Shown one piece after another: positions 1-64,000 of a stretch of 64,000 nt of DNA. The stretch comes from Paucimonas lemoignei (GTDB taxonomy: Bacteria; Pseudomonadota; Gammaproteobacteria; Pseudomonadales; Pseudomonadaceae), in contig LS483371.1 of assembly GCA_900475325.1 (NCBI GenBank), positions 4,464,001-4,528,000 on the forward strand, written 5' to 3'. The position numbers and the translations under genes are program-made. The notes beneath the pieces are model-generated. The model worked only from the letters and a program-made list of their open reading frames with translations, searched no databases and was not told where the DNA came from. Every line of letters starts with the position of its first letter. Position 1 is the first letter of the stretch.

Positions 1-710
1 GTCACCCGATTATCGAAAACGAAACAATCACCGCGCCACAGGCTTTCATCCTGAGGCACTTCTTCCAGGTACTTGAGAATCCCGCCCTTGAGGTGGAAAA
101 CCTCGCCATAGCCTTCGCTCAACATAAAGCTGGAGGCCTTTTCACACCGAATGCCGCCGGTGCAGAACATAGCGACTTTCTTGTGTACGTCGGGGTTGAA
201 GTTGGCTTTGACGTACTCCGGAAACTCACGAAAGGTCGTGGTCTTGGGATCGATGGCGCCTTCGAAGGTGCCGATGGACACCTCGTAGTCGTTACGGGTG
301 TCGATCACCAGCACTTCCGGGTCGCTGATGATGGCGTTCCAGTCCTTGGGGTCGACATAGGTGCCGACGGCCTTGTTCGGGTCGACGCCTTCAACGCCCA
401 GGGTGACGATCTCTTTTTTGAGCTTGACCTTGGTGCGGTAGAACGGCTGCTCGTCGCAGTACGATTCCTTGTGATCGATGTCGATCATGCGCGGGTCTTT
501 TTTCAGCCAGGCTAGCAGGCCGTCGATGCCTTCGCGGGTGCCGGACACAGTGCCGTTGATGCCTTCGTCGGCAATCAGCAAGGTGCCTTTGATGCCGTTA
601 TCGACCATGGCCTGAAGCAGCGGCTCGCGCAGTTCGACGTAGTCGCTGAGGGTGACGAATTTGTATAGCGCCGCTACGACGATCGGTTGATTGATCGGCT
701 GTTGTGTCAT
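1..710 (-). CDS. trhO: tRNA uridine(34) hydroxylase TrhO (rhodanese family), 3' end cut by window
   Basis: TrhO (YceA) makes 5-hydroxyuridine at tRNA position 34 and acts in the cytoplasm. The first 236 residues are visible, from an ATG at 708-710; the C-terminus lies beyond base 1. Residues 1-90 match the family's N-terminal acylphosphatase-like region (GINGTVSG at about 50-57). Residues 120-236 form a rhodanese domain whose loop CTGGIRC places the catalytic cysteine near residue 183, as in the family. No frameshift is seen in the visible part. The gene stands alone, with a large palindromic repeat upstream of its start. Family assignment is firm; the exact reaction is inferred from homology. 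Confidence 0.93.
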
Positions 711-1111
711 GTGTTTCTCCAGGTGGCGACCCTCGCAAAGGGCCTACCGGATGTTGGGAATTCGATAGAAATGCGCCGGGGGTGTGGCGTGGGGGCGGAT
801 TCTAGCAAAAATGGGGGGTGGGGATAAGTCGTGTATTTTCTGGATTGGTCTGTGTGTATATCCATTGCTGCGGTAACGGCTGCTTATGGTTGCGCCCTTA
901 CGGCGCCTCACTTTTGAAGCCCAAAAGTAAGCAAAAGGCTCTTGCCCCACCACTCGGCACCTCGCCTAGGCTCGGTGTACCCGACCGCAGACCTTGAACC
1001 GTGGGCCGCCGCGAAGGGCCATCCCTGGCCCAGCGCGGCTAACCCGGCGTCCTGCCGGGTTGCCCACGGTTCAAGGCCCGCGTTCGGCCAGCGTGGTTTG
1101 ACGGGGCGCCA

Positions 1112-1160
1112 AGATCAAAAGCAAAAGCAAAAGCAGATCAAGATCAAGATCAAGATCAAG
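1112..1160. repeat. Short tandem repeat in element A core
   Basis: Units of AAAAGC followed by AGATCA units. Unit number and composition differ in the equivalent places of the other two elements (29393-29427 and 33283-33330), so this is a variable-number repeat at the inner edge of the left arm. Confidence 0.75.
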
Positions 1161-1190
1161 GGCTGGATGGTTGGCGCTACGTGAATTGAG

Positions 1191-1250
1191 GTAGGAGCTG
1201 CCGAAGGCTGCGAAGGCGGCTACCGATTCGCAGCCTTCGGCAGCTCCTAC
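1191..1250. repeat. REPIN, GTAGGAGCTGCCGAAGGCTG family
   Basis: Inverted pair of REP sequences: GTAGGAGCTGCCGAAGGCTG, short spacer, then its reverse complement ending CAGCTCCTAC. It is close to a perfect palindrome and sits at the same internal position in all three compound elements. Confidence 0.9.
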
Positions 1251-1718
1251 AGAAATTTGCGCACACCACCGGTTCTGTGGGAGCGAATTCATTCGCGAAA
1301 GCATTGGAAAAAACAACGAAAACAGCGAGACAAGCACAAACAAAGAACAGGCCGGCTATCAGGCCGCCTCGCGCGCTTTTGATTTGGCTTTTGATCTTAG
1401 GCGCCCCGTCAAACCACGCTGGCCGTAAGCCGATATTGATTCGGCGGTGCAAACCGGCAGGACGCCGGTTTAGCCGCACTGGGCCAGGGATGGCCCTTTG
1501 CGGCGGCCCGCCGAATCAATGTCGGATTACGGGCATGCCGAGCACCAGCGAGGGACCGAGTGGTGGGGCACAGACCTTTTGGTTACTTTTGGCTGGGCCG
1601 GCATTCCGGGCGTTTGCCAAAAGTGACCCGCCGTAAGGGCGGAACCATAATCCCAGCACACATCAATAACGGATATGTACCCAAACCAAACCAAACCAAG
1701 TCAACACAAAACCGCCAA

Positions 1719-2012
1719 TCACTCCCCCCCAGCACAAGTCGGCGAAACCGGCGCAGCGCCAGTCTTCGCCCACTCAACCGGGGTATAGGTATGCAACGCC
1801 AGCGCGTGAAACTCACCCATCAAGCCCCCCAGAATGCCGTAGACCTTCTGGTGCCGCTTGACCGCATTGAGCCCCTCGAACTGATCACTCACCACCACAG
1901 CCTTGTAATGCGTCTGCTCCCCACGACTGTGCATATGACTCTCATCAAGCACCTGCAGATGCAGCGGTTGAAACACAGCCAGTGCTGACTCGATCCGGGT
2001 TTGCATCGTCAT
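1719..2012 (-). CDS. bolA: BolA family protein
   Basis: A 97-residue BolA-like protein. These small cytoplasmic proteins partner monothiol glutaredoxins in iron-sulfur or iron handling and affect cell shape under stress. Visible family features are the helix MQTRIESAL at the start, LxVxDESHMHSRG at about 20-30 (conserved histidine region), HYKAVVVSDQF and a C-terminal ALALHTYTPVEW. ATG codons occur at 2010-2012 and 2004-2006; the first is used here. It lies 15 bases downstream of the DUF2059 gene on the same strand, so the two are probably co-transcribed. The last 12 residues are a poorly conserved tail. Confidence 0.9.
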   Translation of the reverse strand: MTMQTRIESALAVFQPLHLQVLDESHMHSRGEQTHYKAVVVSDQFEGLNAVKRHQKVYGILGGLMGEFHALALHTYTPVEWAKTGAAPVSPTCAGGE

Positions 2013-2027
2013 GACGGGCTTCGCTTA

Positions 2028-2558
2028 TCAGGGCTTTTTGGCAGGAGCTGGCGCAGCCGCTTTCTTGGACGGATCCAATTCAGCGGTCATGTCGGCAAGC
2101 AGTTTGTTGACCACCGGCACGGCTGTTTCCAGCTTGCCCTGGGTCAGTTGCGCCGATTGCTGAGTCAGCTCAGGCATCTTGGTCAGGACTTTCTTGCCCA
2201 GCGGGGACTGGTAGAACGCAACCAGGTCCTTGAGCTCGCTTTCCGAGAAGTTGGCGGTGTAGAGCTTGACCATGTCAGGCTTGAGCTTGTTCCAGCCGAT
2301 GGACTGATCCAGCGCGGCGTTGGCTTTGGCCTGGTAGGTTTCCAGCAGAGCTTTTTTCGACTCCGGCGCTTTGGTTTCGGCGAAGCGCTGGGCAAACATC
2401 TGTTGTACTTGCATGTACACCGGGGTGCCCAGCTTGTCGGCGTGAGCCAGCTTTAGGAACGTTTCAGCGCTGGCATTGTGGCTGGCGGTATCGGCAAGAA
2501 CCTGGCCGCTGGCACATACCAGAACAGCCGCAGTACAGATGGCGCGAAGACGGGTCAT
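2028..2558 (-). CDS. DUF2059 domain protein, exported
   Basis: A 176-residue protein with a signal peptide (residues 1-22, ending VLA) that should place it in the periplasm. The body is helical and matches the DUF2059 family: LTxNFSESELKDLVAFYQSPLGKKVLxKMP-type sequence at about 103-130 (here YTANFSESELKDLVAFY). The tail is low complexity, rich in Ala, Pro and Lys (AAAPAPAKKP). No enzymatic motif is visible and the function of the family is not known to me. It is transcribed away from fumC and just upstream of bolA, an arrangement I recall from other Pseudomonas genomes. Confidence 0.85.
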   Translation of the reverse strand: MTRLRAICTAAVLVCASGQVLADTASHNASAETFLKLAHADKLGTPVYMQVQQMFAQRFAETKAPESKKALLETYQAKANAALDQSIGWNKLKPDMVKLYTANFSESELKDLVAFYQSPLGKKVLTKMPELTQQSAQLTQGKLETAVPVVNKLLADMTAELDPSKKAAAPAPAKKP

Positions 2559-2729
2559 CGAATTTCCTTTCTAGCAGGCGAGGCAGAACCCCAAGGCCGA
2601 CCATTCTGCGCTTAACTTTGCATTGGCCTCAACCCCTGACACGCCGAGCGGTTAAATCCGCTGATGGGGGAACCCTTCCCGGATGAAGGGGCCTAACATG
2701 CGCGTACAACCCTCAAAGGAGCAAGCCCA

Positions 2730-4124
2730 GTGAGCCGCACTGAAACCGACAGCCTTGGCCCGATCGAAGTCCCGGAAGACGCTTACTGGGGTGCCCAGAC
2801 ACAACGTTCACTGATCAATTTCGCCATTGGCGATCAGCGCATGCCCCTGCCTGTGCTGCACGCCCTGGCCCTGATCAAAAAGGCCGCCGCGCGAGTCAAC
2901 GACCGCAACGGCGACTTGCCTGCCGACATCGCCCGGCTGATCGAACAGTCGGCCAATGAAGTGCTCGCAGGCGATCATGATGCTCAGTTCCCGCTGGTGG
3001 TCTGGCAGACCGGCAGCGGCACCCAGAGCAACATGAACGTCAACGAAGTGATTGCCGGACGCGCCAATGAGCTGGCCGGTCAGGGCCGTGGTGGCAAGTC
3101 CCCCGTGCACCCCAACGATCACGTCAATCGCTCGCAAAGCTCCAACGACTGCTTCCCGACGGCGATGCACATCGCTGCGGCGCAGGCCGTCAAAGAGCAG
3201 CTGCTGCCTGCCATTGCTGAGCTGTCCACTGGCCTTGCCGAGCAATCGGCGCGGCACATGAAGCTGGTGAAAACCGGCCGCACCCACATGATGGACGCCA
3301 CGCCGATCACGTTCGGCCAGGAATTGTCGGGCTTTGTGGCGCAGCTGGATTACGCCGAAAAAGCCATCCGCGCCACCCTGCCCGCGGTCTACGAGCTGGC
3401 GCAAGGCGGTACGGCAGTGGGTACCGGATTGAATTCGCCCCACGGTTTCGCCGAAGCTGTTGCCGCTGAACTGGCGGCGTTGTCCGGGTTGCCGTTTGTC
3501 ACCGCGCCTAACAAGTTCGCCGCACTGGCGGGTCATGAGCCGCTGATGGCACTGTCCGGTGCGCTGAAAACCCTGGCCGGTACATTGATGAAAATCGCCA
3601 ATGACCTGCGCCTGCTGGGCTCCGGCCCGCGTGCCGGTCTGGCGGAAGTGAAGTTGCCCGCCAACGAGCCGGGGAGCTCGATCATGCCCGGCAAGGTCAA
3701 CCCGACTCAGTGCGAAGCGCTGTCGATGCTGGCGTGTCAGGTGATGGGCAACGACGTGACCATCGGTTTCGCCGCCAGCCAGGGGCACTTGCAGCTGAAC
3801 GTGTTCAAGCCGGTGATCATTCACAACCTGCTGGAATCGATCCGCTTGCTGGGCGACGGGTGCAGCAACTTCAACGAGCACTGCATCGCAGGCATGGAGC
3901 CCGATGCAGCCAAGATGGCGGAACACTTGGAGCGCGGCCTGATGCTGGTCACCGCGCTGAACCCGCACATCGGTTACGACAAATCCGCTCAGATCGCCAA
4001 GAAGGCTTACACCGAAGGCCTCACCCTGCGTGAAGCAGCGCTGGCCTTGGGCTACCTGACGGACGAGCAGTTCGACGCCTGGGTCAGACCGGAAAACATG
4101 CTTGAGGCGGGCAGCAATGGTTGA
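2730..4124 (+). CDS. fumC: Class II fumarate hydratase (fumarase C)
   Basis: A 464-residue iron-independent fumarase that interconverts fumarate and malate in the TCA cycle. It has all the landmarks of the aspartase/fumarase superfamily: [14 protein letters not shown] at about 94-107, HPNDHVN at about 127-133 and the signature [11 protein letters not shown] at about 315-325. The start is GTG at 2730, with AAAGGAG nine bases upstream. Length is normal. Its stop overlaps the start of the downstream oxidoreductase gene. Its neighbours (DUF2059, bolA) match the context of the second fumC of P. aeruginosa, so a further fumarase gene elsewhere in the chromosome is likely; that is inference. Confidence 0.96.
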
Positions 4125-4731
4125 TGCCAAGCATGGCGCGACACGGCTGGAAGGTGATGGCAAACGCATCCTGATGATCTTCGGCACGCCCAAAAGCGCC
4201 AGCCTCGGCCATGCCTTGGGTGAAGCTTATGCCCAAGGGGCACGGGGCGAAGGTCATGTGGTGCGCATGCTGAAACTGAGCGCGCTGGATTTCGACCCGG
4301 TGCTGCACAACGGCTATCAGCAAAGTCAGGTGCTGGAACATGACCTGCTTGAAGCCCAACGGGAAATCCATTGGGCCGAGCACTTGGTGCTGGTGTATCC
4401 GGTCTGGTGGGGCGGCTTGCCGAGCTTGCTCAGTGGTTTTCTGGACCGGGTACTGATGCCCGGTTTTGCCTTCAAGAGCCACGGCCGTAAAAGCCCGGCC
4501 AATGAATTGCTCAAGGGGCGTACGGCAGAGCTGCTGGTGACCATGGACACCCCGCCGCGCTACTTCCGCTGGGTTTATGGCGCTCCGGCGCATCGGCAAA
4601 TGATGCGCAACGTGTTGAGCTTTTGCGGTATCAAAACCAAGCGTCTCACCGAGTTTGCCCCGGTGCAGACTTCAACCGAGGAACAGCGTCAGCAGTGGCT
4701 CAGGCAAGCCGAGCAACTGGGCAAACGCTGA
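4117..4731 (+). CDS. NAD(P)H-dependent oxidoreductase, flavodoxin-like fold
   Basis: About 204 residues from the ATG at 4117, which overlaps the fumC stop by 8 bases and follows GAGGCGG. It looks like the NQO1/KefF/MdaB group of flavin quinone reductases: early [21 protein letters not shown] (phosphate-binding loop), then [19 protein letters not shown] at about 95-113, where these enzymes bind flavin, and a later [10 protein letters not shown] strand. It probably reduces quinones or related electrophiles in the cytoplasm; the substrate cannot be read from sequence. An upstream in-frame TTG (4102) is a less likely start. Translational coupling to fumC is probable. Confidence 0.85.
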
Positions 4732-4737
4732 TAGTCG

Positions 4738-5700
4738 TCAGATCTGCCCTGCCATCCTGGCCTTGCGAGCGCGCAGGCCAGCCAGCAACGACGGCCCGAG
4801 CGCCACGACGGCCGACCCCACCACCACCAGAATCGCCCCGCCATAACCCAACGCGTTGATCTCTTCGGCCTGGACGAAATCAGGCCACAGCCAGGCGGCG
4901 ATGGCCACGGTGGCGAACGTCACCAGTGGCGTCAGCGCCAGGGTTGCACTGACCCGCGACGCCTCCCAGTGGGCCAGCGCTTCGGCAAAGGCGCCGTAGG
5001 CCACCAGCGTGTTGAGGCAACAGGCCAGCAGCAACCAACCCTGTAGCGAACTGACCTGCAACACCTCCATTGGGTGCGCCCAGGGTGTGATCACCAAGGC
5101 ACAGAACAGGTAGATCACCATCATCACCTGGAAGGAATTCCACACGGTCAACAACTGCTTCTGGCTCAGGCCATAAAACGTCCAGACCGTCGCTGCCATG
5201 AAAACAATCAGCACGCCGGTGGTGTATTCGCTCATGGAAGTCAGCAGTTCTTCCAGGCGCTGGTTGAAGAACAGCCCGAAACCCACCAGCAGCACCAGCA
5301 GACCAAAACCCTGGGCGAGGGTGAAGCGCTCCTTGAACAGAAAGACGCTGCCCGCCAGCAACAGGATCGGCCCCACCTGAATGATCAGTTGCGCGGTGCC
5401 GGGGCTGAGAATCTTCAGGCCGATCAGGTACAGGATGTAATTGCCCACCAGGCCCAGCACGGCCAGCACCACCAGGCCTTTGCCCTTGTTGCCCAGCTGT
5501 TTGAAGCTGGGCAGTTGCCGCTTGTAGGCCAGCCACATGAACAGCAGCGAGCCTGACACCATCAGCCTGCACCAGGTGACCGTGACCGGGTCCATGACCT
5601 GCAATACCTGCTTGAGCTTGACGGGCAGGATGCCCCAGAGAAACGCAGTAACCAGTGCGAGACACAGGCCATACAGCCAGCGGCCAGAAGAAACGTGCAT
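4738..5700 (-). CDS. EamA/DMT family transporter
   Basis: A 320-residue inner-membrane protein of the drug/metabolite transporter superfamily, with two EamA repeats and about ten hydrophobic helices (the first is LYGLCLALVTAFLWGILPV). The ATG at 5698-5700 is chosen over a TTG nine codons upstream. Substrate is unknown; relatives export amino acids or metabolites. It is convergent with the oxidoreductase gene, six bases away, and no terminator hairpin was seen between them. Confidence 0.85.
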   Translation of the reverse strand: MHVSSGRWLYGLCLALVTAFLWGILPVKLKQVLQVMDPVTVTWCRLMVSGSLLFMWLAYKRQLPSFKQLGNKGKGLVVLAVLGLVGNYILYLIGLKILSPGTAQLIIQVGPILLLAGSVFLFKERFTLAQGFGLLVLLVGFGLFFNQRLEELLTSMSEYTTGVLIVFMAATVWTFYGLSQKQLLTVWNSFQVMMVIYLFCALVITPWAHPMEVLQVSSLQGWLLLACCLNTLVAYGAFAEALAHWEASRVSATLALTPLVTFATVAIAAWLWPDFVQAEEINALGYGGAILVVVGSAVVALGPSLLAGLRARKARMAGQI

Positions 5701-5803
5701 GGGAAATCCCCGGGGCAGGTGAAGCAAAAAAAGAGATCAAGTCTAGGCCTATGGGAGAGCCCGACATAGCTACAGCTGACGACGCAAAGTACTAGGAATT
5801 GTT

Positions 5804-6421
5804 TTAGTCAGCCTGCCTGGTGAGCGGTTCAACGTGATTGCGCTGGTAAGTATCGCTGCCCATAGCCTCGATCTGCTGGTCTATGAGCGCTTCGAACGGC
5901 GTCAATAACGGCACGAACGACTTAGGCGCCTCCAGAATCTGCAAGGCATGGGTAATGGCCTCCAGCGTCGACAAGGCATCCGGCCCCGGCGCCTTGCGCA
6001 AGCGATAGCGCGAAGGCGGTACGTCGCCCAGTGTCACCCGTGGCAACGCCGCCAGCAGCGGATTGAGATGCAACATCTTGCGCGCCTTGCGCCAAGTGCC
6101 GTCGGGCACCACCAACAGCGTCGGCAGCGTGTCCGCCTGATCGACCACCAACTGCTGCGCGCCCTCCCCTGGAAACAACAACCGCGGTTGATAGCCGGGG
6201 GGATGCAGCACCGCTTGCAGGTCTTCAAACACTTCGCCCACCAGCAACTGCGCATTGCGCAGCCCCAGCGCCGCCAGCCGCCCGGTGTTCAATGCATGGC
6301 TGACCTCGCCAGGATGCTGCAAGACCAGCACCCGGGTGCGGCTGTCGAGCTGCGGGATCAGCGCACACAGGCAGTGGCTCTGCGGTCGCAGGCAACGTTC
6401 ACAACGGGCTCTTTTGCTCAT
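5804..6421 (-). CDS. tapT: tRNA-uridine aminocarboxypropyltransferase (DTW domain, TapT-like)
   Basis: A 205-residue DTW-domain protein. The family moves the aminocarboxypropyl group of S-adenosylmethionine to uridine-47 of tRNA. The N-terminal cysteine cluster CERCLRPQSHCLC (about 7-19) should bind a metal, LQHPGE follows at 34-39, and the defining motif is present as DGTW at about 107-110. It starts at an ATG preceded by GGAGG, nine bases after the gbuR stop on the same strand, so it may be read through from that gene. Family is secure; the specific target base is inferred from E. coli TapT (YfiP). Confidence 0.88.
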   Translation of the reverse strand: MSKRARCERCLRPQSHCLCALIPQLDSRTRVLVLQHPGEVSHALNTGRLAALGLRNAQLLVGEVFEDLQAVLHPPGYQPRLLFPGEGAQQLVVDQADTLPTLLVVPDGTWRKARKMLHLNPLLAALPRVTLGDVPPSRYRLRKAPGPDALSTLEAITHALQILEAPKSFVPLLTPFEALIDQQIEAMGSDTYQRNHVEPLTRQAD

Positions 6422-6430
6422 CTGGCCTCC

Positions 6431-7324
6431 TCATGCGGGGTTCAACTGCGCTTTGAGCAAATCGCGGAAGGTCTGGATCAGCGGCTCGCGGCTTCGGCCT
6501 CGCCGGACGATCATGGAGAACGGTGCCTGATAGCCAAAGGTGGCGGGCAGCAACACGCGCAAGTGCCCGGAGTCGGCCCAGGACTGGGCGTAGTGTTCGG
6601 GCAAATAACCAATGTACGCGCCGGACAGCACCAGGATCAGCTGGGCCTCCATGCTTTCCACGGTCGCCGCGCTGTGCTTGAAACCGTGGCGAGCCAATTC
6701 CGCCTGGCTCCAGTAACCCCGGCCGACCATCCGTTGCTGGGCGATCACTGGCTCGGGAATGCGCCGCTCGGCGAACAGCGCATGGCGATTGCTGCAATAC
6801 AGCCAGTGTTGCTCGCGATACAGAGGCTGATAGAGCAAGCCGTTCATGCGGGTGGAAAACGAGCCGATGGCCAGATCGAGGCGGTTATCCAGCACGCCCA
6901 ACTGCAATTCATAAGGGCTCATCACCGACAGGTGAATGTGCACCGCTGGATGCTCTGCGCTGTAGGCGCCAATGACTTCGGCCAACGGCAGTGCCCGGTC
7001 ACTGACCGTCGAATCCAGGACACCCAGGTTCAGGGTGCCGCGCAGTTCGCCTTTGAGCGCTGCGGCGTACAGCTCGAAACCTTCCAGCTCGCCCAGCAGG
7101 CGCAGGGTTTCCTGATGAAACAGCTCACCCTTGCTGGTCAGGCTGAACCCGCCGCGCCCGCGATGGCACAGCACAATGCCCAACGCGGCTTCAAGCTGGC
7201 TCATATAGGTGCTGATGGCCGAGGTGGACAGGTTCAGTTCCTGTTGCGCGCTGGCAAAGCCCTGATGGCGCACCACACTGGCAAAAATCCGCAGCAGTTT
7301 CAGATCGGGTAAGGCGTTGGGCAT
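6431..7324 (-). CDS. gbuR: LysR family regulator, probable GbuR
   Basis: A 297-residue LysR-type transcription factor: an N-terminal winged helix-turn-helix (LPDLKLLRIFASVVRHQGFASAQQ, then LNLSTSAISTYMSQLE at about 30-45) and a C-terminal effector-binding domain. It is divergent from the guanidinobutyrase gene, the same arrangement as gbuR/gbuA of P. aeruginosa, so it most likely activates gbuA in response to 4-guanidinobutyrate. The 276-base intergenic region would hold its operator but is interrupted by a REPIN. Confidence 0.82.
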   Translation of the reverse strand: MPNALPDLKLLRIFASVVRHQGFASAQQELNLSTSAISTYMSQLEAALGIVLCHRGRGGFSLTSKGELFHQETLRLLGELEGFELYAAALKGELRGTLNLGVLDSTVSDRALPLAEVIGAYSAEHPAVHIHLSVMSPYELQLGVLDNRLDLAIGSFSTRMNGLLYQPLYREQHWLYCSNRHALFAERRIPEPVIAQQRMVGRGYWSQAELARHGFKHSAATVESMEAQLILVLSGAYIGYLPEHYAQSWADSGHLRVLLPATFGYQAPFSMIVRRGRSREPLIQTFRDLLKAQLNPA

Positions 7325-7356
7325 GGGGAGGTCCAGTGGAATAAAAGATATTCATT

Positions 7357-7445
7357 GTGGGAGCGAGCTTGCTCGCGAAGAGGCCGGCACAATCACCGCC
7401 TTTCTGAAACCTCAACGCCGCCTTCGCAATCAAGCTTGCTCCCAC
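7357..7445. repeat. REPIN, GTGGGAGCGAGCTTGCTCGCGAA type
   Basis: Inverted REP pair (GTGGGAGCGAGCTTGCTCGCGAA ... AAGCTTGCTCCCAC). It lies in the intergenic region shared by gbuR and gbuA, nearer gbuR. Confidence 0.85.
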
Positions 7446-7600
7446 AGAGAAGCAGTTTCCCCAACATCAAGCGGGCGGAATAATAGCCCAAAACCCCTTT
7501 AGTTCTGAAATTCCTGAACTAAGTATTTCGCCTCAGCGATTGTTCCAACCGATCCGGTTTCGCAGAATCCCCTCATTGAAACCACTGCTGAGGCAATCCC

Positions 7601-8551
7601 GTGGAAAAGATTTTTCACCAACCACTGGGCGGCAACGAAATGCCGCGCTTCGCCGGTATCGCCACCATGATGCGTCTGCCGCACCTGCAGAGCGCTGCGG
7701 GTCTGGATGCTGCTTTCGTCGGCGTGCCGCTGGACATCGGTACGTCACTGCGTGCCGGAACCCGTTTCGGGCCACGGGAAATCCGCGCCGAATCAGTGAT
7801 GATCCGCCCTTACAACATGGCCACTGGCGCCGCGCCCTTTGACTCGCTGTCGGTCGCCGACATCGGTGATGTGGCGATCAACACCTTCAACTTGCTGGAC
7901 GCGGTGCGCATTATCGAAGAAGCCTACGACGAGATCGTCAGCCACAACGTGATTCCACTCACTCTGGGTGGCGATCACACCATCACCCTGCCGATCCTGC
8001 GCGCCCTGCATAAAAAACACGGCAAGATCGGCCTGGTTCACATCGATGCCCACGCCGACGTCAACGACCACATGTTTGGCGAGAAAATCGCCCACGGCAC
8101 CACCTTCCGCCGCGCCGTGGAAGAAGGCCTGCTCGATTGTGATCGCGTGGTCCAGATCGGGTTGCGCGCCCAAGGCTATACCGCCGAAGACTTCAACTGG
8201 AGCCGCAAACAGGGTTTTCGCGTGGTGCAGGCCGAAGAGTGCTGGCACAAATCCCTGGCGCCACTGATGGCTGAGGTTCGCGAGAAAGTCGCCGGTGGCC
8301 CGGTTTACCTGAGTTTCGACATCGACGGTATCGACCCGGCCTGGGCGCCCGGTACTGGCACCCCGGAAATCGGCGGACTGACCACCATCCAGGGCATCGA
8401 AATCATTCGTGGCTGTCAGGGACTGGATCTGATCGGCTGTGACCTGGTGGAGGTGTCGCCTCCTTATGACACCACGGGCAACACGTCTCTGCTGGGGGCC
8501 AACCTGCTTTACGAAATGCTGTGCGTGCTGCCGGGCGTAACGCACCGCTGA
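7601..8551 (+). CDS. gbuA: Guanidinobutyrase (arginase/agmatinase family)
   Basis: A 316-residue ureohydrolase that probably cleaves 4-guanidinobutyrate to 4-aminobutyrate and urea in arginine catabolism. The manganese-binding motifs are intact: GGDH at 123-126, DAHAD at 149-153 and SFDIDGIDP at about 238-246. The whole sequence, including NMATGAAPFDSLSVADIGD, agrees with my memory of P. aeruginosa GbuA rather than agmatinase SpeA or guanidinopropionase GpuA. The start is GTG at 7601 with GAGG upstream. The divergent LysR gene supports the call. Agmatinase is the main alternative. Confidence 0.87.
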   Translation: MEKIFHQPLGGNEMPRFAGIATMMRLPHLQSAAGLDAAFVGVPLDIGTSLRAGTRFGPREIRAESVMIRPYNMATGAAPFDSLSVADIGDVAINTFNLLDAVRIIEEAYDEIVSHNVIPLTLGGDHTITLPILRALHKKHGKIGLVHIDAHADVNDHMFGEKIAHGTTFRRAVEEGLLDCDRVVQIGLRAQGYTAEDFNWSRKQGFRVVQAEECWHKSLAPLMAEVREKVAGGPVYLSFDIDGIDPAWAPGTGTPEIGGLTTIQGIEIIRGCQGLDLIGCDLVEVSPPYDTTGNTSLLGANLLYEMLCVLPGVTHR

Positions 8552-8573
8552 TGATTCAACGGCGCGAGCCAGT

Positions 8574-8604
8574 AAAAAGGGTGCCTTCGGGCACCCTTTT
8601 TTAT
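8574..8604 (+). terminator. Rho-independent terminator of gbuA
   Basis: Stem AAAGGGTGCC, loop TTCG, stem GGCACCCTTT, then a run of T, starting 23 bases after the gbuA stop. A UUCG tetraloop on a 10-base-pair stem is a strong terminator. Confidence 0.93.
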
Positions 8605-8797
8605 TTCGCACACCACAGGTTAGCCCTCAGGGTTTGAGCTAGCCTTAATCGGTGCAGGAGCATTGAACAGTCGAATCAGCAGAGTGCAGGCCGCGTTTCA
8701 TCTATCGATCTCACGCGTGTTCACTCGTATGGAAACACCCTCTGTTGTATGGAAGTTAGGGCTGATCCTCTAAACATCTGCATCACAGGGAGCTTTC

Positions 8798-9055
8798 ATG
8801 ACTCGCGAGGACATCAAGCAACTCATCTTTGACCGGCTTGGCGTAATTCTGGTGGATAAGGCTGAGATCCACGAGAACTCGTCCTTCGAGGAGCTGGCGC
8901 TGGACGAGGAAGACGTCGAGGAGCTGTTCAGCTATCTCGAAACCGAGCTGGGTTTCAGGTTCCCAGACACCATCAGGCACAGGGCAACCGGCGCGCCCGA
9001 TCATTTGACCGTGAGCTTCCTGGCGGACTTCATTTTCGCTATTAGAGATGACTGA
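8798..9055 (+). CDS. Acyl-carrier-protein-like small protein lacking the carrier serine
   Basis: An 85-residue acidic protein starting at ATG 8798 after GGGAG. It follows the ACP pattern: an initial helix IKQLIFDRLGV, ENSSFEEL at about 26-33, then a helix-2 region LDEEDVEELFSYLETELGF at about 35-53, and a final LTVSFLADFI helix. In true carriers the helix-2 start is D-S-L and the serine carries phosphopantetheine; here the equivalent reads D-E-E, so it is unlikely to be modified. It may have a structural or regulatory role. It stands alone after the gbuA terminator and faces a 42-residue ORF on the other strand. Confidence 0.72.
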   Translation: MTREDIKQLIFDRLGVILVDKAEIHENSSFEELALDEEDVEELFSYLETELGFRFPDTIRHRATGAPDHLTVSFLADFIFAIRDD

Positions 9056-9061
9056 CGCACG

Positions 9062-9103
9062 AAAGACCTTCATGCGTTGCAGGCTGCAACATCGGAGGTC
9101 TTG
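9062..9103. other. Nested stem-loop between convergent small genes
   Basis: AAGACCT (9063-9069) pairs with AGGTCTT (9096-9102) and encloses a perfect inner hairpin GTTGCAG/CTGCAAC (9076-9082, 9084-9090). It lies just after the 85-residue ORF and about 65 bases beyond the 42-residue ORF, so it could end transcripts from either side, though no long T run follows. Confidence 0.5.
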
Positions 9104-9129
9104 GAGCTGACCGGGCCGACACGTTGCTA

Positions 9130-9149
9130 CGGGACGCGGTTGCGTCCCG
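9130..9149. other. Stable stem-loop 3' of the 42-residue ORF
   Basis: Perfect 8-base stem CGGGACGC/GCGTCCCG with a GGTT (or AACC) loop, beginning 18 bases after the stop codon of the minus-strand small ORF. No T tract follows, so it is more likely an RNA-stabilising or regulatory hairpin than a simple terminator. Confidence 0.55.
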
Positions 9150-9166
9150 AGGATGCCAGAGAGGAT

Positions 9167-9295
9167 TTACCGTCGTTGCTGCTGGCGACGACGCTTGTCG
9201 TCGGTACGTACCGGAATAGGTTGCAGCTTGGGACGTTCGATCAGGCCCAGTGCAACGCCGAGGTCATGTAGCCAATCTTGCAATTTAGTGTTCAT
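9167..9295 (-). CDS. Small basic protein, 42 residues, possible PA1414/SicX-type locus
   Basis: A short ORF below usual length cut-offs. It starts at ATG 9293-9295, six bases after a strong AGGGGGG Shine-Dalgarno, begins MNTKLQDWLHDLGVALGLIE, continues with PKLQPIPVRTDDK and ends in an Arg/Gln-rich tail. The amphipathic WLHDLGVALGL segment followed by a Pro-Val stretch and basic tail resembles, from memory, the short Pseudomonas ORF annotated PA1414, whose transcript was later described as the low-oxygen sRNA SicX. I cannot verify this. Strong hairpins follow the stop codon. I found no good Anr site (TTGAT-N4-ATCAA) upstream, but there is an 18-base palindrome at 9394-9411 and a TATTAT -10-like hexamer near 9351-9356. 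Confidence 0.62.
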   Translation of the reverse strand: MNTKLQDWLHDLGVALGLIERPKLQPIPVRTDDKRRRQQQRR

Positions 9296-9393
9296 AAAGC
9301 CCCCCTTCAGGGAAATACTCGACGACTGATCTTCAAGCCGCGTCTTACAGATAATAGTGCGATGTCACACTTTACGCCTGCTCACGAGTGTCG

Positions 9394-9411
9394 CGGAAAA
9401 ACATTTTTCCG
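9394..9411. promoter_or_regulatory. Perfect palindrome upstream of the 42-residue ORF
   Basis: CGGAAAAA, CA, TTTTTCCG: an 18-base near-perfect palindrome about 100 bases upstream of the small ORF start and extended imperfectly on both sides (GTC/GAC). It is a candidate operator; no regulator is identified. Confidence 0.45.
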
Positions 9412-9481
9412 ACAGTGCTCAATGTGACAGCTCTTTGACCCTAACGACCGAGCTTTACGACCAACGGCAATTAGCCACTAA

Positions 9482-10411
9482 TCATGCCTGCATCCAGCCA
9501 CGCAGTTTTTTACGCACCCACTGCTCGCCACTGACCAGGGTGATACCGAGCAACACCAGGATCGCGCCGATGACGAAGTTGAGGCTCAGCGGTTCGTCGA
9601 GCAGCAGCACGCCGAAGGTCACGCCGAACAGCGGCGTCATGAACGAGAACACTGCCAGATTCGAGGCCAGATAGCGCCGCAACAGCCAGAACCAGGCCAG
9701 ATAGCTGGCGCAGGACACCACCAGCCCCTGGAACAGAACGCTGCCGACACCGATGGGCGTCAGCTCGACAAGGCCCACCTGGCCACTGACCACCGCAATC
9801 AACAGCAGGCCCACCACGCAGACCATCAGCTGGTAAAACAGGGTCAGAGTGACGGGTGCTTCGGACAGTCGCGAGCTGCGCACGACCACTGTCGTCGCCC
9901 CCCAGGCCATCCCTGCCAGCACGCCCATGGCATCGCCCAGCAACATGTTACTGTCCATGTCAGACAGTGACAGACCGCCGACAAATGCTGCCGCGATCCC
10001 GATAAAGGCCAGGAAAATGCCCAGCCACTGCAAAGGCCGCAGTCGCTCACTGGGCAATTTCCAGTGCAGGCCCAGTGCGGTGAAGATCGGCGCGGTATAG
10101 AGGAACACCGACATATGGGCCGCCGTGGTCAGTTTCAGCCCCTCGGCAATAAACAGAAACTCCAGCGCAAACAGGCTGCCTGCGAATAACCCGGCACGCC
10201 AAGTGCTGCTGATGCTGCGCAACCCACCCTGCCAGCACATGGCAATACCGACAATCAGCGCCGCAATCCCGGAACGACCGGCCGCCTGCATGACCGGCGC
10301 AATATCCGGCGCGGCCCATTTGATCAAGACCTGCTGCATGCCCCAGACCACACACAACACCAGCATGACTTGCAGGGCGAAAGCATCAGCGGTTTTGCGG
10401 GTAGTGCTCAT
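9482..10411 (-). CDS. EamA/DMT family transporter
   Basis: A 309-residue inner-membrane transporter with two EamA domains and about ten membrane helices: LQVMLVLCVVWGMQQVLIKW in the first, then APVMQAAGRSGIAALIVG, and a second repeat starting LLGDAMGVLAGMAWGATTVVV. It is a different subfamily from the transporter at 4738 (little shared sequence). Substrate is unknown. A GTAGGAGCTGCC-type REPIN sits just upstream of its start, between it and rmuC. Confidence 0.85.
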   Translation of the reverse strand: MSTTRKTADAFALQVMLVLCVVWGMQQVLIKWAAPDIAPVMQAAGRSGIAALIVGIAMCWQGGLRSISSTWRAGLFAGSLFALEFLFIAEGLKLTTAAHMSVFLYTAPIFTALGLHWKLPSERLRPLQWLGIFLAFIGIAAAFVGGLSLSDMDSNMLLGDAMGVLAGMAWGATTVVVRSSRLSEAPVTLTLFYQLMVCVVGLLLIAVVSGQVGLVELTPIGVGSVLFQGLVVSCASYLAWFWLLRRYLASNLAVFSFMTPLFGVTFGVLLLDEPLSLNFVIGAILVLLGITLVSGEQWVRKKLRGWMQA

Positions 10412-10464
10412 GGTCTAAAAATCCCTATTGATGATGAACCGACGCACAGCCAACAGACACTTCC

Positions 10465-10540
10465 TGTAGGAGCTGCCGAAGGCTGCGAACAGCGGTGTGT
10501 CAGACAAGCCGCTGTTCGCAGCCTTCGGCAGCGCCTGCAG
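10465..10540. repeat. REPIN, GTAGGAGCTGCCGAAGGCTG family
   Basis: GTAGGAGCTGCCGAAGGCTGCGAACAGCGG, loop, then the mirrored CCGCTGTTCGCAGCCTTCGGCAGC. The pairing extends further inward (CAGCGG/CCGCTG) than in other copies. Confidence 0.87.
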
Positions 10541-10553
10541 ATCGGATGACAGC

Positions 10554-12032
10554 CTATTCCGGCAACTGCGCCAGCCCCTGTTCATCGGTCATCGCTCGCT
10601 CAAGCAAATCAGCCGGCAGGTTTTTGCTGGCTCGGGCACCCAGCAGTTTGAGCTGTTCGCTGCGGCTGACCAGATTGCCACGGCCATCGGTCAATTTGTT
10701 TCGGGCGGCGCTATACGCCTTGTCGAGCTGCTGCAGCCGACTGCCCACTTCGTCCAGATCCTGAATGAACAACACGAACTTGTCGTACAGCCACCCCGCC
10801 CGCTCGGCGATTTCTCGCGCGTTCTGACTCTGGCGTTCCTGCTTCCACAGGCTGTCGATCACCCGCAAGGTCGCCAGCAACGTGGTAGGGCTGACGATCA
10901 CGATATTGCGGTCGAAGGCTTCCTGAAACAGATTCGGCTCGGCTTGCAATGCGGCTGAAAACGCCGCCTCAATGGGCACGAACAACAACACAAAATCCAG
11001 GCTGTGCAAGCCTTCGAGGCGCTTGTAATCCTTGCCGGACAAGCCTTTGACGTGATTGCGCAATGACAGGACGTGTTGTTTCAAGGCCGCCTGTCCGATC
11101 ACGTCGTCATCGGCACTGATGTACTGCTGATAAGCGGTCAGGCTGACCTTGGCGTCGACCACCACCTGCTTGTCGCCCGGCAACATGATCAGCACATCGG
11201 GCTGGAAGCGCTCGCCATCCGGCCCCTTGAGGTTGACTTGCGTCTGGTATTCACGGCCCTTTTCCAGCCCGGCATGTTCCAGCACGCGCTCCAGAATCAG
11301 CTCGCCCCAGTTGCCTTGCGTCTTCTGGCCCTTGAGGGCACGGGTCAGGTTGGTCGCTTCGTCGCTCAGGCGCAGGTTGAGCTGCTGCAGACGCTCCAGC
11401 TCTTTGCCCAGCGAAAAGCGTTCCCGCGCCTCGGCCTGATAGCTTTCTTCCACGCGCTTTTCAAAGGACTGAATGCGTTCCTTGAGGGGGTCCAGCAATT
11501 GTCCGAGTTGTTGCTGGCTGGTTTCAGCAAAGCGTTGTTCGCGCTCGTCAAAGATCTTGCTGGCCATCTCGGCAAACTGGGCGCGCAACTCGTCGCGAGA
11601 AGATTGCAGGTCGTTCAAACGTTGCTGGTGGCTTTCCTGCTGCTCGCGCAATTCGGCGGTCAATGAAGCGCATTGCGAATCCAGGCGGCGCAACTCGGCT
11701 TCTTTAGTGCTGCGCTCAAGGTTCCAGCCGTGGGCGACGTCCTGCGCATTGTCACGCTCCTGGCGCAACAGCTCGACCTCGCGGCGGGTGGCGGCAAGAT
11801 CGGCTTGCTTGGCGGCATTGGCCTGACTCAGATCGCTGATCTCGTCGCGGCTGGCATCCAGCTGAGCGTTGAGCCCGTCCTGAGCCATTTGTGCCGTGCT
11901 CAGTCGTTCGTCGAGCAAGGCAGCGTCGGCTTGTTGAAGGGTCAGCTTGCGTTGCAGCTGCCAGGCCAGTGCCAGTAACGGCAACGCGGCAAGGCCAAGG
12001 CCGATCAGCAGGCTGTTCAAGTCCAGTGCCAT
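10554..12032 (-). CDS. rmuC: DNA recombination protein RmuC
   Basis: A 492-residue RmuC protein, associated with limiting rearrangements at inverted repeats. Order of parts: an N-terminal membrane anchor (LNSLLIGLGLAALPLLALAW, about 5-24), a long coiled coil to about residue 210 rich in Glu, Gln, Arg and Ala, then the nuclease-fold domain with GNWGELILERVLEHAGL (about 246-262), KGPDGERFQPDVLIMLPG and VVDAKVSLTAYQQY (about 301-314), the PD-(D/E)XK core. Length is normal. In a window this rich in long palindromes its inferred activity on inverted repeats is notable, but that link is speculative. Confidence 0.95.
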   Translation of the reverse strand: MALDLNSLLIGLGLAALPLLALAWQLQRKLTLQQADAALLDERLSTAQMAQDGLNAQLDASRDEISDLSQANAAKQADLAATRREVELLRQERDNAQDVAHGWNLERSTKEAELRRLDSQCASLTAELREQQESHQQRLNDLQSSRDELRAQFAEMASKIFDEREQRFAETSQQQLGQLLDPLKERIQSFEKRVEESYQAEARERFSLGKELERLQQLNLRLSDEATNLTRALKGQKTQGNWGELILERVLEHAGLEKGREYQTQVNLKGPDGERFQPDVLIMLPGDKQVVVDAKVSLTAYQQYISADDDVIGQAALKQHVLSLRNHVKGLSGKDYKRLEGLHSLDFVLLFVPIEAAFSAALQAEPNLFQEAFDRNIVIVSPTTLLATLRVIDSLWKQERQSQNAREIAERAGWLYDKFVLFIQDLDEVGSRLQQLDKAYSAARNKLTDGRGNLVSRSEQLKLLGARASKNLPADLLERAMTDEQGLAQLPE

Positions 12033-12111
12033 AGAAACTCCAGAGATAGCCGATTCATGCTGGCGGCATTATGCGCGAACAACGGCCCCGGGGGCGGCAG
12101 CGGATCGCAGG

Positions 12112-12534
12112 TCAGTGGCGATCCAGCTGCACCAGCAGCCGCTGGGCATCGAGCGACCCTTTGGCGGACGCCAGTTCAAGCCAGTGACGCGCACGCTGCG
12201 GCTCGTTGATCGGCGACTGGGCACAAAGGCGACCGTATTCGAACTGGGCACTACGATCACCGGCACGTGCTGCCTGACGCAACAACTCATGGCCAATGCG
12301 TCGATCCCGGGTGTTTCCGCAATCGCGGCACAGCATCTGCCCCAGACGACTCTGCGCCACCACCACCCCGCGCCGCGCAGGTTGCTTGAGCAAACGACCG
12401 GCGAAGTGCTTGACGCTGGTTTTTTGATTCAGGCGCGGGTTATCCAGCAGCCATAACGCGACGCGCAATGACAGTTGGGAACGTTCGCTGTTTGAATCTT
12501 GAACGTCGACAGATGGATCAGGCTGCGGCTTCAT
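12112..12534 (-). CDS. Sel1-like repeat protein
   Basis: About 140 residues from the ATG at 12532-12534 (a GTG two codons upstream is possible). The C-terminal half has Sel1/TPR-like units: GHELLRQAARAGDRSAQFEYGRLCAQ and ARHWLELASAKGSLDAQRLL, with the typical small-residue spacing. A cysteine pair (CRDCGN) precedes them. There is no signal peptide, so it is probably cytoplasmic. Such proteins mediate protein contacts; no partner can be named. It lies upstream of rmuC on the same strand, about 80 bases away. Confidence 0.72.
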   Translation of the reverse strand: MKPQPDPSVDVQDSNSERSQLSLRVALWLLDNPRLNQKTSVKHFAGRLLKQPARRGVVVAQSRLGQMLCRDCGNTRDRRIGHELLRQAARAGDRSAQFEYGRLCAQSPINEPQRARHWLELASAKGSLDAQRLLVQLDRH

Positions 12535-12740
12535 AAACACTGCGGGGGCAAATCAGGAGGCGCGCAACTCTACACTTTTTCTCAGCGAGGTAAAGAGGCG
12601 ACTGATGAGCAGCGCCCCAAGACCCGCGTACTAGAGCAAGCGCTCGGGACAATCCACAGAAGCTGTGGATAACTCAGTGGACAACCTCCCGTGAACGCTC
12701 GCAAACCTAGATAGAATGGGGCCTGCGCTCAAACTGACGA

Positions 12741-12760
12741 TTTTTTCACCAGTGAAAAAA
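12741..12760. promoter_or_regulatory. 20-base palindrome, candidate operator
   Basis: TTTTTTCAC, CA, GTGAAAAAA is an exact inverted repeat in an AT-rich patch. It could be a regulator site or a weak bidirectional terminator; nothing more is visible. Confidence 0.45.
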
Positions 12761-12885
12761 AACGATGTTTTTCATTGACTTAATAAATCACCACGGTAAA
12801 TCAAGCTCTTAGACGCGCATGTGACAGTGATGTGGCAGCAAGTTGCGCCAATGTGCACAAGTCCATTTCCAACGGCGATAAAGGC

Positions 12886-12980
12886 CTGCTACAGCTGTCA
12901 TTTTGCAGACGCCGCCGAGGGCTGCGAACACCGGTCTGCCTGACACAGCGCTATTTTCAGCCTTCGGCAGCGACTGCAAG
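12886..12980. repeat. Decayed REPIN, GTAGGAGCTGCC family
   Basis: CTGCTACAGCTG...GCCGAGGGCTGCGAA and the mirrored TTCAGCCTTCGGCAGCGACTGCAAG are recognisable but carry many changes, so this looks like an old copy. Confidence 0.6.
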
Positions 12981-13482
12981 GGAAAGGGCTGGGGTGAAGA
13001 CTTTTTTCACACCGCCCCTTCCAATCCCCAATCAACTCGGTTAGCATTGCCGCCGTTAGTACCAAGCTGAAAGTCAATTCTGGTCGAAAAAGTCCCCCGG
13101 TACGCCACCTTCACACGAATGAAGAGGCTGCTGACAACAAGGGATCGACCACCTCGATGGTTTCCAGACATGAACCTGCATACCGACTACCCGCAGACGG
13201 GAGTGGCAATGCAAACCTTTTCATGGCCTGAAAGAACCAGCCTGCAATTGATCAGGATCTCCACCTAGAGCGTCGAACCTTTGCTCTTGTTGTGTTGCCT
13301 GCCCTCCTAAGTACCTACCGGTCAGCAAAAGCGCCATACGATTACGCGCGCTTGAACTGCCTGCTTTGTTCCAGACAGGTTCTTCGCCCAGCCATCTCAA
13401 TAACCCGATGGCCCGCGTTTAGCTGGAACGTTTTAATTTTGCGCGGTTTTGTTCTGCGCCGATCCAGGAAACACCCATTACC

Positions 13483-13707
13483 ATGACTACTCATATCCAG
13501 ACTGAACACGCTATCCACACACTGACCAACGCTTTCGCCCCAATGAACTGCCTGATCATGGCCGCTCGCAAAGGTTGCTTCAGTTTCACCATCGTCAATG
13601 AACACGGCATCGCACGTCACAGCGAACGCCTGTACCCCGATCAGTACTCCAGCGCCGAGCCGCTGCAGGCCGTGATCGATCGTACCCGCCAGGCATTGAT
13701 TGCCTGA
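13483..13707 (+). CDS. Small conserved-looking hypothetical protein, 74 residues
   Basis: Starts at ATG 13483 with AGGAAA about 14 bases upstream and is followed by a clear terminator, which supports a real short gene. The sequence (MTTHIQTEHAIHTLTNAF, then CFSFTIVNEHGIARHSERLYPDQY and a C-terminal helix PLQAVIDRTRQALIA) suggests a small alpha/beta protein without membrane or signal segments. I do not recognise the family. It is preceded by a long region without genes. Confidence 0.68.
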   Translation: MTTHIQTEHAIHTLTNAFAPMNCLIMAARKGCFSFTIVNEHGIARHSERLYPDQYSSAEPLQAVIDRTRQALIA

Positions 13708-13736
13708 GGCTGAACAGCCGGTTTCGACGAATACAC

Positions 13737-13769
13737 AAAGCCTCGCCCGATAACGGCGGGGCTTTTTTT
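13737..13769 (+). terminator. Rho-independent terminator
   Basis: AAAGCCTCGCC, loop CGATAAC, GGCGGGGCTTTTTTT, 30 bases after the 74-residue ORF. Confidence 0.9.
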
Positions 13770-13986
13770 CGTCTTCAAATAAGTACGGCCTTCACCTGCC
13801 ACTAGTGCAAAGGGATATATGCACGCGGATCCATGTCGGGAAACGATTTAAAAACAGGCCATTACGCCGCAAAGATGACACTACACTTCAACTCAAGCGG
13901 CCCCCTGCCGCTTTCGACGGGCCTGACACTGAACAGTCGCTGCCATGCGTCAGGGTCCGTCGGTCATTGAGTTTCCCGAGGGCGTT

Positions 13987-14466
13987 ATGGGAATTTCTGC
14001 CAGAGACCTGACCCGACACGTGATCCGCCCCACCCTTCTTTATTTGAATCGCCACAGTGGGGGTGCGGAATCTTTCCTGCTGGCCGTGGCGGCCAGCCAA
14101 TCCTCGCTCGGCGCGGCTCTGGACAGCCGTCGCGGCCATGGCCTCTACAGCATTACCGATGTGCGTCACCGCCAACTGTGGGATAGCTACCTGGCGCGCG
14201 ATCCGGAACTTGCGAGCCTGGTTCGCGGCCTGGCCAGCCAGCATGCATTCCTCACCGGCCCGCACCTTGAGCTGACCGTCAACCTGCGCTACTCCACAGC
14301 CATCGCCTGGTTGATGGTCGAAGCCAGAGGCGCATGCCTGCCATCCGACGAAGATCCCCGTGAACTGGCCAAAATATGGCGCGAGATATTTCAACCCCAG
14401 GGCCGGTTGCGCGACTTCATGAGCGCATGGCAGACCTGTGTAACTCCGCTTTATCACCCCGCCTAA
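13987..14466 (+). CDS. Hypothetical protein, possible lysozyme-like fold without catalytic Glu
   Basis: A 159-residue protein from ATG 13987 (GAGGG upstream; a 14-codon upstream extension is possible but has no good ribosome site). The pattern ESFLLAVAASQSSLG, then GHGLYSITDVRH, recalls soluble lytic transglycosylase or phage lysozyme helices (A-A-x-E-S-x-L-G ... G-L-x-Q-I), but the usual glutamate is Gln here and no signal peptide is seen. I place it only as a conserved Pseudomonas hypothetical next to the FadL gene. The function is unknown and the fold suggestion is weak. Confidence 0.65.
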   Translation: MGISARDLTRHVIRPTLLYLNRHSGGAESFLLAVAASQSSLGAALDSRRGHGLYSITDVRHRQLWDSYLARDPELASLVRGLASQHAFLTGPHLELTVNLRYSTAIAWLMVEARGACLPSDEDPRELAKIWREIFQPQGRLRDFMSAWQTCVTPLYHPA

Positions 14467-14617
14467 GCGGGATTCGGGCACAGCACGTTGTATCAGGATC
14501 CCAACACATTTGCCGGATTGTCCTACAAAAACCGCTCTAGATCGGGCCATTGGGCCTATAGCGCATTCCGAAAAATGTTGGTAATTTCCGCGCGGTGATC
14601 AACACGGAGTTCTAATA

Positions 14618-15892
14618 ATGAAAAAAGTAATGCTCAAGACCACACTCGGCCTCGCTGTCAGCCTGGCAACCTCTCAATTGTTTGCTGCCGGTTTTGCTAT
14701 CAACGAGCAAAGTATCAGCGGTATGGGCACCGGTTTCGCGGGTCGCTCTTCCTCGGCAGACGACGCAAGCACCGTGTTCGGCAACCCTGCCGGCATGTCC
14801 CGTCTCAAGCGCGAACAAGTCAGCGTTGGCGCAGCTGCAATCATCGCCAAGACCGATATTGATAACGGCAGAGGCACTTTCGGCGGCAGCAATGATGGCG
14901 ATATGGTACCGTTCGTCGGCGTTCCGATGGGCTATTACGTCAAGCCTATCGATGATCACTGGGCATTTGGTGTTGGTTTCTATGTTCCGTTTGGCCTGGT
15001 CACCGATTACGAAAGCGGCTTCGCCGGGCGCTATTGGGGCGACAAGAGCCACGTTCAGGTTGTGACCTTCCAGCCCACCGTCAGCTACGCCTTCAACGAC
15101 AAAGTTTCCATCGGTTTCGGCCCGACCTTCAACCGCATCGAAGGCGAGCTGACTTCCGCAACCCTCAACGCCGCCACTCCAGGCCGCAATGATGGTGAAG
15201 TGAAGATCAAAGGCGACGACCTGGGCATTGGCTTCAACGCCGGTATCCTGGTGCAAGCCACGGACAGCACCCGCGTTGGCCTGACCTACCACTCCAAGGT
15301 CGAATACAAGCTCGACGGCAAAACCAAGATCGAAGGCAGCGGTTTCGGCCCGTTCAACGGCGGCAAGTATCACGCTGGCCTGAACATTGACACCCCGGAA
15401 TCTGTCGATTTCTCGGTGACCCACGAGCTGGACGCCAACTGGACTCTCTACGCAGGTAGCACCTGGACTCGCTGGAGCCGACTGGAAAGCATCGTCGTGA
15501 ACAACAGCGGTGTTCCAGCGCAACTGGGTGGCTCAGCAGGCCCGATCGGCAGAATCGCCGAAGAACAGAACTGGCACGATACCTGGGCACACGCCATTGG
15601 CGCGTCCTACAAGGTCAACAAAGAGTGGACCCTGCGTACCGGTTTCTCGGTTGATCAATCGCCAACCAATAACTTGAACCGTTCGCCACGCATCCCGACC
15701 GGCGATCGCAAGGCCATCAGTTTCGGTGCTGCCTGGAGCCCGACAGACGACATGACCATTGATGTGGCCTACTCGTACCTGCGTGAAGACGAAGCGAAGA
15801 TTCGCGACGCCAGCGCGACCAAAGGCGTCTACAGCGCTGACTACCGCAACACCGCTCACGGCATCGGCAGCTCGATTACCTATCGCTTCTGA
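14618..15892 (+). CDS. FadL/OmpP1/TodX family outer-membrane channel
   Basis: A 424-residue outer-membrane beta-barrel of the FadL family, which moves long-chain fatty acids or other hydrophobic compounds across the outer membrane. The signal peptide is residues 1-23 (ending LFA). The mature start AGFAINEQSISGMGTGFAG and VFGNPAGMSRL form the FadL N-terminal hatch with its NPAG motif. The C-terminus ends in TYRF, with the terminal aromatic residue used in barrel assembly. In P. aeruginosa the gene in the same neighbourhood (PA1288, ExFadLO) has been linked to export of oxidised oleic acid; orthology is inferred from context. A terminator follows. Confidence 0.92.
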   Translation: MKKVMLKTTLGLAVSLATSQLFAAGFAINEQSISGMGTGFAGRSSSADDASTVFGNPAGMSRLKREQVSVGAAAIIAKTDIDNGRGTFGGSNDGDMVPFVGVPMGYYVKPIDDHWAFGVGFYVPFGLVTDYESGFAGRYWGDKSHVQVVTFQPTVSYAFNDKVSIGFGPTFNRIEGELTSATLNAATPGRNDGEVKIKGDDLGIGFNAGILVQATDSTRVGLTYHSKVEYKLDGKTKIEGSGFGPFNGGKYHAGLNIDTPESVDFSVTHELDANWTLYAGSTWTRWSRLESIVVNNSGVPAQLGGSAGPIGRIAEEQNWHDTWAHAIGASYKVNKEWTLRTGFSVDQSPTNNLNRSPRIPTGDRKAISFGAAWSPTDDMTIDVAYSYLREDEAKIRDASATKGVYSADYRNTAHGIGSSITYRF

Positions 15893-15908
15893 TAGGTTGC
15901 CCGGCTGA

Positions 15909-15948
15909 AAAAAAGCCCCGCACACCCGTCATGGTCTGCGGGGCTTTT
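15909..15948 (+). terminator. Rho-independent terminator after the FadL-type gene
   Basis: AAAAGCCCCGCA and TGCGGGGCTTTT form a 12-base stem 17 bases after the stop. It may also serve the opposite strand gene that ends at 15984. Confidence 0.9.
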
Positions 15949-15983
15949 CATTGCCTGCTCAGCGTCTTATTGCCCGCTCAGCG

Positions 15984-16535
15984 TCAAGGCTTGGACGCGA
16001 TAGCCTTCTCAACCGCTGCGATCAACTCCGGATCATCCGGCTCGGTCATGCTGGAAAAGCTGGCGACCACCTTGCCCTGGCGATCCACTACGTACTTGTA
16101 GAAATTCCAGCGCGGCGGGTTGCTCTGCTCGGCCAGCACCTTGAACAAGTGAGTCGCGTCATCGCCCCTGACCGCTTGCGGCTCGGTCATGGTGAAGGTC
16201 ACGCCATAGTTGACGTAACAGACCTTGGCCGTTTCCTCGCCATCCTTGGACTCCTGCTTGAAGTCATTGGAGGGCACGCCGAGCACTTCAAGCCCCTGCC
16301 CTTTGTAACGCTGGCTCAAAGCTTCGAGGCTTTTAAACTGAGGCGCGAAGCCACAAAAGCTGGCGGTATTGACCACCAGCATTGGCTTGCCCGCGAAGCG
16401 CTGGCACAGGTCGATATTTTCCTTGGCGCGCAGCTTCGGCAATTCGCCTTGCAACAACGGTGGGCAGTCTGCGGCCAGGGCAGTGCCGCCCATGGCCAGC
16501 AACAGAATAGGAACAGCAAGCCAGCGAGGGGTCAT
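15984..16535 (-). CDS. Exported glutathione-peroxidase-like protein
   Basis: A 183-residue protein with a signal peptide (about 1-21, ending ALA) and a thioredoxin-fold peroxidase domain. The peroxidatic cysteine lies in [11 protein letters not shown], and the conserved [14 protein letters not shown] is present. The usual C-N-Q-F loop of bacterial glutathione peroxidases reads S-N-D-F here, so the second cysteine and the glutamine of the catalytic tetrad are both replaced. The ATG at 16533-16535 is preferred over one five codons upstream, since it begins the signal peptide directly. It may reduce peroxides in the periplasm with a thioredoxin-like partner; activity is uncertain given the changed loop. 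Confidence 0.85.
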
Positions 16536-16640
16536 AAGAATTCCAGGCACCTGAGGCGCAGTCGTTGTTGTCTTGTGTGTAGGACAAACTAACCTGCGGC
16601 CGTCTAAATGCCTAGCTCGGGGGGGGATAATCGCGATTTC

Positions 16641-16730
16641 GTGGGACCGGCTTTAGCCGGGAACACAGTATTTCTTTCACTAATAAGGCAGCGGCTGGAC
16701 TGACCTCTTCCCAGCTAATGCCGGGCCCAC
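16641..16730. repeat. REPIN, GTGGGACCGGCTTTAGCCGGGAA family (partly decayed)
   Basis: The left half is intact (GTGGGACCGGCTTTAGCCGGGAA); the right half is degraded to CTTCCCAGCTAATGCCGGGCCCAC. Confidence 0.75.
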
Positions 16731-16749
16731 GAGATTGCAGCAGTCCTTG

Positions 16750-16869
16750 TCAGCAAGCACCCATCCCGAGTTGCAACGCCGCCAGCCCGACGTGCTGCCA
16801 CGCCCACCAGACCAACGCCAGCAACAGGCCACCCGCCAGCCCGGCACTCCAGAACCAGACCCTGTTCAC
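16750..16869 (-). CDS. Tiny hydrophobic protein overlapping the MFS gene
   Basis: A 39-residue ORF with GTG start at 16867-16869. The start overlaps the stop of the MFS gene as GTGA, the usual sign of translational coupling. It begins VNRVWFWSAGLAGG and continues LLLALVWWAWQHVGL, a single strong membrane helix, ending in a short MGAC tail. It could be a small membrane partner of the transporter. It is too short for most gene finders and I do not recognise it; the evidence is the overlap and the clean membrane segment. Confidence 0.5.
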   Translation of the reverse strand: MNRVWFWSAGLAGGLLLALVWWAWQHVGLAALQLGMGAC

Positions 16870-18068
16870 GCCGCGCTCGCCTGCAAGCGGGCTACCGGCC
16901 GCTCGCGCACCGGCCAGTTCAGTGCCGCAGCCAACAGGCTGAGCAGAATCGACAATTGCCAGACCAAGTCGTAACTCCCCGTGCGGTCATACACAACGCC
17001 TCCGAGCCAACCACCCAGAAAGGCGCCCAACTGGTGGAACAGAAAGACGATCCCACCGAGCATGGACAGGTTACGCACGCCGAACAAGGTCGCCACGGTG
17101 CCGTTGGTCAGTGGCACCGTCGACAACCACAGCAGCCCCATGGCCACTCCAAACAGATAGGCCGAGGTCTGACTCAACGGCACTGAAATGAACAGCACAA
17201 TGACCACAGCCCGCAGCAGGTACAGCATGGTCAGCAGCCGCGGCTTGGACATCCGCCCACCCAGCCAGCCAGCGGTGTAAGTGCCGAAAATATTGAACAG
17301 GCCGATCAGCGCCAATACGGTGGTCCCGACCTTGGCGGGCAGGTGTTGATCCACCAGGTAGGCGGGCAGATGTACGCCGATGAACACCACCTGAAAACCG
17401 CAGACAAAAAAGCCCAGTGCCAGTAACCAGAAGCCCGAATGAGAACAGGCTTCCTTGAGGGCTTCACGCAGGGTCTGCTCGCCACCGAGCAACGGCGCAG
17501 GGCTGTCCTTGAGCATCATCACCAGCGGCAGAATCAGCGCCACCATCGCACCCAACACCAGCAAGGCCGTGGACCAACCCAGCCAGCTGAGCAGGCCCAG
17601 GGTGCCAGGCAGCATGGCGAACTGACCAAAGGACCCGGCCGCGCTGGCGATACCCATGCCCATGCTGCGTTTCTCTGGCGGCAAGGCCCGGCCCACCACG
17701 CCAAGGATCACCGAGAAAGATGTTCCTGAAAGGCCGATGCCGATCAACACGCCTGCGCTCAACGACAGGCTCAGAGGCGAGTCGGCCATGCTCATCATCA
17801 TCAGACCGGCGGCATAGAGGATACCCCCGACGAACACCACCTTCGCGGCACCAAAACGGTCAGCCAGCGCGCCAGCAAAGGGCTGCGCCAGACCCCACAT
17901 CAGGTTTTGAAAAGCGATGGCAAAGGCAAAGACTTCCCGACCCCAGCCAAAGTCGGCACTCATGGGCGCCAGGAACAGCCCGAAGCCATGGCGAGTGCCC
18001 AGCGACAGCGCCAGAATCAACGCACTGCCCAACAGGATCCAGCCACTGGTACGCCAGACAGATGTCAT
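16866..18068 (-). CDS. Major facilitator superfamily transporter
   Basis: A 400-residue inner-membrane protein with about 12 helices, resembling the MFS group often annotated as OFA/monocarboxylate-like (early RHGFGLFLAPMSADFGWGREVFAFA, which includes the group's Phe/Gly-rich helix 1). The ATG at 18066-18068 has GGAGAAC upstream and is preferred to one eight codons earlier. Substrate is unknown. It lies downstream of the cob genes on the same strand but is separated from cobS by a REPIN; a role in cobalamin metabolism is not supported. Confidence 0.88.
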   Translation of the reverse strand: MTSVWRTSGWILLGSALILALSLGTRHGFGLFLAPMSADFGWGREVFAFAIAFQNLMWGLAQPFAGALADRFGAAKVVFVGGILYAAGLMMMSMADSPLSLSLSAGVLIGIGLSGTSFSVILGVVGRALPPEKRSMGMGIASAAGSFGQFAMLPGTLGLLSWLGWSTALLVLGAMVALILPLVMMLKDSPAPLLGGEQTLREALKEACSHSGFWLLALGFFVCGFQVVFIGVHLPAYLVDQHLPAKVGTTVLALIGLFNIFGTYTAGWLGGRMSKPRLLTMLYLLRAVVIVLFISVPLSQTSAYLFGVAMGLLWLSTVPLTNGTVATLFGVRNLSMLGGIVFLFHQLGAFLGGWLGGVVYDRTGSYDLVWQLSILLSLLAAALNWPVRERPVARLQASAA

Positions 18069-18185
18069 TGTTGTTCTCCGGAATGCAGGCAAAACCGAGT
18101 TACGCGCATATACCCGTAACTGAATGTGTGGAAGTTACGCGCTGGTGGGTGGGGGTGTCAATGAAGGTAATGTCGTCGAAAACCC

Positions 18186-18275
18186 GTGGGAGCGAATTCA
18201 TTCGCGAAGGCGATGTTCCTGCCGACACATAGGCATCGAATGTAATGGCCCTTTCGCGAATGAATTCGCTCCCAC
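18186..18275. repeat. REPIN, GTGGGAGCGAATTCATTCGCGAA family
   Basis: Intact inverted pair (GTGGGAGCGAATTCATTCGCGAA ... TTCGCGAATGAATTCGCTCCCAC) between cobS and the MFS gene. Confidence 0.92.
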
Positions 18276-18293
18276 GAGGGTGTCCGGTTGCAA

Positions 18294-19025
18294 TCAGATT
18301 AATACCACCGCCAACAAAACCACCGCCTCCAGCAACTCCAGTAAGGCGCCCGCCGTATCACCGGTCGTCCCGCCCAGACGCCTGACCATCAAATGCCTGA
18401 GCCAATAGAAACCGAGCGCTGCCGCGACGAGGGCATATAAGCCGGCCCACCCGCCGATCAGCAGGCAACCCAGCGCGGCGACCAGCAATACCTTTTGCCC
18501 CGCCGGACGTGGCAAGTGATCGGCCAGCGCCTGCCCTAGCCCGCCCTGGCGCACATATGGCGTGCAGAGAAACAGACCCAGCATCGCGCCGCGGCCAATC
18601 ACCGGGGCCAGGAGCAAGGCGAGCCAGTGCTGCTGCTCGATCAGAGCCAGCAGCGCGGCGAATTTGAGCAGCAGCACCAGGATGAGCGTAACGACGGCAA
18701 TGGGCCCGCTGCGCGGATCTTTCATGATGCTCAGGGTGCGCTCGCGGTCGCCAAAGCCGCCGAGCCAGGCGTCGGCGCTGTCGGCCAGACCATCCAGATG
18801 CAGGCCACCACTGAGCAGCACCCAGGCGGTCAGCAGCAAGGCAGCGTGCAACATCATCGGCGCGCCGCTGAGCAGAGCGTTCAGGCCTACCAGCACCACA
18901 CCGAACAGCACACCCACCAAAGGATAGAACAGCAACGAACGCCCCTGCTCCTGCGGCTTGGGCATGCCAGGCAAGCTGATCGGCAGGCTGCTGAGGAATT
19001 GCAGGGCGATCCAGAATGGCAACAT
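18294..19025 (-). CDS. cobS: Adenosylcobinamide-GDP ribazoletransferase (cobalamin synthase)
   Basis: A 243-residue membrane enzyme joining adenosylcobinamide-GDP to alpha-ribazole (phosphate), the last assembly step of cobalamin. Typical features are an N-terminal PFWIALQFLSSLPI, then SGGLHLDGLADSADAWLGGFGDRERTLSIMKDPRSGPI-like sequence (metal-binding Asp cluster at about 78-110) and several helices. It is the most distal cob gene in the run and is separated from cobC by a REPIN, the second such interruption, so its expression may differ from the promoter-proximal genes. Also called cobV. Confidence 0.94.
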   Translation of the reverse strand: MLPFWIALQFLSSLPISLPGMPKPQEQGRSLLFYPLVGVLFGVVLVGLNALLSGAPMMLHAALLLTAWVLLSGGLHLDGLADSADAWLGGFGDRERTLSIMKDPRSGPIAVVTLILVLLLKFAALLALIEQQHWLALLLAPVIGRGAMLGLFLCTPYVRQGGLGQALADHLPRPAGQKVLLVAALGCLLIGGWAGLYALVAAALGFYWLRHLMVRRLGGTTGDTAGALLELLEAVVLLAVVLI

Positions 19026-19053
19026 GTCAACTCTCTAAATGAAACGCTTTTTC

Positions 19054-19123
19054 TGTAGGAGCTGCCGAAGGCTGCGAAGGCGTTCTCACTGACAACCCTT
19101 CGCAGCCTGCGGCAGCTCCTACA
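19054..19123. repeat. REPIN, GTAGGAGCTGCCGAAGGCTG family
   Basis: Inverted REP pair between cobC and cobS inside the cob gene run; the right half carries one change (CTGCGGC for CTTCGGC). Confidence 0.9.
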
Positions 19124-19127
19124 GATC

Positions 19128-19703
19128 TCAGTATCTCGCTACCAGTAACCCACCCTCAGCCACACTGATCCCCAGCAACGCGCCATATCCCACCGCAACT
19201 TGCAGCAGTTGCTCGCGAGGCAGGCCGCGGGCCTGGGCCAATAGCAGTCGCATCACGCCACCATGGCTTATCAGCAGCACCCGCTCACCGGCATAAGCCT
19301 GATGCAGCCGTTGCACCGCTGCCAGCACACGCGCCGAGAAATCAATCACCGGCTCGCCATTGGGCGGCGTAAAGCCATAGGGGTCGTTCCAGAACAAGCC
19401 CAGGCCTTCGGCGTCGGTGTCCATCAGTTGTGCAGCGCTATGCCCTTCCCAATCGCCGAAATGCAACTCCCGTAGACCCGGCTCCAGGCTCAACGGCAGG
19501 GCCAGGCGCTGCGCCAGTTCTTCGGCGAATCGCGCACAACGCTGCAGAGGCGAACTGACGATACGGTCCCACGGCCCGGCCTCGGCCACTGCGGCGCGCA
19601 TCTGCTCCCAACCGGTTTGCGTCAACGCATCATCGATGCTGCCGCGCATGCCGCCACCCAACTCGGTTTCGCCATGGCGCAGCATGTCCAGAAGCAGGGT
19701 CAT
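19128..19703 (-). CDS. cobC: Alpha-ribazole phosphatase (histidine phosphatase family)
   Basis: A 191-residue histidine phosphatase that should remove the phosphate from alpha-ribazole-5'-phosphate or adenosylcobalamin-5'-phosphate. The phosphohistidine motif is LRHGETE at about 8-14, with [11 protein letters not shown] at about 78-88 and the second histidine in [12 protein letters not shown] at about 145-156. The start overlaps the cobT stop by 4 bases, so it is translationally coupled to cobT. The family is broad; the substrate is assigned from context. Confidence 0.9.
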
Positions 19704-20752
19704 GCCGGGCGATCCGCGACGGCGGCTTCGGCGAAGGTCGCCATGCCGTTGTGCAACTGGCAGGCGAGGCGCACCAGCGGCACCGCCAAGGCTGCGCCGC
19801 TGCCCTCACCCAGCCGCAGGCCCAGATCCAGCAGCGGCTCGGCTTGCAGGGTTTCCAGCAGATGGCGATGGCCCGGCTCGGCACCCCGATGACCAAACAG
19901 CAGCCAGTCCCGGCAAGACGGGTTCAGGCGTACGGCAACCAGCGCGGCAACGCTGCAGATAAAACCGTCGACCAGCACCGGGATGCCTTCCTGCGCGCAC
20001 GCCAGATAGGCACCGACCAGCGCGGCAATCTCGAAACCACCGAGGCAGAACAGGCTTTGCAGCGGATCGCCAGCCTGCTCGGCGTGCAAAGCCAGCGCAC
20101 GCTCGATCACCTGTGTCTTGTGTGCGATACCAGCGGCGTTCAGCCCGGTACCCGGCCCCACCAGCAACTGCGCCGCGCATTCGAGCAGCGAACAGGCCAC
20201 GGCGCTGGCAGCGGCCGTATTGCCAATGCCCATCTCGCCGCCCACGAACAGCTCACTGCCCACGGCTTTGGCGCGCAACACGCTATCGCGTCCGGCCTGC
20301 ATTGCCGCAAGCCCCTGCTCCTGAGTCATCGCCGGACCCTGGGCGAAGTTCGCGGTGCCTGCACCGATACGCAGATGGCGCACACCCGGCAGATCCAGTG
20401 GCGAAACGGTGCCCAGGTCAACCACGTCCAACTGCGCTGAAAGCTGCTGAGCCAACACGCTAATAGCTGCGCCGCCAGTCACAAAGTTGTGCAGCATTTG
20501 CCCGGTCACTTCCTGGGGATAAGCCGACACGCCCTCGGCAACCACACCGTGATCACCCGCGAAGATAGCGATCCACAGCGCGTCAGCCTTGGGTTTCACC
20601 CGGCCCTGCAATCCGGCCAGCTGCACCGCGACTCGCTCAAGCTGGCCCAGGGAGCCCGTGGGTTTGGTCAGTTGCTGCTGACGGGCCAGGGCTTCTTCGC
20701 GAACCGCGACGTTGATCACCTGTGCAGGCTCAAGCCACCAGGAGTTATTCAT
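19700..20752 (-). CDS. cobT: Nicotinate-nucleotide:dimethylbenzimidazole phosphoribosyltransferase
   Basis: A 350-residue enzyme that activates dimethylbenzimidazole to alpha-ribazole-5'-phosphate using nicotinate mononucleotide. Seen: [11 protein letters not shown] at about 29-39, [20 protein letters not shown] (about 65-84), [11 protein letters not shown] near 170, and the C-terminal [12 protein letters not shown] with the catalytic glutamate at about 316. Full family length. It overlaps cobU upstream and cobC downstream by 4 bases each. Together with bluB at 24763 it provides the lower ligand pathway. Confidence 0.96.
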
Positions 20753-21270
20753 AATGCGGGTCCTTTCAAGGTCAATGGCAATCCGGCGACGGTGAGCACC
20801 ACGCGCTCACAGCGTTCAGCCAGGGCTTGATGGAGCAAGCCTGCCTCATCGACATAACGGCGGGTCAGCTCACCGAGTGGCACGACGCCCAGCCCGGTTT
20901 CGTTGCTGACAAAAATGATTTCGCCTGGCAGGTGCGCCAGGCAATCGAGCAGCGCCCCGCGCTCTTGCGCGAGACGTTCGGGGTCTTCCAGCATCAGCAG
21001 GTTGGTCAGCCACAAGGTCAGGCAGTCCACCAGCAGGCAGCGATCAGGCCTGGCGTTATCGCGCAGCACACGCGCCAGCTCCACTGGCTCCTCGATCAGC
21101 CCCCAAGTGGCCGGGCGACGCTCGCGATGCACTGCAACCCGCTGGTTCAGCTCGCCGTCCACCGGTTGGCTGGTGGCGATATACACCACCGCCAGCCCCG
21201 AGCCGCTGGCCAGCCCTTCCGCCAGCCGACTCTTGCCGGAGCGTGCGCCGCCGAGGATTAGTTGCTGCAT
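20749..21270 (-). CDS. cobU: Adenosylcobinamide kinase/guanylyltransferase
   Basis: A 173-residue bifunctional enzyme: phosphorylates adenosylcobinamide and then adds GMP. The P-loop [12 protein letters not shown] is at about 8-19, the guanylylated-histidine region is [18 protein letters not shown] at about 44-61, and [11 protein letters not shown] follows near 84. The ATG at 21268-21270 is chosen over a TTG seven codons upstream. Its stop overlaps cobT. A REPIN separates it from cobQ upstream, so it may start a second transcriptional or stability segment. Also called cobP. Confidence 0.95.
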
Positions 21271-21308
21271 GTCAGTGCGCCTTTCTATCAAATTGAAATA
21301 CGTTCCCC

Positions 21309-21380
21309 TGTAGGAGCTGCCGCAGGCTGCGAAGGCGGCGTACCTGCCAGCCCCATTCGCAGCCTTCGGCAGCTCCTACA
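21309..21380. repeat. REPIN, GTAGGAGCTGCC family, between cobQ and cobU
   Basis: Inverted pair, TGTAGGAGCTGCCGCAGGCTGCGAA ... TTCGCAGCCTTCGGCAGCTCCTACA. It interrupts the otherwise overlapping cob genes. Confidence 0.9.
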
Positions 21381-21394
21381 GGGTAAGCGCGGTG

Positions 21395-22849
21395 TTATTG
21401 CAGCCCACACAACTCCCGCAACAACCCGCCATCCAGATGGTTTTCCACCAAATCCGCCAGGCGTTCGATGTCGCGTTCGCGCAGGGCGTGGTAATCCACT
21501 TGCTGCACATTCTGCAGACCGGCCCAGCGCAACAGCGCGCTGCACGCCTCGGGGGTTTCGAACAGGCCGTGCAGGTAGGTGCCGAAAATCTGTCCGTCAG
21601 GACTTTGCGCGCCGTCGACTCGACCGTCGTCCAGTTGCACCGCCGGATTTTCCAGCGCCGCGCCCGTGGTCACTCCAGCGTGAATTTCATAGCCGCTGAC
21701 CTGCACGCCTTCAAGCAGCAAGGCGCCGGCCACGTTGCGCAGTTGTTTGTGTTCTTCAAGGACGGTGCTCATCTCCAGCAACCCCAGGCCAGCGCTGGAT
21801 CCCGGCGCGCCTTCGAGCCCCAGCGGGTCGTGCAATTGCTGGCCAAGCATCTGCAAACCGCCGCATATACCCAGCAGCTTGCCGCCGTAGCGCAGATGGC
21901 GGTCAATGGCGCTGTCCCAACCGTTGGCACGCAAATAGGCCATGTCGCTGCGCACACTCTTGGAGCCCGGCAGGATGATCAGGTCCGCTGCCGGGATCGC
22001 CTGCCCAGGCCCGATGAACTGCAGATTGACCTGCGGATGCAGGCGCAACGGGTCGAAATCGGTGTGATTGCTGATGCGTGGCAGGATCGGCACCACCACA
22101 TTCAGCACTTGCTCGACCTTATCGGTCTGGCGCTGATCGAGGCCGTCTTCGGCCTCCAGATGCAGATCCATCACGTAAGGCAACACGCCCACCACCGGCT
22201 TGCCGGTGCGCGCTTCGAGCCAGTCCAGCCCCGGCTGGAGCAACGCGATGTCGCCGCGAAAACGATTGATGATGAACCCTTTGACCCGCGCCTGCTCGCT
22301 GGGCGACAGCAATTCCAGGGTGCCCACCAGATGGGCGAAAACCCCGCCGCGATTGATGTCGGCAATCAGCAGCACCGGACAATCCACCGCTTCGGCAAAG
22401 CCCATGTTGGCGATGTCATTGGCGCGCAGATTGATCTCGGCGGGGGATCCGGCGCCTTCGACCATGATCACCGGGTACGTCTGGCTCAGCCGGGTGTGGG
22501 ATTCGAGCACCGCCTGCATGGCGATCTCTTTGTAGCCGTGATACGCCACCGCGTTCATGGTGGTGACCGCGCGGCCGTGGATAATCACCTGGGCGCCGGT
22601 ATCGCTGTTGGGCTTGAGCAGCACCGGGTTCATGTCGGTGTGGGGCTCAAGAAAGCATGCCTGAGCCTGCACCGCCTGAGCGCGGCCAATCTCCCCGCCA
22701 TCGGCGGTGACGGCACTGTTGAGCGCCATGTTCTGCGGCTTGAACGGCACGACCGCCACGCCCTGGCGGGTCAGCCAACGGCACAGGGCGGTCACCAGCG
22801 TGCTTTTGCCGGCATCCGACGTAGTGCCCTGCACCATCAATGTGGTCAT
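21395..22849 (-). CDS. cobQ: Cobyric acid synthase (glutamine-hydrolysing)
   Basis: A 484-residue amidotransferase that amidates side chains b, d, e and g of adenosylcobyrinic acid a,c-diamide. The N-terminal ATP-binding domain starts [19 protein letters not shown] (P-loop about 7-17), [25 protein letters not shown] sequence follows near 39, and the C-terminal class I glutaminase-like domain carries the nucleophile in [12 protein letters not shown] at about 330-341, with a later TYLHGLFE histidine. Start ATG overlaps the cobD stop by 4 bases. Length is as expected. Confidence 0.96.
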
Positions 22850-23865
22850 GGTTGCTCCTGGCCGTGCAGTTGCTGATTGAATTCAAGCAGTGCCGTGTCC
22901 AGGCGCTGCCAGTGCGCTTCGTCACGCGGCAGGCCGAACCGCAGGCTGCACTTGAGCGGGTCATCCACGACAAACAGACGCAGCAGGATCCCGCGCACGG
23001 CGCAAAATTCATACAGCTGCGCGGCCCGAGGTGTAATGACGCGTTGAAACAGCGCACAGCCACCCTGCGGGGCCAAGCCATGGCGCGCCAACAACCCTGC
23101 AAGGCGTTGACTGGCCTGCTCGGTGCGCTGGCGCTGGGCCTGATGAGCGTCGGTGTCTTGCAGACACGCCTGGCCGATGATTCGCGTCGGGCCACTCACC
23201 GCCCAAGGCCCGATTTCACTGCGCAACAGCTTGAGCAGGCGGGTTTCAGCCAGCACGAAACCGAGGCGTACGCCTGCCAGCCCGAAAAATTTGCCGAACG
23301 AACGCAATACGATCAAGCCGGGCAAATCGCTGTGAGCTGCCAGGCTCAGGTCCGGCGTGTTGTCCATGAAAGCTTCGTCGACCACCAGCCAGCCACCACG
23401 CAGGGCCAGGCGAGCGTGCCATTTCAGCAGCTGTTCGGCGCTGAGCATCAGCCCCGTCGGGTTGTTGGGGTTGACCACCACGAGCACGTCGAGGCTGTCG
23501 AGAAAGTAGTCCACTTCGTGCTCGACCAGCTCACGCACCAGAAACCCCGAGCGCCGCCAGGCGTGGGCATGCTCGGCGTAACAGGGCGACAGCACGCCGA
23601 CCTTGCCGGAGTTGCGCAACCTGGGCAGCGCCTGGATGGCGGCCTGAGATCCAGGCACCGCCAAGGCCTGCGATGCGCCGTAATAGGTGCACGCGGCCTG
23701 CTCCAGACCATCGTCGGCCTCGGGCAGTCGCTCCCAGGCCTCTGCCGCAATGGGCGGGATGGGAAAGGCCCAGGGTGCAATACCGGTGGAAAGGTCGAGC
23801 CAGTCCGATTCGGCGATTGCGTATTGACGCGCGGCCTTGCGCAAGCGTCCTCCATGTTCAAGCAT
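22846..23865 (-). CDS. cobD: Threonine-phosphate decarboxylase CobD (cobC in P. denitrificans naming)
   Basis: A 339-residue PLP enzyme of the histidinol-phosphate aminotransferase fold that makes (R)-1-amino-2-propanol phosphate for the nucleotide loop. The start [16 protein letters not shown] is typical; [22 protein letters not shown] at about 147-156 and the PLP lysine in [17 protein letters not shown] at about 206-222 are seen. The start at 23863-23865 overlaps the cbiB stop by 8 bases; a longer in-frame opening upstream lies inside cbiB and is rejected. Same-fold aminotransferases are the alternative, excluded by context. Confidence 0.93.
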
Positions 23866-24766
23866 AAAACTCAGCCCCCACGCATAACACCAGCAGCCAC
23901 AACCACACGCCGCGCTGCACCAATTGCCAGCCGCGGTCGATGGAGTTCGCATCGGCAGGCACACCCTCGCCCAACTGCGGACGCTGATGCAGCTCACCGT
24001 GATAAATCGCCGCGCCACCCAGCTCGACGCCCAGCGCGCCAGCACCGGCAGCCATCACCGGGCCAGCATTGGGGCTGTCCCAGGTCGGGCCTTGAGTGCG
24101 CCAGCAACGCAGCGCCAGCCGGGTCTTGCCCAGCAGCGCGTAGGTCAAGGCGACCAGTCGCGCGGGAATATAGTTGAGCAGGTCGTCAATCTTTGCCGCC
24201 GCCCAGCCAAAACGTTCGAACCGTTCGTTGCGATAACCCCACATGGCGTCCAGCGTATTGCTCAGGCGATAGAGCACCACGCCGGGGACACCGGCGACCG
24301 CAAACCAGAACAGGGCAGCAAACACCGCATCGCTGCCATTCTCCAGCACCGACTCGGTGGCGGCACGGGCGACCTCGGTCGCATCGAGTTCGCTGGTCTG
24401 ACGGCTGACCAGATAACCCACCCGGCGCCTGGCTTCCTCCAGATCATCCGAGCGCAACGCCTGAGCCACCGGCTCGACGTGCTCGCCAAGGCTGCGCAAA
24501 CCCAGCGCGCAATACAGCGCGAGGATGTCCACAAGCCAGCCGATGTAAGGCGCCCAACTGAGTAAGGTCGCCAGCAAGGTCAATGGCACCACCGCGATCA
24601 CCCAGGCAGTGACCCCATGGCTGCGCCAGCCTCGTCCGGCAGAATTGAATCGCTGTTCGATACGGTCGGCAAAGCGTCCGAACGCAACCAGCGGATGGGA
24701 CCGTTTCGGCTCGCCCAGGAGCGCATCCAGCGCGACCCCGGCAACGCTCAACAGCGCCACACTCAT
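23858..24766 (-). CDS. cbiB: Adenosylcobinamide-phosphate synthase (cbiB family)
   Basis: A 302-residue membrane enzyme that attaches aminopropanol phosphate to adenosylcobyric acid. Seen: [20 protein letters not shown] at about 13-32, the conserved [20 protein letters not shown] near 142-161, and [22 protein letters not shown] near 164-185, plus four or five hydrophobic stretches. The ATG at 24764-24766 overlaps the bluB stop as ATGA; an upstream ATG five codons earlier is less likely. Called cobD in many Pseudomonas annotations; I use cbiB to avoid confusion with the decarboxylase. Confidence 0.94.
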
Positions 24767-25413
24767 TGACTGACTCCCCATTGATTTTCAAACAGCATGT
24801 CGCTCAAGGGACGCTCTTGCGTCCAGCCTTCCATGACCAGCATCGGCGCAGGATAGAACTCGGTCACCGGGCCCAGGCAAAGAATCGCCAGCGGCTTGGC
24901 ACCCGCCGGCATGCCCAGCAGATCCGCCAGGGCTTGTGGCTCGAACAGTGACACCCAGCCCATGCCCAGGCCTTCGGCGCGGGCCGCCAACCACAGGTTC
25001 TGGATCGCGCAGGACAACGACGCCAGGTCCATTTCGGGCAGCGTGCGACGGCCAAAGATATGCTTCTCCCGATCATCCATCAGCGCCGCCACCAACACTT
25101 CGGCGCAGTCATTGATGCCTTCGACCTTGAGTTTCATGAAGTCATCGGCACGCTCGCCCATCGCCTCGGCCGTGCGCATACGCTCCTGCTCCACCTGCGC
25201 CTGAATGCTCGCGCGCAACGCCCGGTCGGTGATGCGGATGAAACGCCAAGGCTGCATCAAGCCGACACTGGGCGCCTGATGGGCCGCATCAAGCAGCCGA
25301 ACAAGCAGCTCAGGGGCCACGCTGCCGCCGCTGAAATGGCGCATATCACGCCGCTCAGCGATGGCGCGATAGACCGCCGCGCGCTCCTGCTCGCTGTACG
25401 CTTGATCACTCAT
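24763..25413 (-). CDS. bluB: 5,6-dimethylbenzimidazole synthase BluB
   Basis: A 216-residue flavin enzyme of the nitroreductase fold that breaks down reduced FMN with oxygen to form dimethylbenzimidazole, the lower ligand of B12. Seen: [16 protein letters not shown] at about 15-30, [15 protein letters not shown] at about 47-61 and [20 protein letters not shown] at about 142-161, all characteristic of BluB. Its presence means lower ligand synthesis is oxygen-dependent, matching an aerobic organism. It overlaps cobB and cbiB by 4 bases each. Confidence 0.95.
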
Positions 25414-26705
25414 GGTTTGAAAAGCGCCGCAACCGCCTGAGGATTGGAAGGGAAATAGAAGTGCACGTATGACGCTGTCAGACGCCCGTCGCGATAGACC
25501 GCCTCCGCGCCACGCCCGCCGTTGGGGCTCAGGCCGCGCGCGATAGGCTGCAGCTCAGTGCTGGTCAGCGAATGGTGATAGGTGTGGCCGCGCAACTCGC
25601 CTTCGGGCAAGGCGACGGTTTGTAACGCCAGGGCGGCCAGGCGCTTCTGCATCACCGCTTCGCCGTTCAGCAGGCCGACCAGTTCGGCACGCTCGCCCTC
25701 GACATCGGTCAAGGCATCTAGCAGATACAACATGCCGCCGCATTCGGCGAGCAACGGTTTGCCAGCCTGGTGGTGGCCGCGAATCGCTGCCAGCATCGGC
25801 GCGTTCTGGCTCAAGGCGACGTGGTGCAATTCCGGGTAGCCGCCCGGCAGATAGAGGCTGTCTGCATCCGGCAAAGCGCTGTCGCGGATCGGTGAGAAGA
25901 ACGACAACTCTGCGCCCATGGCCCGCAGCAGGTCCAGGCTCGCGCCGTAGGTAAACGCGAAGGCTTCGTCATGGGCGATGGCGATGCGCACACCTTCAAG
26001 CAAAGGCTCGGCAGGGATAATCTGCGGCGCGGCAAAGGTCACTGCAGGCGGCAACGCCACTTCGCACGTGCTGGCCAACGCCTCGGCGGCAGCGTCCAGA
26101 CGCAGGTCCAGGTCATTGAGCTCACTGGCCTGAACCAGACCGAGGTGACGGCTGGGCAGCTCGATCCCGGTTTCCCGGGACAGCGCGCCATACCAGCGCA
26201 GACCTTCGGTGAGGCTGCCTTCGAGCAGTTGCGCATGACGCACAGTGCCGACCCGGTTTGCCAATACACCGGCAAACGGCAAATCCGGCTGATAGCGCGC
26301 CAGCCCCAGCGCCAAAGCGCCAAAAGTCTGGGCCATGGCGGTGCCGTCGATCACACCCAGCACCGGAACGCCAAAATGGCGGGCAAGATCGGCGCTGGAC
26401 GGCGTGCCGTCGAACAGGCCCATCACCCCTTCAATCAGAATCAGGTCGGCCTCGCCTGCGGCTTCCCACAACAGGCGGCGGCTTTCATCGGCGCCGACCA
26501 TCCATAAATCCAGCTGATAGACCGGCGCACCGCTGGCCCGCTCAAGAATCATCGGGTCAAGAAAATCGGGGCCGCATTTGAACACCCGAACCTTGCGGCC
26601 CTGGTTGCGATGCAGGCGAGCCAGCGCTGCCGTGACAGTGGTTTTACCCTGGCCCGAGGCGGGCGCGGCGATCAATACCGCCGGGCAGTGACGCGGCTCG
26701 CTCAT
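25410..26705 (-). CDS. cobB: Cobyrinic acid a,c-diamide synthase
   Basis: A 431-residue amidotransferase (CobB of aerobic B12 makers, CbiA family) that amidates the a and c side chains. The N-terminal P-loop APASGQGKTTVTAALAR at about 14-30 and LMVGADESRRLLWEAAGEADLILIEGVMGLFDG follow the family pattern. The C-terminal glutaminase domain has PGGYPELH at about 276-283 and the nucleophile in LAECGGMLYL at about 318-327. It lies 10 bases after cobO and overlaps bluB. Not to be confused with the sirtuin CobB. Confidence 0.95.
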   Translation of the reverse strand: MSEPRHCPAVLIAAPASGQGKTTVTAALARLHRNQGRKVRVFKCGPDFLDPMILERASGAPVYQLDLWMVGADESRRLLWEAAGEADLILIEGVMGLFDGTPSSADLARHFGVPVLGVIDGTAMAQTFGALALGLARYQPDLPFAGVLANRVGTVRHAQLLEGSLTEGLRWYGALSRETGIELPSRHLGLVQASELNDLDLRLDAAAEALASTCEVALPPAVTFAAPQIIPAEPLLEGVRIAIAHDEAFAFTYGASLDLLRAMGAELSFFSPIRDSALPDADSLYLPGGYPELHHVALSQNAPMLAAIRGHHQAGKPLLAECGGMLYLLDALTDVEGERAELVGLLNGEAVMQKRLAALALQTVALPEGELRGHTYHHSLTSTELQPIARGLSPNGGRGAEAVYRDGRLTASYVHFYFPSNPQAVAALFKP

Positions 26706-26715
26706 GAACGATCAC

Positions 26716-27327
26716 TCACAGCTCGATGCCTTTTTGCGCACGGATGCCCGCCTGGAAGGCGTGCTTGACCACAGTGATTTCAGAAACGGTGTCGGCCATG
26801 TCGATCATTTCCGGCTTGGCGCCGCGCCCGGTGACGATCACGTGCTGCATCGGCGGACGGGCCTGCAAATCGGCGAGCACCCGCTCGATGTCCAGATAAC
26901 CGTGCTTGAGGGCGATATTCAGCTCATCGAGCACGACCATGCCGATGGCCGGATCACGAAGCATTTCCAGGGATACTTCCCAGGCGGCTTCGGCGGCGGC
27001 GATATCACGCTGGCGGTCCTGGGTTTCCCAGGTATAGCCCTCGCCCATCACGTGGTAACGCACCTGCTCGGGGAAACGCCGGAAAAAGAATTCTTCGCCG
27101 GTGCTGTTGCTGCCCTTGATGAACTGCACCACACCGCACTGCATGCCGTGGCCCATGGCCCGAGCGAGCATGCCAAAGGCGGAGCTGCTCTTGCCTTTGC
27201 CATTGCCGGTCAGCACCAGCAACAAGCCGCACTCATTGGGAGCGCTGGCGATACGTTCGTCCATTACGGCTTTTTTGCGCAGCATACGCGCCAGGTGGCG
27301 CTCGTCGCGTTCGGGGGATTCGTTCAT
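26716..27327 (-). CDS. cobO: Cob(I)yrinic acid a,c-diamide adenosyltransferase
   Basis: A 203-residue corrinoid adenosyltransferase of the CobA/CobO/BtuR type that attaches the upper adenosyl ligand. The P-loop GNGKGKSSSAFGMLARA at about 43-59 is the family's unusual ATP-binding loop, followed by QFIKGSNSTGEE and later LDELNIALKHGYLD at about 133-146 and VIVTGRGAKPEMIDMAD near 168. The ATG at 27325-27327 follows GGAGAGC and is preferred to an upstream in-frame codon at 27387. First gene of the riboswitch-headed cob run. Confidence 0.95.
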   Translation of the reverse strand: MNESPERDERHLARMLRKKAVMDERIASAPNECGLLLVLTGNGKGKSSSAFGMLARAMGHGMQCGVVQFIKGSNSTGEEFFFRRFPEQVRYHVMGEGYTWETQDRQRDIAAAEAAWEVSLEMLRDPAIGMVVLDELNIALKHGYLDIERVLADLQARPPMQHVIVTGRGAKPEMIDMADTVSEITVVKHAFQAGIRAQKGIEL

Positions 27328-27431
27328 CTCAGCTCTCCGCTTGAGGGCACGCGAAAGCAGACGGCAGGCGGCAGCACTGGCTGGCAACGCCGCCAGGTCA
27401 TGCGCAGAGCATCGCCCGCCGTGATGCTATT

Positions 27432-27625
27432 GGATGGATCAGGCCGGTCTCCGGGCTCATGAGCGGGCGTACCCGACTGCGCGCCTTCCCATGCTCAAGC
27501 ACAGTGGCCAGATTGCGCAGTTTTCACTCATTTACCGTTGCGGGGGCAGCGCCGGAATACGTCGCGAACGGCGACGGCACCGGCTTCCCTGTTTCACTTG
27601 AGCAGTCCGCAGACTTCAAGCACCT
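27432..27625 (-). promoter_or_regulatory. Cobalamin riboswitch
   Basis: Reading the minus strand, the conserved B12 riboswitch blocks occur in order: AAACAGGGAAGCCGGTG, then GCGCTGCCCCCGCAACGGTAA, GCCACTG, GGGAAGGCGCGCAGTCGG and finally the B12-box-like GCCCGGAGACCGGCCTG (about 27441-27457). It lies about 105 bases upstream of the cobO start, so it should repress the cob run when adenosylcobalamin is plentiful. A GCATC/GATGC hairpin between it and cobO may be part of the expression platform. Confidence 0.95.
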
Positions 27626-27744
27626 GAAACAAGGGGCGAAGGGTAGAGGGTTGGGGGTGGAGCGTCAATCAACACAGGGGTTGAACCTCCCCCGCATGGG
27701 CGTCTCTATCTCTTATTGCACCCTGCCCGTTACGGAGATCGACC

Positions 27745-29067
27745 ATGTTCACGCTCAAACCGCAATACGCTGTGTTGCTCGTGCTTGCTGCTGGCCTGGC
27801 GGGCTGTGGCGAGTCCTCCAGATTGCAAGTCATGGACGGCACCGGACCGTCGCCCCAACTGCCTGAGCCGAATAAAACCTTGATCCCGACCGTGAACATC
27901 GCTCCGGCGGTCGGCTGGCCTAAAGACGCCAAGCCGATTGCCGCCCCTGGTACTCAGGTTGCTGCCTTCGCCGAGAATCTGGATCACCCGCGCTGGCTGT
28001 ACGTACTGCCCAATGGCGACGTGCTGGTAGCGGAAACCAACTCGCCGCCCAAGCCCGATGATGACCAGGGCGTGCGTGGCTGGGTCATGAAGAAAATCAT
28101 GGGCCGTGCCGGTGCCGGTGTGCCCAGCCCTAACCGCATCACCCTGCTGCGCGACAAAGACCACGACGGCGTGGCCGAAACCCACACCGTATTCCTGGCA
28201 AACCTCAACTCCCCCTTCGGCATGACATTGGTGGGCAATAAGCTCTATGTGGCCGATACCGACCGCCTGATCAGCTTCCCTTATCAGGACGGCCAGACCT
28301 CCATCAGCGCCGCGCCCACCAAGGTCGTCGACCTGCCAGGCGGCACGCTGAACCACCACTGGACCAAAAACGTCATCGCCAGCAAAGACGGCAGCAAGCT
28401 GTACGTGACGGTGGGCTCCAACAGCAACGTGGCGGAAAACGGCATGGCGGCCGAAGAAGGTCGCGCGGCCATCTGGGAAGTCGATGCCGCCACCGGTGCG
28501 CACCGCATCTTCGCCTCAGGCCTGCGCAACCCTAACGGCATGGACTGGGAACCCACCACCGGCAAGCTGTGGACAGCGGTGAACGAGCGCGACGAAATCG
28601 GCAGCGATCTGGTGCCGGACTATGTCACCTCGGTGAAGGACGGCGGCTTCTATGGCTGGCCTTACAGCTATTACGGTCAGCACGTGGATGTACGGGTCAA
28701 ACCACAGAACCCGGAACTGGTCGCCAAGGCGATTGCACCTGACTTCGCGGTCGGGCCACATACCGCTTCACTTGGCCTGGTCTTCGCCGATGGCAAAACC
28801 CTGCCCGCGCCATTCAACGAAGGGTTGTTCATCGGCCAGCACGGCTCATGGAACCGCAAACCCCACAGCGGTTATAAGGTGCTGTTCGTGCCCTTCAGCG
28901 GCGGCAAGCCTAGCGGTGCGCCTATCGACCTGCTCACTGGCTTCCTGAATTCCGATGAGAAAGCTCAGGGCCGGCCGGTGGGGGTGGTCAATGATCATCA
29001 GGGCGGGTTGTTGGTGGCCGATGATGTGGGGAACAAGGTTTGGCGGGTGACGGGGGTGAAGCGTTGA
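27745..29067 (+). CDS. Lipoprotein of the sorbosone/glucose dehydrogenase (PQQ-type beta-propeller) family
   Basis: A 440-residue secreted lipoprotein: signal and lipobox LAAGLAGC with the acylated cysteine at 22, then a six-bladed beta-propeller of the soluble sugar dehydrogenase (GdhB/YliI/sorbosone dehydrogenase) type. Seen: [20 protein letters not shown] at about 74-93, [20 protein letters not shown] near 153-172, [15 protein letters not shown] near 253, [14 protein letters not shown] near 299 and [18 protein letters not shown] near 356-373. It probably oxidises sugars in the periplasm using PQQ; substrate unknown. ATG follows CGGAGA. It diverges from the cob riboswitch, but nothing suggests shared control. 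Confidence 0.88.
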
Positions 29068-29392
29068 ATTGGGGGACTGTAATTAAGCCGAGTCGCTCAT
29101 ATCGCGGCATGGGTATACACGTTTTTTCGCGTACATATCCGTTGTAGCGGTAACGGCTACTTAGGGTTGCGCCCTTACGGCGCCTCACTTTTGAAGCCCA
29201 AAAGTAAGCAAAAGGCTCTTGCCCCACCACTCGGTCCCTCGCCTAGGCTCGGCATGCCCGTAATCCTACATTGATTCGGCGGGCCGCCGCGAAGGGCCAT
29301 CCCTGGCCCAGCGCGGCTAAACTGGCATCCATGCCGGTTCACCCGCCGAATCAATATCGGCTTCCGGCCAGCGTGGTTTGACGGGGCGCCAG

Positions 29393-29427
29393 GATCAAAA
29401 GCAGATCAAAAGCACATCAAGATCAAG
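29393..29427. repeat. Short tandem repeat in element B core
   Basis: GATCAAAAGCA and GATCAA units; shorter than the equivalent tracts in copies A and C. Confidence 0.7.
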
Positions 29428-29459
29428 GGCGGCGATGGTTGGCGCTGCGTGGATTAGTG

Positions 29460-29519
29460 GTAGGAGCTGCCGAAGGCTGCGAAGGCGGCTACCGATTCGC
29501 AGCCTTCGGCAGCTCCTAC
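29460..29519. repeat. REPIN, GTAGGAGCTGCCGAAGGCTG family, inside element B
   Basis: Same palindrome as at 1191-1250, with the same GGCGGCTACCGA spacer, at the same internal site. Confidence 0.9.
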
Positions 29520-29933
29520 AGAGAATTGCACACGCCGTTGATTCCGTGGGAGCGAATTCATTCGCGAAGACAATGGTGCAAACAACGAATAACGCGAGAC
29601 AAACACACAAAAAAAGCAGGTCGGCTATCAGGCCGCCTCGTGAGCTTTTGATCTTAGGCGCCCCGTTAAACCACGCTGGCCGGAATCCGATGTTGATTCG
29701 CAGGGGAAACCGGCAGGACGCCGGTTTAGCCGCACTGGGCCAGGGATGGCCCTTTGCGGCGACCCTGCGAATCAATGTCGGATTACGGGCATGCCGAGCC
29801 TTAGCGAGGGACCGAGTGGTGGGGCAAGAGCGCTTTGGTTACTTTCGCGCTTTTCGAAAGTGACCCGCCGTAAGGGCGGAACCCTAAGTAGCCGTTACCC
29901 CAGGAATGGATATGTACCCAATCAAAAGAATCG

Positions 29934-30473
29934 CTACTGATTCCGCGCCAGATTCGAAGGCTGAATCACCCGCTTCGCATTCAAATAAGCCCTCTGCCAA
30001 TAAGGCTTGTCGAGGCTGTCCAGCTTGACCGTGCCGCCGGTGGCGGGCGCATGCACGAAGCGGCCTTCGCCGACATAGATCCCGGCATGGCTGACCTGTG
30101 AACCACCGCCCGTGGCGAAGAACACCAGATCACCCGACTGCAACTGCTCGCGCCCGATATTGGGCGCGCGCATCACAATCATGTCCCGGGTCGAACGTGG
30201 CAAGGCAATGCCCGCCGCGTCGCGATAGACAAAGCCAATCAAACCACTGCAATCAAAACCCGAATCAGGCGTGTTACCGCCCCACCGATAAGGCGTGCCC
30301 ACAAGACCCAAGGCGCGGAACAACACGTCTTCCGCGGCAGGGTTGGGGTTTTCGGTAGGAGCGACGAGCACCGGGCGTTGAACAACCCGAGGCTGGGGCG
30401 GTGGCGGCGCGCTGGCGCAAGCACCCAGCAACGCTGCAAGAGAAATAACCGCTAGGCGAACCATAATCGACAT
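29934..30473 (-). CDS. NlpC/P60 cell-wall peptidase, lipoprotein
   Basis: A 179-residue lipoprotein with lipobox LAALLGAC near residue 20 and a C40 (NlpC/P60) peptidase domain, which cuts peptide cross-bridges in peptidoglycan. Seen: GTPYRWGGNTPDSGFDCSGLIGFVY with the catalytic cysteine near 77, and VSHAGIYVGEGRFVHAP with the catalytic histidine near 130. ATGs at 30471-30473 and 30464 are possible; the first has a weak AGG upstream. A second C40 gene follows upstream at 30565, so the two may be tandem paralogues with distinct roles. Confidence 0.9.
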   Translation of the reverse strand: MSIMVRLAVISLAALLGACASAPPPPQPRVVQRPVLVAPTENPNPAAEDVLFRALGLVGTPYRWGGNTPDSGFDCSGLIGFVYRDAAGIALPRSTRDMIVMRAPNIGREQLQSGDLVFFATGGGSQVSHAGIYVGEGRFVHAPATGGTVKLDSLDKPYWQRAYLNAKRVIQPSNLARNQ

Positions 30474-30564
30474 AAACGACAACCTGACGTGGATGCGGCT
30501 TACTTTGCCGGGGGCCCGGAAAGCACAAGACAGGCTTATAGCCTGTCTTTATGCAACACGGTAG

Positions 30565-31266
30565 TTATTTGTGCTTACGCTTCTTGACCGCTGGGGTCTT
30601 GATCGTCGTTGCCGTCATCGCAGTGGTCTGCGGGGCCGCTACTGTAGGCGACTCCATGGCCAGCGCGCGCTTGGCTTCGATGAAGGTCTTGCTCCAGTAA
30701 GTGTCGTCAAGGCTGTCGACGCGAACGCCACCGCTACGACGGCTGCTGGAGTGGATGAATTGATTGTCACCCAGGTAGATAGCAGCGTGGCTGACGCGAC
30801 CGCGACCGGCAGTGCTGAAGAACAGCAGATCGCCTGGCTCAAGATCAGTGCGTTTCACCAGAGGCGCATCGATGTTGATCATTTCACGGGAAGAACGCGG
30901 CAGGTTCATGCCGGCCTCTTCCTTGAACAGATAACCGATGAAGCCGCTGCAATCAAAACCGGACTTGGTAGAGGTGCCGCCAAAACGGTAACGCGTACCG
31001 ATCAGGGCTTTGCCACGCTCAAGAATGCTGTCTGCCAAAACGGGTAGCTGATAAGGCTTGCTGTCGGCAAACTGAGCCAGCTCGGCTTCAGTGGCCAGCT
31101 CTTCCTGCAATACCGACCGGTCTGAGCGGATGGCAGAGGTAGGAGCGGAAATGGAAGCCTTGTGCGCCTGTTGTTGGGTGTTTTGGGAAACCGGCATATT
31201 GGCCGAGCAACCGAACAACAGGGTGACGAGTGCGAGGGGCACGAGGGGTGCGAAGCGAACTAGCAT
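30565..31266 (-). CDS. NlpC/P60 cell-wall peptidase, lipoprotein with basic tail
   Basis: A 233-residue lipoprotein: lipobox LVTLLFGC near 20, a linker rich in Ala, Ser and Gln to about 75, a C40 peptidase domain (GTRYRFGGTSTKSGFDCSGFIGYLF with the catalytic Cys; VSHAAIYLGDNQFIHSSS with the catalytic His) and a Thr/Ala-rich tail ending in KKRKHK. It is paralogous to the gene at 29934 but has a longer N-terminus and a basic C-terminus that could bind the cell wall or DNA. ATG at 31264-31266 is used. Confidence 0.9.
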   Translation of the reverse strand: MLVRFAPLVPLALVTLLFGCSANMPVSQNTQQQAHKASISAPTSAIRSDRSVLQEELATEAELAQFADSKPYQLPVLADSILERGKALIGTRYRFGGTSTKSGFDCSGFIGYLFKEEAGMNLPRSSREMINIDAPLVKRTDLEPGDLLFFSTAGRGRVSHAAIYLGDNQFIHSSSRRSGGVRVDSLDDTYWSKTFIEAKRALAMESPTVAAPQTTAMTATTIKTPAVKKRKHK

Positions 31267-31341
31267 GGGCACGACCGTGGCTGGAATATTAAGAAGCCGC
31301 GACTATGCCTTCTATCTTTCTCATTTGCAAATTCAATCGAA

Positions 31342-32106
31342 CTAAATGTGACTTACCAACTCCCCCATGACATGTACCGCTCGGCAGGGAAAAAAGGCGT
31401 CAATTTGATCGCTGAGATTTTTTGACGCCAAATTTATTTCAGCGATAAAACCACCGCAAACCCTTGTTCTGAATACAGGTTCCTGGATGTAAGGGAAGCT
31501 TGCCGTGGTGCCGATACTCAGTACCGCATCAAAGCCTTTTGCCATCTCTTCATAGAGGGTTTCGAGGGCACGCCCGGGCAACATTTCCTGAAACAACACG
31601 ACAGATGGTCGCATAACGCCACTACAGAGCGAGCAAATCGGTGGAAGCGGACCATTCAGGCGGGCACTGACGTTGGAATCTTCGGCCGCACACGACTGAC
31701 AATAAAGCGGCCCGAGCTGACCATGAATCTCGATCAACCGGTCTGGCGGGCTGCCCGCCGCGCGGTGGTAGCCATCAACGTTTTGCGTGAGCACCCAGCA
31801 CTCCGGCTTCTTGCGCTGCAGCTCGGCGATTGCGTAATGAGCAGCGTTGGGCTGCGCGCCAAGACAGGCTTTGGCGAGCTGCGCGATGTACTTCCAGCAC
31901 AACTCGGGATCACGACGCAGCATCGGGCCGGACATGGCCATTTCAATCGACACGCCGTCTTCGGTTTCTGCGTTATAGAGGCCACCCACCCCGCGATACG
32001 TCGGCAGGCCGGAATCGGCCGACAGCCCTGCCCCGGTGATGACCAGAATCCGTTGCGCGTGCCGCAATGCCGCTGCGGTTTGCAACAACAGGGCTTGGTC
32101 TACCAC
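31342..32106 (-). CDS. Sir2 family NAD-dependent protein deacylase
   Basis: A 254-residue sirtuin. NAD-binding GAGLSADSGLPTYRG lies at about 25-39, TQNVDGYHRAAG at about 107-118, the catalytic histidine in EIHGQLGPLYC at about 126-136, and four zinc cysteines (CQSC and CSLC) flank a short insert. The start is GTG at 32104-32106, which overlaps the hda stop by 7 bases, so it is probably translated from the hda message. Targets are unknown. The location after hda suggests, but does not show, a link between NAD-dependent deacylation and replication control. Confidence 0.9.
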   Translation of the reverse strand: MVDQALLLQTAAALRHAQRILVITGAGLSADSGLPTYRGVGGLYNAETEDGVSIEMAMSGPMLRRDPELCWKYIAQLAKACLGAQPNAAHYAIAELQRKKPECWVLTQNVDGYHRAAGSPPDRLIEIHGQLGPLYCQSCAAEDSNVSARLNGPLPPICSLCSGVMRPSVVLFQEMLPGRALETLYEEMAKGFDAVLSIGTTASFPYIQEPVFRTRVCGGFIAEINLASKNLSDQIDAFFPCRAVHVMGELVSHI

Positions 32107-32804
32107 CCAAGCGTCTCTTTAAGGAAAGGGATAGTCAGTTTGCGTTGCGCTTGAAGCGATGCCTGATCCAGGGTTTCCAGCAGATCAAACAGCGCACTCA
32201 TGCTGCGCGTGCCCCGGGTGAGGATGAAATGGCCGACTTCGTCGGTCAGGTGCAGGCCGCGACGCGATGCACGCAGCTGCAAGGCACGCAGCTTGTCTTC
32301 ATCGGACAGGCCCCGCATCTGGAACACCAGCGCCATGGTCAGACGAGATTTGAGATCGGGGAGTTTGACCGGCAGCTCTCGCGGAGACTGAGAGGCTGCG
32401 ATCAGCAAACGACGACCACTGTCACGCAGCCGGTTGAACAGATGGAACAGCGCTTCTTCCCACTCGGGTTTGCCGACGATGGCCTGTAAATCGTCAAGAC
32501 AGACCAGCTCGTACTGCTCCAGGTTGTCGAACAGCTCGACCCCTTCATCAATGACTTCGGCGAGCGGCAGATAAACAGCCGGTTCGCCGATCTGCTCGAA
32601 ACGCAGGCACGCGGCCTGCAGCAGGTGAGTGCGCCCTACTCCGTCCTTGCCCCACAAATAGATGAGGCTTTCGGTCCAGCCAGCCTCGGCTTCGCACAGC
32701 CGCTCCACGTAGCCGAGTGCAGCGGCGTTGGCGCCGGGATAGTAGTTGATGAAGGTGGCGTCATCACGCAGACGCACACCCAGGGGCAGCTGAATAGGTT
32801 TCAT
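32100..32804 (-). CDS. hda: DnaA regulatory inactivator Hda
   Basis: A 234-residue DnaA-related AAA+ protein that, bound to the DNA-loaded sliding clamp, stimulates hydrolysis of ATP by DnaA to block re-initiation. The N-terminal MKPIQLPLGV carries the clamp-binding motif QLPLGV. A Walker A-like GKDGVGRTHLLQA is at about 51-63, Walker B is LVCLDDLQAI near 97-106 and a sensor region follows (LKSRLTMALVF near 152). ATG at 32802-32804; longer upstream in-frame sequence is not coding. Followed by the overlapping sirtuin gene. Confidence 0.93.
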   Translation of the reverse strand: MKPIQLPLGVRLRDDATFINYYPGANAAALGYVERLCEAEAGWTESLIYLWGKDGVGRTHLLQAACLRFEQIGEPAVYLPLAEVIDEGVELFDNLEQYELVCLDDLQAIVGKPEWEEALFHLFNRLRDSGRRLLIAASQSPRELPVKLPDLKSRLTMALVFQMRGLSDEDKLRALQLRASRRGLHLTDEVGHFILTRGTRSMSALFDLLETLDQASLQAQRKLTIPFLKETLGW

Positions 32805-33282
32805 GCTGGCTGAACGGCTCAAGCGAACCGTTAGGGGCCTCTGTGTAAAGTGCGCAAAGTTTATACCCGTGACGCTGGGGGAGCAATGAGCCAGACCATA
32901 AGCAAAATCAAAGGTTTGCGTGAATTGGGAGCAATGGCGGAACACGCTGGCTGTGGGAGCGTGGCTTGCCCGCGATAAGCATAGGTATCCATACATCTTT
33001 CAAGAATTGGTTTTTGTACATATCCATTCCTGCGGTCACGGCCACTTAGGGTTCCGCTCTTACAGCGGGTCACCTTTTACAAACGCCTAAAAGGTAACCC
33101 AAAACGCTTGCCCCACCACTCGGTCCCTCGCCTAGGCTCGGCATGCCCGTAATCCGACATTGAGGTGTGGGGCCGCCGCCAACGGCCATCCATGGCCTAG
33201 GGCGGCTAAACCGGCATCCCTGCCGGTTTACCCCACACCTCAACATCGGACTCCGGCCAGCGTGGTTTAACGGGGCGCTTTA

Positions 33283-33330
33283 GATCAAAAGCCAGATCAA
33301 AAGCCAGATCAAAAGCCAGATCAAGATCAA
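33283..33330. repeat. Short tandem repeat in element C core
   Basis: Four near-identical GATCAAAAGCCA units running into AGATCAAGATCAA. Confidence 0.75.
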
Positions 33331-33362
33331 CTGCGGCGATGGATGGCGCTACTTGAATTGAG

Positions 33363-33422
33363 GTAGGAGCTGCCGAAGGCTGCGAAGGCGGCTACCGATT
33401 CGCAGCCTTCGGCAGCTCCTAC
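33363..33422. repeat. REPIN, GTAGGAGCTGCCGAAGGCTG family, inside element C
   Basis: Identical layout and spacer to the REPINs at 1191 and 29460. Confidence 0.9.
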
Positions 33423-33954
33423 AGAGAATTGCGCACCCCGTTGATTCCGTGGGAGCGAATTCATTCGCGAAGGGAATGGCACAAACAACGAATAACGTGA
33501 GCCAAGCACACAAAAAAAACAGGTCGGCTATCAGGCCGCCTCGCGCGCTTTTGATTTTGATCTTAGGCGCCCCGTTAAACCACGCTGGCCGACCGCAGGG
33601 CTTGAACCGTGGGCAACCCGGCAGGACGCCGGGTTAGCCGCGCTGGGCCAGGGATGGCCCTTCGCGGCGGCCCACGGTTCAAGGCCTGCGGGCGGGCACA
33701 CCGAGCCTAGGCGAGGTGCCGAGTGGTGGGGCAAGAGCGTTTTGCTTACTTTTGCGCTTTCAAAAGTGAGGCGCTGTAAGAGCGCAACCCTAAGTCGCCA
33801 TAACCGCAGCAACGGATATGTACTCAAAAAATGTGTAGAGATCATTGCCGCGCTAACGCTTGATGCGATTGACCTGATATTTGCGGCTCCTGCATCGCGT
33901 GCAAGCACCGTTCCCACATCAGATTGCATTCAAGTCCGGCTATATTCTGCGCCC

Positions 33955-35028
33955 CTACAACTCCGGATCCTGCGCCCCACCATAGATATCCGACTCTTTA
34001 TAGACATCGTGCATATGCCGCACCAGCACCATGATCACCGCTGCCACCGGCAACGCCAACAGGATCCCGGTAAAGCCGAATAACTCGCCGCCCGCCAGGA
34101 TCGCGAAGATCACCGCCACCGGGTGCAGACCAATGCGATCACCCACCAGCAACGGCGTAAGCACCATGCCTTCCAAGGCCTGACCAACCATGAATACCGC
34201 CGCAATCCCCAGCATCGGATACAGGTCGCCGCCAAACTGGAACAACCCGGCCACCAACGCCGCGCCGATGCCGATCACAAAGCCCATATAAGGAACAATG
34301 GCAGCCAGACCCGCGATAACCCCGATCAACAGACCCAGCTCCAGGCCAACCAGCATCAGACCCGCCGCGTAGATCACGCCCAACCCCACCATCACCAGCA
34401 ACTGCCCGCGAATGAACGCGCCCAGTACTTCGTGACATTCGCCCGCCAGCTTCACCACTTGTTCCTCGCGATGACGCGGCAGCAGGCTGCGGATCTTGGC
34501 CATCATCACGTCCCAGTCGCGCAGCAGGTAGAAACACACCACCGGGATCAGCACCAGATTGGTCACAAAGCCAATCAACGCAAGGCTCGACGCTGTGGCC
34601 TTGGACAGCACCACGCCGACGATATCGCCAGTCTGGCCCATGTGCTCGGAGATGGCCGCCTTGACCTTGTCGAATTTCCAGAAGCCGTCCGCCAGACCAA
34701 ACTTGGTCTGCACCCAGGGCAGAGCCGTGTGCTGCAACCAGTCGAGCATCTGTGGCGCCAGCTCATAAAGGCGGAACAGTTGCTTGGCCAGCATGGGCAC
34801 CAGGATCAGCAGCAGCCCCATGAAAATCAGGGTGAACAGACCGAACACCGCGACCACGCTCAAGGTTCGTGACAGGCCGAGCTTTTCCAGCTTGTCCGTC
34901 AGCGGGTCGCCCATATAGGCCAGCAGCAGCGCGACCAGAAACGGCGTCAGAATCGAGTGCAGCAAGAACACAAACAGGACCAGCAGGACAATCCCGCCGA
35001 GCCAGAACCAGCGCCGTGTGTCAGTCAT
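33955..35028 (-). CDS. perM: AI-2E family transporter PerM
   Basis: A 357-residue integral membrane protein of the AI-2E/PerM family with about eight helices. Seen: N-terminal WFWLGGIVLLVLFVFLLHSILTPFLVALLLAYMGDPL (two adjacent helices) and the C-terminal family block VGDRIGLHPVAVIFAILAGGELFGF near 302-326. Members are permeases or efflux proteins of uncertain substrate; autoinducer export is not implied. ATG at 35026-35028 follows AAGGGGC. It lies 25 bases after the DUF2066 gene on the same strand. Confidence 0.88.
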   Translation of the reverse strand: MTDTRRWFWLGGIVLLVLFVFLLHSILTPFLVALLLAYMGDPLTDKLEKLGLSRTLSVVAVFGLFTLIFMGLLLILVPMLAKQLFRLYELAPQMLDWLQHTALPWVQTKFGLADGFWKFDKVKAAISEHMGQTGDIVGVVLSKATASSLALIGFVTNLVLIPVVCFYLLRDWDVMMAKIRSLLPRHREEQVVKLAGECHEVLGAFIRGQLLVMVGLGVIYAAGLMLVGLELGLLIGVIAGLAAIVPYMGFVIGIGAALVAGLFQFGGDLYPMLGIAAVFMVGQALEGMVLTPLLVGDRIGLHPVAVIFAILAGGELFGFTGILLALPVAAVIMVLVRHMHDVYKESDIYGGAQDPEL

Positions 35029-35053
35029 CAAAGCCCCTTACTACGTCTAGTGT

Positions 35054-36109
35054 TTACCAACGGAAATACAATTGCGCCGCCGCAGTTGGCATCGGTGCCG
35101 GGGCCTGAGCCGCAGCGCTGGCGTCGACCGGTGCCTGAGGTGCCGGAGCGGCTTCGGGTGCCGGGGTCTCCTGCAGCTGTGCCAGCGCCAGTTGCGAGCG
35201 GATCTGCTCGGCGCTGCCGCTGACCTCATACTGGATGCGATCGCCCTCAACGGATTTGAGACGCGCGCCGAACGGTTCGAGTAACTGCATCAGTTGCGCA
35301 TAATGCTCCAGATTCATGCCCTGCACTTGCACGAGCATTCCGGTAGCCGCCCCAGGTTTGACCACAAAGCGTGGCGCCAGGCGTTCGCTGACCGCCAGCA
35401 ACACCGCATCGGCCAGGGCATCAGCGTTGGCGGCAGTTGCGGTGCCCTGCTCGCGTTTATCGCCCATCCACAAGCGCCATTTGGCTTGCCACTGTCCGGC
35501 CTCTTCCTTGGCATGCACCGCCAGCAACGCGTCGGCACCGTATCGTTCGGACGCTTCTTTGAGCGGCGCGGCATCGGTGCCTTCGAGGTTTTTCGCGGTG
35601 CCTACGCTTTGCTCGCCCAGATCGGCCAGCGGCAGGCGCAAGGGCAGGCCACGGTGCTGGGCGGCACGACGCAGTGGTTCGGCTGAACTCTGCCCATCGC
35701 CCACCAGATTGGAGCCTTCGGTGGCGTCGTTGAGCCACCAGCCGAGAATGGTCGGCCGATTGCTGCCCCACAGCGACAAGCCCGCCTGACGCAACGAACG
35801 GTCCGTGCTGACCGGATCGAAATCCACCAGCAGGGTCTCCGGTGGCCCGGCTTCGTAGCCATATTGGCTGATGACTTGTTGCGGGTCCTTGCGCAACCCG
35901 GCCAGCGCCGAACTCTGCGGCGCCTTGGCATCGCCGGTCAGGCGCAGGACGAGGGTTTCCAGCGCCACCTGGGTGGCGCGGGTACGCTCATCCGGGGACT
36001 GGCCACTGACCGGCTCACGCACTTGATACAGGTTATTCACGGTTTCAGCGAAGCTCGGCAGGCTCAGCACTGACAGGCAGCCGACAAAAAAGAGTCTGGA
36101 AAAAAGCAT
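35054..36109 (-). CDS. DUF2066 domain protein, exported
   Basis: A 351-residue protein with a signal peptide (about 1-21, ending SFA) and the DUF2066 family pattern: LYQVREPVSGQSPDERTRA near 27-45 and LGWWLNDATEGS in the middle. The last 40 residues are a low-complexity Ala/Pro/Gln tail ending LYFRW. Probably periplasmic, function unknown. It is divergent from purM across 335 bases and upstream of perM. This order is the same as I recall for P. aeruginosa PA0945-PA0948. Confidence 0.85.
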   Translation of the reverse strand: MLFSRLFFVGCLSVLSLPSFAETVNNLYQVREPVSGQSPDERTRATQVALETLVLRLTGDAKAPQSSALAGLRKDPQQVISQYGYEAGPPETLLVDFDPVSTDRSLRQAGLSLWGSNRPTILGWWLNDATEGSNLVGDGQSSAEPLRRAAQHRGLPLRLPLADLGEQSVGTAKNLEGTDAAPLKEASERYGADALLAVHAKEEAGQWQAKWRLWMGDKREQGTATAANADALADAVLLAVSERLAPRFVVKPGAATGMLVQVQGMNLEHYAQLMQLLEPFGARLKSVEGDRIQYEVSGSAEQIRSQLALAQLQETPAPEAAPAPQAPVDASAAAQAPAPMPTAAAQLYFRW

Positions 36110-36444
36110 GGACAGTTCCCGAACGGAAATAAGCGGCTAAAAAATTGCCGCATCAAAGGGCCTTCGCATGATTGAGACCGCAGCAGACGGTCGATCATTC
36201 ACATTAAAGATGAAGGCTACACCTTATACAGCCGCCGCCGAACCGGCCAGCGTCGCCGCACAAGGGTTTATTTTGTGTCCAGAGCGCCAGCCCGTCGGCC
36301 TAAGGATGGCCGCTGCCGCCCAAGCCTGATAAAATCGCGCGCCTTCGCAGACGGCGATGGTGGCGGCCCGAAACACTGCATGCAGTTTTTCAGCGGCCCC
36401 GCTGTTTCGGTCGATCCCCCGAATCCCCCCTAAAGGCCTGGATT
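36110..36444. promoter_or_regulatory. Divergent promoter region between the DUF2066 gene and purM
   Basis: A 335-base gap without an ORF. A -10-like GATAAAAT lies near 36327-36334, upstream of purM. No purine operator or riboswitch was recognised. Confidence 0.4.
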
Positions 36445-37503
36445 ATGAGCAAGCAACCCTCCCTGAGCTACAAAGACGCCGGTGTAGACATCGACGCCGG
36501 TGAAGCATTGGTCGAACGCATCAAGAGCGTCGCCAAGCGCACCAAGCGGCCAGAAGTCATGGGCGGCCTGGGTGGCTTCGGCGCCCTCTGCGAAATCCCG
36601 GCCGGCTACAAGCAGCCGGTTCTGGTTTCCGGCACTGACGGCGTTGGCACCAAGCTGCGTCTGGCACTGAACCTGAACAAGCACGACACCATCGGCATCG
36701 ATCTGGTCGCCATGTGCGTCAACGACCTGGTGGTGTGCGGCGCAGAGCCGCTGTTCTTCCTGGATTACTACGCCACCGGCAAACTCAACGTCGACACCGC
36801 GGTCGATGTGGTAACCGGTATCGGCGCTGGCTGTGAGCTGGCCGGTTGCGCGCTGGTGGGCGGCGAAACTGCTGAAATGCCAGGCATGTACGAAGGCGAA
36901 GACTACGACCTGGCCGGTTTCTGCGTCGGTGTCGTGGAAAAGGCCGACATCATCGACGGCTCCAAAGTCGCTGCCGGTGATGCCCTGCTCGCCCTGCCGT
37001 CGTCCGGCCCGCACTCCAACGGTTACTCGCTGATCCGCAAGATCATCGAAGTGGCCGGTGCCCATATCGAAAACATCCAGCTCGACGGCAAGCCGCTGAC
37101 CGATCTGCTGATGGCGCCGACCCGTATCTACGTCAAGCAACTGCTCAAGCTGATCAAGGACACTGGCGCGGTCAAAGCCATGGCCCACATCACTGGCGGC
37201 GGTCTGCTGGACAACATCCCGCGCGTTCTGCCAGCCGGCGCTCAGGCGGTGGTCGATGTCGCCAGCTGGCAGCGTCCAGCGGTCTTCGACTGGTTGCAGC
37301 AGCAGGGCAACGTTGATGAACACGAAATGCACCGCGTGCTGAACTGCGGCGTGGGCATGGTGATCTGCGTGGCTCAAGAGCACGTTGAAACCGCTTTGAA
37401 CGTACTGCGTGAAGCAGGCGAGCAGCCTTGGGTCATCGGCCAGATCGCCACCGCTGCCGAAGGCGCTGCGCAAGTCGAGCTGAAAAACCTCAAGGCGCAC
37501 TGA
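36445..37503 (+). CDS. purM: Phosphoribosylformylglycinamidine cyclo-ligase (AIR synthetase)
   Basis: A 352-residue enzyme for the fifth step of purine synthesis, closing the imidazole ring with ATP. Seen: [19 protein letters not shown] at the start, [10 protein letters not shown] near 47, [14 protein letters not shown] near 65-78, [14 protein letters not shown] near 136-149, and [12 protein letters not shown] [13 protein letters not shown] near 249-261. ATG at 36445 follows AAAGG. The stop TGA shares its A with the purN ATG (TGATG), so the two are translationally coupled. Confidence 0.97.
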
Positions 37504-38153
37504 TGCCTGCAACCTGCGATGTTGTGGTGCTGCTGTCCGGCACCGGCGGTAACCTGCAAGCCATGATCGACAGCTTCAAGGGCGGGAATCACCCCGTCCG
37601 CATCCGCGCGGTGATTTCAAACCGCGCCGATGCGTTCGGCTTGCAGCGGGCCAGGGACGCAGGTATCGACACCTGCGTGCTGGACCACAAGGCCTATGAA
37701 GGCCGCGAGGCCTTCGACGCCGCGCTGATTGAACGGATCGACGCCTTTCAGCCAACGCTGGTGGTGCTTGCCGGATTCATGCGGATCCTGACCGCCGACT
37801 TCGTGCGGCATTATCAAGGTCGGCTGCTGAACATCCACCCCTCCCTGCTTCCGCGCTATAAAGGCTTGCACACCCACCAACGGGTGCTGGAAGCTGGCGA
37901 CGCCGAGCACGGCTGCAGCGTGCACTTTGTCACCGAGGAACTCGACGGCGGACCACTGGTCGTACAATCAGTCATTTCGGTAGAGCCTGACGACTCGCCG
38001 AAGACCCTGGCCCAACGCGTTCATACCCAGGAACATCATATTTATCCGCTGGCAATCCGCTGGTTCGCTGAAGGCCGCTTGAGCCTTGGCGAAGAAGGCG
38101 CATTATTGGACGGCCAGTTACTTGCCGCCCAAGGCCACTTGATTCGAACCTAG
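37503..38153 (+). CDS. purN: Phosphoribosylglycinamide formyltransferase (GART)
   Basis: A 216-residue enzyme that transfers a formyl group from 10-formyl-tetrahydrofolate to GAR. Seen: VVLLSGTGGNLQAMID at about 8-23, LAGFMRILTADFV near 87-99, and the catalytic LLNIHPSLLPRYKGLHTH near 106-123 with Asn and His of the active site, then an Asp in EELDGGPLV near 144. The start is the ATG that overlaps the purM stop. Confidence 0.97.
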   Translation: MPATCDVVVLLSGTGGNLQAMIDSFKGGNHPVRIRAVISNRADAFGLQRARDAGIDTCVLDHKAYEGREAFDAALIERIDAFQPTLVVLAGFMRILTADFVRHYQGRLLNIHPSLLPRYKGLHTHQRVLEAGDAEHGCSVHFVTEELDGGPLVVQSVISVEPDDSPKTLAQRVHTQEHHIYPLAIRWFAEGRLSLGEEGALLDGQLLAAQGHLIRT

Positions 38154-38161
38154 GAGATATT

Positions 38162-38875
38162 ATGCGTCGCGCTTTGCTTTTCGCTTTCGCTCTGCTCGCC
38201 TTGCCTGCTGTCCAGGCAACCGAATTGCAACCGTTCTCCGCCAGCTACACCGCCGACTGGAAGCAACTGCCCATGAGCGGCACGGCAGAACGCAGCCTGA
38301 CGTCTGGCCCGAATGGCGTCTGGACCCTGAACTTCAAGGCCTCAATGATGATCGCCAGCCTGACTGAAGTCAGTACGCTGAAGGTCGACAAAGACACGCT
38401 GATGCCACAGACCTACAACTTCGAACGCGGGGGCCTGGGTAAATCCAAGAAGGTCGACCTGGCGTTTGACTGGTCGAACAAATTCATCACCGGCACTGAC
38501 CGTGGCGATGCGGTCAAACTGCCGCTCAATCGCGGCATCCTCGACAAATCGACTTATCAGCTGGCGTTGCAGCACGACGTGGCCGCTGGCAAGAAGAGCA
38601 TGAGCTATCAGGTCGTCGACGGTGACGAAGTGGACACCTACGACTTCCGCGTCCTGGGCGCCGAGAAAGTCGCCACCAAAGCCGGTCAGATCGATGCCAT
38701 CAAGGTCGAGCGCGTCCGCGACCCGACGCAAAGCAAGCGCATCACCGTGCTGTGGTTTGCCAAGGATTGGGACTACCTGCTGGTTCGCCTGCAACAGGTC
38801 GAGACCGACGGTAAGGAGTACAACATCATGCTGCTGGACGGCACGGTGAATGGCAAAGCGGTTAAAGGCAGCTGA
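38162..38875 (+). CDS. DUF3108 domain protein, exported
   Basis: A 237-residue protein with a clear signal peptide (MRRALLFAFALLALPAVQA, cleavage after 19) and a predicted all-beta body of the DUF3108 type: LQPFSASYTADWKQLPMSGTAERSL near 22, and a C-terminal VLWFAKDWDYLLVRLQQVETDG. Periplasmic; function unknown, though the family is often beside purN. It is 8 bases after purN, so probably one operon, ended by the terminator at 38894. Confidence 0.88.
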   Translation: MRRALLFAFALLALPAVQATELQPFSASYTADWKQLPMSGTAERSLTSGPNGVWTLNFKASMMIASLTEVSTLKVDKDTLMPQTYNFERGGLGKSKKVDLAFDWSNKFITGTDRGDAVKLPLNRGILDKSTYQLALQHDVAAGKKSMSYQVVDGDEVDTYDFRVLGAEKVATKAGQIDAIKVERVRDPTQSKRITVLWFAKDWDYLLVRLQQVETDGKEYNIMLLDGTVNGKAVKGS

Positions 38876-38893
38876 TCAGCCCGCCCCGTTTAA

Positions 38894-38922
38894 AGAGCCC
38901 CGCCATTGAGCGGGGCTTTTTT
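38894..38922 (+). terminator. Rho-independent terminator of purM-purN-DUF3108
   Basis: AGCCCCGC, loop CATTGA, GCGGGGCT, then a T run, 20 bases after the stop. Confidence 0.93.
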
Positions 38923-38951
38923 GTGGGTGATCGAGCAGCAGATGATATTCC

Positions 38952-39041
38952 GTGGGAGCGAATTCATTCGCGAAGAGGCCAGTACAGTCGCAGCATCTTC
39001 ATCAGCCCTAACATTGCCTTCGCGAATGAATTCGCTCCCAC
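38952..39041. repeat. REPIN, GTGGGAGCGAATTCATTCGCGAA family
   Basis: Intact inverted pair in the gap between the purine operon terminator and the 59-residue ORF; the rest of that gap (39042-39249) holds the small gene's promoter region and nothing else recognised. Confidence 0.92.
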
Positions 39042-39249
39042 AGGGTTCGCCAATCCGCGAATTGAGCCACATGAAACAATCTTCATCTACCCGCCAGTCA
39101 AGCCACACCCCTTATAAAACAAGGCTTACAGCAGAGCACAAAGCCCCGCCACCCAACATGAAAAAAACCAACTATTTACTTAGGTTCCTAACAAATCCTA
39201 TAACTGAGGCCTGCGACAGATCGCCGCAGTCCAAGTGAGGAGTTTGACT

Positions 39250-39429
39250 ATGACCGTACGAGTAAGTGAACGCGACGACGCCCATATCTCCCATGAAACC
39301 ATCGCTGATGGCATTCAAATCTGGGACGTCTATCAGCAAGATCAGCTGGTGGGCATGTTTCATATCGAATCGGATGCGCAGCGCTACAAGATGGAACTGG
39401 AAGAGCAGGAAAGCCGCCGCACCCAGTAA
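39250..39429 (+). CDS. Small acidic protein, 59 residues
   Basis: Starts at ATG 39250 with a strong GAGGAG seven bases upstream and ends before a terminator. It reads MTVRVSERDDAHISHETIADG, then IQIWDVYQQDQLVGMFHIESDAQRYKMELEEQE: a small beta-rich domain followed by a helix. No known motif. The good ribosome site and terminator argue for a real gene; Pseudomonas homologues are expected but not verified. Confidence 0.72.
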   Translation: MTVRVSERDDAHISHETIADGIQIWDVYQQDQLVGMFHIESDAQRYKMELEEQESRRTQ

Positions 39430-39456
39430 GACGCTTCTTCAGAATCGCTAAAAAAC

Positions 39457-39484
39457 AAAACCCGCTTTTCAGCGGGTTCTGTTT
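39457..39484. terminator. Bidirectional terminator
   Basis: AACCCGCT, loop TTTC, AGCGGGTT between the 59-residue ORF and the convergent DUF2058 gene; A- and T-rich on both sides. Confidence 0.88.
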
Positions 39485-39494
39485 GTTTGAATGC

Positions 39495-40037
39495 TTACCA
39501 CATCAGATCGTCAGGGATCTTGTAGGCTGCATACGGATCGTCGCCATCGGCCTTCTCTTCTGTCTCTTCGCTGAGCAGCACGATGCGTCGTGGGTCGCGC
39601 TCCTGGATCTTCAGCGCCGCTTCGCGAGGAATGACTTCATAGCCACCCGCGTGCGTCACGATAGCCAGCGAGCCATTGCTGAGCTTGCTGCGCATCAGAT
39701 TGTTGACCGACAGGCGCTTGACCTTCTTGTCATCGACGAAGTTGTAATAGTCCTCGGTGGTGAGCTTGGGCAGGCGTGAGCTTTCGATCAATTGCTTGAT
39801 CTGCGCCGCGCGGGCCTTCTGCTCGACCTTCTCCTGCTGCTGACGATTGAGCTCCTGGTCGCGCTTGACCTTCTCGGCGACGGCTTCCTGGGCGGCACGC
39901 TTTTGCGAGTCGTCGATTTCCACCTGGCCCTTGTGCGCCAGACGCTGTTCTTTCTGCTTGTCTTTACTGACCTGTTTGGCCTGCTTCTGGTTGACCAGAC
40001 CTGCCTTGAGCAACTGGTCGCGAAGGGAAATGCTCAT
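39495..40037 (-). CDS. DUF2058 family protein (YaiL-like)
   Basis: A 180-residue highly charged protein. MSISLRDQLLKAGLVNQKQAKQ is the family start, residues 20-95 are a Lys/Glu/Gln-rich coiled coil, and the C-terminal domain has YYNFVDDKKVKRLSVN and GGYEVIPREAALKIQERD. Cytoplasmic, probably nucleic-acid associated, but its role is not known to me. It is downstream of mazG on the same strand with a 24-base gap. Confidence 0.9.
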   Translation of the reverse strand: MSISLRDQLLKAGLVNQKQAKQVSKDKQKEQRLAHKGQVEIDDSQKRAAQEAVAEKVKRDQELNRQQQEKVEQKARAAQIKQLIESSRLPKLTTEDYYNFVDDKKVKRLSVNNLMRSKLSNGSLAIVTHAGGYEVIPREAALKIQERDPRRIVLLSEETEEKADGDDPYAAYKIPDDLMW

Positions 40038-40061
40038 TGTCTACTCACTTATGCAGCGGGC

Positions 40062-40895
40062 TCAGCCACAGCTGGGCGCGTTCTTTTCCTGACGTTTGGC
40101 TTCGCCCCAGAGAGCGTCCATTTCTTCGAGGGTGCAATCTTCCATGGGACGCTGGGTCTGGCGCAATGCCTGTTCGATAAATCTGAAGCGTCGTTCGAAT
40201 TTAGTGTTGGCGGCGCGCAGGGCGTTTTCCGGGTCAACCTTGAGATGACGAGCCAGATTCACGGCAGCGAACAACAGGTCACCCACCTCTTCGGCGATGC
40301 CCTCGGCGTCGTTGTCGGCCATGGCTTCGAGCACTTCATCCAGCTCTTCACGTACGTTATCCACCACAGGCAACGCGGCGGGCCAGTCAAACCCCACTTG
40401 AGAGGCGCGCTTCTGCAATTTCGCAGCGCGGGACAAGGCAGGCAGCACCGCAGGCACATCATCAAGCAGCGATAGCTGCTCTGGCGCAGTGCTCTTGGTG
40501 GCGCGCTCCTGGTTCTTGATCTCTTCCCAGCGCTGTTTGACCTGTTCGTCATTCAGACGCGGAGTTTCCAAGGGCGCGTACAGATCGCCCGTGGGGAATA
40601 CGTGTGGATGACGACGGATCAGCTTGGAGGTAATGCCGTCGATTACACCATCAAATTCGAACCGCCCTTCTTCCCTGGCCAGCTGGCTGTAATAGACCAC
40701 CTGAAACAGCAGATCACCCAGCTCACCCTTGAGGTCATCAAAGTCACCGCGCTCGATGGCGTCAGCCACTTCGTAAGCCTCTTCGAGGGTATGAGGCACG
40801 ATGCTGGCGTAGTTCTGCTTCACATCCCACGGGCAGCCGTATTGCGGGTCGCGCAGGCGGGCCATGAGGTGGAGCAGGTCTTGGAGTGTGTACAT
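40062..40895 (-). CDS. mazG: Nucleoside triphosphate pyrophosphohydrolase MazG
   Basis: A 277-residue tandem MazG protein that hydrolyses NTPs and dNTPs to monophosphates. Two metal-binding MazG repeats are visible: PHTLEEAYEVADAIERGDF with GELGDLLFQVVYYS in the first, and VREELDEVLEAMADND with EEVGDLLFAAVNLARH in the second. CPWDVKQNYAS near 22 is also typical. ATG at 40893-40895 is preferred over an upstream start inside a repeat. In E. coli, MazG lowers ppGpp levels; here it lies next to relA, as in other gammaproteobacteria. Confidence 0.95.
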   Translation of the reverse strand: MYTLQDLLHLMARLRDPQYGCPWDVKQNYASIVPHTLEEAYEVADAIERGDFDDLKGELGDLLFQVVYYSQLAREEGRFEFDGVIDGITSKLIRRHPHVFPTGDLYAPLETPRLNDEQVKQRWEEIKNQERATKSTAPEQLSLLDDVPAVLPALSRAAKLQKRASQVGFDWPAALPVVDNVREELDEVLEAMADNDAEGIAEEVGDLLFAAVNLARHLKVDPENALRAANTKFERRFRFIEQALRQTQRPMEDCTLEEMDALWGEAKRQEKNAPSCG

Positions 40896-40914
40896 TGGGT
40901 TCCCTTCGGTCACA

Positions 40915-40985
40915 GCCGTAAGCTACAAGCCGCAAGCTGCAAGTTGTCCGCGTACGGCTTGCGGCTTGTAGCTTGAAGCTTGCAA
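40915..40985. repeat. Short inverted repeat (AAGCTACAAGCCGCAAGC type)
   Basis: AAGCTACAAGCCGCAAGC ... GCTTGCGGCTTGTAGCTT between mazG and relA, a palindrome of a different family from the REPs. Its position just upstream of mazG may influence read-through. Confidence 0.75.
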
Positions 40986-40992
40986 CTACGCC

Positions 40993-43236
40993 TCAAGGCG
41001 TTCTGTTCCGCCGCGTCTCAATGATGTTAGGCAGTTGCGATATCCGCCCCAGCAACCGCCCCAGCGCATCCAGCCCCGGAATCTCGATGGTCAGGGACAT
41101 CAGCGCGGTGCTGTCTTCCTTGTTCGAGCGGGTGTTGACCGCCAGCACGTTGATCCGCTCGTTGAGCAGCACCTGGGACACGTCACGCAGCAGACCCGAG
41201 CGGTCGTAGGCGCGGATGATGATGTCCACCGGGTAGGTGAGCACCGGCACCGGGCCCCAGCTGACCTGGATGATCCGTTCCGGCTCGCGACCACCGAGTT
41301 GCAGCACCGACGCGCAGTCCTGGCGGTGAATGCTCACCCCACGGCCCTGAGTGATGTAACCGACAATGGCATCGCCCGGCAGCGGCTGGCAGCAACCGGC
41401 CATTTGCGTCATCAGGTTGCCGACGCCCTGGATCTGGATATCGCCGCGCTTGCCCGGCTTGTAACCGGTGGCCTTGCGCGGGATCAGCTCAAGCTGCTCG
41501 TTGCCGCGTTCCGGCTCGACCAACTGTTGCGCCAGGTTGACCAACTGGGTCAGACGCAGATCACCCGCCCCCAGCGCCGCGTACATGTCTTCGGCGGAGT
41601 TGAGGTTGGCTTTCTCTGCCAGGCGATCGAAATCAACCGCAGGCAAGGCCAGGCGTGCCAATTCACGCTCAAGCAAGGTTCGACCGGCCGCGACGTTCTG
41701 GTCCCGGGCCTGCAATTTGAACCAGTGGACGATCTTCGCCCGCGCCCTCGACGTGGTGATGTAGCCCAGGTTCGAGTTCAGCCAGTCGCGGCTCGGCGTA
41801 CCGTGCTTGCTGGTGATGATCTCGACCTGCTCACCGGTCTGCAGGCTGTAGTTGAGCGGCACGATACGGCCGTTGATCTTCGCGCCACGGCAGTTGTGGC
41901 CGATTTCGGTGTGCACCCGATACGCGAAGTCCAGCGGTGTCGCGCCTTTTGGCAAGTCGATGGCGTGGCCGTCCGGCGTGAAGACATAGACACGATCGGG
42001 CTCGATATCAACGCGCAGCTGTTCAGCCAGACCGCCGATATCGCCCAGTTCTTCGTGCCACTCCAGTACCTGACGCAGCCAGGAAATTTTCTCTTCGTAG
42101 TGATTGGAACCGGATTTGACGTCGGTGCCTTTGTAGCGCCAGTGGGCACAGACGCCCAGTTCGGCCTCTTCGTGCATGGCGTGGGTGCGGATCTGCACCT
42201 CCAGCACCTTGCCTTCCGGGCCGATGACGGCGGTGTGCAGCGAGCGGTAGCCGTTTTCCTTGGGGTTGGCGATGTAGTCGTCGAACTCCTTGGGAATGTG
42301 CCGCCACAAGGTGTGCACGATACCCAGCGCGGTATAGCAGTCGCGCATTTCCGGAACCAGCACGCGTACGGCGCGAACGTCGTAGATCTGGCTGAATTCC
42401 AGACCCTTGCGCTGCATTTTGCGCCAGATGGAATAGATGTGTTTGGCACGGCCGCTGATGTCGGCCTTGACGCCGGTGGCCAGCAGCTCGTTGTCCAGCT
42501 GCGACATCACATCGCTGATGAAACGCTCACGGTCCAGCCGCCGTTCGTGCAGCAGCTTGGCGATCTGCTTGTATTGCTCAGGCTCAAGGTAGCGGAAGGA
42601 CAGGTCCTCCAGCTCCCACTTGATGTGACCAATACCCAGGCGATGGGCCAAAGGCGCGTAGATATCGAAGACTTCCCGGGCCACGCGATTGCGCTTTTCT
42701 TCGTCGGCATTCTTGACCGCCCGGATCGCGCAGGTGCGCTCAGCCAGTTTGATCAAGGCAACACGAACGTCGTCGACCATGGCCACCAGCATCTTGCGCA
42801 GATTCTCGACCTGCACCTGGGTGCCCAGCACCAATGACTGGCGCGGGCTGAGGCTGGCACTGATGGCCGCCATGCGCAGCACGCCGTCAATCAGGCGCGC
42901 AACGGTGGCACCAAAGCGCTGTTCGATGTCCGGTAAGGGGATCTTGCCTTCGCGTACGCCACGGTACAAAACCGCCGCGATCAGCGAATCCTGGTCCAGC
43001 TTGAGGTCGGCGAGAATCTCGGCGATCTCAAGCCCGGTATGAAAACTGGACGTGCCTTCGGCCCAAAGGTTCTTCGCAGCGTTGTCCTGCTGCTCGGCCT
43101 GTCGGACAAACTCACAGGCTTCTTTCAATGCCTGTCGGTCCACTATGAGGTCGACGCTGACCACATGATCAAGCCATGCGTCGAGGTTGATACTGCCGTC
43201 TGTGTTTATCGGCTGGTGTGCTCTCACCTGTACCAT
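40993..43236 (-). CDS. relA: GTP pyrophosphokinase RelA
   Basis: A 747-residue ribosome-associated (p)ppGpp synthetase of the stringent response. Order: an N-terminal pseudo-hydrolase domain (the HD motif of active hydrolases is absent; it reads FHTGLEIAEILADLKLD), the synthetase domain with YDVRAVRVLVPE near 284 and KENGYRSLHTAV near 329, a TGS domain (VYVFTPDGHAIDLPKGATPLDFAY near 413), a cysteine-containing ZFD-like region (MAGCCQPLPGD near 612) and a C-terminal ACT domain. It appears to be synthesis-only, the usual state in gammaproteobacteria, with hydrolysis by SpoT elsewhere. Confidence 0.96.
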   Translation of the reverse strand: MVQVRAHQPINTDGSINLDAWLDHVVSVDLIVDRQALKEACEFVRQAEQQDNAAKNLWAEGTSSFHTGLEIAEILADLKLDQDSLIAAVLYRGVREGKIPLPDIEQRFGATVARLIDGVLRMAAISASLSPRQSLVLGTQVQVENLRKMLVAMVDDVRVALIKLAERTCAIRAVKNADEEKRNRVAREVFDIYAPLAHRLGIGHIKWELEDLSFRYLEPEQYKQIAKLLHERRLDRERFISDVMSQLDNELLATGVKADISGRAKHIYSIWRKMQRKGLEFSQIYDVRAVRVLVPEMRDCYTALGIVHTLWRHIPKEFDDYIANPKENGYRSLHTAVIGPEGKVLEVQIRTHAMHEEAELGVCAHWRYKGTDVKSGSNHYEEKISWLRQVLEWHEELGDIGGLAEQLRVDIEPDRVYVFTPDGHAIDLPKGATPLDFAYRVHTEIGHNCRGAKINGRIVPLNYSLQTGEQVEIITSKHGTPSRDWLNSNLGYITTSRARAKIVHWFKLQARDQNVAAGRTLLERELARLALPAVDFDRLAEKANLNSAEDMYAALGAGDLRLTQLVNLAQQLVEPERGNEQLELIPRKATGYKPGKRGDIQIQGVGNLMTQMAGCCQPLPGDAIVGYITQGRGVSIHRQDCASVLQLGGREPERIIQVSWGPVPVLTYPVDIIIRAYDRSGLLRDVSQVLLNERINVLAVNTRSNKEDSTALMSLTIEIPGLDALGRLLGRISQLPNIIETRRNRTP

Positions 43237-43394
43237 GTTGCTTACCTTCCCTACGGCGCGATGAATAGCGCCTTCAGTCGCTGACCTTCTTGAGCGAACA
43301 CTCCTTGCCGGGCAAGCAAGGGCTGGTGTCCGCGGGCCAGTCGGATTAAACGAGACTCCCTGTAGTCAGCAAACCCGATTCCTTGAGCTGCCGC

Positions 43395-44750
43395 CTACTT
43401 ACTCGCTTCAAATAAAGCCATTGCCTCGACATGCGCCGTTTGTGGAAACATATCGAGGATTCCGGCACGTTTTAATCGATAGCCCTGATTGACCAATTCG
43501 ACAGTGTCGCGAGCCAAAGTTGCCGGGTTGCATGACACATAAAGCAACCGTCCGGCGCCTAGTGTTTTCAGCTTGCGTACCACCTCCAAAGCGCCATCGC
43601 GTGGCGGGTCCAGGAGTACTGCACTAAAGCCCTGCGCGGCCCAATTCGCCTGCGCCAGCGGCTGTGACAAATCTGCCTGAAAAAATTCTACGTTGTGCAG
43701 ATCATTGCTCATTGCGTTGTCTTTCGCACGCTCGACCATGGTCGCAACGCCCTCGACCGCCACGACGTGCTTTACGGTTTTGGCCAGCGGCAGGGCAAAA
43801 TTGCCCAGCCCGCAAAACAGATCCAGCACTCGCTCATCAGCCTGGGGTGCCAGCCAGTCCATGGCCTGTTCGATCATCGCGGTATTGACCGCCGCGTTGA
43901 CCTGAATGAAGTCTCCCGGCCGGTAAGCAAGCTCCAGATTCCACGGTTCCAGTCGATAGCCCAGACCCTGCGTCGGGTCTACCGGCTGCGGGTCACCTTC
44001 GCCATGCAACCATAGTTGTGCGTCATGAGTATGGCAAAATGCTTTCAAGTTATTTAAGTCGACATCCGCCAACGGCGCGGTGTGTCGGACCAGCACTGCA
44101 CTGGACGTTCCCCTGAACAACTCGACATGCCCCAGCACCTGCGGCTTGCTGAAACCCTTCAGCATGGCGGGCAACTGCATCATGATCGGTTGCAAGGCCT
44201 GTACCAGCACCGGGCACTCCTCAATGGCAACGATGTCTTGGCTGGCGGCTGCACGGAACCCGACATCCAGCCGTTTGGCCTTGACGTCCCAGCGTACGGC
44301 GACCCGGGCGCGTCGACGGTAGGCGAATTCCGACCCGGTCAAGGGCGCGGCCCACTCCTCGGGTTCGACACCTGCAACGCGCATCAATTGCTCGGCGAGC
44401 ATGCGCTGTTTGAGGGCAAGTTGTTCAGCGTGGGGCACGTGCTGCACGCTGCAGCCGCCGCAGCGCCCGAAATGCGCACAAGGCGCCGGGCGCCGCATGG
44501 CGCTGCCCTGCAGCACACGTTCGGTGCGGGCTTCAACGATTTTGCCGTGGGCGTTGAGCACCCGGGCTTCGACTTCTTCGCCCGCCAGGCTACCGGCCAC
44601 GAACCAGGTCTTGCCTTCGAAGAACGCGATGCCGCGCCCGTCGTTGGCCAGACGTTCAATGGTCAGGCGCTGCTTTTTACCGGTCGGGATCTGATTGACC
44701 CGGGTACCGCCTGCTGGTTGGAAGCGCAGGCCTCTTACATGCTTGGCCAT
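43395..44750 (-). CDS. rlmD: 23S rRNA (uracil(1939)-C5)-methyltransferase RlmD
   Basis: A 451-residue SAM-dependent RNA methyltransferase. An N-terminal TRAM domain ([23 protein letters not shown] near 29-51), then four cysteines for a 4Fe-4S cluster ([14 protein letters not shown] near 90-103 and a later cysteine), a SAM-binding [16 protein letters not shown] near 305-320, [10 protein letters not shown] near 376, and the catalytic cysteine in [12 protein letters not shown] near 401-412. The start ATG shares a base with the cysM stop (TGATG). Targets U1939 of 23S rRNA by homology. Older name rumA. Confidence 0.95.
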
Positions 44751-45652
44751 CAGTTGGGCGCGTCGTAGACGCCGGTCGACAAGTAACGGTCGCCACGGTC
44801 ACAGATGATCGCGACCATGACCGCATTTTCGACTTCACGGGACAAACGCAACATCCCGGCCACTGCTCCACCTGAAGAAACACCGCAGAAGATGCCTTCT
44901 TCACGCGCCAGACGACGCATGGTGTCTTCGGCTTCGGTCTGGTCCATATCGACGATGCGATCCACCCGGTCAGCGTTGTAAATGCGTGGCAGGTATTCTT
45001 CAGGCCAGCGCCGAATGCCAGGGATGGACGCACCGTCCATAGGCTGTAGGCCGACGATCTGTATGTTGGCGTTCTGCTCTTTCAGGTACCGGGAAACACC
45101 CATGATGGTGCCCGTGGTGCCCATGGAGCTGACGAAGTGAGTCACGGTGCCGCCCGTCTGCTGCCAGATTTCCGGACCGGTGCTGGTGTAGTGCGCCTCG
45201 GGGTTATCGCCATTGGCGAACTGGTCGAGCACCTTGCCACGGCCTTCGTGCTGCATGCGCTCGGCCAGGTCACGGGCACCCTCCATGCCGTCTTCCTTGC
45301 TGACCAGAATCAGCTCGGCGCCGTAGGCCGTCATGGCCGCCTTGCGCTCGGCACTGGAGTTGTCCGGCATGATCAGGATCATCTTGTAACCCTTGATCGC
45401 TGCGGCCATGGCCAGGGCGATACCGGTGTTGCCAGAGGTCGCTTCGATCAGGGTATCGCCCGGGTGGATCTGCCCGCGCAACTCGGCACGGGTAATCATC
45501 GACAACGCGGGGCGGTCCTTGACGGAACCGGCAGGGTTATTGCCCTCCAGTTTCAGGAGCAGCGTATTGCTGGTATTACCCGCCATGCGCTGCAGACGCA
45601 CGAGGGGGGTGTTGCCGACGCAATCGGCAATGGTTGGGTACTGCAAGGTCAT
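44750..45652 (-). CDS. cysM: Cysteine synthase B
   Basis: A 300-residue PLP enzyme making cysteine from O-acetylserine with sulfide or thiosulfate. The start [23 protein letters not shown] is diagnostic, the PLP lysine is in [13 protein letters not shown] near 42, the phosphate loop [12 protein letters not shown] is near 69-80, and [10 protein letters not shown] is near 258. ATG at 45650-45652 is used; upstream in-frame sequence covers a REPIN and is not coding. It is coupled to rlmD downstream and divergent from gacS, as in other Pseudomonas. Confidence 0.95.
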
Positions 45653-45758
45653 GGCGTATTCGCAATCCAGACTGCGGGGGCGCCTATCATAACGGCAAAC
45701 GGCCAAAGCCCATATCACGCAAAGTGCGGGTCTTATCGCCAAAAGGCATAAGCGTTCT

Positions 45759-45848
45759 GTGGGACCGGCGTTAGCCGGGAAGACGTCGATACATTCAATA
45801 CATTTGCATTGGCAGCACTGCCGCCTTCCCGGCTGAAGCCGGCCCCAC
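45759..45848. repeat. REPIN, GTGGGACCGGCTTTAGCCGGGAA family
   Basis: GTGGGACCGGCGTTAGCCGGGAA ... CCGGCTGAAGCCGGCCCCAC in the 340-base region between cysM and gacS. It must lie in one or both 5' regions; the remainder holds no clear motif. Confidence 0.88.
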
Positions 45849-45992
45849 GCTTCTATATTGGCTGCACGACGACGCTGCGCCAAACAATAGGCAGAGATCA
45901 AGCCGCGTTTAGTCGCTACACTGCCCTAACCTCGGCAAACTCCCAAGCCGAGCGAAGATCCTCTGCAATCCTGGCCTGCTGGAGAAAAAAGC

Positions 45993-48746
45993 GTGCTGAC
46001 CAAGCTGGGTATAAAAGGCCGCGTGCTGCTACTGACCATTCTCCCGGCGATGCTGATGGCGACGTTACTGGGCGGGTATTTCACCTGGAGGCAGCTGAAC
46101 GACCTGCAGGCACAGCTACTGCAGCGCGGGGAGATGATTGCCGATGAGCTGGCGCCTCTGTCAGCGGCGGCGCTGGGCAACAACGACAGCAAGCTCCTCG
46201 AGCGCATCGCGGTGCAGACCCTGGAGCAAACCGACGTACGTTCGGTGTCATTCCTCAGCGCCGACCGGCAGACGCTCGCCCACGCAGGCCCGAGCATGAT
46301 CAACCCGGCCCCCAACGGCAACAGCGACCAGCTGCTGCAACGCTCCGGCAACGATGCCACCCGTTACCTGTTGCCCGTCCTGGGCCGCCAGCGGCACCTG
46401 ACCGGCGCAGTCGTCCCGCAAGAGGCCGACCGGCTGCTGGGTTGGGTCGAACTTGAGTTGTCCCACAGCAACACCTTGCTGCGCGGGTATCGCAGCATGT
46501 TTGCCAGCCTGTTGCTGATTTTTGCCGGCGTCGGCCTGACGGCGGTGCTTGCCATCCGCATGAGCCGCGCCATCAACGGCCCGCTGAGCCAGATCAAACA
46601 AGCCGTTTCGCAGCTCAAGGACGGCAAGCTGGAAACCCGTCTGCCACCCTTGGGCAGCCTGGAGCTGGACGAACTGGCGTCGGGCATCAACCGCATGGCT
46701 GCCACCTTGCAGAACTCCCAGGAAGAACTGCAACACAGCATCGATCAGGCGACCGAAGACGTGCGTCTGAATTTGGAAACTATCGAGATCCAGAACATCG
46801 AACTGGACCTGGCGCGCAAAGAGGCCCTGGAGGCCAGCCGCATCAAGTCGGAATTTCTCGCCAACATGAGCCACGAGATTCGCACGCCACTCAACGGGAT
46901 TCTGGGCTTCACTCACCTGCTGCAGAAAAGCGAACTCACGCCGCGCCAGTACGACTACCTGGGTACCATCGAAAAATCCGCCGACAGCCTGTTGAGCATC
47001 ATCAACGAGATCCTCGACTTCTCGAAGATCGAGGCCGGCAAGCTGGTACTGGATCAACAGCCGTTCAACCTGCGTGATCTGTTGCAAGACACGCTGACCA
47101 TCCTCGCCCCCGCTGCCCACGCCAAGCAGTTGGAGCTGGTCAGCCTGGTGTATCGCGACACGCCGCTGTCATTGTTGGGTGACCCGTTACGGCTCAAGCA
47201 GATCATGACCAACCTGGTCAGCAACGCCATCAAGTTCACCCGCGAAGGCACCATCGTCGCCCGGGCCATGGTCGAGGATGAAACCGACGACAGCGCGCAA
47301 CTGCGCATCAGCGTGCAGGACACCGGCATCGGCCTGTCCAGCCAGGACGTGCGCGCGTTGTTTCAGGCCTTTAGCCAGGCCGACAACTCTCTGTCCCGGC
47401 AACCCGGCGGCACCGGCCTGGGCCTGGTGATTTCCAAGCGCCTGATTGAGCAGATGGGCGGCGAGATTGGCGTGGACAGCACGCCGGGAGAAGGGTCGGA
47501 ATTCTGGATCAGCCTGAAATTGCCCAAGGCCCGGGACGACATCGAAGATGTGCCCGCCATGGCCTTGCAAGGCCGGCGGGTGGCGGTCCTTGAGCAGCAC
47601 GATCTGGCGCGCCAGGCCCTGGAACACCAACTGGAAGATTGCGGGCTGCAAACCCTGACGTTCAACAATCTGGAAAACCTGCTCAACGGCGTCACTGCGG
47701 CCCATCAAACGCCTGCGGCAATCAGCCTCGCGGTGGTGGGCGTCACGGCCCACGAGTTGCCGCCGGAACGGTTGCGCCAACATATCTGGGATCTGGAAAA
47801 CCTCGACTGCAAGGTCCTGGTCCTGTGCCCGACCACGGAGCAGGCCTTGTTCCAGCTGGCCGTGCCGGACATGTATACCCAACTGCAATCCAAACCGGTC
47901 TGCACGCGCAAATTGCGCCGCACCTTGTGTGAGTTGATCAACCCGAAAGCCCCGCGCAGCGATGCCTCCGAGCCGTTATCCAGTCGGCCGCCGCGCCTGC
48001 TGTGCGTCGACGACAACCCGGCCAACCTGCTGCTGGTGCAGACCCTGCTCGAAGACATGGGCGCCGAGGTCACTGCCGTCGACAGCGGTTACGCGGCGCT
48101 GCATGCCGTGCAAACCCAGACGTTCGACCTGGTGTTGATGGACGTGCAGATGCCCGGCATGGATGGCAGGCAGACCACCGAAGCGATCCGCGCCTGGGAA
48201 ACCGACCGCCAGAGCACGCCGCTGCCTATCGTCGCCCTGACCGCCCACGCCATGGCCAACGAAAAGCGCGCGCTGCTGCAAAGCGGCATGGACGATTACC
48301 TGACCAAACCCATCAGCGAACGGCAGCTGGCTCAGGTGGTGCTGAAGTGGAGTGGCCTGGCGTTGCGCAATCAACAGCCGGAACGCCAGCCGGAAATGGC
48401 GCGCAAAAGCCTGGACATGCTGGTCCTGGATCACGAGGAAGGCTTGAAGCTGGCCGCAGGCAAACCGGATCTGGCCGCCGACATGCTGGCCATGCTGCTG
48501 GCCTCGCTGGACAGCGATCGCGAAGCCATCCGCTCCGCACGGGAAATCAATGATCAGTCAGCCTTGCTGGAGCGCGTACATCGCTTGCACGGCGCCACGC
48601 GATACTGCGGCGTGCCGCAATTACGTGCCGCGTGTCAACGCAGCGAAACCCTGCTCAAACAGAATGCCCCTCAAGCCCAGGCGGCACTGGACGATCTGGA
48701 ATCAGCCATCAACCGCCTCGCCGCCGAAGCGCGGGTGAGTGCCTGA
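45993..48746 (+). CDS. gacS: Hybrid sensor histidine kinase GacS
   Basis: A 917-residue unorthodox kinase that feeds the GacA response regulator to turn on the small RNAs RsmY/Z and secondary metabolism. Order: TM1 (about 9-31), a periplasmic sensor, TM2 near 166-188, HAMP, dimerisation domain with [15 protein letters not shown] (phosphohistidine near 294), ATPase domain (VSNAIKFT near 410, [10 protein letters not shown] near 471), receiver domain with [13 protein letters not shown] (Asp near 717) and HPt domain [13 protein letters not shown] (His near 865). GTG start at 45993 after CTGGAG. No truncation; gacS is often mutated in laboratory isolates, but this copy reads intact. Confidence 0.97.
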
Positions 48747-48764
48747 ATTAGCAACACCGGCGAA

Positions 48765-48854
48765 GTGGGACCGGCTTTAGCCGGGAAAGGGCCGGCACAT
48801 TCGACACAACTCTTTTGTCAGATAGTGCGCCTTCTCGGCTAAAGCCGGTCCCAC
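48765..48854. repeat. REPIN, GTGGGACCGGCTTTAGCCGGGAA family
   Basis: Intact inverted pair between gacS and ldhA, ending about 40 bases before the ldhA start. Confidence 0.9.
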
Positions 48855-48893
48855 GTCGCCCACCCGACCCGCCCTCACTACAAGGAGTCGTAG

Positions 48894-49883
48894 ATGCGCA
48901 CCCTGATCTTCAGCAGCCAGGCCTACGACCGGGACAGCTTTCTCGCCGCCCGGCAGCCCGCCCACCTGCAACTGCACTTTCAACCCGCGCGCCTGACCCT
49001 GGACACCGCCGCGCTGGCCGACGGTTACGAGGTGGTCTGCGCCTTCATTAATGACGACCTCAGCGCCCCCGTGCTGGAACGCCTGGCTGCGGGCGGCACC
49101 CGGCTGATTGCCCTGCGTTCGGCCGGTTACAACCATGTCGACCTGCTCGCTGCACAGAAGCTGGGAATCAGCGTCGTGCGGGTGCCGGCCTATTCACCCC
49201 ACGCGGTGGCCGAACATGCCGTGGCCCTGATTCTGGCCTTGAACCGTCAGTTGCATCGCGCCTACAACCGCACCCGCGACGGTGACTTCAGCCTGCACGG
49301 CCTGACCGGTTTTGACCTGGTGGGCAAAACCGTGGGCATTGTCGGCACCGGGCAAATCGGCGCGACCTTCGCGAAAATCATGGCCGGGTTCGGTTGCACA
49401 CTACTGGCCTACGACCCGTTTCCCAATCCGCAGGTCGAGGCGCTTGGTGCCCGTTACCTGAGCCTGGACGAGCTGCTCGCCCAGGCTCAGATCATCAGCC
49501 TGCACTGCCCGCTCACCCCGGAAACGAAATACCTGATCAACGCCCAGTCACTGGCCACCCTGCAACCCGGCGCCATGCTGATCAACACCGGGCGCGGCGC
49601 ACTGGTGGACACCGCCGCCCTGATCGATGCCCTGAAAAGCGGCCAGCTGGGCTACCTCGGCCTGGACGTTTACGAGGAAGAGGCGCTGCTGTTTTTCGAA
49701 GACCGCTCCGACCTGCCGCTGCAGGATGACGTGCTGGCGAGGCTGCTGACATTCCCCAACGTGATCGTGACCGCTCATCAGGCTTTTCTGACCCGTGAAG
49801 CACTGGGCGCCATCGCGCAGACCACGCTGGACAACATCCAGGCCTGGGCGGACGGCAAGGCGCAAAATCTGGTGGCACGTTAG
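48894..49883 (+). CDS. ldhA: D-lactate dehydrogenase (2-hydroxyacid dehydrogenase family)
   Basis: A 329-residue NAD-dependent enzyme reducing pyruvate to D-lactate. Seen: substrate-binding Arg in IALRSAGYNHVDL near 75-87, NAD loop VGIVGTGQIGATFAKIMAGFG near 147-167, LHCPLTPETKYLI near 203-215, the catalytic Glu region YEEEALLFFED near 263 and the catalytic His in VTAHQAFLTREA near 295-306. This matches the D-LDH branch (ldhA beside gacS in P. aeruginosa). ATG follows AAGGAG. Normal length. Confidence 0.94.
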   Translation: MRTLIFSSQAYDRDSFLAARQPAHLQLHFQPARLTLDTAALADGYEVVCAFINDDLSAPVLERLAAGGTRLIALRSAGYNHVDLLAAQKLGISVVRVPAYSPHAVAEHAVALILALNRQLHRAYNRTRDGDFSLHGLTGFDLVGKTVGIVGTGQIGATFAKIMAGFGCTLLAYDPFPNPQVEALGARYLSLDELLAQAQIISLHCPLTPETKYLINAQSLATLQPGAMLINTGRGALVDTAALIDALKSGQLGYLGLDVYEEEALLFFEDRSDLPLQDDVLARLLTFPNVIVTAHQAFLTREALGAIAQTTLDNIQAWADGKAQNLVAR

Positions 49884-49938
49884 CGGGGGGAGAAAAGCCC
49901 TACGTGCGTGATAGGATGCGCGCAATTTGGAGGACCTC

Positions 49939-50376
49939 ATGGCCGAACACGATTTCCGTTACAGCATGCTCAACCCGCAACACACCCTGACCGAGTGCCG
50001 CACCCTGGCGCCCGGCCGCTATCAAGTGACCGGCAACGGCGGCTCGATCCACGATCGCGACGAGCTGCTGGTGACCCTCAAAGGTAGTAAGACCCTGCAC
50101 ATGCGCCTGCAGGTGGAGAAGGTTCGTCACCTGATCAACCCGCCCGGCCAATGGATTGCCGTCGCCAAAGGCCCGGTCTTTGACGAACTGGCCATCCATC
50201 AGTGGAAGGTCAACTGCGACGGTTGCGGCACGGTGCTGGACTTTGAATTCATGGTCGACGCCAAAGCCGGTGTCTCGGCGCAGAAACCTGCCGCCTCGGC
50301 GCGCATTGCCGAGCTGGGCTGGACATCCGAAGGCGAAAAGCATTTGTGCAGGAAGTGCCAGGAGAAGGCGGCATGA
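49939..50376 (+). CDS. Hypothetical protein with paired cysteine motifs
   Basis: A 145-residue cytoplasmic protein from ATG 49939 with GGAGG upstream. It carries CDGCG near 93-97 and CRKC near 138-141, a four-cysteine arrangement suited to zinc binding, within a compact beta-rich domain (KTLHMRLQVEKVRHLINPPGQW). I do not recognise the family beyond being conserved in Pseudomonas next to ldhA. Its stop overlaps the start of the META-domain lipoprotein gene by 4 bases, so the two are co-translated. Confidence 0.8.
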   Translation: MAEHDFRYSMLNPQHTLTECRTLAPGRYQVTGNGGSIHDRDELLVTLKGSKTLHMRLQVEKVRHLINPPGQWIAVAKGPVFDELAIHQWKVNCDGCGTVLDFEFMVDAKAGVSAQKPAASARIAELGWTSEGEKHLCRKCQEKAA

Positions 50377-50774
50377 AACACGTTCTGACCGCATTGATCG
50401 GCGCAGCCCTGCTGACCGGTTGCGCGGCAAAACCGCTGCCCATCAAGCATGACCAGAGTTACGTGCTCGAATGGATCGGCGAACGCCCGTTGATCGACAA
50501 CAGCCACCTGACCATGACCCTGGGCGCCGATGGCCGGGCTTATGGCAACGCGGGCTGCAATCACTGGTTTGCGTCCTACACCCTGCAAGACGAGACCATC
50601 AGCTTCGGCCCCGTGGGCAAGACCCGCAAAATGTGCGCGCCGGCCTTGATGGAGCAGGAGCAACGCTTCCTGCAGGCGGTGGGCAAAGTCCAGCGCTGGG
50701 ACGTCTCCCCCATCGACCAACTGCGCCTGTGGCCGACCGAAGGCAAGCCGTTGAGGTTTTGGGAAGAGGGTTGA
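50373..50774 (+). CDS. META domain lipoprotein
   Basis: A 133-residue lipoprotein (HslJ/META family): signal peptide and lipobox LLTGC near 13-17, then the META fold with LEWIGERPLIDNSHLTMTL, GNAGCNHWFASYTLQ and FGPVGKTRKMCAPALMEQEQRFLQAVG, including the family's CN and M-x-C blocks. HslJ affects novobiocin and heat resistance in E. coli; the role here is inferred. The last 10 codons plus a REPIN are duplicated 423 bases downstream. Confidence 0.85.
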   Translation: MKHVLTALIGAALLTGCAAKPLPIKHDQSYVLEWIGERPLIDNSHLTMTLGADGRAYGNAGCNHWFASYTLQDETISFGPVGKTRKMCAPALMEQEQRFLQAVGKVQRWDVSPIDQLRLWPTEGKPLRFWEEG

Positions 50775-50880
50775 CTGGTAGACGCCTCACTTCCCCGTGG
50801 GAGCGAATTCATTCGCGAAGAGGCCGGTACATCCAATACATCTGTGTTGTTTGAAATACCGCTTTCGCGAATGAATTCGC
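50743..50880. repeat. 138-base direct repeat, first copy (contains end of META gene and a REPIN)
   Basis: Repeated at 51166-51303 with only a few changes, including GCAAGCCGTTGAGG at the start. It includes the stop of the META gene and a GTGGGAGCGAATTCATTCGCGAA REPIN (50797 onward). Confidence 0.9.
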
Positions 50881-50885
50881 TCTCA
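50797..50885. repeat. REPIN, GTGGGAGCGAATTCATTCGCGAA family
   Basis: Intact left half; the right half ends GAATTCGCTCTCAT, one change from the usual CTCCCAC. Confidence 0.88.
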
Positions 50886-50923
50886 TCAAACATGAAATAA
50901 CTATCTGAATTGGAATGCTTTAC

Positions 50924-51046
50924 TGTGGGAGGACCGGGGTGGCGCTCCACCTTGCTCGCGAAGAGGCCGGTACACCCGATATATCTCTGTGGGCAGGAAC
51001 GTTGCTTTCGCGAGCAAGGTGGAGCGCCACCCCGGTCGTCCCACAG
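50924..51046. repeat. Long-armed REPIN variant with extra stem segment
   Basis: TGTGGGAGGACCGGGGTGGCG continues into CTCCACCTTGCTCGCGAA and is mirrored at 51007-51046, giving nearly perfect arms of about 38 bases. Relative to the usual GTGGGAGCGAGCTTGCTCGCGAA REP it has an inserted GACCGGGGTGGCGCTCCACC segment in both arms. Confidence 0.85.
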
Positions 51047-51165
51047 GTCCTATGTTTGCTGCGCGACAGCGCGGCGTCCGGACGACGTGGGCACTCCCAC
51101 AACGACAGCGCAAGACGCGAGGCCGGCTTTAGCCGCCCCATACGCTGCATCTGCGTTGTCAGAAA

Positions 51166-51303
51166 GCAAGCCGTTGAGGTTTTGGGAAGAAGGTTGACTG
51201 GTAGACGCCTCACTTCCCCGTGGGAGCGAATTCATTCGCGAAGAGGCCGGTACATCCAATCCATTTGGGTTGTTTGAAATACCGCTTTCGCGAATGAATT
51301 CGC
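51166..51303. repeat. 138-base direct repeat, second copy
   Basis: Copy of 50743-50880, carrying 10 orphan codons and the stop of the META gene, then a REPIN that runs to about 51309. The orphan codons have no start of their own. Confidence 0.9.
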
Positions 51304-51309
51304 TCCCAC
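51220..51309. repeat. REPIN, GTGGGAGCGAATTCATTCGCGAA family (second copy)
   Basis: Part of the duplicated block; this copy has an intact right end CTCCCAC. Confidence 0.9.
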
Positions 51310-51351
51310 AGGCCCCCGGCGAATCGGCTTATTCAGCACACTGCCATTCCC

Positions 51352-51430
51352 TGTAGGAGCGAACTTGTTCGCGAGGCGATGGATCCGAGCACACAGAAAT
51401 ATCGCCTCGCCAACAAGTTGGCTCCTACAG
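51352..51430. repeat. REPIN, GTAGGAGCGAACTTGTTCGCGAGGCG type
   Basis: TGTAGGAGCGAACTTGTTCGCGAGGCGAT ... CGCCTCGCCAACAAGTTGGCTCCTACA just beyond the 3' end of the TlpA gene. A different REP subtype from its neighbours. With the preceding elements it fills the whole 670-base gap. Confidence 0.87.
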
Positions 51431-51444
51431 ATCAATGCGCGGTT

Positions 51445-51912
51445 TCACCCCTCCCCGCGCAGCGCCTTCAACTTCGCCATCACACCGGCAGCAGTCTGCT
51501 CGCCCAGCAGCTGTTCGCGCATCTTGCCCTTGTCATCGATGATGTAAGTCACCGGCAGCGCTTCGCTGGGTGGCAGGTCGTATTGCGCGGCAGGGTCCTG
51601 CGCCAGCACGGTGAACTTGATGCCCAGCGCATTGCTGGCGGTTTTCAGTTCTTCACCCTGCAAATTATCGAAGTTAACCCCGAACACGCTGACCTTCTGG
51701 TCCTTGAGCTGCTCAGCCAGATGATTCAACTCCGGGATCTCCACCCGGCACGGCCCACACCATTCGGCCCAGTAATTGATCACCAGCCAGTGCTTGTCGA
51801 CCTTGTCACTGGCAACTTTCTGGCCGTTCTGGTCCGTGCCCAGATCCACGCCACAGCCAGCCAGCAGCAAACTGCCAGCCAGAGCCATTACTGCTGCGAA
51901 CCGCTTTGCCAT
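51445..51912 (-). CDS. TlpA-like thioredoxin-fold lipoprotein
   Basis: A 155-residue exported thiol-disulfide protein: lipobox LLLAGC near 18-23, then a thioredoxin fold with NYWAEWCGPCRVEIPEL (CGPC near 52-55) and the cis-proline region ALPVTYIIDD near 117. ATG at 51910-51912 follows GAGGAAC and is preferred to one four codons upstream without a ribosome site. Probably a membrane-tethered reductant or folding factor in the periplasm. Divergent from arsC. Confidence 0.88.
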   Translation of the reverse strand: MAKRFAAVMALAGSLLLAGCGVDLGTDQNGQKVASDKVDKHWLVINYWAEWCGPCRVEIPELNHLAEQLKDQKVSVFGVNFDNLQGEELKTASNALGIKFTVLAQDPAAQYDLPPSEALPVTYIIDDKGKMREQLLGEQTAAGVMAKLKALRGEG

Positions 51913-52039
51913 GTTGTTCCTCATTACGCTTGAACCTCACTATCCAGCCACGGGCATGCGACCGATTACCACTGCATGTTCAGCCCATGGCGTCAGGCGG
52001 GTAGAATAGCCGCCACCTTACGCAAGATGCGACCTGCAA

Positions 52040-53404
<1,365 letters not shown>

Positions 53405-53433
53405 CTTTGCACACTTTCTGCGCCGGAGCCTGA

Positions 53434-54105
53434 ATGCACGATTACAAATGGCTGAATGAGTATTGCCTGAACCGTTTCGGCTCGGCAAAAGCCCTTGAAG
53501 CACACCTCCCGACACCCAAGACCGCCAAACAACTGCAAGCCATCAGCGCCGATCGTTACCTGTCGACCATGGCGCTGCGGGTGTTTCGGGCCGGTTTGAA
53601 GCACAGCCTGGTCGATTCAAAGTGGCCCGCGTTCGAAGAGGTGTTCTACCGTTTCGATCCGGAAAAAGTCGTGCTGATGGGCGCCGACCACCTTGAACGC
53701 CTGATGCAGGATGCGCGGATCATCCGCCACCTGGGCAAACTCAAGAGCGTGCCGCGTAACGCGCAGCTGATTCTCGACATCGAGCAGGAACACGGCAGCT
53801 TCGGCGCGTTCATCGCCCAGTGGCCCGTGAATGACATCACGGGTTTGTGGCAGTACCTGGCCAAGCATGGCAATCAGATGGGCGGACTGTCGTCGCCGCG
53901 TTTTCTGCGGATGGTGGGTAAAGACACGTTCATCCCGACCTGGGACGTGGTGGCGGCGCTCAATGCACAGAAAATCGTCGACAGAGTACCGACCAGCAAA
54001 CGCGACCAGGCCATTGTCCAGCAGGTGTTCAACCAGTGGCAGAGCGAAAGCGGCAGGCCGTTGTGTCAGTTGTCAGCGATGTTGGCGTTTACGGTGAATC
54101 ATTAA
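53434..54105 (+). CDS. DNA-3-methyladenine glycosylase I family protein
   Basis: A 223-residue protein of the Tag/helix-hairpin-helix glycosylase family, which removes alkylated adenines. Seen: ALRVFRAGLKHSLVDSKWPAFEEVF near 47-71 (matching the Tag block that starts with F-x-x-G-L-x-W), LMQDARIIRHLGKLKSVPRNAQ near 90-111 and LSSPRFLRMVGKDTFIPTWDVVAAL near 152-176. The tryptophan of the Tag motif is His here (LKHS), and the Tag zinc ligands are not evident, so this is the atypical branch. Activity is inferred. Confidence 0.8.
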   Translation: MHDYKWLNEYCLNRFGSAKALEAHLPTPKTAKQLQAISADRYLSTMALRVFRAGLKHSLVDSKWPAFEEVFYRFDPEKVVLMGADHLERLMQDARIIRHLGKLKSVPRNAQLILDIEQEHGSFGAFIAQWPVNDITGLWQYLAKHGNQMGGLSSPRFLRMVGKDTFIPTWDVVAALNAQKIVDRVPTSKRDQAIVQQVFNQWQSESGRPLCQLSAMLAFTVNH

Positions 54106-54125
54106 GAACGCTGGGCATACAACCC

Positions 54126-54215
54126 GTGGGAGCGAATTCATTCGCGAAAGGGCCGGTACAGTCGATAAATAGTCTTCGCCTGCACCACCGCATTCGCGAA
54201 TGAATTCGCTCCCAC
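54126..54215. repeat. REPIN, GTGGGAGCGAATTCATTCGCGAA family
   Basis: Intact inverted pair between two convergent genes; it may serve as their transcript end. Confidence 0.92.
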
Positions 54216-54242
54216 AGAGGTTGTGGTGATCCCGAGACGGGG

Positions 54243-55067
54243 TCAGACATTCACCACATTCACTAACCGCGAAGCGGCGCTTTCGTCGATGCGCAGGTTG
54301 GTGAAGTCGAACAGGTTGCGGTCGGCCAGCTGCGACGGCTGAACATTCTGCAGGCTGCGGAAAATGCTGTCGGTGCGGCCCGGTGTCTTGCGTTCCCATT
54401 CCTGGAGCATGTCCTTGACCACCTGGCGCTGCAGGTTTTCCTGTGAACCACAGAGGTTGCACGGGATGATCGGGAAGTTCTTGAAGTCAGAGTAAGCCTG
54501 AATGTCCTTCTCATGGCAGTAAGCCAAGGGCCGGATCACCACGTTGCGGCCGTCGTCAGCGCGCAGCTTGGGCGGCATCGCTTTCAATGAACCGTTGAAG
54601 AACATGTTGAGGAAGAAGGTCTCGACGATGTCATCGCGATGGTGACCCAGCGCCATCTTGGTCGCGCCGATCTCGTCCGCAAAGGTGTACAGCGTGCCGC
54701 GTCGCAGCCGTGAACACAGCGAACAGGTGGTCTTGCCTTCCGGGATCAGCTCCTTGACCACCGAATAGGTGTCTTTCTCAACGATGTGATACTCCACGCC
54801 CAGGGTTTCCAGGTAGGCCGGCAGTACATGCTCGGGGAAGCCCGGCTGTTTCTGATCCATGTTCACGGCAACGATCTGGAAATTGATCGGCGCGACTTTC
54901 TGAAAGTGCATCAGTACGTCGAGCAGCGTGTAACTGTCCTTGCCCCCGGACAGGCAGACCATGACCTTGTCGCCCTCCTCAATCATGTTGTAGTCGGCCA
55001 CCGCTTCGCCCGCCTGGCGACGCAGGCGTTTCTGCAGTTTGTTCTGATTGACTGAAAGGGTGCCCAT
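54243..55067 (-). CDS. ttcA: tRNA 2-thiocytidine(32) synthetase TtcA
   Basis: A 274-residue iron-sulfur enzyme that thiolates cytidine-32 of tRNA. The PP-loop [17 protein letters not shown] is near 36-52, cluster cysteines are in [14 protein letters not shown] near 114-127 and [14 protein letters not shown] near 199-212, and [18 protein letters not shown] lies near 142-159. ATG at 55065-55067 begins [18 protein letters not shown]; the longer open frame upstream is not coding. Length is typical. Confidence 0.95.
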
Positions 55068-55268
55068 GGCGCTGGTATCCGGATGCTGTGACGGGGAGAT
55101 CGGGTGAAACGGCCGGTATTTTACGCATAAATACCGGGCAGTGCTAAAGCCTGTCTGGCTGGTGCATTGGGGTATTAGCGTGGGGCTGGACATGACCAAA
55201 CACTCTAACCGCCCGCCTTTTGCGGCGCTGTGCCTTTCTATACTCGTACTGAACGACAATGCTGCCCT

Positions 55269-55338
55269 TGTAGAAGCGAATTGATTCGCGAGGCGCCCTG
55301 CCTGGCAAAGCGTCTCGCCAATAAGTTGGCTCCTACAG
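55269..55338. repeat. REPIN, GTAGAAGCGAATTGATTCGCGAGGCG type, in a leader
   Basis: GTAGAAGCGAATTGATTCGCGAGGCG ... CGTCTCGCCAATAAGTTGGCTCCTAC, ending 36 bases before the Yip1 gene start, so it lies in that gene's promoter or 5' leader. Confidence 0.8.
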
Positions 55339-55373
55339 GACTGAGCTGTACCTGCCAGGAAGGAGTAATCCGC

Positions 55374-55976
55374 ATGATCCACCATGTCTGGGGACTGTTC
55401 ACACATCCCGACCGGGAATGGCAAGAGATACGAGGCGAGAAGGAAGAAAGCATCGGCCACATGTATCTGACCCATACGCTGATTCTGGCGGCGATCCCGG
55501 CTGTTTCGGCGTACATCGGCACCACCCAGATGGGCTGGGTGATCGGCGAGCGAGCGCCGGTCATGCTGACCCACGAAAGCGCCATCTGGATGACGATCAT
55601 GTCGTACATCGCCATGCTTGCTGGCGTTGCGATCATGGGCGGCTTCATCCACTGGATGGCCCGCACCTACGACGCCACTCCCAGCCTGGCGCGCTGCGTG
55701 GCCTTCGCCACCTACACCGCCACGCCGCTGTTCATCGGTGGGCTGGCGGCGCTTTACCCGCATTTGTGGCTGGGCATGATGGTCGGTACCGCAGCAGTCT
55801 GTTACACGGTTTACCTGCTGTACGTCGGCCTGCCCACCTTCATGAACATTCCGGCCGACGAGGGCTTCATGTTCTCAAGCTCGGTGCTGGCCGTGGGGCT
55901 GGTCGTACTGGTGGCGATCATGGCCTTTACCGTGGTGCTGTGGGGGATTGGCGTGGGGCCGGAGTACACCAACTAA
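55374..55976 (+). CDS. Yip1 family membrane protein
   Basis: A 200-residue inner-membrane protein with five or six hydrophobic helices and the family start [41 protein letters not shown] is the first helix. ATG at 55374 has AGGAAGGAG upstream. The Yip1 domain is associated with membrane trafficking in eukaryotes, but in bacteria its role is unclear. It stands alone, divergent from ttcA. Confidence 0.86.
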
Positions 55977-56000
55977 GTATCAGACTGTGGCGTGAACCCT

Positions 56001-56090
56001 GTGGGAGCGAATTCATTCGCGAAGAGGCCAGTACGGGCGATAGAAATTTATCGGCCGTACCACCGCCTTCGCGAATGAATTCGCTCCCAC
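56001..56090. repeat. REPIN, GTGGGAGCGAATTCATTCGCGAA family
   Basis: Intact inverted pair between the Yip1 and SprT genes. Confidence 0.92.
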
Positions 56091-56190
56091 AGGTTGGATA
56101 CCACATGCAGCCAACGACCATTCGGCACCTCAGGTTTTCGATCGCCCTGCCTTTTGCGGCATACTCGCGTTCTCTGGAGACCGATGAAGC

Positions 56191-56685
56191 ATGCCCGAGC
56201 AACTCAACACCCGTGTCGAAGTCTGTTACCAACAAGCCGAAGCCTTTTTCAAACGCCCCTTCAAACGCCCGGTAGTCAGCCTCAAGCTGCGCGGCCAGAA
56301 GGCGGGTGTCGCGCATCTGCATGAAAACATGCTGCGCTTCAATCCTCAGCTGTACCGCGAGAACAGTGACGATTTTCTGCGCCAGACCGTGGCCCATGAA
56401 GTCGCGCACCTGATTGCCCACCAGTTATTCGGTGATCGCATTCAACCTCACGGCGAGGAATGGCAACTGATCATGCGCGGGGTCTACGAACTGCCGCCCA
56501 ACCGTTGCCACACCTACGCGATCAAACGCCGCAGCGTGACCCGCTACATCTACCGCTGCCCCTGCGCGGGTAGCGACTTCCCCTTCTCTGCCCAGCGCCA
56601 TCAAATGGTCCGCAAGGGTCGACGTTACCTGTGCAGGAAATGCCGCGAGACGTTGGTGTTCAGTGGGGAGACAAGAGTCGAATGA
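56191..56685 (+). CDS. sprT: SprT family zinc metalloprotease-like protein
   Basis: A 164-residue cytoplasmic protein with the SprT domain: the metalloprotease motif HEVAH near 70-74 with a downstream third ligand (HGEEW near 87), and a C-terminal zinc ribbon with cysteines in YRCPCAG and LCRKC. SprT-like domains in eukaryotes (Spartan) cut DNA-protein crosslinks; the bacterial role is not settled. ATG start follows TGGAG. Length is typical. Confidence 0.9.
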   Translation: MPEQLNTRVEVCYQQAEAFFKRPFKRPVVSLKLRGQKAGVAHLHENMLRFNPQLYRENSDDFLRQTVAHEVAHLIAHQLFGDRIQPHGEEWQLIMRGVYELPPNRCHTYAIKRRSVTRYIYRCPCAGSDFPFSAQRHQMVRKGRRYLCRKCRETLVFSGETRVE

Positions 56686-56805
56686 CGGCTCAGCTCTACC
56701 GCTATCCCCCGAACCAGTGGAGTTGCATATCTACCTGCAACATCCTGTGCGCTTGAAACGACGCCATCGCGAGCAGGCTCACTTCTACAGGCAATCACAT
56801 GGCCT

Positions 56806-56895
56806 GTGGGAGCGAATTCATTCGCGAAGGGGCCAGTACAGTCGATCAATATGCTTCGCCTGGACCACCGCTTTCGCGAATGAATTCGCTCCCAC
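56806..56895. repeat. REPIN, GTGGGAGCGAATTCATTCGCGAA family
   Basis: Intact inverted pair between the convergent SprT and CoA-transferase-family genes. The 110 bases before it contain a fragment of another REP (CGCGAGCAGGCTCACTTCTACAG). Confidence 0.92.
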
Positions 56896-56913
56896 AGGTG
56901 AAGCTGCATCGTT

Positions 56914-58095
56914 TCAAAGAACGGCGCCAGACTCACGCATTTCAGCGATCTGCTGTTCGGTGTAACCCAAGTCCTCCAACACCTGCTGACTGTCCGCCCC
57001 CAGCCTCACCCCCATGTGGCGGGGAGCCGCCAGCCCCTCGGAGAATTTCAGCGGGCAGGCGATCTGCGCCTGTGAGGTCCCATCGCCCCGTGGCACCTGG
57101 GTGACCACCTGGCGGGCCTGTAACTGGGGATGCTGGACCGCGTCTGAAAAACTCAGCACTGGTTCAACACACGCATCAATGGCGGCAAAACAGGTTTTCA
57201 GCTCCTCGAAACTGCGCCTCTCGAACTCCATCCGCAGCTCATTCTTCAGACTCGCCTGGATTTCAGGCCGCGCCGACAACCCCTGGCTCGCCAGCTCCGG
57301 GCGTTGCAACGCCTTGCACAAGGCCTGCATGAACGGCGGCTCGAGGCTGCCCACCGAAAACCACTGCCCGTCGCGGCTGCGGTAATAGTCATAAAAACTG
57401 CCGCCGTTGAGCATCTGGCCTTCCCGATCCGGCTCCACACCGCAGGCCAGATAACCGGCTCCGGCCATGGCATTGAGGCTGAACGCGCAGTCAGTCATGC
57501 TCACGTCGACGTATTGCCCCAGCCCGCTCTGCTGCCGGGCCACGACCGCCGCCAGCAGGCCGATCACCCCATGCAACGAGCCGCCTGCAACATCCGCGGC
57601 CTGAAAACCCAGAGGCAGCGGGCCGCTTTCCTTGCGGCCGGTGTGGCTGGCAATGCCCGACAACGCCAGGTAATTGATGTCATGCCCGGCCCGTTCGCGG
57701 TAGGGGCCGGTTTGGCCGTAGCCCGTGATCGCCACATAAATCAGCCGCGGGTTGAGCGCCTTGAGCACGTCATAGCCAATCCCCAGGCGCTCCATCACCC
57801 CCGGCCGAAACTGCTCCAGCACGATGTCGTACTCCATCACCAGTTGCTTGACGACCGCCAGCGCCGCGGGCTGTTTGAGGTTCAGCGCCAGGCTGCGCTT
57901 GTTGCGGTTCAGATACGCATGGCTGGCTGAGACGCCATGTTCGAAGGGCGGCAAGTCACGCAGCAAGTCCATGCGCGACGGCGATTCGATGCGCAACACG
58001 TCGGCGCCCATGTCTGCCAACAGCAGCGAAGCAAACGGCCCCGGTAATAACGTCGAGAAATCCAGCACTTTGAGGGACGACAACGGACCTTGCAT
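56914..58095 (-). CDS. CaiB/BaiF family enzyme, likely alpha-methylacyl-CoA racemase
   Basis: A 393-residue protein of the family III CoA-transferase fold. The region GYGQTGPYRERAGHDINYLALSG near 125-147 has the GHDINYLA signature of alpha-methylacyl-CoA racemases, with the catalytic His there and an Asp nearby, rather than a formyl-CoA transferase pattern. It would interconvert R and S 2-methylacyl-CoA in branched-chain or sterol side-chain breakdown. ATG at 58093-58095 has GGAGG upstream. No pathway genes adjoin it, so the physiological substrate is open. Confidence 0.85.
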   Translation of the reverse strand: MQGPLSSLKVLDFSTLLPGPFASLLLADMGADVLRIESPSRMDLLRDLPPFEHGVSASHAYLNRNKRSLALNLKQPAALAVVKQLVMEYDIVLEQFRPGVMERLGIGYDVLKALNPRLIYVAITGYGQTGPYRERAGHDINYLALSGIASHTGRKESGPLPLGFQAADVAGGSLHGVIGLLAAVVARQQSGLGQYVDVSMTDCAFSLNAMAGAGYLACGVEPDREGQMLNGGSFYDYYRSRDGQWFSVGSLEPPFMQALCKALQRPELASQGLSARPEIQASLKNELRMEFERRSFEELKTCFAAIDACVEPVLSFSDAVQHPQLQARQVVTQVPRGDGTSQAQIACPLKFSEGLAAPRHMGVRLGADSQQVLEDLGYTEQQIAEMRESGAVL

Positions 58096-58163
58096 GGCAC
58101 CTCCTTGAAGACACAGGTTCTGCCCACAGCGTAGCCAATCCACTCAGCTAAATCCCGGGCATA

Positions 58164-58190
58164 AAAAAACCCATCCGAAGATGGGTTTTT
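58164..58190 (-). terminator. Rho-independent terminator of dctA
   Basis: AAAAACCCATC, CGAA loop, GATGGGTTTTT; on the minus strand it is followed by a long T run, 30 bases after the dctA stop. Confidence 0.92.
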
Positions 58191-58220
58191 GTGTCGCTAT
58201 CGAGCAGACGCGAGCGGTGG

Positions 58221-59579
58221 TTAGACCGGCTTGCGCGTCGGGATCGGACGAGTCACCGGCTCTTCAGCCATCTCGGCAACGCCCAGATCGTCAACCGGCA
58301 TGGTGTTGTCGATTGCACGACCACCGGAAGCCAGCTCGGTTTGCAGCGTTTCGGTGTCCAGCTCGCCTACCCACTTGGCAACCACCAGGGTGGCAACAGC
58401 GTTACCCACCAGGTTGGTCAAGGCGCGGGCTTCGGACATGAAGCGGTCGATACCCAGGATCAGCGCCAGACCGGCAACCGGCAGGTGGCCAACAGCCGAC
58501 AGGGTGGCAGCCAGTACGATGAAGCCGCTACCGGTCACGCCAGCAGCACCTTTGGACGACAGCAGCAGCACCAGCAGCAGAGTGATCTGATGGGTGATGT
58601 CCATGTGGGTGTTGGTCGCCTGAGCGATGAACACGGCCGCCATGGTCAGGTAGATCGAAGTACCGTCCAGGTTGAACGAGTAGCCAGTCGGGATAACCAG
58701 GCCTACTACCGATTTCTGTGCACCCAGACGCTCCATCTTGATCAGCATGCGTGGCAGAGCGGATTCCGAAGAGGAAGTACCCAGTACGATCAGCAGTTCT
58801 TCACGGATGTACTTGATCAGCTTCAACACGCTGAAACCGTGGGCGCGGCAGATGCCACCCAGTACGATCAGCACGAACAGCACGCAGGTGATGTAGAAGC
58901 AGATCATCAACTGACCCAACTGCACCAGCGAGCTCACACCGTAGGCACCGATGGTGAACGCCATGGCACCGAAGGCACCGATAGGCGCGAGCTTCATGAT
59001 CATGTTGATGATGTTGAACATCACGTGGGCGAAGCGATCGATGAAGTCCAGGACCGGCTTGCCGTAAGCACCCAGGCGATGCAGGGCGAAACCGAAGATC
59101 ACCGAGAACATCAGCACTTGCAGGATGTCGCCGTTGGCGAATGCGCCGACGATGGTGTTCGGGATGACGTTAAGGATGAAGCCAACGATGCTCTGATCTT
59201 TGCCCGCTGTGACATAGGCAGCGATTTTCGAGGCATCCAGCGTGCTCACGTCGATGTTCATGCCGGCACCCGGCTGAACCACGTTGACCACGACCAGACC
59301 AATCAGCAGGGCGATGGTGGAAACGATTTCGAAGTACAGCAGCGCGTAGCCGCCGGTCTTGCCGACCGATTTCATGTTCTGCATGCCGGCGATACCGCTG
59401 ACGACTGTACAGAAGATGATGGGGGCAATGACCATTTTGATCAGTTTGATGAACCCGTCACCCAGCGGCTTGAGAGCCTTGCCGGTGTCCGGATAGAAGT
59501 GACCGATGAGAATACCGATCACGATGGCTACGATCACCTGGAAGTACAGGGATTTATACAGGGGCTGACGAGTCGTCAT
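58221..59579 (-). CDS. dctA: C4-dicarboxylate:cation symporter DctA
   Basis: A 452-residue inner-membrane symporter (DAACS family) for succinate, fumarate and malate. Seen: [20 protein letters not shown] at the start, [12 protein letters not shown] near 71, the serine-rich [16 protein letters not shown] near 262-277, [23 protein letters not shown] near 297-319 and [11 protein letters not shown] near 350-360. ATG at 59577-59579 is used, preceded by TGAGGAT. A sigma-54 promoter sits upstream, as expected for dctA under DctB/DctD. Confidence 0.95.
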
Positions 59580-59640
59580 GGCATCATCCTCAAGGGTACC
59601 GTCGGCATCAATCATGTGATGCGCGAGATACCTAACGAGC

Positions 59641-59665
59641 TAACCCTCCTGCAATTGGAGGGATT
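59641..59665 (-). other. Leader stem-loop of dctA
   Basis: CCCTCC and GGAGGG (59645-59650 and 59657-59662) form a hairpin in the dctA leader, 66 bases upstream of the start; on the minus strand it presents GGAGGG. Confidence 0.5.
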
Positions 59666-59705
59666 TGTTTTGTCGGCTGCATTGAGCAGACCTGCGAGTT
59701 CTATC

Positions 59706-59720
59706 GCAAGGCGCGTGCCA
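59706..59720 (-). promoter_or_regulatory. Sigma-54 promoter of dctA
   Basis: On the minus strand the sequence is TGGCAC-GCGCC-TTGC, matching the -24/-12 consensus (TGGCAC-N5-TTGC) exactly, about 127 bases upstream of the dctA ATG. It implies RpoN-dependent activation, presumably by DctD. Confidence 0.85.
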
Positions 59721-59899
59721 ATTTTTAAAAAAACGCTGAACGCCACTCAGAACAGGGTGTCCGGGTGTTCAGGATAGTCGGCCCTGTAACAAAGTGTGGC
59801 GGATTTCCGCCGGATATGAGGAATATCAGGTAGGGAGTGGCGGGTATCCGCCTATTGAAGGGCCACCGCGATCTCTGTGAGATAAGCGGATGTAGCAAC

Positions 59900-59990
59900 G
59901 TGGGACCGGCTTTAGCCGGGAAGGCGGCATTTCAGACGATAGATACGGTATGGATGTACTGGCCTCTACCCGGCTGAAGCCGGTCCCACG
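59900..59990. repeat. REPIN, GTGGGACCGGCTTTAGCCGGGAA family
   Basis: Intact inverted pair between dctA and phoQ; the 445-base gap otherwise holds the dctA promoter. Confidence 0.92.
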
Positions 59991-60024
59991 TCGCCACATT
60001 CGCTTGCCTTAGACTGACCGTGAC

Positions 60025-61371
60025 CTAGTGGACCAGAAAATGAATCCGGAACGCCGCCCCGCCCAGTGGCGAGTCGTCCAGCGTCAGGCGCGCGTTGTAG
60101 CTTTCGATGATGTCCTTGACCACCGCCAGCCCGATGCCCTGCCCCGGGTTCTGCCGGTCCAGCCGCTCGCCGCGCTGCAGGATGCGTTCACGCTGATCCT
60201 CCGGCACGCCGGGGCCGTCGTCTTCGACGCACAACTCATCGCCTTCAGGGGTCGCGCGCAAACTGACCCGCACCTCCCCCAGGCACAGGCGATAGGCGTT
60301 TTCCAGCAGGTTGCCGAGCATCTCCAGCAACGCTCCCTCCTCCATCGGCACCACACACTCTTCGGGCAGATCCAGGGTGACGTTGACCTGCTTGTCGCGG
60401 TAGACCTTTTCCAGCGTCTTGCACAGGCTTTCCACCACCGGCCGCAGCCTCACGTGATGGCGCACCAGCCCGCTCTTGCGCAGGCTGGCACGTTGCAACT
60501 GGTAGCCGATCTGCTGGCTCATGCGCTCGATCTGCGACTGCAGAATGCGCGCCTGCTCAAGGTCTTCAGGGCGCTTGGCGATGGTTTCGCTGACGCCCTG
60601 CAACACCGCCAGCGGGGTTTTCAGACTGTGCGCCAGATCGCCCAAGGAATCGCGATAGCGAATCCGCTGCTCACGCTCGCTGGACAACAATCGGTTGAGG
60701 GAACCGGTCAGGCGCAACAATTCACTCGGGTGGCTCTCACTGAGGCTGTCTCGTGTGCCGGACTCAACCTCATCCAGCTCCTGACTCAGCCCCCGCAACG
60801 CACGCAGGCCCCAGGTCAACCCCAGCCACAGCAGCGCCAGCAGTACAACCAACGCCGCACCAAAGCCCAGATAGAGTTTTTGCCGCAGGGCGCTGACGGT
60901 TTCCTGATAACCCCGCACCGGCTGCAGCGCGACGATACTGAAGGCCGCATTGCGTCCGCCCAGCAAACGGATCTCCACGTCATACACGAAGAACTCTTCG
61001 CCGTTGGCCTCTTTGATCAAGGAGAATTCGCTGCCCTTGCCGTCGTAGCGCGGTTGGTAATCGATGTTTTCATCTTCGGTCGCCAGCGAGCGCCAGACCA
61101 GATCGCCCTGGCGGTTATAGATGTAGCCCAATAGGCGCGAACCCGGCAGGTTGAACTGCTCGCTGGGCAAGACCGAGGGCATCAGCAGGCGACCCTGTTC
61201 GACCCGGGCAGCGGAAATCAGCGTCGTCACGTCAGACGCCAGCCGCTGCTCGATGGCCCCGCGCAACGCAAGGCTGAACGCGCCTTGCAAGGCAGGCAGC
61301 ATCAACAGCATGAACACCACGGCCAGGGCCGCAGCGCCAATCAGCAAACGCAGGTGCAGCGAACGAATCAT
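60025..61371 (-). CDS. phoQ: Sensor histidine kinase, PhoQ-like
   Basis: A 448-residue membrane kinase: TM1 near 5-30, a periplasmic sensor of about 140 residues with an acidic stretch, TM2 near 170-190, HAMP, then dimerisation domain SLGDLAHSLKTPLAVLQGV (phosphohistidine near 252) and ATPase domain with LGNLLENAYRLC and GQGIGLAVVKDIIE. Length and the DLAHSLKTPL block agree with PhoQ, sensor of low magnesium and some peptides. It overlaps phoP by 4 bases, and dctA lies next along the chromosome, as in P. aeruginosa. Confidence 0.88.
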   Translation of the reverse strand: MIRSLHLRLLIGAAALAVVFMLLMLPALQGAFSLALRGAIEQRLASDVTTLISAARVEQGRLLMPSVLPSEQFNLPGSRLLGYIYNRQGDLVWRSLATEDENIDYQPRYDGKGSEFSLIKEANGEEFFVYDVEIRLLGGRNAAFSIVALQPVRGYQETVSALRQKLYLGFGAALVVLLALLWLGLTWGLRALRGLSQELDEVESGTRDSLSESHPSELLRLTGSLNRLLSSEREQRIRYRDSLGDLAHSLKTPLAVLQGVSETIAKRPEDLEQARILQSQIERMSQQIGYQLQRASLRKSGLVRHHVRLRPVVESLCKTLEKVYRDKQVNVTLDLPEECVVPMEEGALLEMLGNLLENAYRLCLGEVRVSLRATPEGDELCVEDDGPGVPEDQRERILQRGERLDRQNPGQGIGLAVVKDIIESYNARLTLDDSPLGGAAFRIHFLVH

Positions 61372-62045
61372 TTACAGCGCTCGGTAAACAGATAGCCCAG
61401 GCCGCGCACCGTTTCGATGGGTTTGAACGCCACGGTGCCTTCAATCTTGCGTCGCAAGCGCCCGACCAGCACTTCGATGACGTTCGGGTCGCGCTCTTCG
61501 TCGTCGGGGTAGAGCTGCTCCATCAGGCGTTCCTTGGGCACCACCTGCTGATGATGGCGCATCAGGTATTCAAGGATGCGGTACTCGTAGGCCGTCAGCG
61601 GCAGCGGTTGCTCGTCCAGCGAGGCCTGCTTGCGGTTCAGGTCCAGCAGCAACGGCCCGGCAATGATCGTGGAGTGGGTAAAACCGCTGGCCCGACGCAG
61701 CAAGGCATTGAGGCGCGCTTCCAGTTCTTCGAACTGAAACGGCTTGACCACGTAATCATCCGCCCCGGCGGCCAGGCCCTCGACCTTGTCCTGCCAGTTG
61801 CCACGGGCGGTCAGAATCAGGATCGGGAACACCTTGCCCGCCACACGCAGCTGGCGAATCAGCTCCAGGCCGCTGATCCCCGGCAACCCCAGGTCGATCA
61901 CCGCCAGATCATGATTGAACTGGCCGGCCTGATACAGCGCCTCTTCGCCATTGGCCACCGCCTCGACGATATGGCCCGACTCGGTCAGACGGGTCTGCAA
62001 GTGATGACGCAACAGCGCCTCATCTTCAACCACCAGCAACTTCAT
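61368..62045 (-). CDS. phoP: Response regulator, PhoP-like (OmpR family)
   Basis: A 225-residue regulator with a receiver domain (MKLLVVEDEALLRHHLQTRL, acceptor Asp in DLAVIDLGLPG near 51, Lys in VVKPFQ near 101) and an OmpR-type winged-helix DNA-binding domain (LTAYEYRILEYLMRHHQQVV, VEVLVGRLRRKI-like VIEVLVGRLRRKIEG near 189-203). The sequence is close to my memory of P. aeruginosa PhoP. It should control magnesium-limitation and envelope genes. A decayed REPIN separates it from the upstream small gene. Confidence 0.88.
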   Translation of the reverse strand: MKLLVVEDEALLRHHLQTRLTESGHIVEAVANGEEALYQAGQFNHDLAVIDLGLPGISGLELIRQLRVAGKVFPILILTARGNWQDKVEGLAAGADDYVVKPFQFEELEARLNALLRRASGFTHSTIIAGPLLLDLNRKQASLDEQPLPLTAYEYRILEYLMRHHQQVVPKERLMEQLYPDDEERDPNVIEVLVGRLRRKIEGTVAFKPIETVRGLGYLFTERCK

Positions 62046-62091
62046 GACGCTCTCCTGGGTGGGGCATTTATCATTGGTGATTGGCCAACCT

Positions 62092-62181
62092 GTGGGAGCG
62101 AATTCATTCGCGAAAGGGCCAGTCCATTCGATAGAGATTTATCGTTTGTACAACCGCCTTCCCGGATGGATCCGGTCCCAC
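62092..62181. repeat. Decayed REPIN, GTGGGAGCGAATTCATTCGCGAA family
   Basis: Left half intact; right half is altered to CTTCCCGGATGGATCCGGTCCCAC. It lies between phoP and the upstream 99-residue gene. Confidence 0.8.
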
Positions 62182-62218
62182 AGGTTCTGTGTTTATTCCA
62201 TGATCTCAGTGACAACTT

Positions 62219-62518
62219 TTAAAGCACCTGCTGCGTCGGCTTCCACTCCTGAGAGCTACCCGCCTTGGCGCTCAACACCACTGGCACCGGCTGACGCAGA
62301 TCATAATGGCCCGCCAGATTTTTCTGCGCCACCGGCAGACCGTTATAGGTGCCCTGCTGACTCAAACCCTGACCCCAGTGGCGCCGTTCGATGGCCTCGA
62401 AACGCTCGCTGGTCTTGTTGGTCGGCGCGCGCGCGAGCTCGTTGGTGTCCGCCGCCTGCGCCGCTGCGCTGCCGCCAAGAAAAGCCAAAGCCAGGAAAAA
62501 CTTGTTGAAGGTCTGCAT
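62219..62518 (-). CDS. Small periplasmic protein upstream of phoP
   Basis: A 99-residue protein with a signal peptide (about 1-22, ending AQA). The mature part ADTNELARAPTNKTSERF, then RRHWGQGLSQQGTYNGLPVAQ, is hydrophilic and Gln-rich, with no cysteine. It occupies the position of the OprH gene in P. aeruginosa (oprH-phoP-phoQ) but is not a beta-barrel and not OprH. A likely PhoP-regulated periplasmic protein; function unknown. The start is ATG at 62516-62518 with AGAGGA upstream. Confidence 0.78.
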   Translation of the reverse strand: MQTFNKFFLALAFLGGSAAAQAADTNELARAPTNKTSERFEAIERRHWGQGLSQQGTYNGLPVAQKNLAGHYDLRQPVPVVLSAKAGSSQEWKPTQQVL

Positions 62519-62577
62519 GCTGTAGTCCTCTCGCGCCGAGCGCTGTTCAGGTACCGGGCCAGACTACTGCGCGTGCC

Positions 62578-62616
62578 CTGAACCGCCCCTGAACACCGAC
62601 TGAACCTGCCCTGAAC
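62578..62616 (-). promoter_or_regulatory. Four CTGAAC direct repeats at 11-base period, probable PhoP box array
   Basis: CTGAAC occurs at 62578, 62589, 62600 and 62611, exactly 11 bases apart. On the minus strand they read (G/T)GTTCAG-N5, close to the PhoP box (T/G)GTTTA-N5-(T/G)GTTTA. They end about 60 bases upstream of the 99-residue ORF, and a TAGTCT -10-like hexamer follows near 62560-62567. Confidence 0.72.
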
Positions 62617-62768
62617 AACTGCACTCAATACATTCAGGCCAAAAGCACGCAATAACTATGTACCGCACTCACTACATTGCAGACGGCACAATGGGCTAGT
62701 CTTCTCCAGCACGACCCCTCTGCCCTGCCTATTTGCCCTACCCCTATAAAGAAAGAAAGGAGCTGACC

Positions 62769-63563
62769 ATGCGATTCTGGATTGCATTCGTGATGATGAC
62801 CCTGGCTGGCGTCGCCCAGGCGGCCATCAAGACCGAACAGATCAACTATCAAAGCGCCGACGGCACCAAGCTGGTGGGTTATTACGCCTACGACGACGCC
62901 ATCAAGGGCCAGCGCCCTGGCATCATCGTCGTCCACGAATGGTGGGGGCTGAACGAGTACGCCAAACGCCGCGCACGTGATCTGGCCGCCCTGGGCTACA
63001 GCGCCATGGCGATCGACATGTATGGCGAAGGCAAAAACACCGAACACCCGAAAGACGCCATGGCCTTCATGCAAGCCGCGTTGAAGGACAGCGACGCCGC
63101 CAACAAGCGCTTCGATGCGGGCCTTGAACAGCTCAAGAAACAGCCACAGACCAACCCCGCGAAGATCGCCGCCATCGGTTACTGCTTCGGCGGCAAGATC
63201 GTGCTCGACGCAGCCCGTCGCGGCGAAGCACTGGCGGGCGTGGTCAGCTTCCACGGTGCACTGGTCACCAACACCCCGGCCACACCGGGCGGTGTGAAAG
63301 TGCCGATGCTGGTGGAGCATGGCGCGAAAGACAGCATGGTCACGCCAGAAAACGTCACTGCCTTCAAGAATGAAATGGACAAGGCTGGGGCCGACTACAA
63401 ATTCGTCAGCCTCGCCGACGCCAAACACGGCTTCACCAACCCCGACGCCGACCGCCTCAGCCACGGCGAACACGGCGGCCCGGATATCGGCTACAACAAA
63501 GCCGCTGATGAAAGCTCGTGGAAAGATATGCAGGCGTTTCTGAAAAAGGTGTTTGGCGCTTAG
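62769..63563 (+). CDS. Dienelactone hydrolase family protein, exported
   Basis: A 264-residue alpha/beta-hydrolase with a signal peptide (MRFWIAFVMMTLAGVAQA, cleavage near 18), so probably periplasmic. The triad of dienelactone hydrolases is seen: cysteine nucleophile in IGYCFGGKIVLD near 137-148, Asp in EHGAKDSMVTPE near 182-193, and His in DAKHGFTNPDAD near 216-227. The early VVHEWWGLNEYAKRRARDLA is family-typical. ATG at 62769 follows AAAGGAG. Substrate unknown. Confidence 0.9.
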   Translation: MRFWIAFVMMTLAGVAQAAIKTEQINYQSADGTKLVGYYAYDDAIKGQRPGIIVVHEWWGLNEYAKRRARDLAALGYSAMAIDMYGEGKNTEHPKDAMAFMQAALKDSDAANKRFDAGLEQLKKQPQTNPAKIAAIGYCFGGKIVLDAARRGEALAGVVSFHGALVTNTPATPGGVKVPMLVEHGAKDSMVTPENVTAFKNEMDKAGADYKFVSLADAKHGFTNPDADRLSHGEHGGPDIGYNKAADESSWKDMQAFLKKVFGA

Positions 63564-63577
63564 CAGCACCGGTTCCC

Positions 63578-63650
63578 TGTAGGAGCTGCCGGAGGCTGCG
63601 AAGGCAATGGGCCTGACACAACGCCTTCGCAGCCTTCGGCAGCTCCTACA
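63578..63650. repeat. REPIN, GTAGGAGCTGCCGAAGGCTG family
   Basis: Inverted pair, TGTAGGAGCTGCCGGAGGCTGCGAAGGC ... GCCTTCGCAGCCTTCGGCAGCTCCTACA, between the hydrolase and PPTase genes. Confidence 0.9.
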
Positions 63651-63715
63651 GGTCGGTGCCTGGCAGCAAGCACTGCAACTTCACAATCCCCCCTTCCCCC
63701 GGCAAAATGCCGCCC

Positions 63716-64000
63716 ATGACTCAAACCATCGCGCTACCAGCCTGCTGCCCCGCTCTCACCCATCACTGGCCCCTGCCTCACGCGCTGGCGAATGTGGCGT
63801 TGGTCAGCGGGAACTTCGACCCGGCCAAACTGCTGGAAGGCGACTTCCCGCGTTGCGCCATTGAGCCACCGGCCAGCATTCAGCGCTCCGTCGCCAAACG
63901 CCAGACCGAGTTTCTCGCAGGTCGACTGTGCGCACGTGCCGCCCTGATACAACTGGAGGGTCGCGACTGGGTGCCCGACATGGGCGAAGACCGCGCACCG
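63716..64000 (+). CDS. pcpS: 4'-phosphopantetheinyl transferase (EntD/PcpS type), 3' end cut by window
   Basis: The first 95 residues of a PPTase, which loads the phosphopantetheine arm on carrier proteins. ATG at 63716. The visible block AIEPPASIQRSVAKRQTEFLAGRLCARAAL near 48-77 is the EntD-family signature (KRxxEFLAGRxCARxAL). The catalytic acidic residues lie downstream, outside the window. In P. aeruginosa the homologue PcpS is the single PPTase for both fatty-acid and secondary-metabolism carriers and sits next to a dienelactone hydrolase gene; orthology is inferred from this. Confidence 0.87.
   Translation, partial: MTQTIALPACCPALTHHWPLPHALANVALVSGNFDPAKLLEGDFPRCAIEPPASIQRSVAKRQTEFLAGRLCARAALIQLEGRDWVPDMGEDRAP

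Follow-up and report, generated by a model that had tools for sequence, protein, structure and literature searches.

The closest described RNA is TwoAYGGAY (Rfam RF01731), in which a closing stem encloses, in order, a GGA-loop hairpin, an AG linker, a second GGA hairpin and the bases CGG. Rfam types it as Cis-reg and places it in clan CL00106 with PrrB/RsmZ. CsrA binding was proposed for it in a 2014 paper (PMC4333381), and our search of the open-access literature found no tested function; co-occurrence with the protein is weak evidence, because CsrA is present in 17 of 20 TwoAYGGAY-negative genomes as well as in 18 of 18 positive ones. The published CsrA/RsmA consensus is A(N)GGA, with RUACARGGAUGU in hairpin loops, and the regulatory RNAs RsmX/RsmY/RsmZ and CsrB/CsrC likewise expose A(N)GGA in hairpin loops. 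A second group comprises the REP/REPIN/BIME repeats and the R-family of P. fluorescens, which are dispersed, palindromic, intergenic and biased towards tail-tail gaps; the R200 repeat of the latter is 320 bp long and has 47 copies in SBW25 (PMC2718517). Finally, RIP-seq in P. putida KT2440 found RsmA, RsmE and RsmI on a 'long palindromic region' and on intergenic regions adjacent to ISPpu8, an IS4-family element (PMC7937890).

We analysed 64,000 nucleotides of the Paucimonas lemoignei genome (the window), which hold three long compound elements. A full element consists of two arms inverted to each other, both reading outward; a half-element is about 270 bp long, and its arm makes up one domain within a larger RNA. 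The first-pass annotation had described six long-stemmed arms, and the pairing it reported is confirmed at every quoted stem (15 of 15, 13 of 13, 13 of 13, 13 of 13, 13 of 13 and 14 of 14 positions), but the arms are not plain stems: in each, a closing stem (P1) and two hairpins (P3 and P2) form a three-way junction. The features are as follows.

854 to 1680, no strand: compound element 1, two inverted halves with arms outward, terminal motif TATATCC / GGATATGTAC
976 to 1086, minus strand: arm 1L, three-way-junction RNA domain, RF01731 42.4 bits (below the cut-off); loops CAGGACG at 1048-1054 and CAGGGATG at 1020-1027
1191 to 1250: REP-like inverted pair in the middle of element 1
1424 to 1537, plus strand: arm 1R, RF01731 48.8 bits; loops CAGGACG at 1458-1464 and CAGGGATG at 1485-1492
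29131 to 29917, no strand: compound element 2, in the gap between two convergent genes (tail-tail)
29171 to 29181, minus strand: core of the GTAAG-loop hairpin H6 in half 2L, covarying in relatives
29253 to 29366, minus strand: arm 2L, RF01731 46.1 bits; loops CATGGATG at 29326-29333 and CAGGGATG at 29298-29305
29460 to 29519: REP-like inverted pair in the middle of element 2
29681 to 29793, plus strand: arm 2R, RF01731 49.0 bits; loops CAGGACG at 29714-29720 and CAGGGATG at 29741-29748
29867 to 29877, plus strand: core of the GTAAG-loop hairpin H6 in half 2R
33016 to 33823, no strand: compound element 3
33142 to 33255, minus strand: arm 3L, RF01731 47.3 bits; loops CAGGGATG at 33215-33222 and CATGGATG at 33187-33194
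33363 to 33422: REP-like inverted pair in the middle of element 3
33590 to 33700, plus strand: arm 3R, RF01731 40.7 bits (below the cut-off); loops CAGGACG at 33622-33628 and CAGGGATG at 33649-33656

We found no earlier description of the element in the open-access literature. The initial view that no named RNA family fits was wrong, because the arms match TwoAYGGAY. The RF01731 covariance model aligned to all six over its full length, from model position 1 to 168, with scores of 40.7-49.0 bits; four passed the Rfam gathering cut-off of 43 bits and the other two fell slightly under it. Two adjacent hairpins inside a closing stem appear alike in the model alignments, the six folds and the covariation. 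The loops of the window are mostly not of the strict AYGGAY form, with AGGGAU in six of the twelve, AGGAC in four and AUGGAU in two; in the wider set, CATGGATG is the commonest form (103 and 119 of 251). The arms of the window also sit in a dispersed compound repeat; elsewhere in the class, RF01731 matches also form outward inverted pairs in some genomes. As judged from sequence, the best explanation for the main domain of the arm is a divergent TwoAYGGAY-type three-way junction.

Folding of the outward strands gave z-scores of -6.2 to -10.6 for the six arms, none of 200 dinucleotide shuffles folded as well as the native sequence of any of them, and the sense strand folded better than the antisense in all six. 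For the analysis of covariation and of mismatches, arms were taken from loci retrieved through similarity or through a P2 pattern, some of which overlap (6 identical records), and 268 of 289 arms were kept, at least four of the six pairs beside each loop being needed; because of this filter, P2 and P3 are biased towards pairing and P1 is unbiased. In the 130 of 262 distinct arms retained below 93% identity (mean identity 56%), 18 of 9,180 column pairs covaried at E<=0.05 beyond a tree-aware null, every one of them in P1, P2 or P3, although our re-implementation of an R-scape-like null, with 60 nulls, does not resolve E below about 0.02. Eight of these pairs lie in P1, which played no part in the selection of sequences. 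The two sides of the stems thus change together, as the first-pass annotation noted. Beyond the junction, on the stretch from the arm to the end of the element, 13 pairs reached E<=0.05 among the 211 arms holding a TTCTTT/TACTTT motif downstream, and seven of them lie in three further hairpins.

The first-pass reading was selection on a folded RNA or a cruciform, and the covariation supports it as far as a folded nucleic acid under selection goes, the compensatory changes being independent. Were the stem sides coupled only at the level of DNA, by quasi-palindrome correction, gene conversion or selection on a cruciform, G-T and A-C mismatches should be equally frequent. On one strand of P1 we counted 178 G-U against 44 A-C cells, about 4:1, and among inferred changes about 81.5 against 21.2; P3 shows the same tendency (16 against 4), and in 47 arms of this genome, at pairs whose commonest form is Watson-Crick, the counts are 61 and 1. 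The stems are admittedly long and near perfect, a few stem types recur across the genome, and in P2 the asymmetry is absent or reversed (14 G-U against 25 A-C, 12 of the latter at the basal pair). Even so, the asymmetry of P1 and P3 speaks against a DNA cruciform or quasi-palindrome correction acting alone, and coupling purely at the DNA level, which also leaves the one-strand conservation of the A(N)GGA loops unexplained, seems to us very improbable. The excess of G-U over A-C in P1 points to selection acting on RNA, from the outward strand of each half, and not on a DNA cruciform.

Each arm bears two C-A(N)GGA-Y-G hairpins, and in 249 of 268 arm records the spacing of their GGAs is 25 nt; A(N)GGA lies in a hairpin loop in all 12 cases in the window, two per arm. 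With no preselection by motif, across this genome, where 50 of 51 arms carried the anchor used, the loop is ANGGAU or AGGAC in 48 of 50 cases for P3 and 49 of 50 for P2. The likeness to RsmX/RsmY/RsmZ and CsrB/CsrC extends to C-AGGAU-G stretches in the RsmZ of this genome; the window elements differ from those RNAs in being multi-copy and dispersed and in having only two GGA hairpins per arm, a number that we counted against Rsm docking. The loops may alternatively bind another RNA-binding protein, or the arm may be a cis-regulatory RNA of some other kind, as its Rfam type would have it. With loops of the Rsm type, a clan shared with RsmZ and no gene family consistently near the arms (among the 30 largest clusters of ORFs, identified by eye), we regard this as unlikely.

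At least 67 elements are present in this genome: at least 27 family-A loci, 635-1,244 bp in length, and at least 40 family-B elements. In the fetched loci, successive arms follow the -,+ order in 55 of 65 cases, and the ends are common to the dispersed copies. Like REP/REPIN/BIME repeats, the window elements hold a REP-like inverted pair; unlike these and the R-family, family-A elements carry two large structured arms. R200 is, by its description, a possible match to a half-element (PMC2718517). Among the matches listed by the search, 79 of 80 named loci belong to Pseudomonas. An R1 match is absent from 23 of 59 sampled genomes of the genus, and the element is therefore dispensable; putative docking arms per genome range from none detected to probably more than 100.

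This distribution is also what a selfish, non-autonomous mobile repeat of the MITE or REPIN kind would leave, its Rsm-docking RNA serving the element and not the buffering of the host, for instance by protecting the element's transcript or muting read-through. The copies are dispersed and expanded in this genome; at one orthologous site, the element is absent from all 11 relatives that keep both flanking genes; 11 of 27 family-A loci lie in tail-tail gaps, compared with 8 of the window's 58 gene pairs (gene calls for flanks and arm orientation come from a simple codon model, which miscalled the right-hand neighbour at locus L049); and the elements contain REP-like pairs. The Rsm-bound regions of KT2440 are linked to ISPpu8 (PMC7937890). 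Against this, by eye and with no close empty site for comparison, we recognised no target-site duplication in the flanks of 27 family-A loci or of 20 of the family-B elements; no transposase was systematically linked in the 30 largest ORF clusters; and element-2-like sequences are nearly missing from plasmids (1 of 72,556 records) and phages (2 of 50,697). We give the selfish reading somewhat less than an even chance.

Two other genomes have paired RF01731 matches at distances of 1.7 and 3.7 kb, which suggested an autonomous transposon, a candidate that we dropped. At one of these loci (L138), a closer partner arm was found than the distant one; the ORFs between the arms there and at L139 are, by eye, ordinary genes, and an IS3-like transposase at L139, also named by eye, lies outside the pair. 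When the 1,796 ORFs lying no more than 2.5 kb from an arm were clustered, the 30 largest clusters, named by eye, included no transposase common to more than three loci and only one recurrent transposase family, at three loci; NCBIfam gave no name for the ORF at L070. A pattern built on the published rsmY primers to find KT2440, with a spacing that may be wrong, matched none of 398 genomes. One genome (G500) has six identical DDE transposases, at none of which an R1 match occurred, and a motif scan hit one place only, which lacks the arm architecture. At thirty other DDE-transposase loci, the motif occurred in three: a chance-like hit (L288), a four-hairpin variant (L295) and a part of that variant (L302).

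The GacA box has the consensus TGTAAG-N6-CTTACA. With up to two mismatches allowed, none occurs in the three elements, and three matches lie elsewhere in the window; a simple consensus scan of elements 2 and 3 brought up no sigma-70-like promoter. With neither promoter nor GacA box, nothing points to a separate sRNA gene under Gac control, a further difference from RsmX/RsmY/RsmZ and CsrB/CsrC, as is the lack of a recognisable terminator: terminator-like sites are at chance in elements 2 and 3 (one in each, 1.1-1.2 expected). The last result also bears on the idea that the hairpins stabilise or terminate neighbouring transcripts as mRNA 3'-end elements, Rsm binding being secondary. Elements often lie about 20-100 bp from a stop codon, as that idea would have it. 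However, the 38 solitary arms comprise 9 in sense and 10 antisense to the flanking gene and 19 between two tails or heads, and since sense is not preferred, a 3'-UTR role selected in the sense direction is not favoured and was set aside. As it would also fail to explain why the A(N)GGA loops are conserved, we hold the 3'-end role to be improbable.

What the sequence comparisons make probable is a spreading chromosomal repeat that makes an Rsm-docking RNA and so buffers or titrates Rsm proteins. The elements are copies of a repeat dispersed over the chromosome; each half would encode the structured RNA on its outward strand, and the two hairpins, with their 25-nt spacing, would suit one RsmA/RsmE (CsrA) homodimer per arm. 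Since the two halves face opposite ways, any transcript running through the element, whichever its direction, would carry exactly one sense arm. If the elements are transcribed and bound by Rsm proteins in this strain, their copy number would supply the docking sites for buffering or net titration. The KT2440 regions, to judge by their description, offer a suggestive parallel: they too are long intergenic palindromes, there bound in vivo by RsmA, RsmE and RsmI (PMC7937890). More tentatively, and in our view doubtfully, a self-spreading repeat may have turned into a distributed sponge for Rsm/Csr proteins, with the number of copies setting the Gac/Rsm buffering of each Pseudomonas lineage and its inverted pairing giving a functional docking RNA from read-through on either side.

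TwoAYGGAY would here be the active part of an abundant repeat carried by tractable, well-studied bacteria whose Rsm system is under intensive study, and the prediction of CsrA binding is therefore directly testable. The repeat may also explain the palindromes to which Rsm proteins bind in P. putida KT2440. As each half carries loops of the kind that RsmA/CsrA grips, the repeats may, as predicted from these loops, soak up this regulator, which raises the possibility that the copy number of a repeat tunes a global regulator.

The palindromes described in the first-pass annotation are real: the sequence, read directly, resolves into three compound elements, and the six stems listed there pair exactly at all six sites.

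854-1680: compound element 1, two inverted halves
29131-29917: compound element 2, two inverted halves
33016-33823: compound element 3, two inverted halves

The end motifs of the halves resemble GTACATATCC...GGATATGTAC, and a REP-like inverted pair occupies the centre of each element. On folding, the main domain of every half (the arm) forms a three-way junction of a long closing stem, P1, and two hairpins, P3 and P2.

The covariation proposed for these stems was borne out in a broader alignment. Arm candidates were defined as two CA(N)GGAYG motifs separated by 14-42 nt within the fetched loci (n = 289); 268 had stems beside both loops, and removal of near-duplicates left 130 arms with a mean identity of 56% (named Pseudomonas loci supplied 64, other genomes of the genus 29, other loci 24 and the own genome 13). 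With 60 tree-simulated alignments as the null, 18 column pairs out of 9,180 were significant at E<=0.05; all of these, and indeed the top 21, are nested pairs in P1, P2 or P3, eight of the 18 falling in P1, whose pairing played no part in arm selection. In 200 sequences of the region downstream of the arm, 13 pairs passed the E<=0.05 threshold. Seven of them belong to three more hairpins, one of which has a GTAAG loop; the remaining six involve adjacent columns or alternative pairing of one T-rich stretch. The arm is thus a single domain within a larger structured RNA reaching towards the element end. Columns 60, 73 and 84 of the downstream alignment covary jointly: one A-rich strand could form pairs with each of two T-rich strands, which suggests alternative structures.

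The GGA loops lie on the outward strand, minus in left arms and plus in right arms, and in 6/6 window arms this strand is the more stable one (-88.8, -79.3, -67.4, -78.3, -81.0 and -89.4 kcal/mol, against -77.7, -72.1, -62.2, -69.4, -69.4 and -84.0 kcal/mol for the opposite strand in the same order). Among 47 arms of the own genome, counting only pairs with Watson–Crick as the commonest form, 61 cells are G-U and one A-C. Across species, P1 holds 1,765 Watson–Crick, 178 G-U, 44 A-C and 169 other cells, with tree-inferred departures from Watson–Crick of 81.5 to G-U and 21.2 to A-C; mismatch cells in P3 are 16 G-U and four A-C. A purely DNA-level process would produce equal numbers of G-U and A-C everywhere, and we therefore take the excess in P1 and P3 as selection in the RNA, for which the support is good in the closing stem; the tally of P2, however, is reversed in the 130-arm alignment (25 A-C vs. 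14 G-U, 12 of the 25 at the basal pair) and does not fit.

The loops themselves are of Rsm type. Own-genome arms were picked purely on DNA similarity, and 50 of 51 had the anchor; among these 50, P3 loops read AGGAC (20), AUGGAU (12), AGGGAU (11), AAGGAU (5) or other (2), and P2 loops AGGGAU (37), AUGGAU (12) or other (1). In 249 of the 268 arm records, 25 nt separate one GGA from the other. Published CsrA/RsmA consensus sequences are A(N)GGA (PMC4066749) and 5'-RUACARGGAUGU-3' in hairpin loops (PMC7937890). Arm variants of one genome (G008; L082:+1900 and L295) carry four CA(N)GGAYG motifs, not two, and give the impression of having gained extra Rsm-type sites.

The earlier view that no named RNA family fits did not hold, as Rfam TwoAYGGAY (RF01731) scores above its cut-off in four arms and just under it in two. 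The family, which shares an Rfam clan with RsmZ, was described in 2010 as probably RNA, from human gut, Gammaproteobacteria and Clostridiales (PMC2864571), and CsrA binding was proposed for it in 2014 (PMC4333381). It matched 25 of 299 genomes of the phylum at E<=0.001, 20 of them above cut-off; 24 belong to the window's own class, the exception being weak. In the class sample, 18 of 274 genomes were positive and all 18 carry CsrA, a co-occurrence that lends weak support because 17 of 20 negative genomes carry it too. In certain other genomes of the class, RF01731 matches form tandem direct copies, not inverted pairs (G938:C1:1379445-1380744 and 3660687-3662476; G828:C2:1266-1836). The family is known in outline; what is new is a compound, dispersed, high-copy Pseudomonas form with putative Rsm-type docking loops.

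In the own genome (5.92 Mb), BLAST found 27 loci of the repeat family of elements 1-3 (family A), 24 with both halves. A second family, B, is an asymmetric compound of about 620-720 bp with the same two-arm design and other ends, its majority sequence likewise carrying two arms:

L140:2915-3540: example copy of family B, own genome (G000)

It has at least 40 copies, 38 near full length with 87-94% identity to the query copy; on the chromosome, 38 of the 40 listed map to the interval 0.99-4.04 Mb, and none of those listed falls within the window. The arm covariance model matches 36 of 59 sampled genus genomes, with at least 63 matches each in the own genome and G039, and of 65 cases of successive arms in fetched loci, 55 show the outward order. 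At the element 2 site, 11 relatives keeping both flanking genes have no element by BLAST (one has short REP pieces) and no arm-model match (11/11); in the closest, whose upstream gene is 84% identical, the gap measures 107 bp and contains a REP pair. Sequences like element 2 occur in one of 72,556 plasmid and two of 50,697 phage records. Tail-tail gaps are favoured (11 of 27 element loci vs. 8 of the window's 58 gene pairs). Among the neighbours, a DUF6124 gene (PF19619, E 2.7e-30) sits between two arms at L070:1952-2308, with similar ORFs near arms in L071, L151, L160, L206 and L256; L057, L165 and L183 each have a transposase-like ORF, judged IS481-like by eye, a short distance from arms (minimum 99, median 134 bp). 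The window also contains a cobalamin riboswitch (27425-27642, minus strand, 101 bits).

Most likely, one Rsm dimer docks across both loops of a half's outward RNA, and, owing to the inverted pairing, RNA entering from left or right would include one sense arm. The own genome probably carries more than a hundred arms (48 complete ones in family A and about two in each family-B element), so that Rsm could be titrated even at modest levels of read-through. An ordinary sRNA gene is disfavoured, the elements scanned having no promoter or above-chance terminator (elements 2 and 3) and no GacA box (all three), as is a selected 3'-UTR role, solitary arms showing no sense bias relative to the flanking gene. 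In Pseudomonas putida KT2440, RIP-seq placed RsmA, RsmE and RsmI on intergenic regions adjoining copies of ISPpu8, an IS4-family element with six copies there (PMC3056050), as well as on what was termed a "long palindromic region", located downstream of PP_3547 (PMC7937890); the authors interpreted these as places where ISPpu8 had inserted, or as its remnants, and deferred the question to later work (PMC7937890). They may well be relatives of the window elements. The repeat may benefit its host or be purely selfish, and the function of a compound repeat with Rsm-type loops is now testable.
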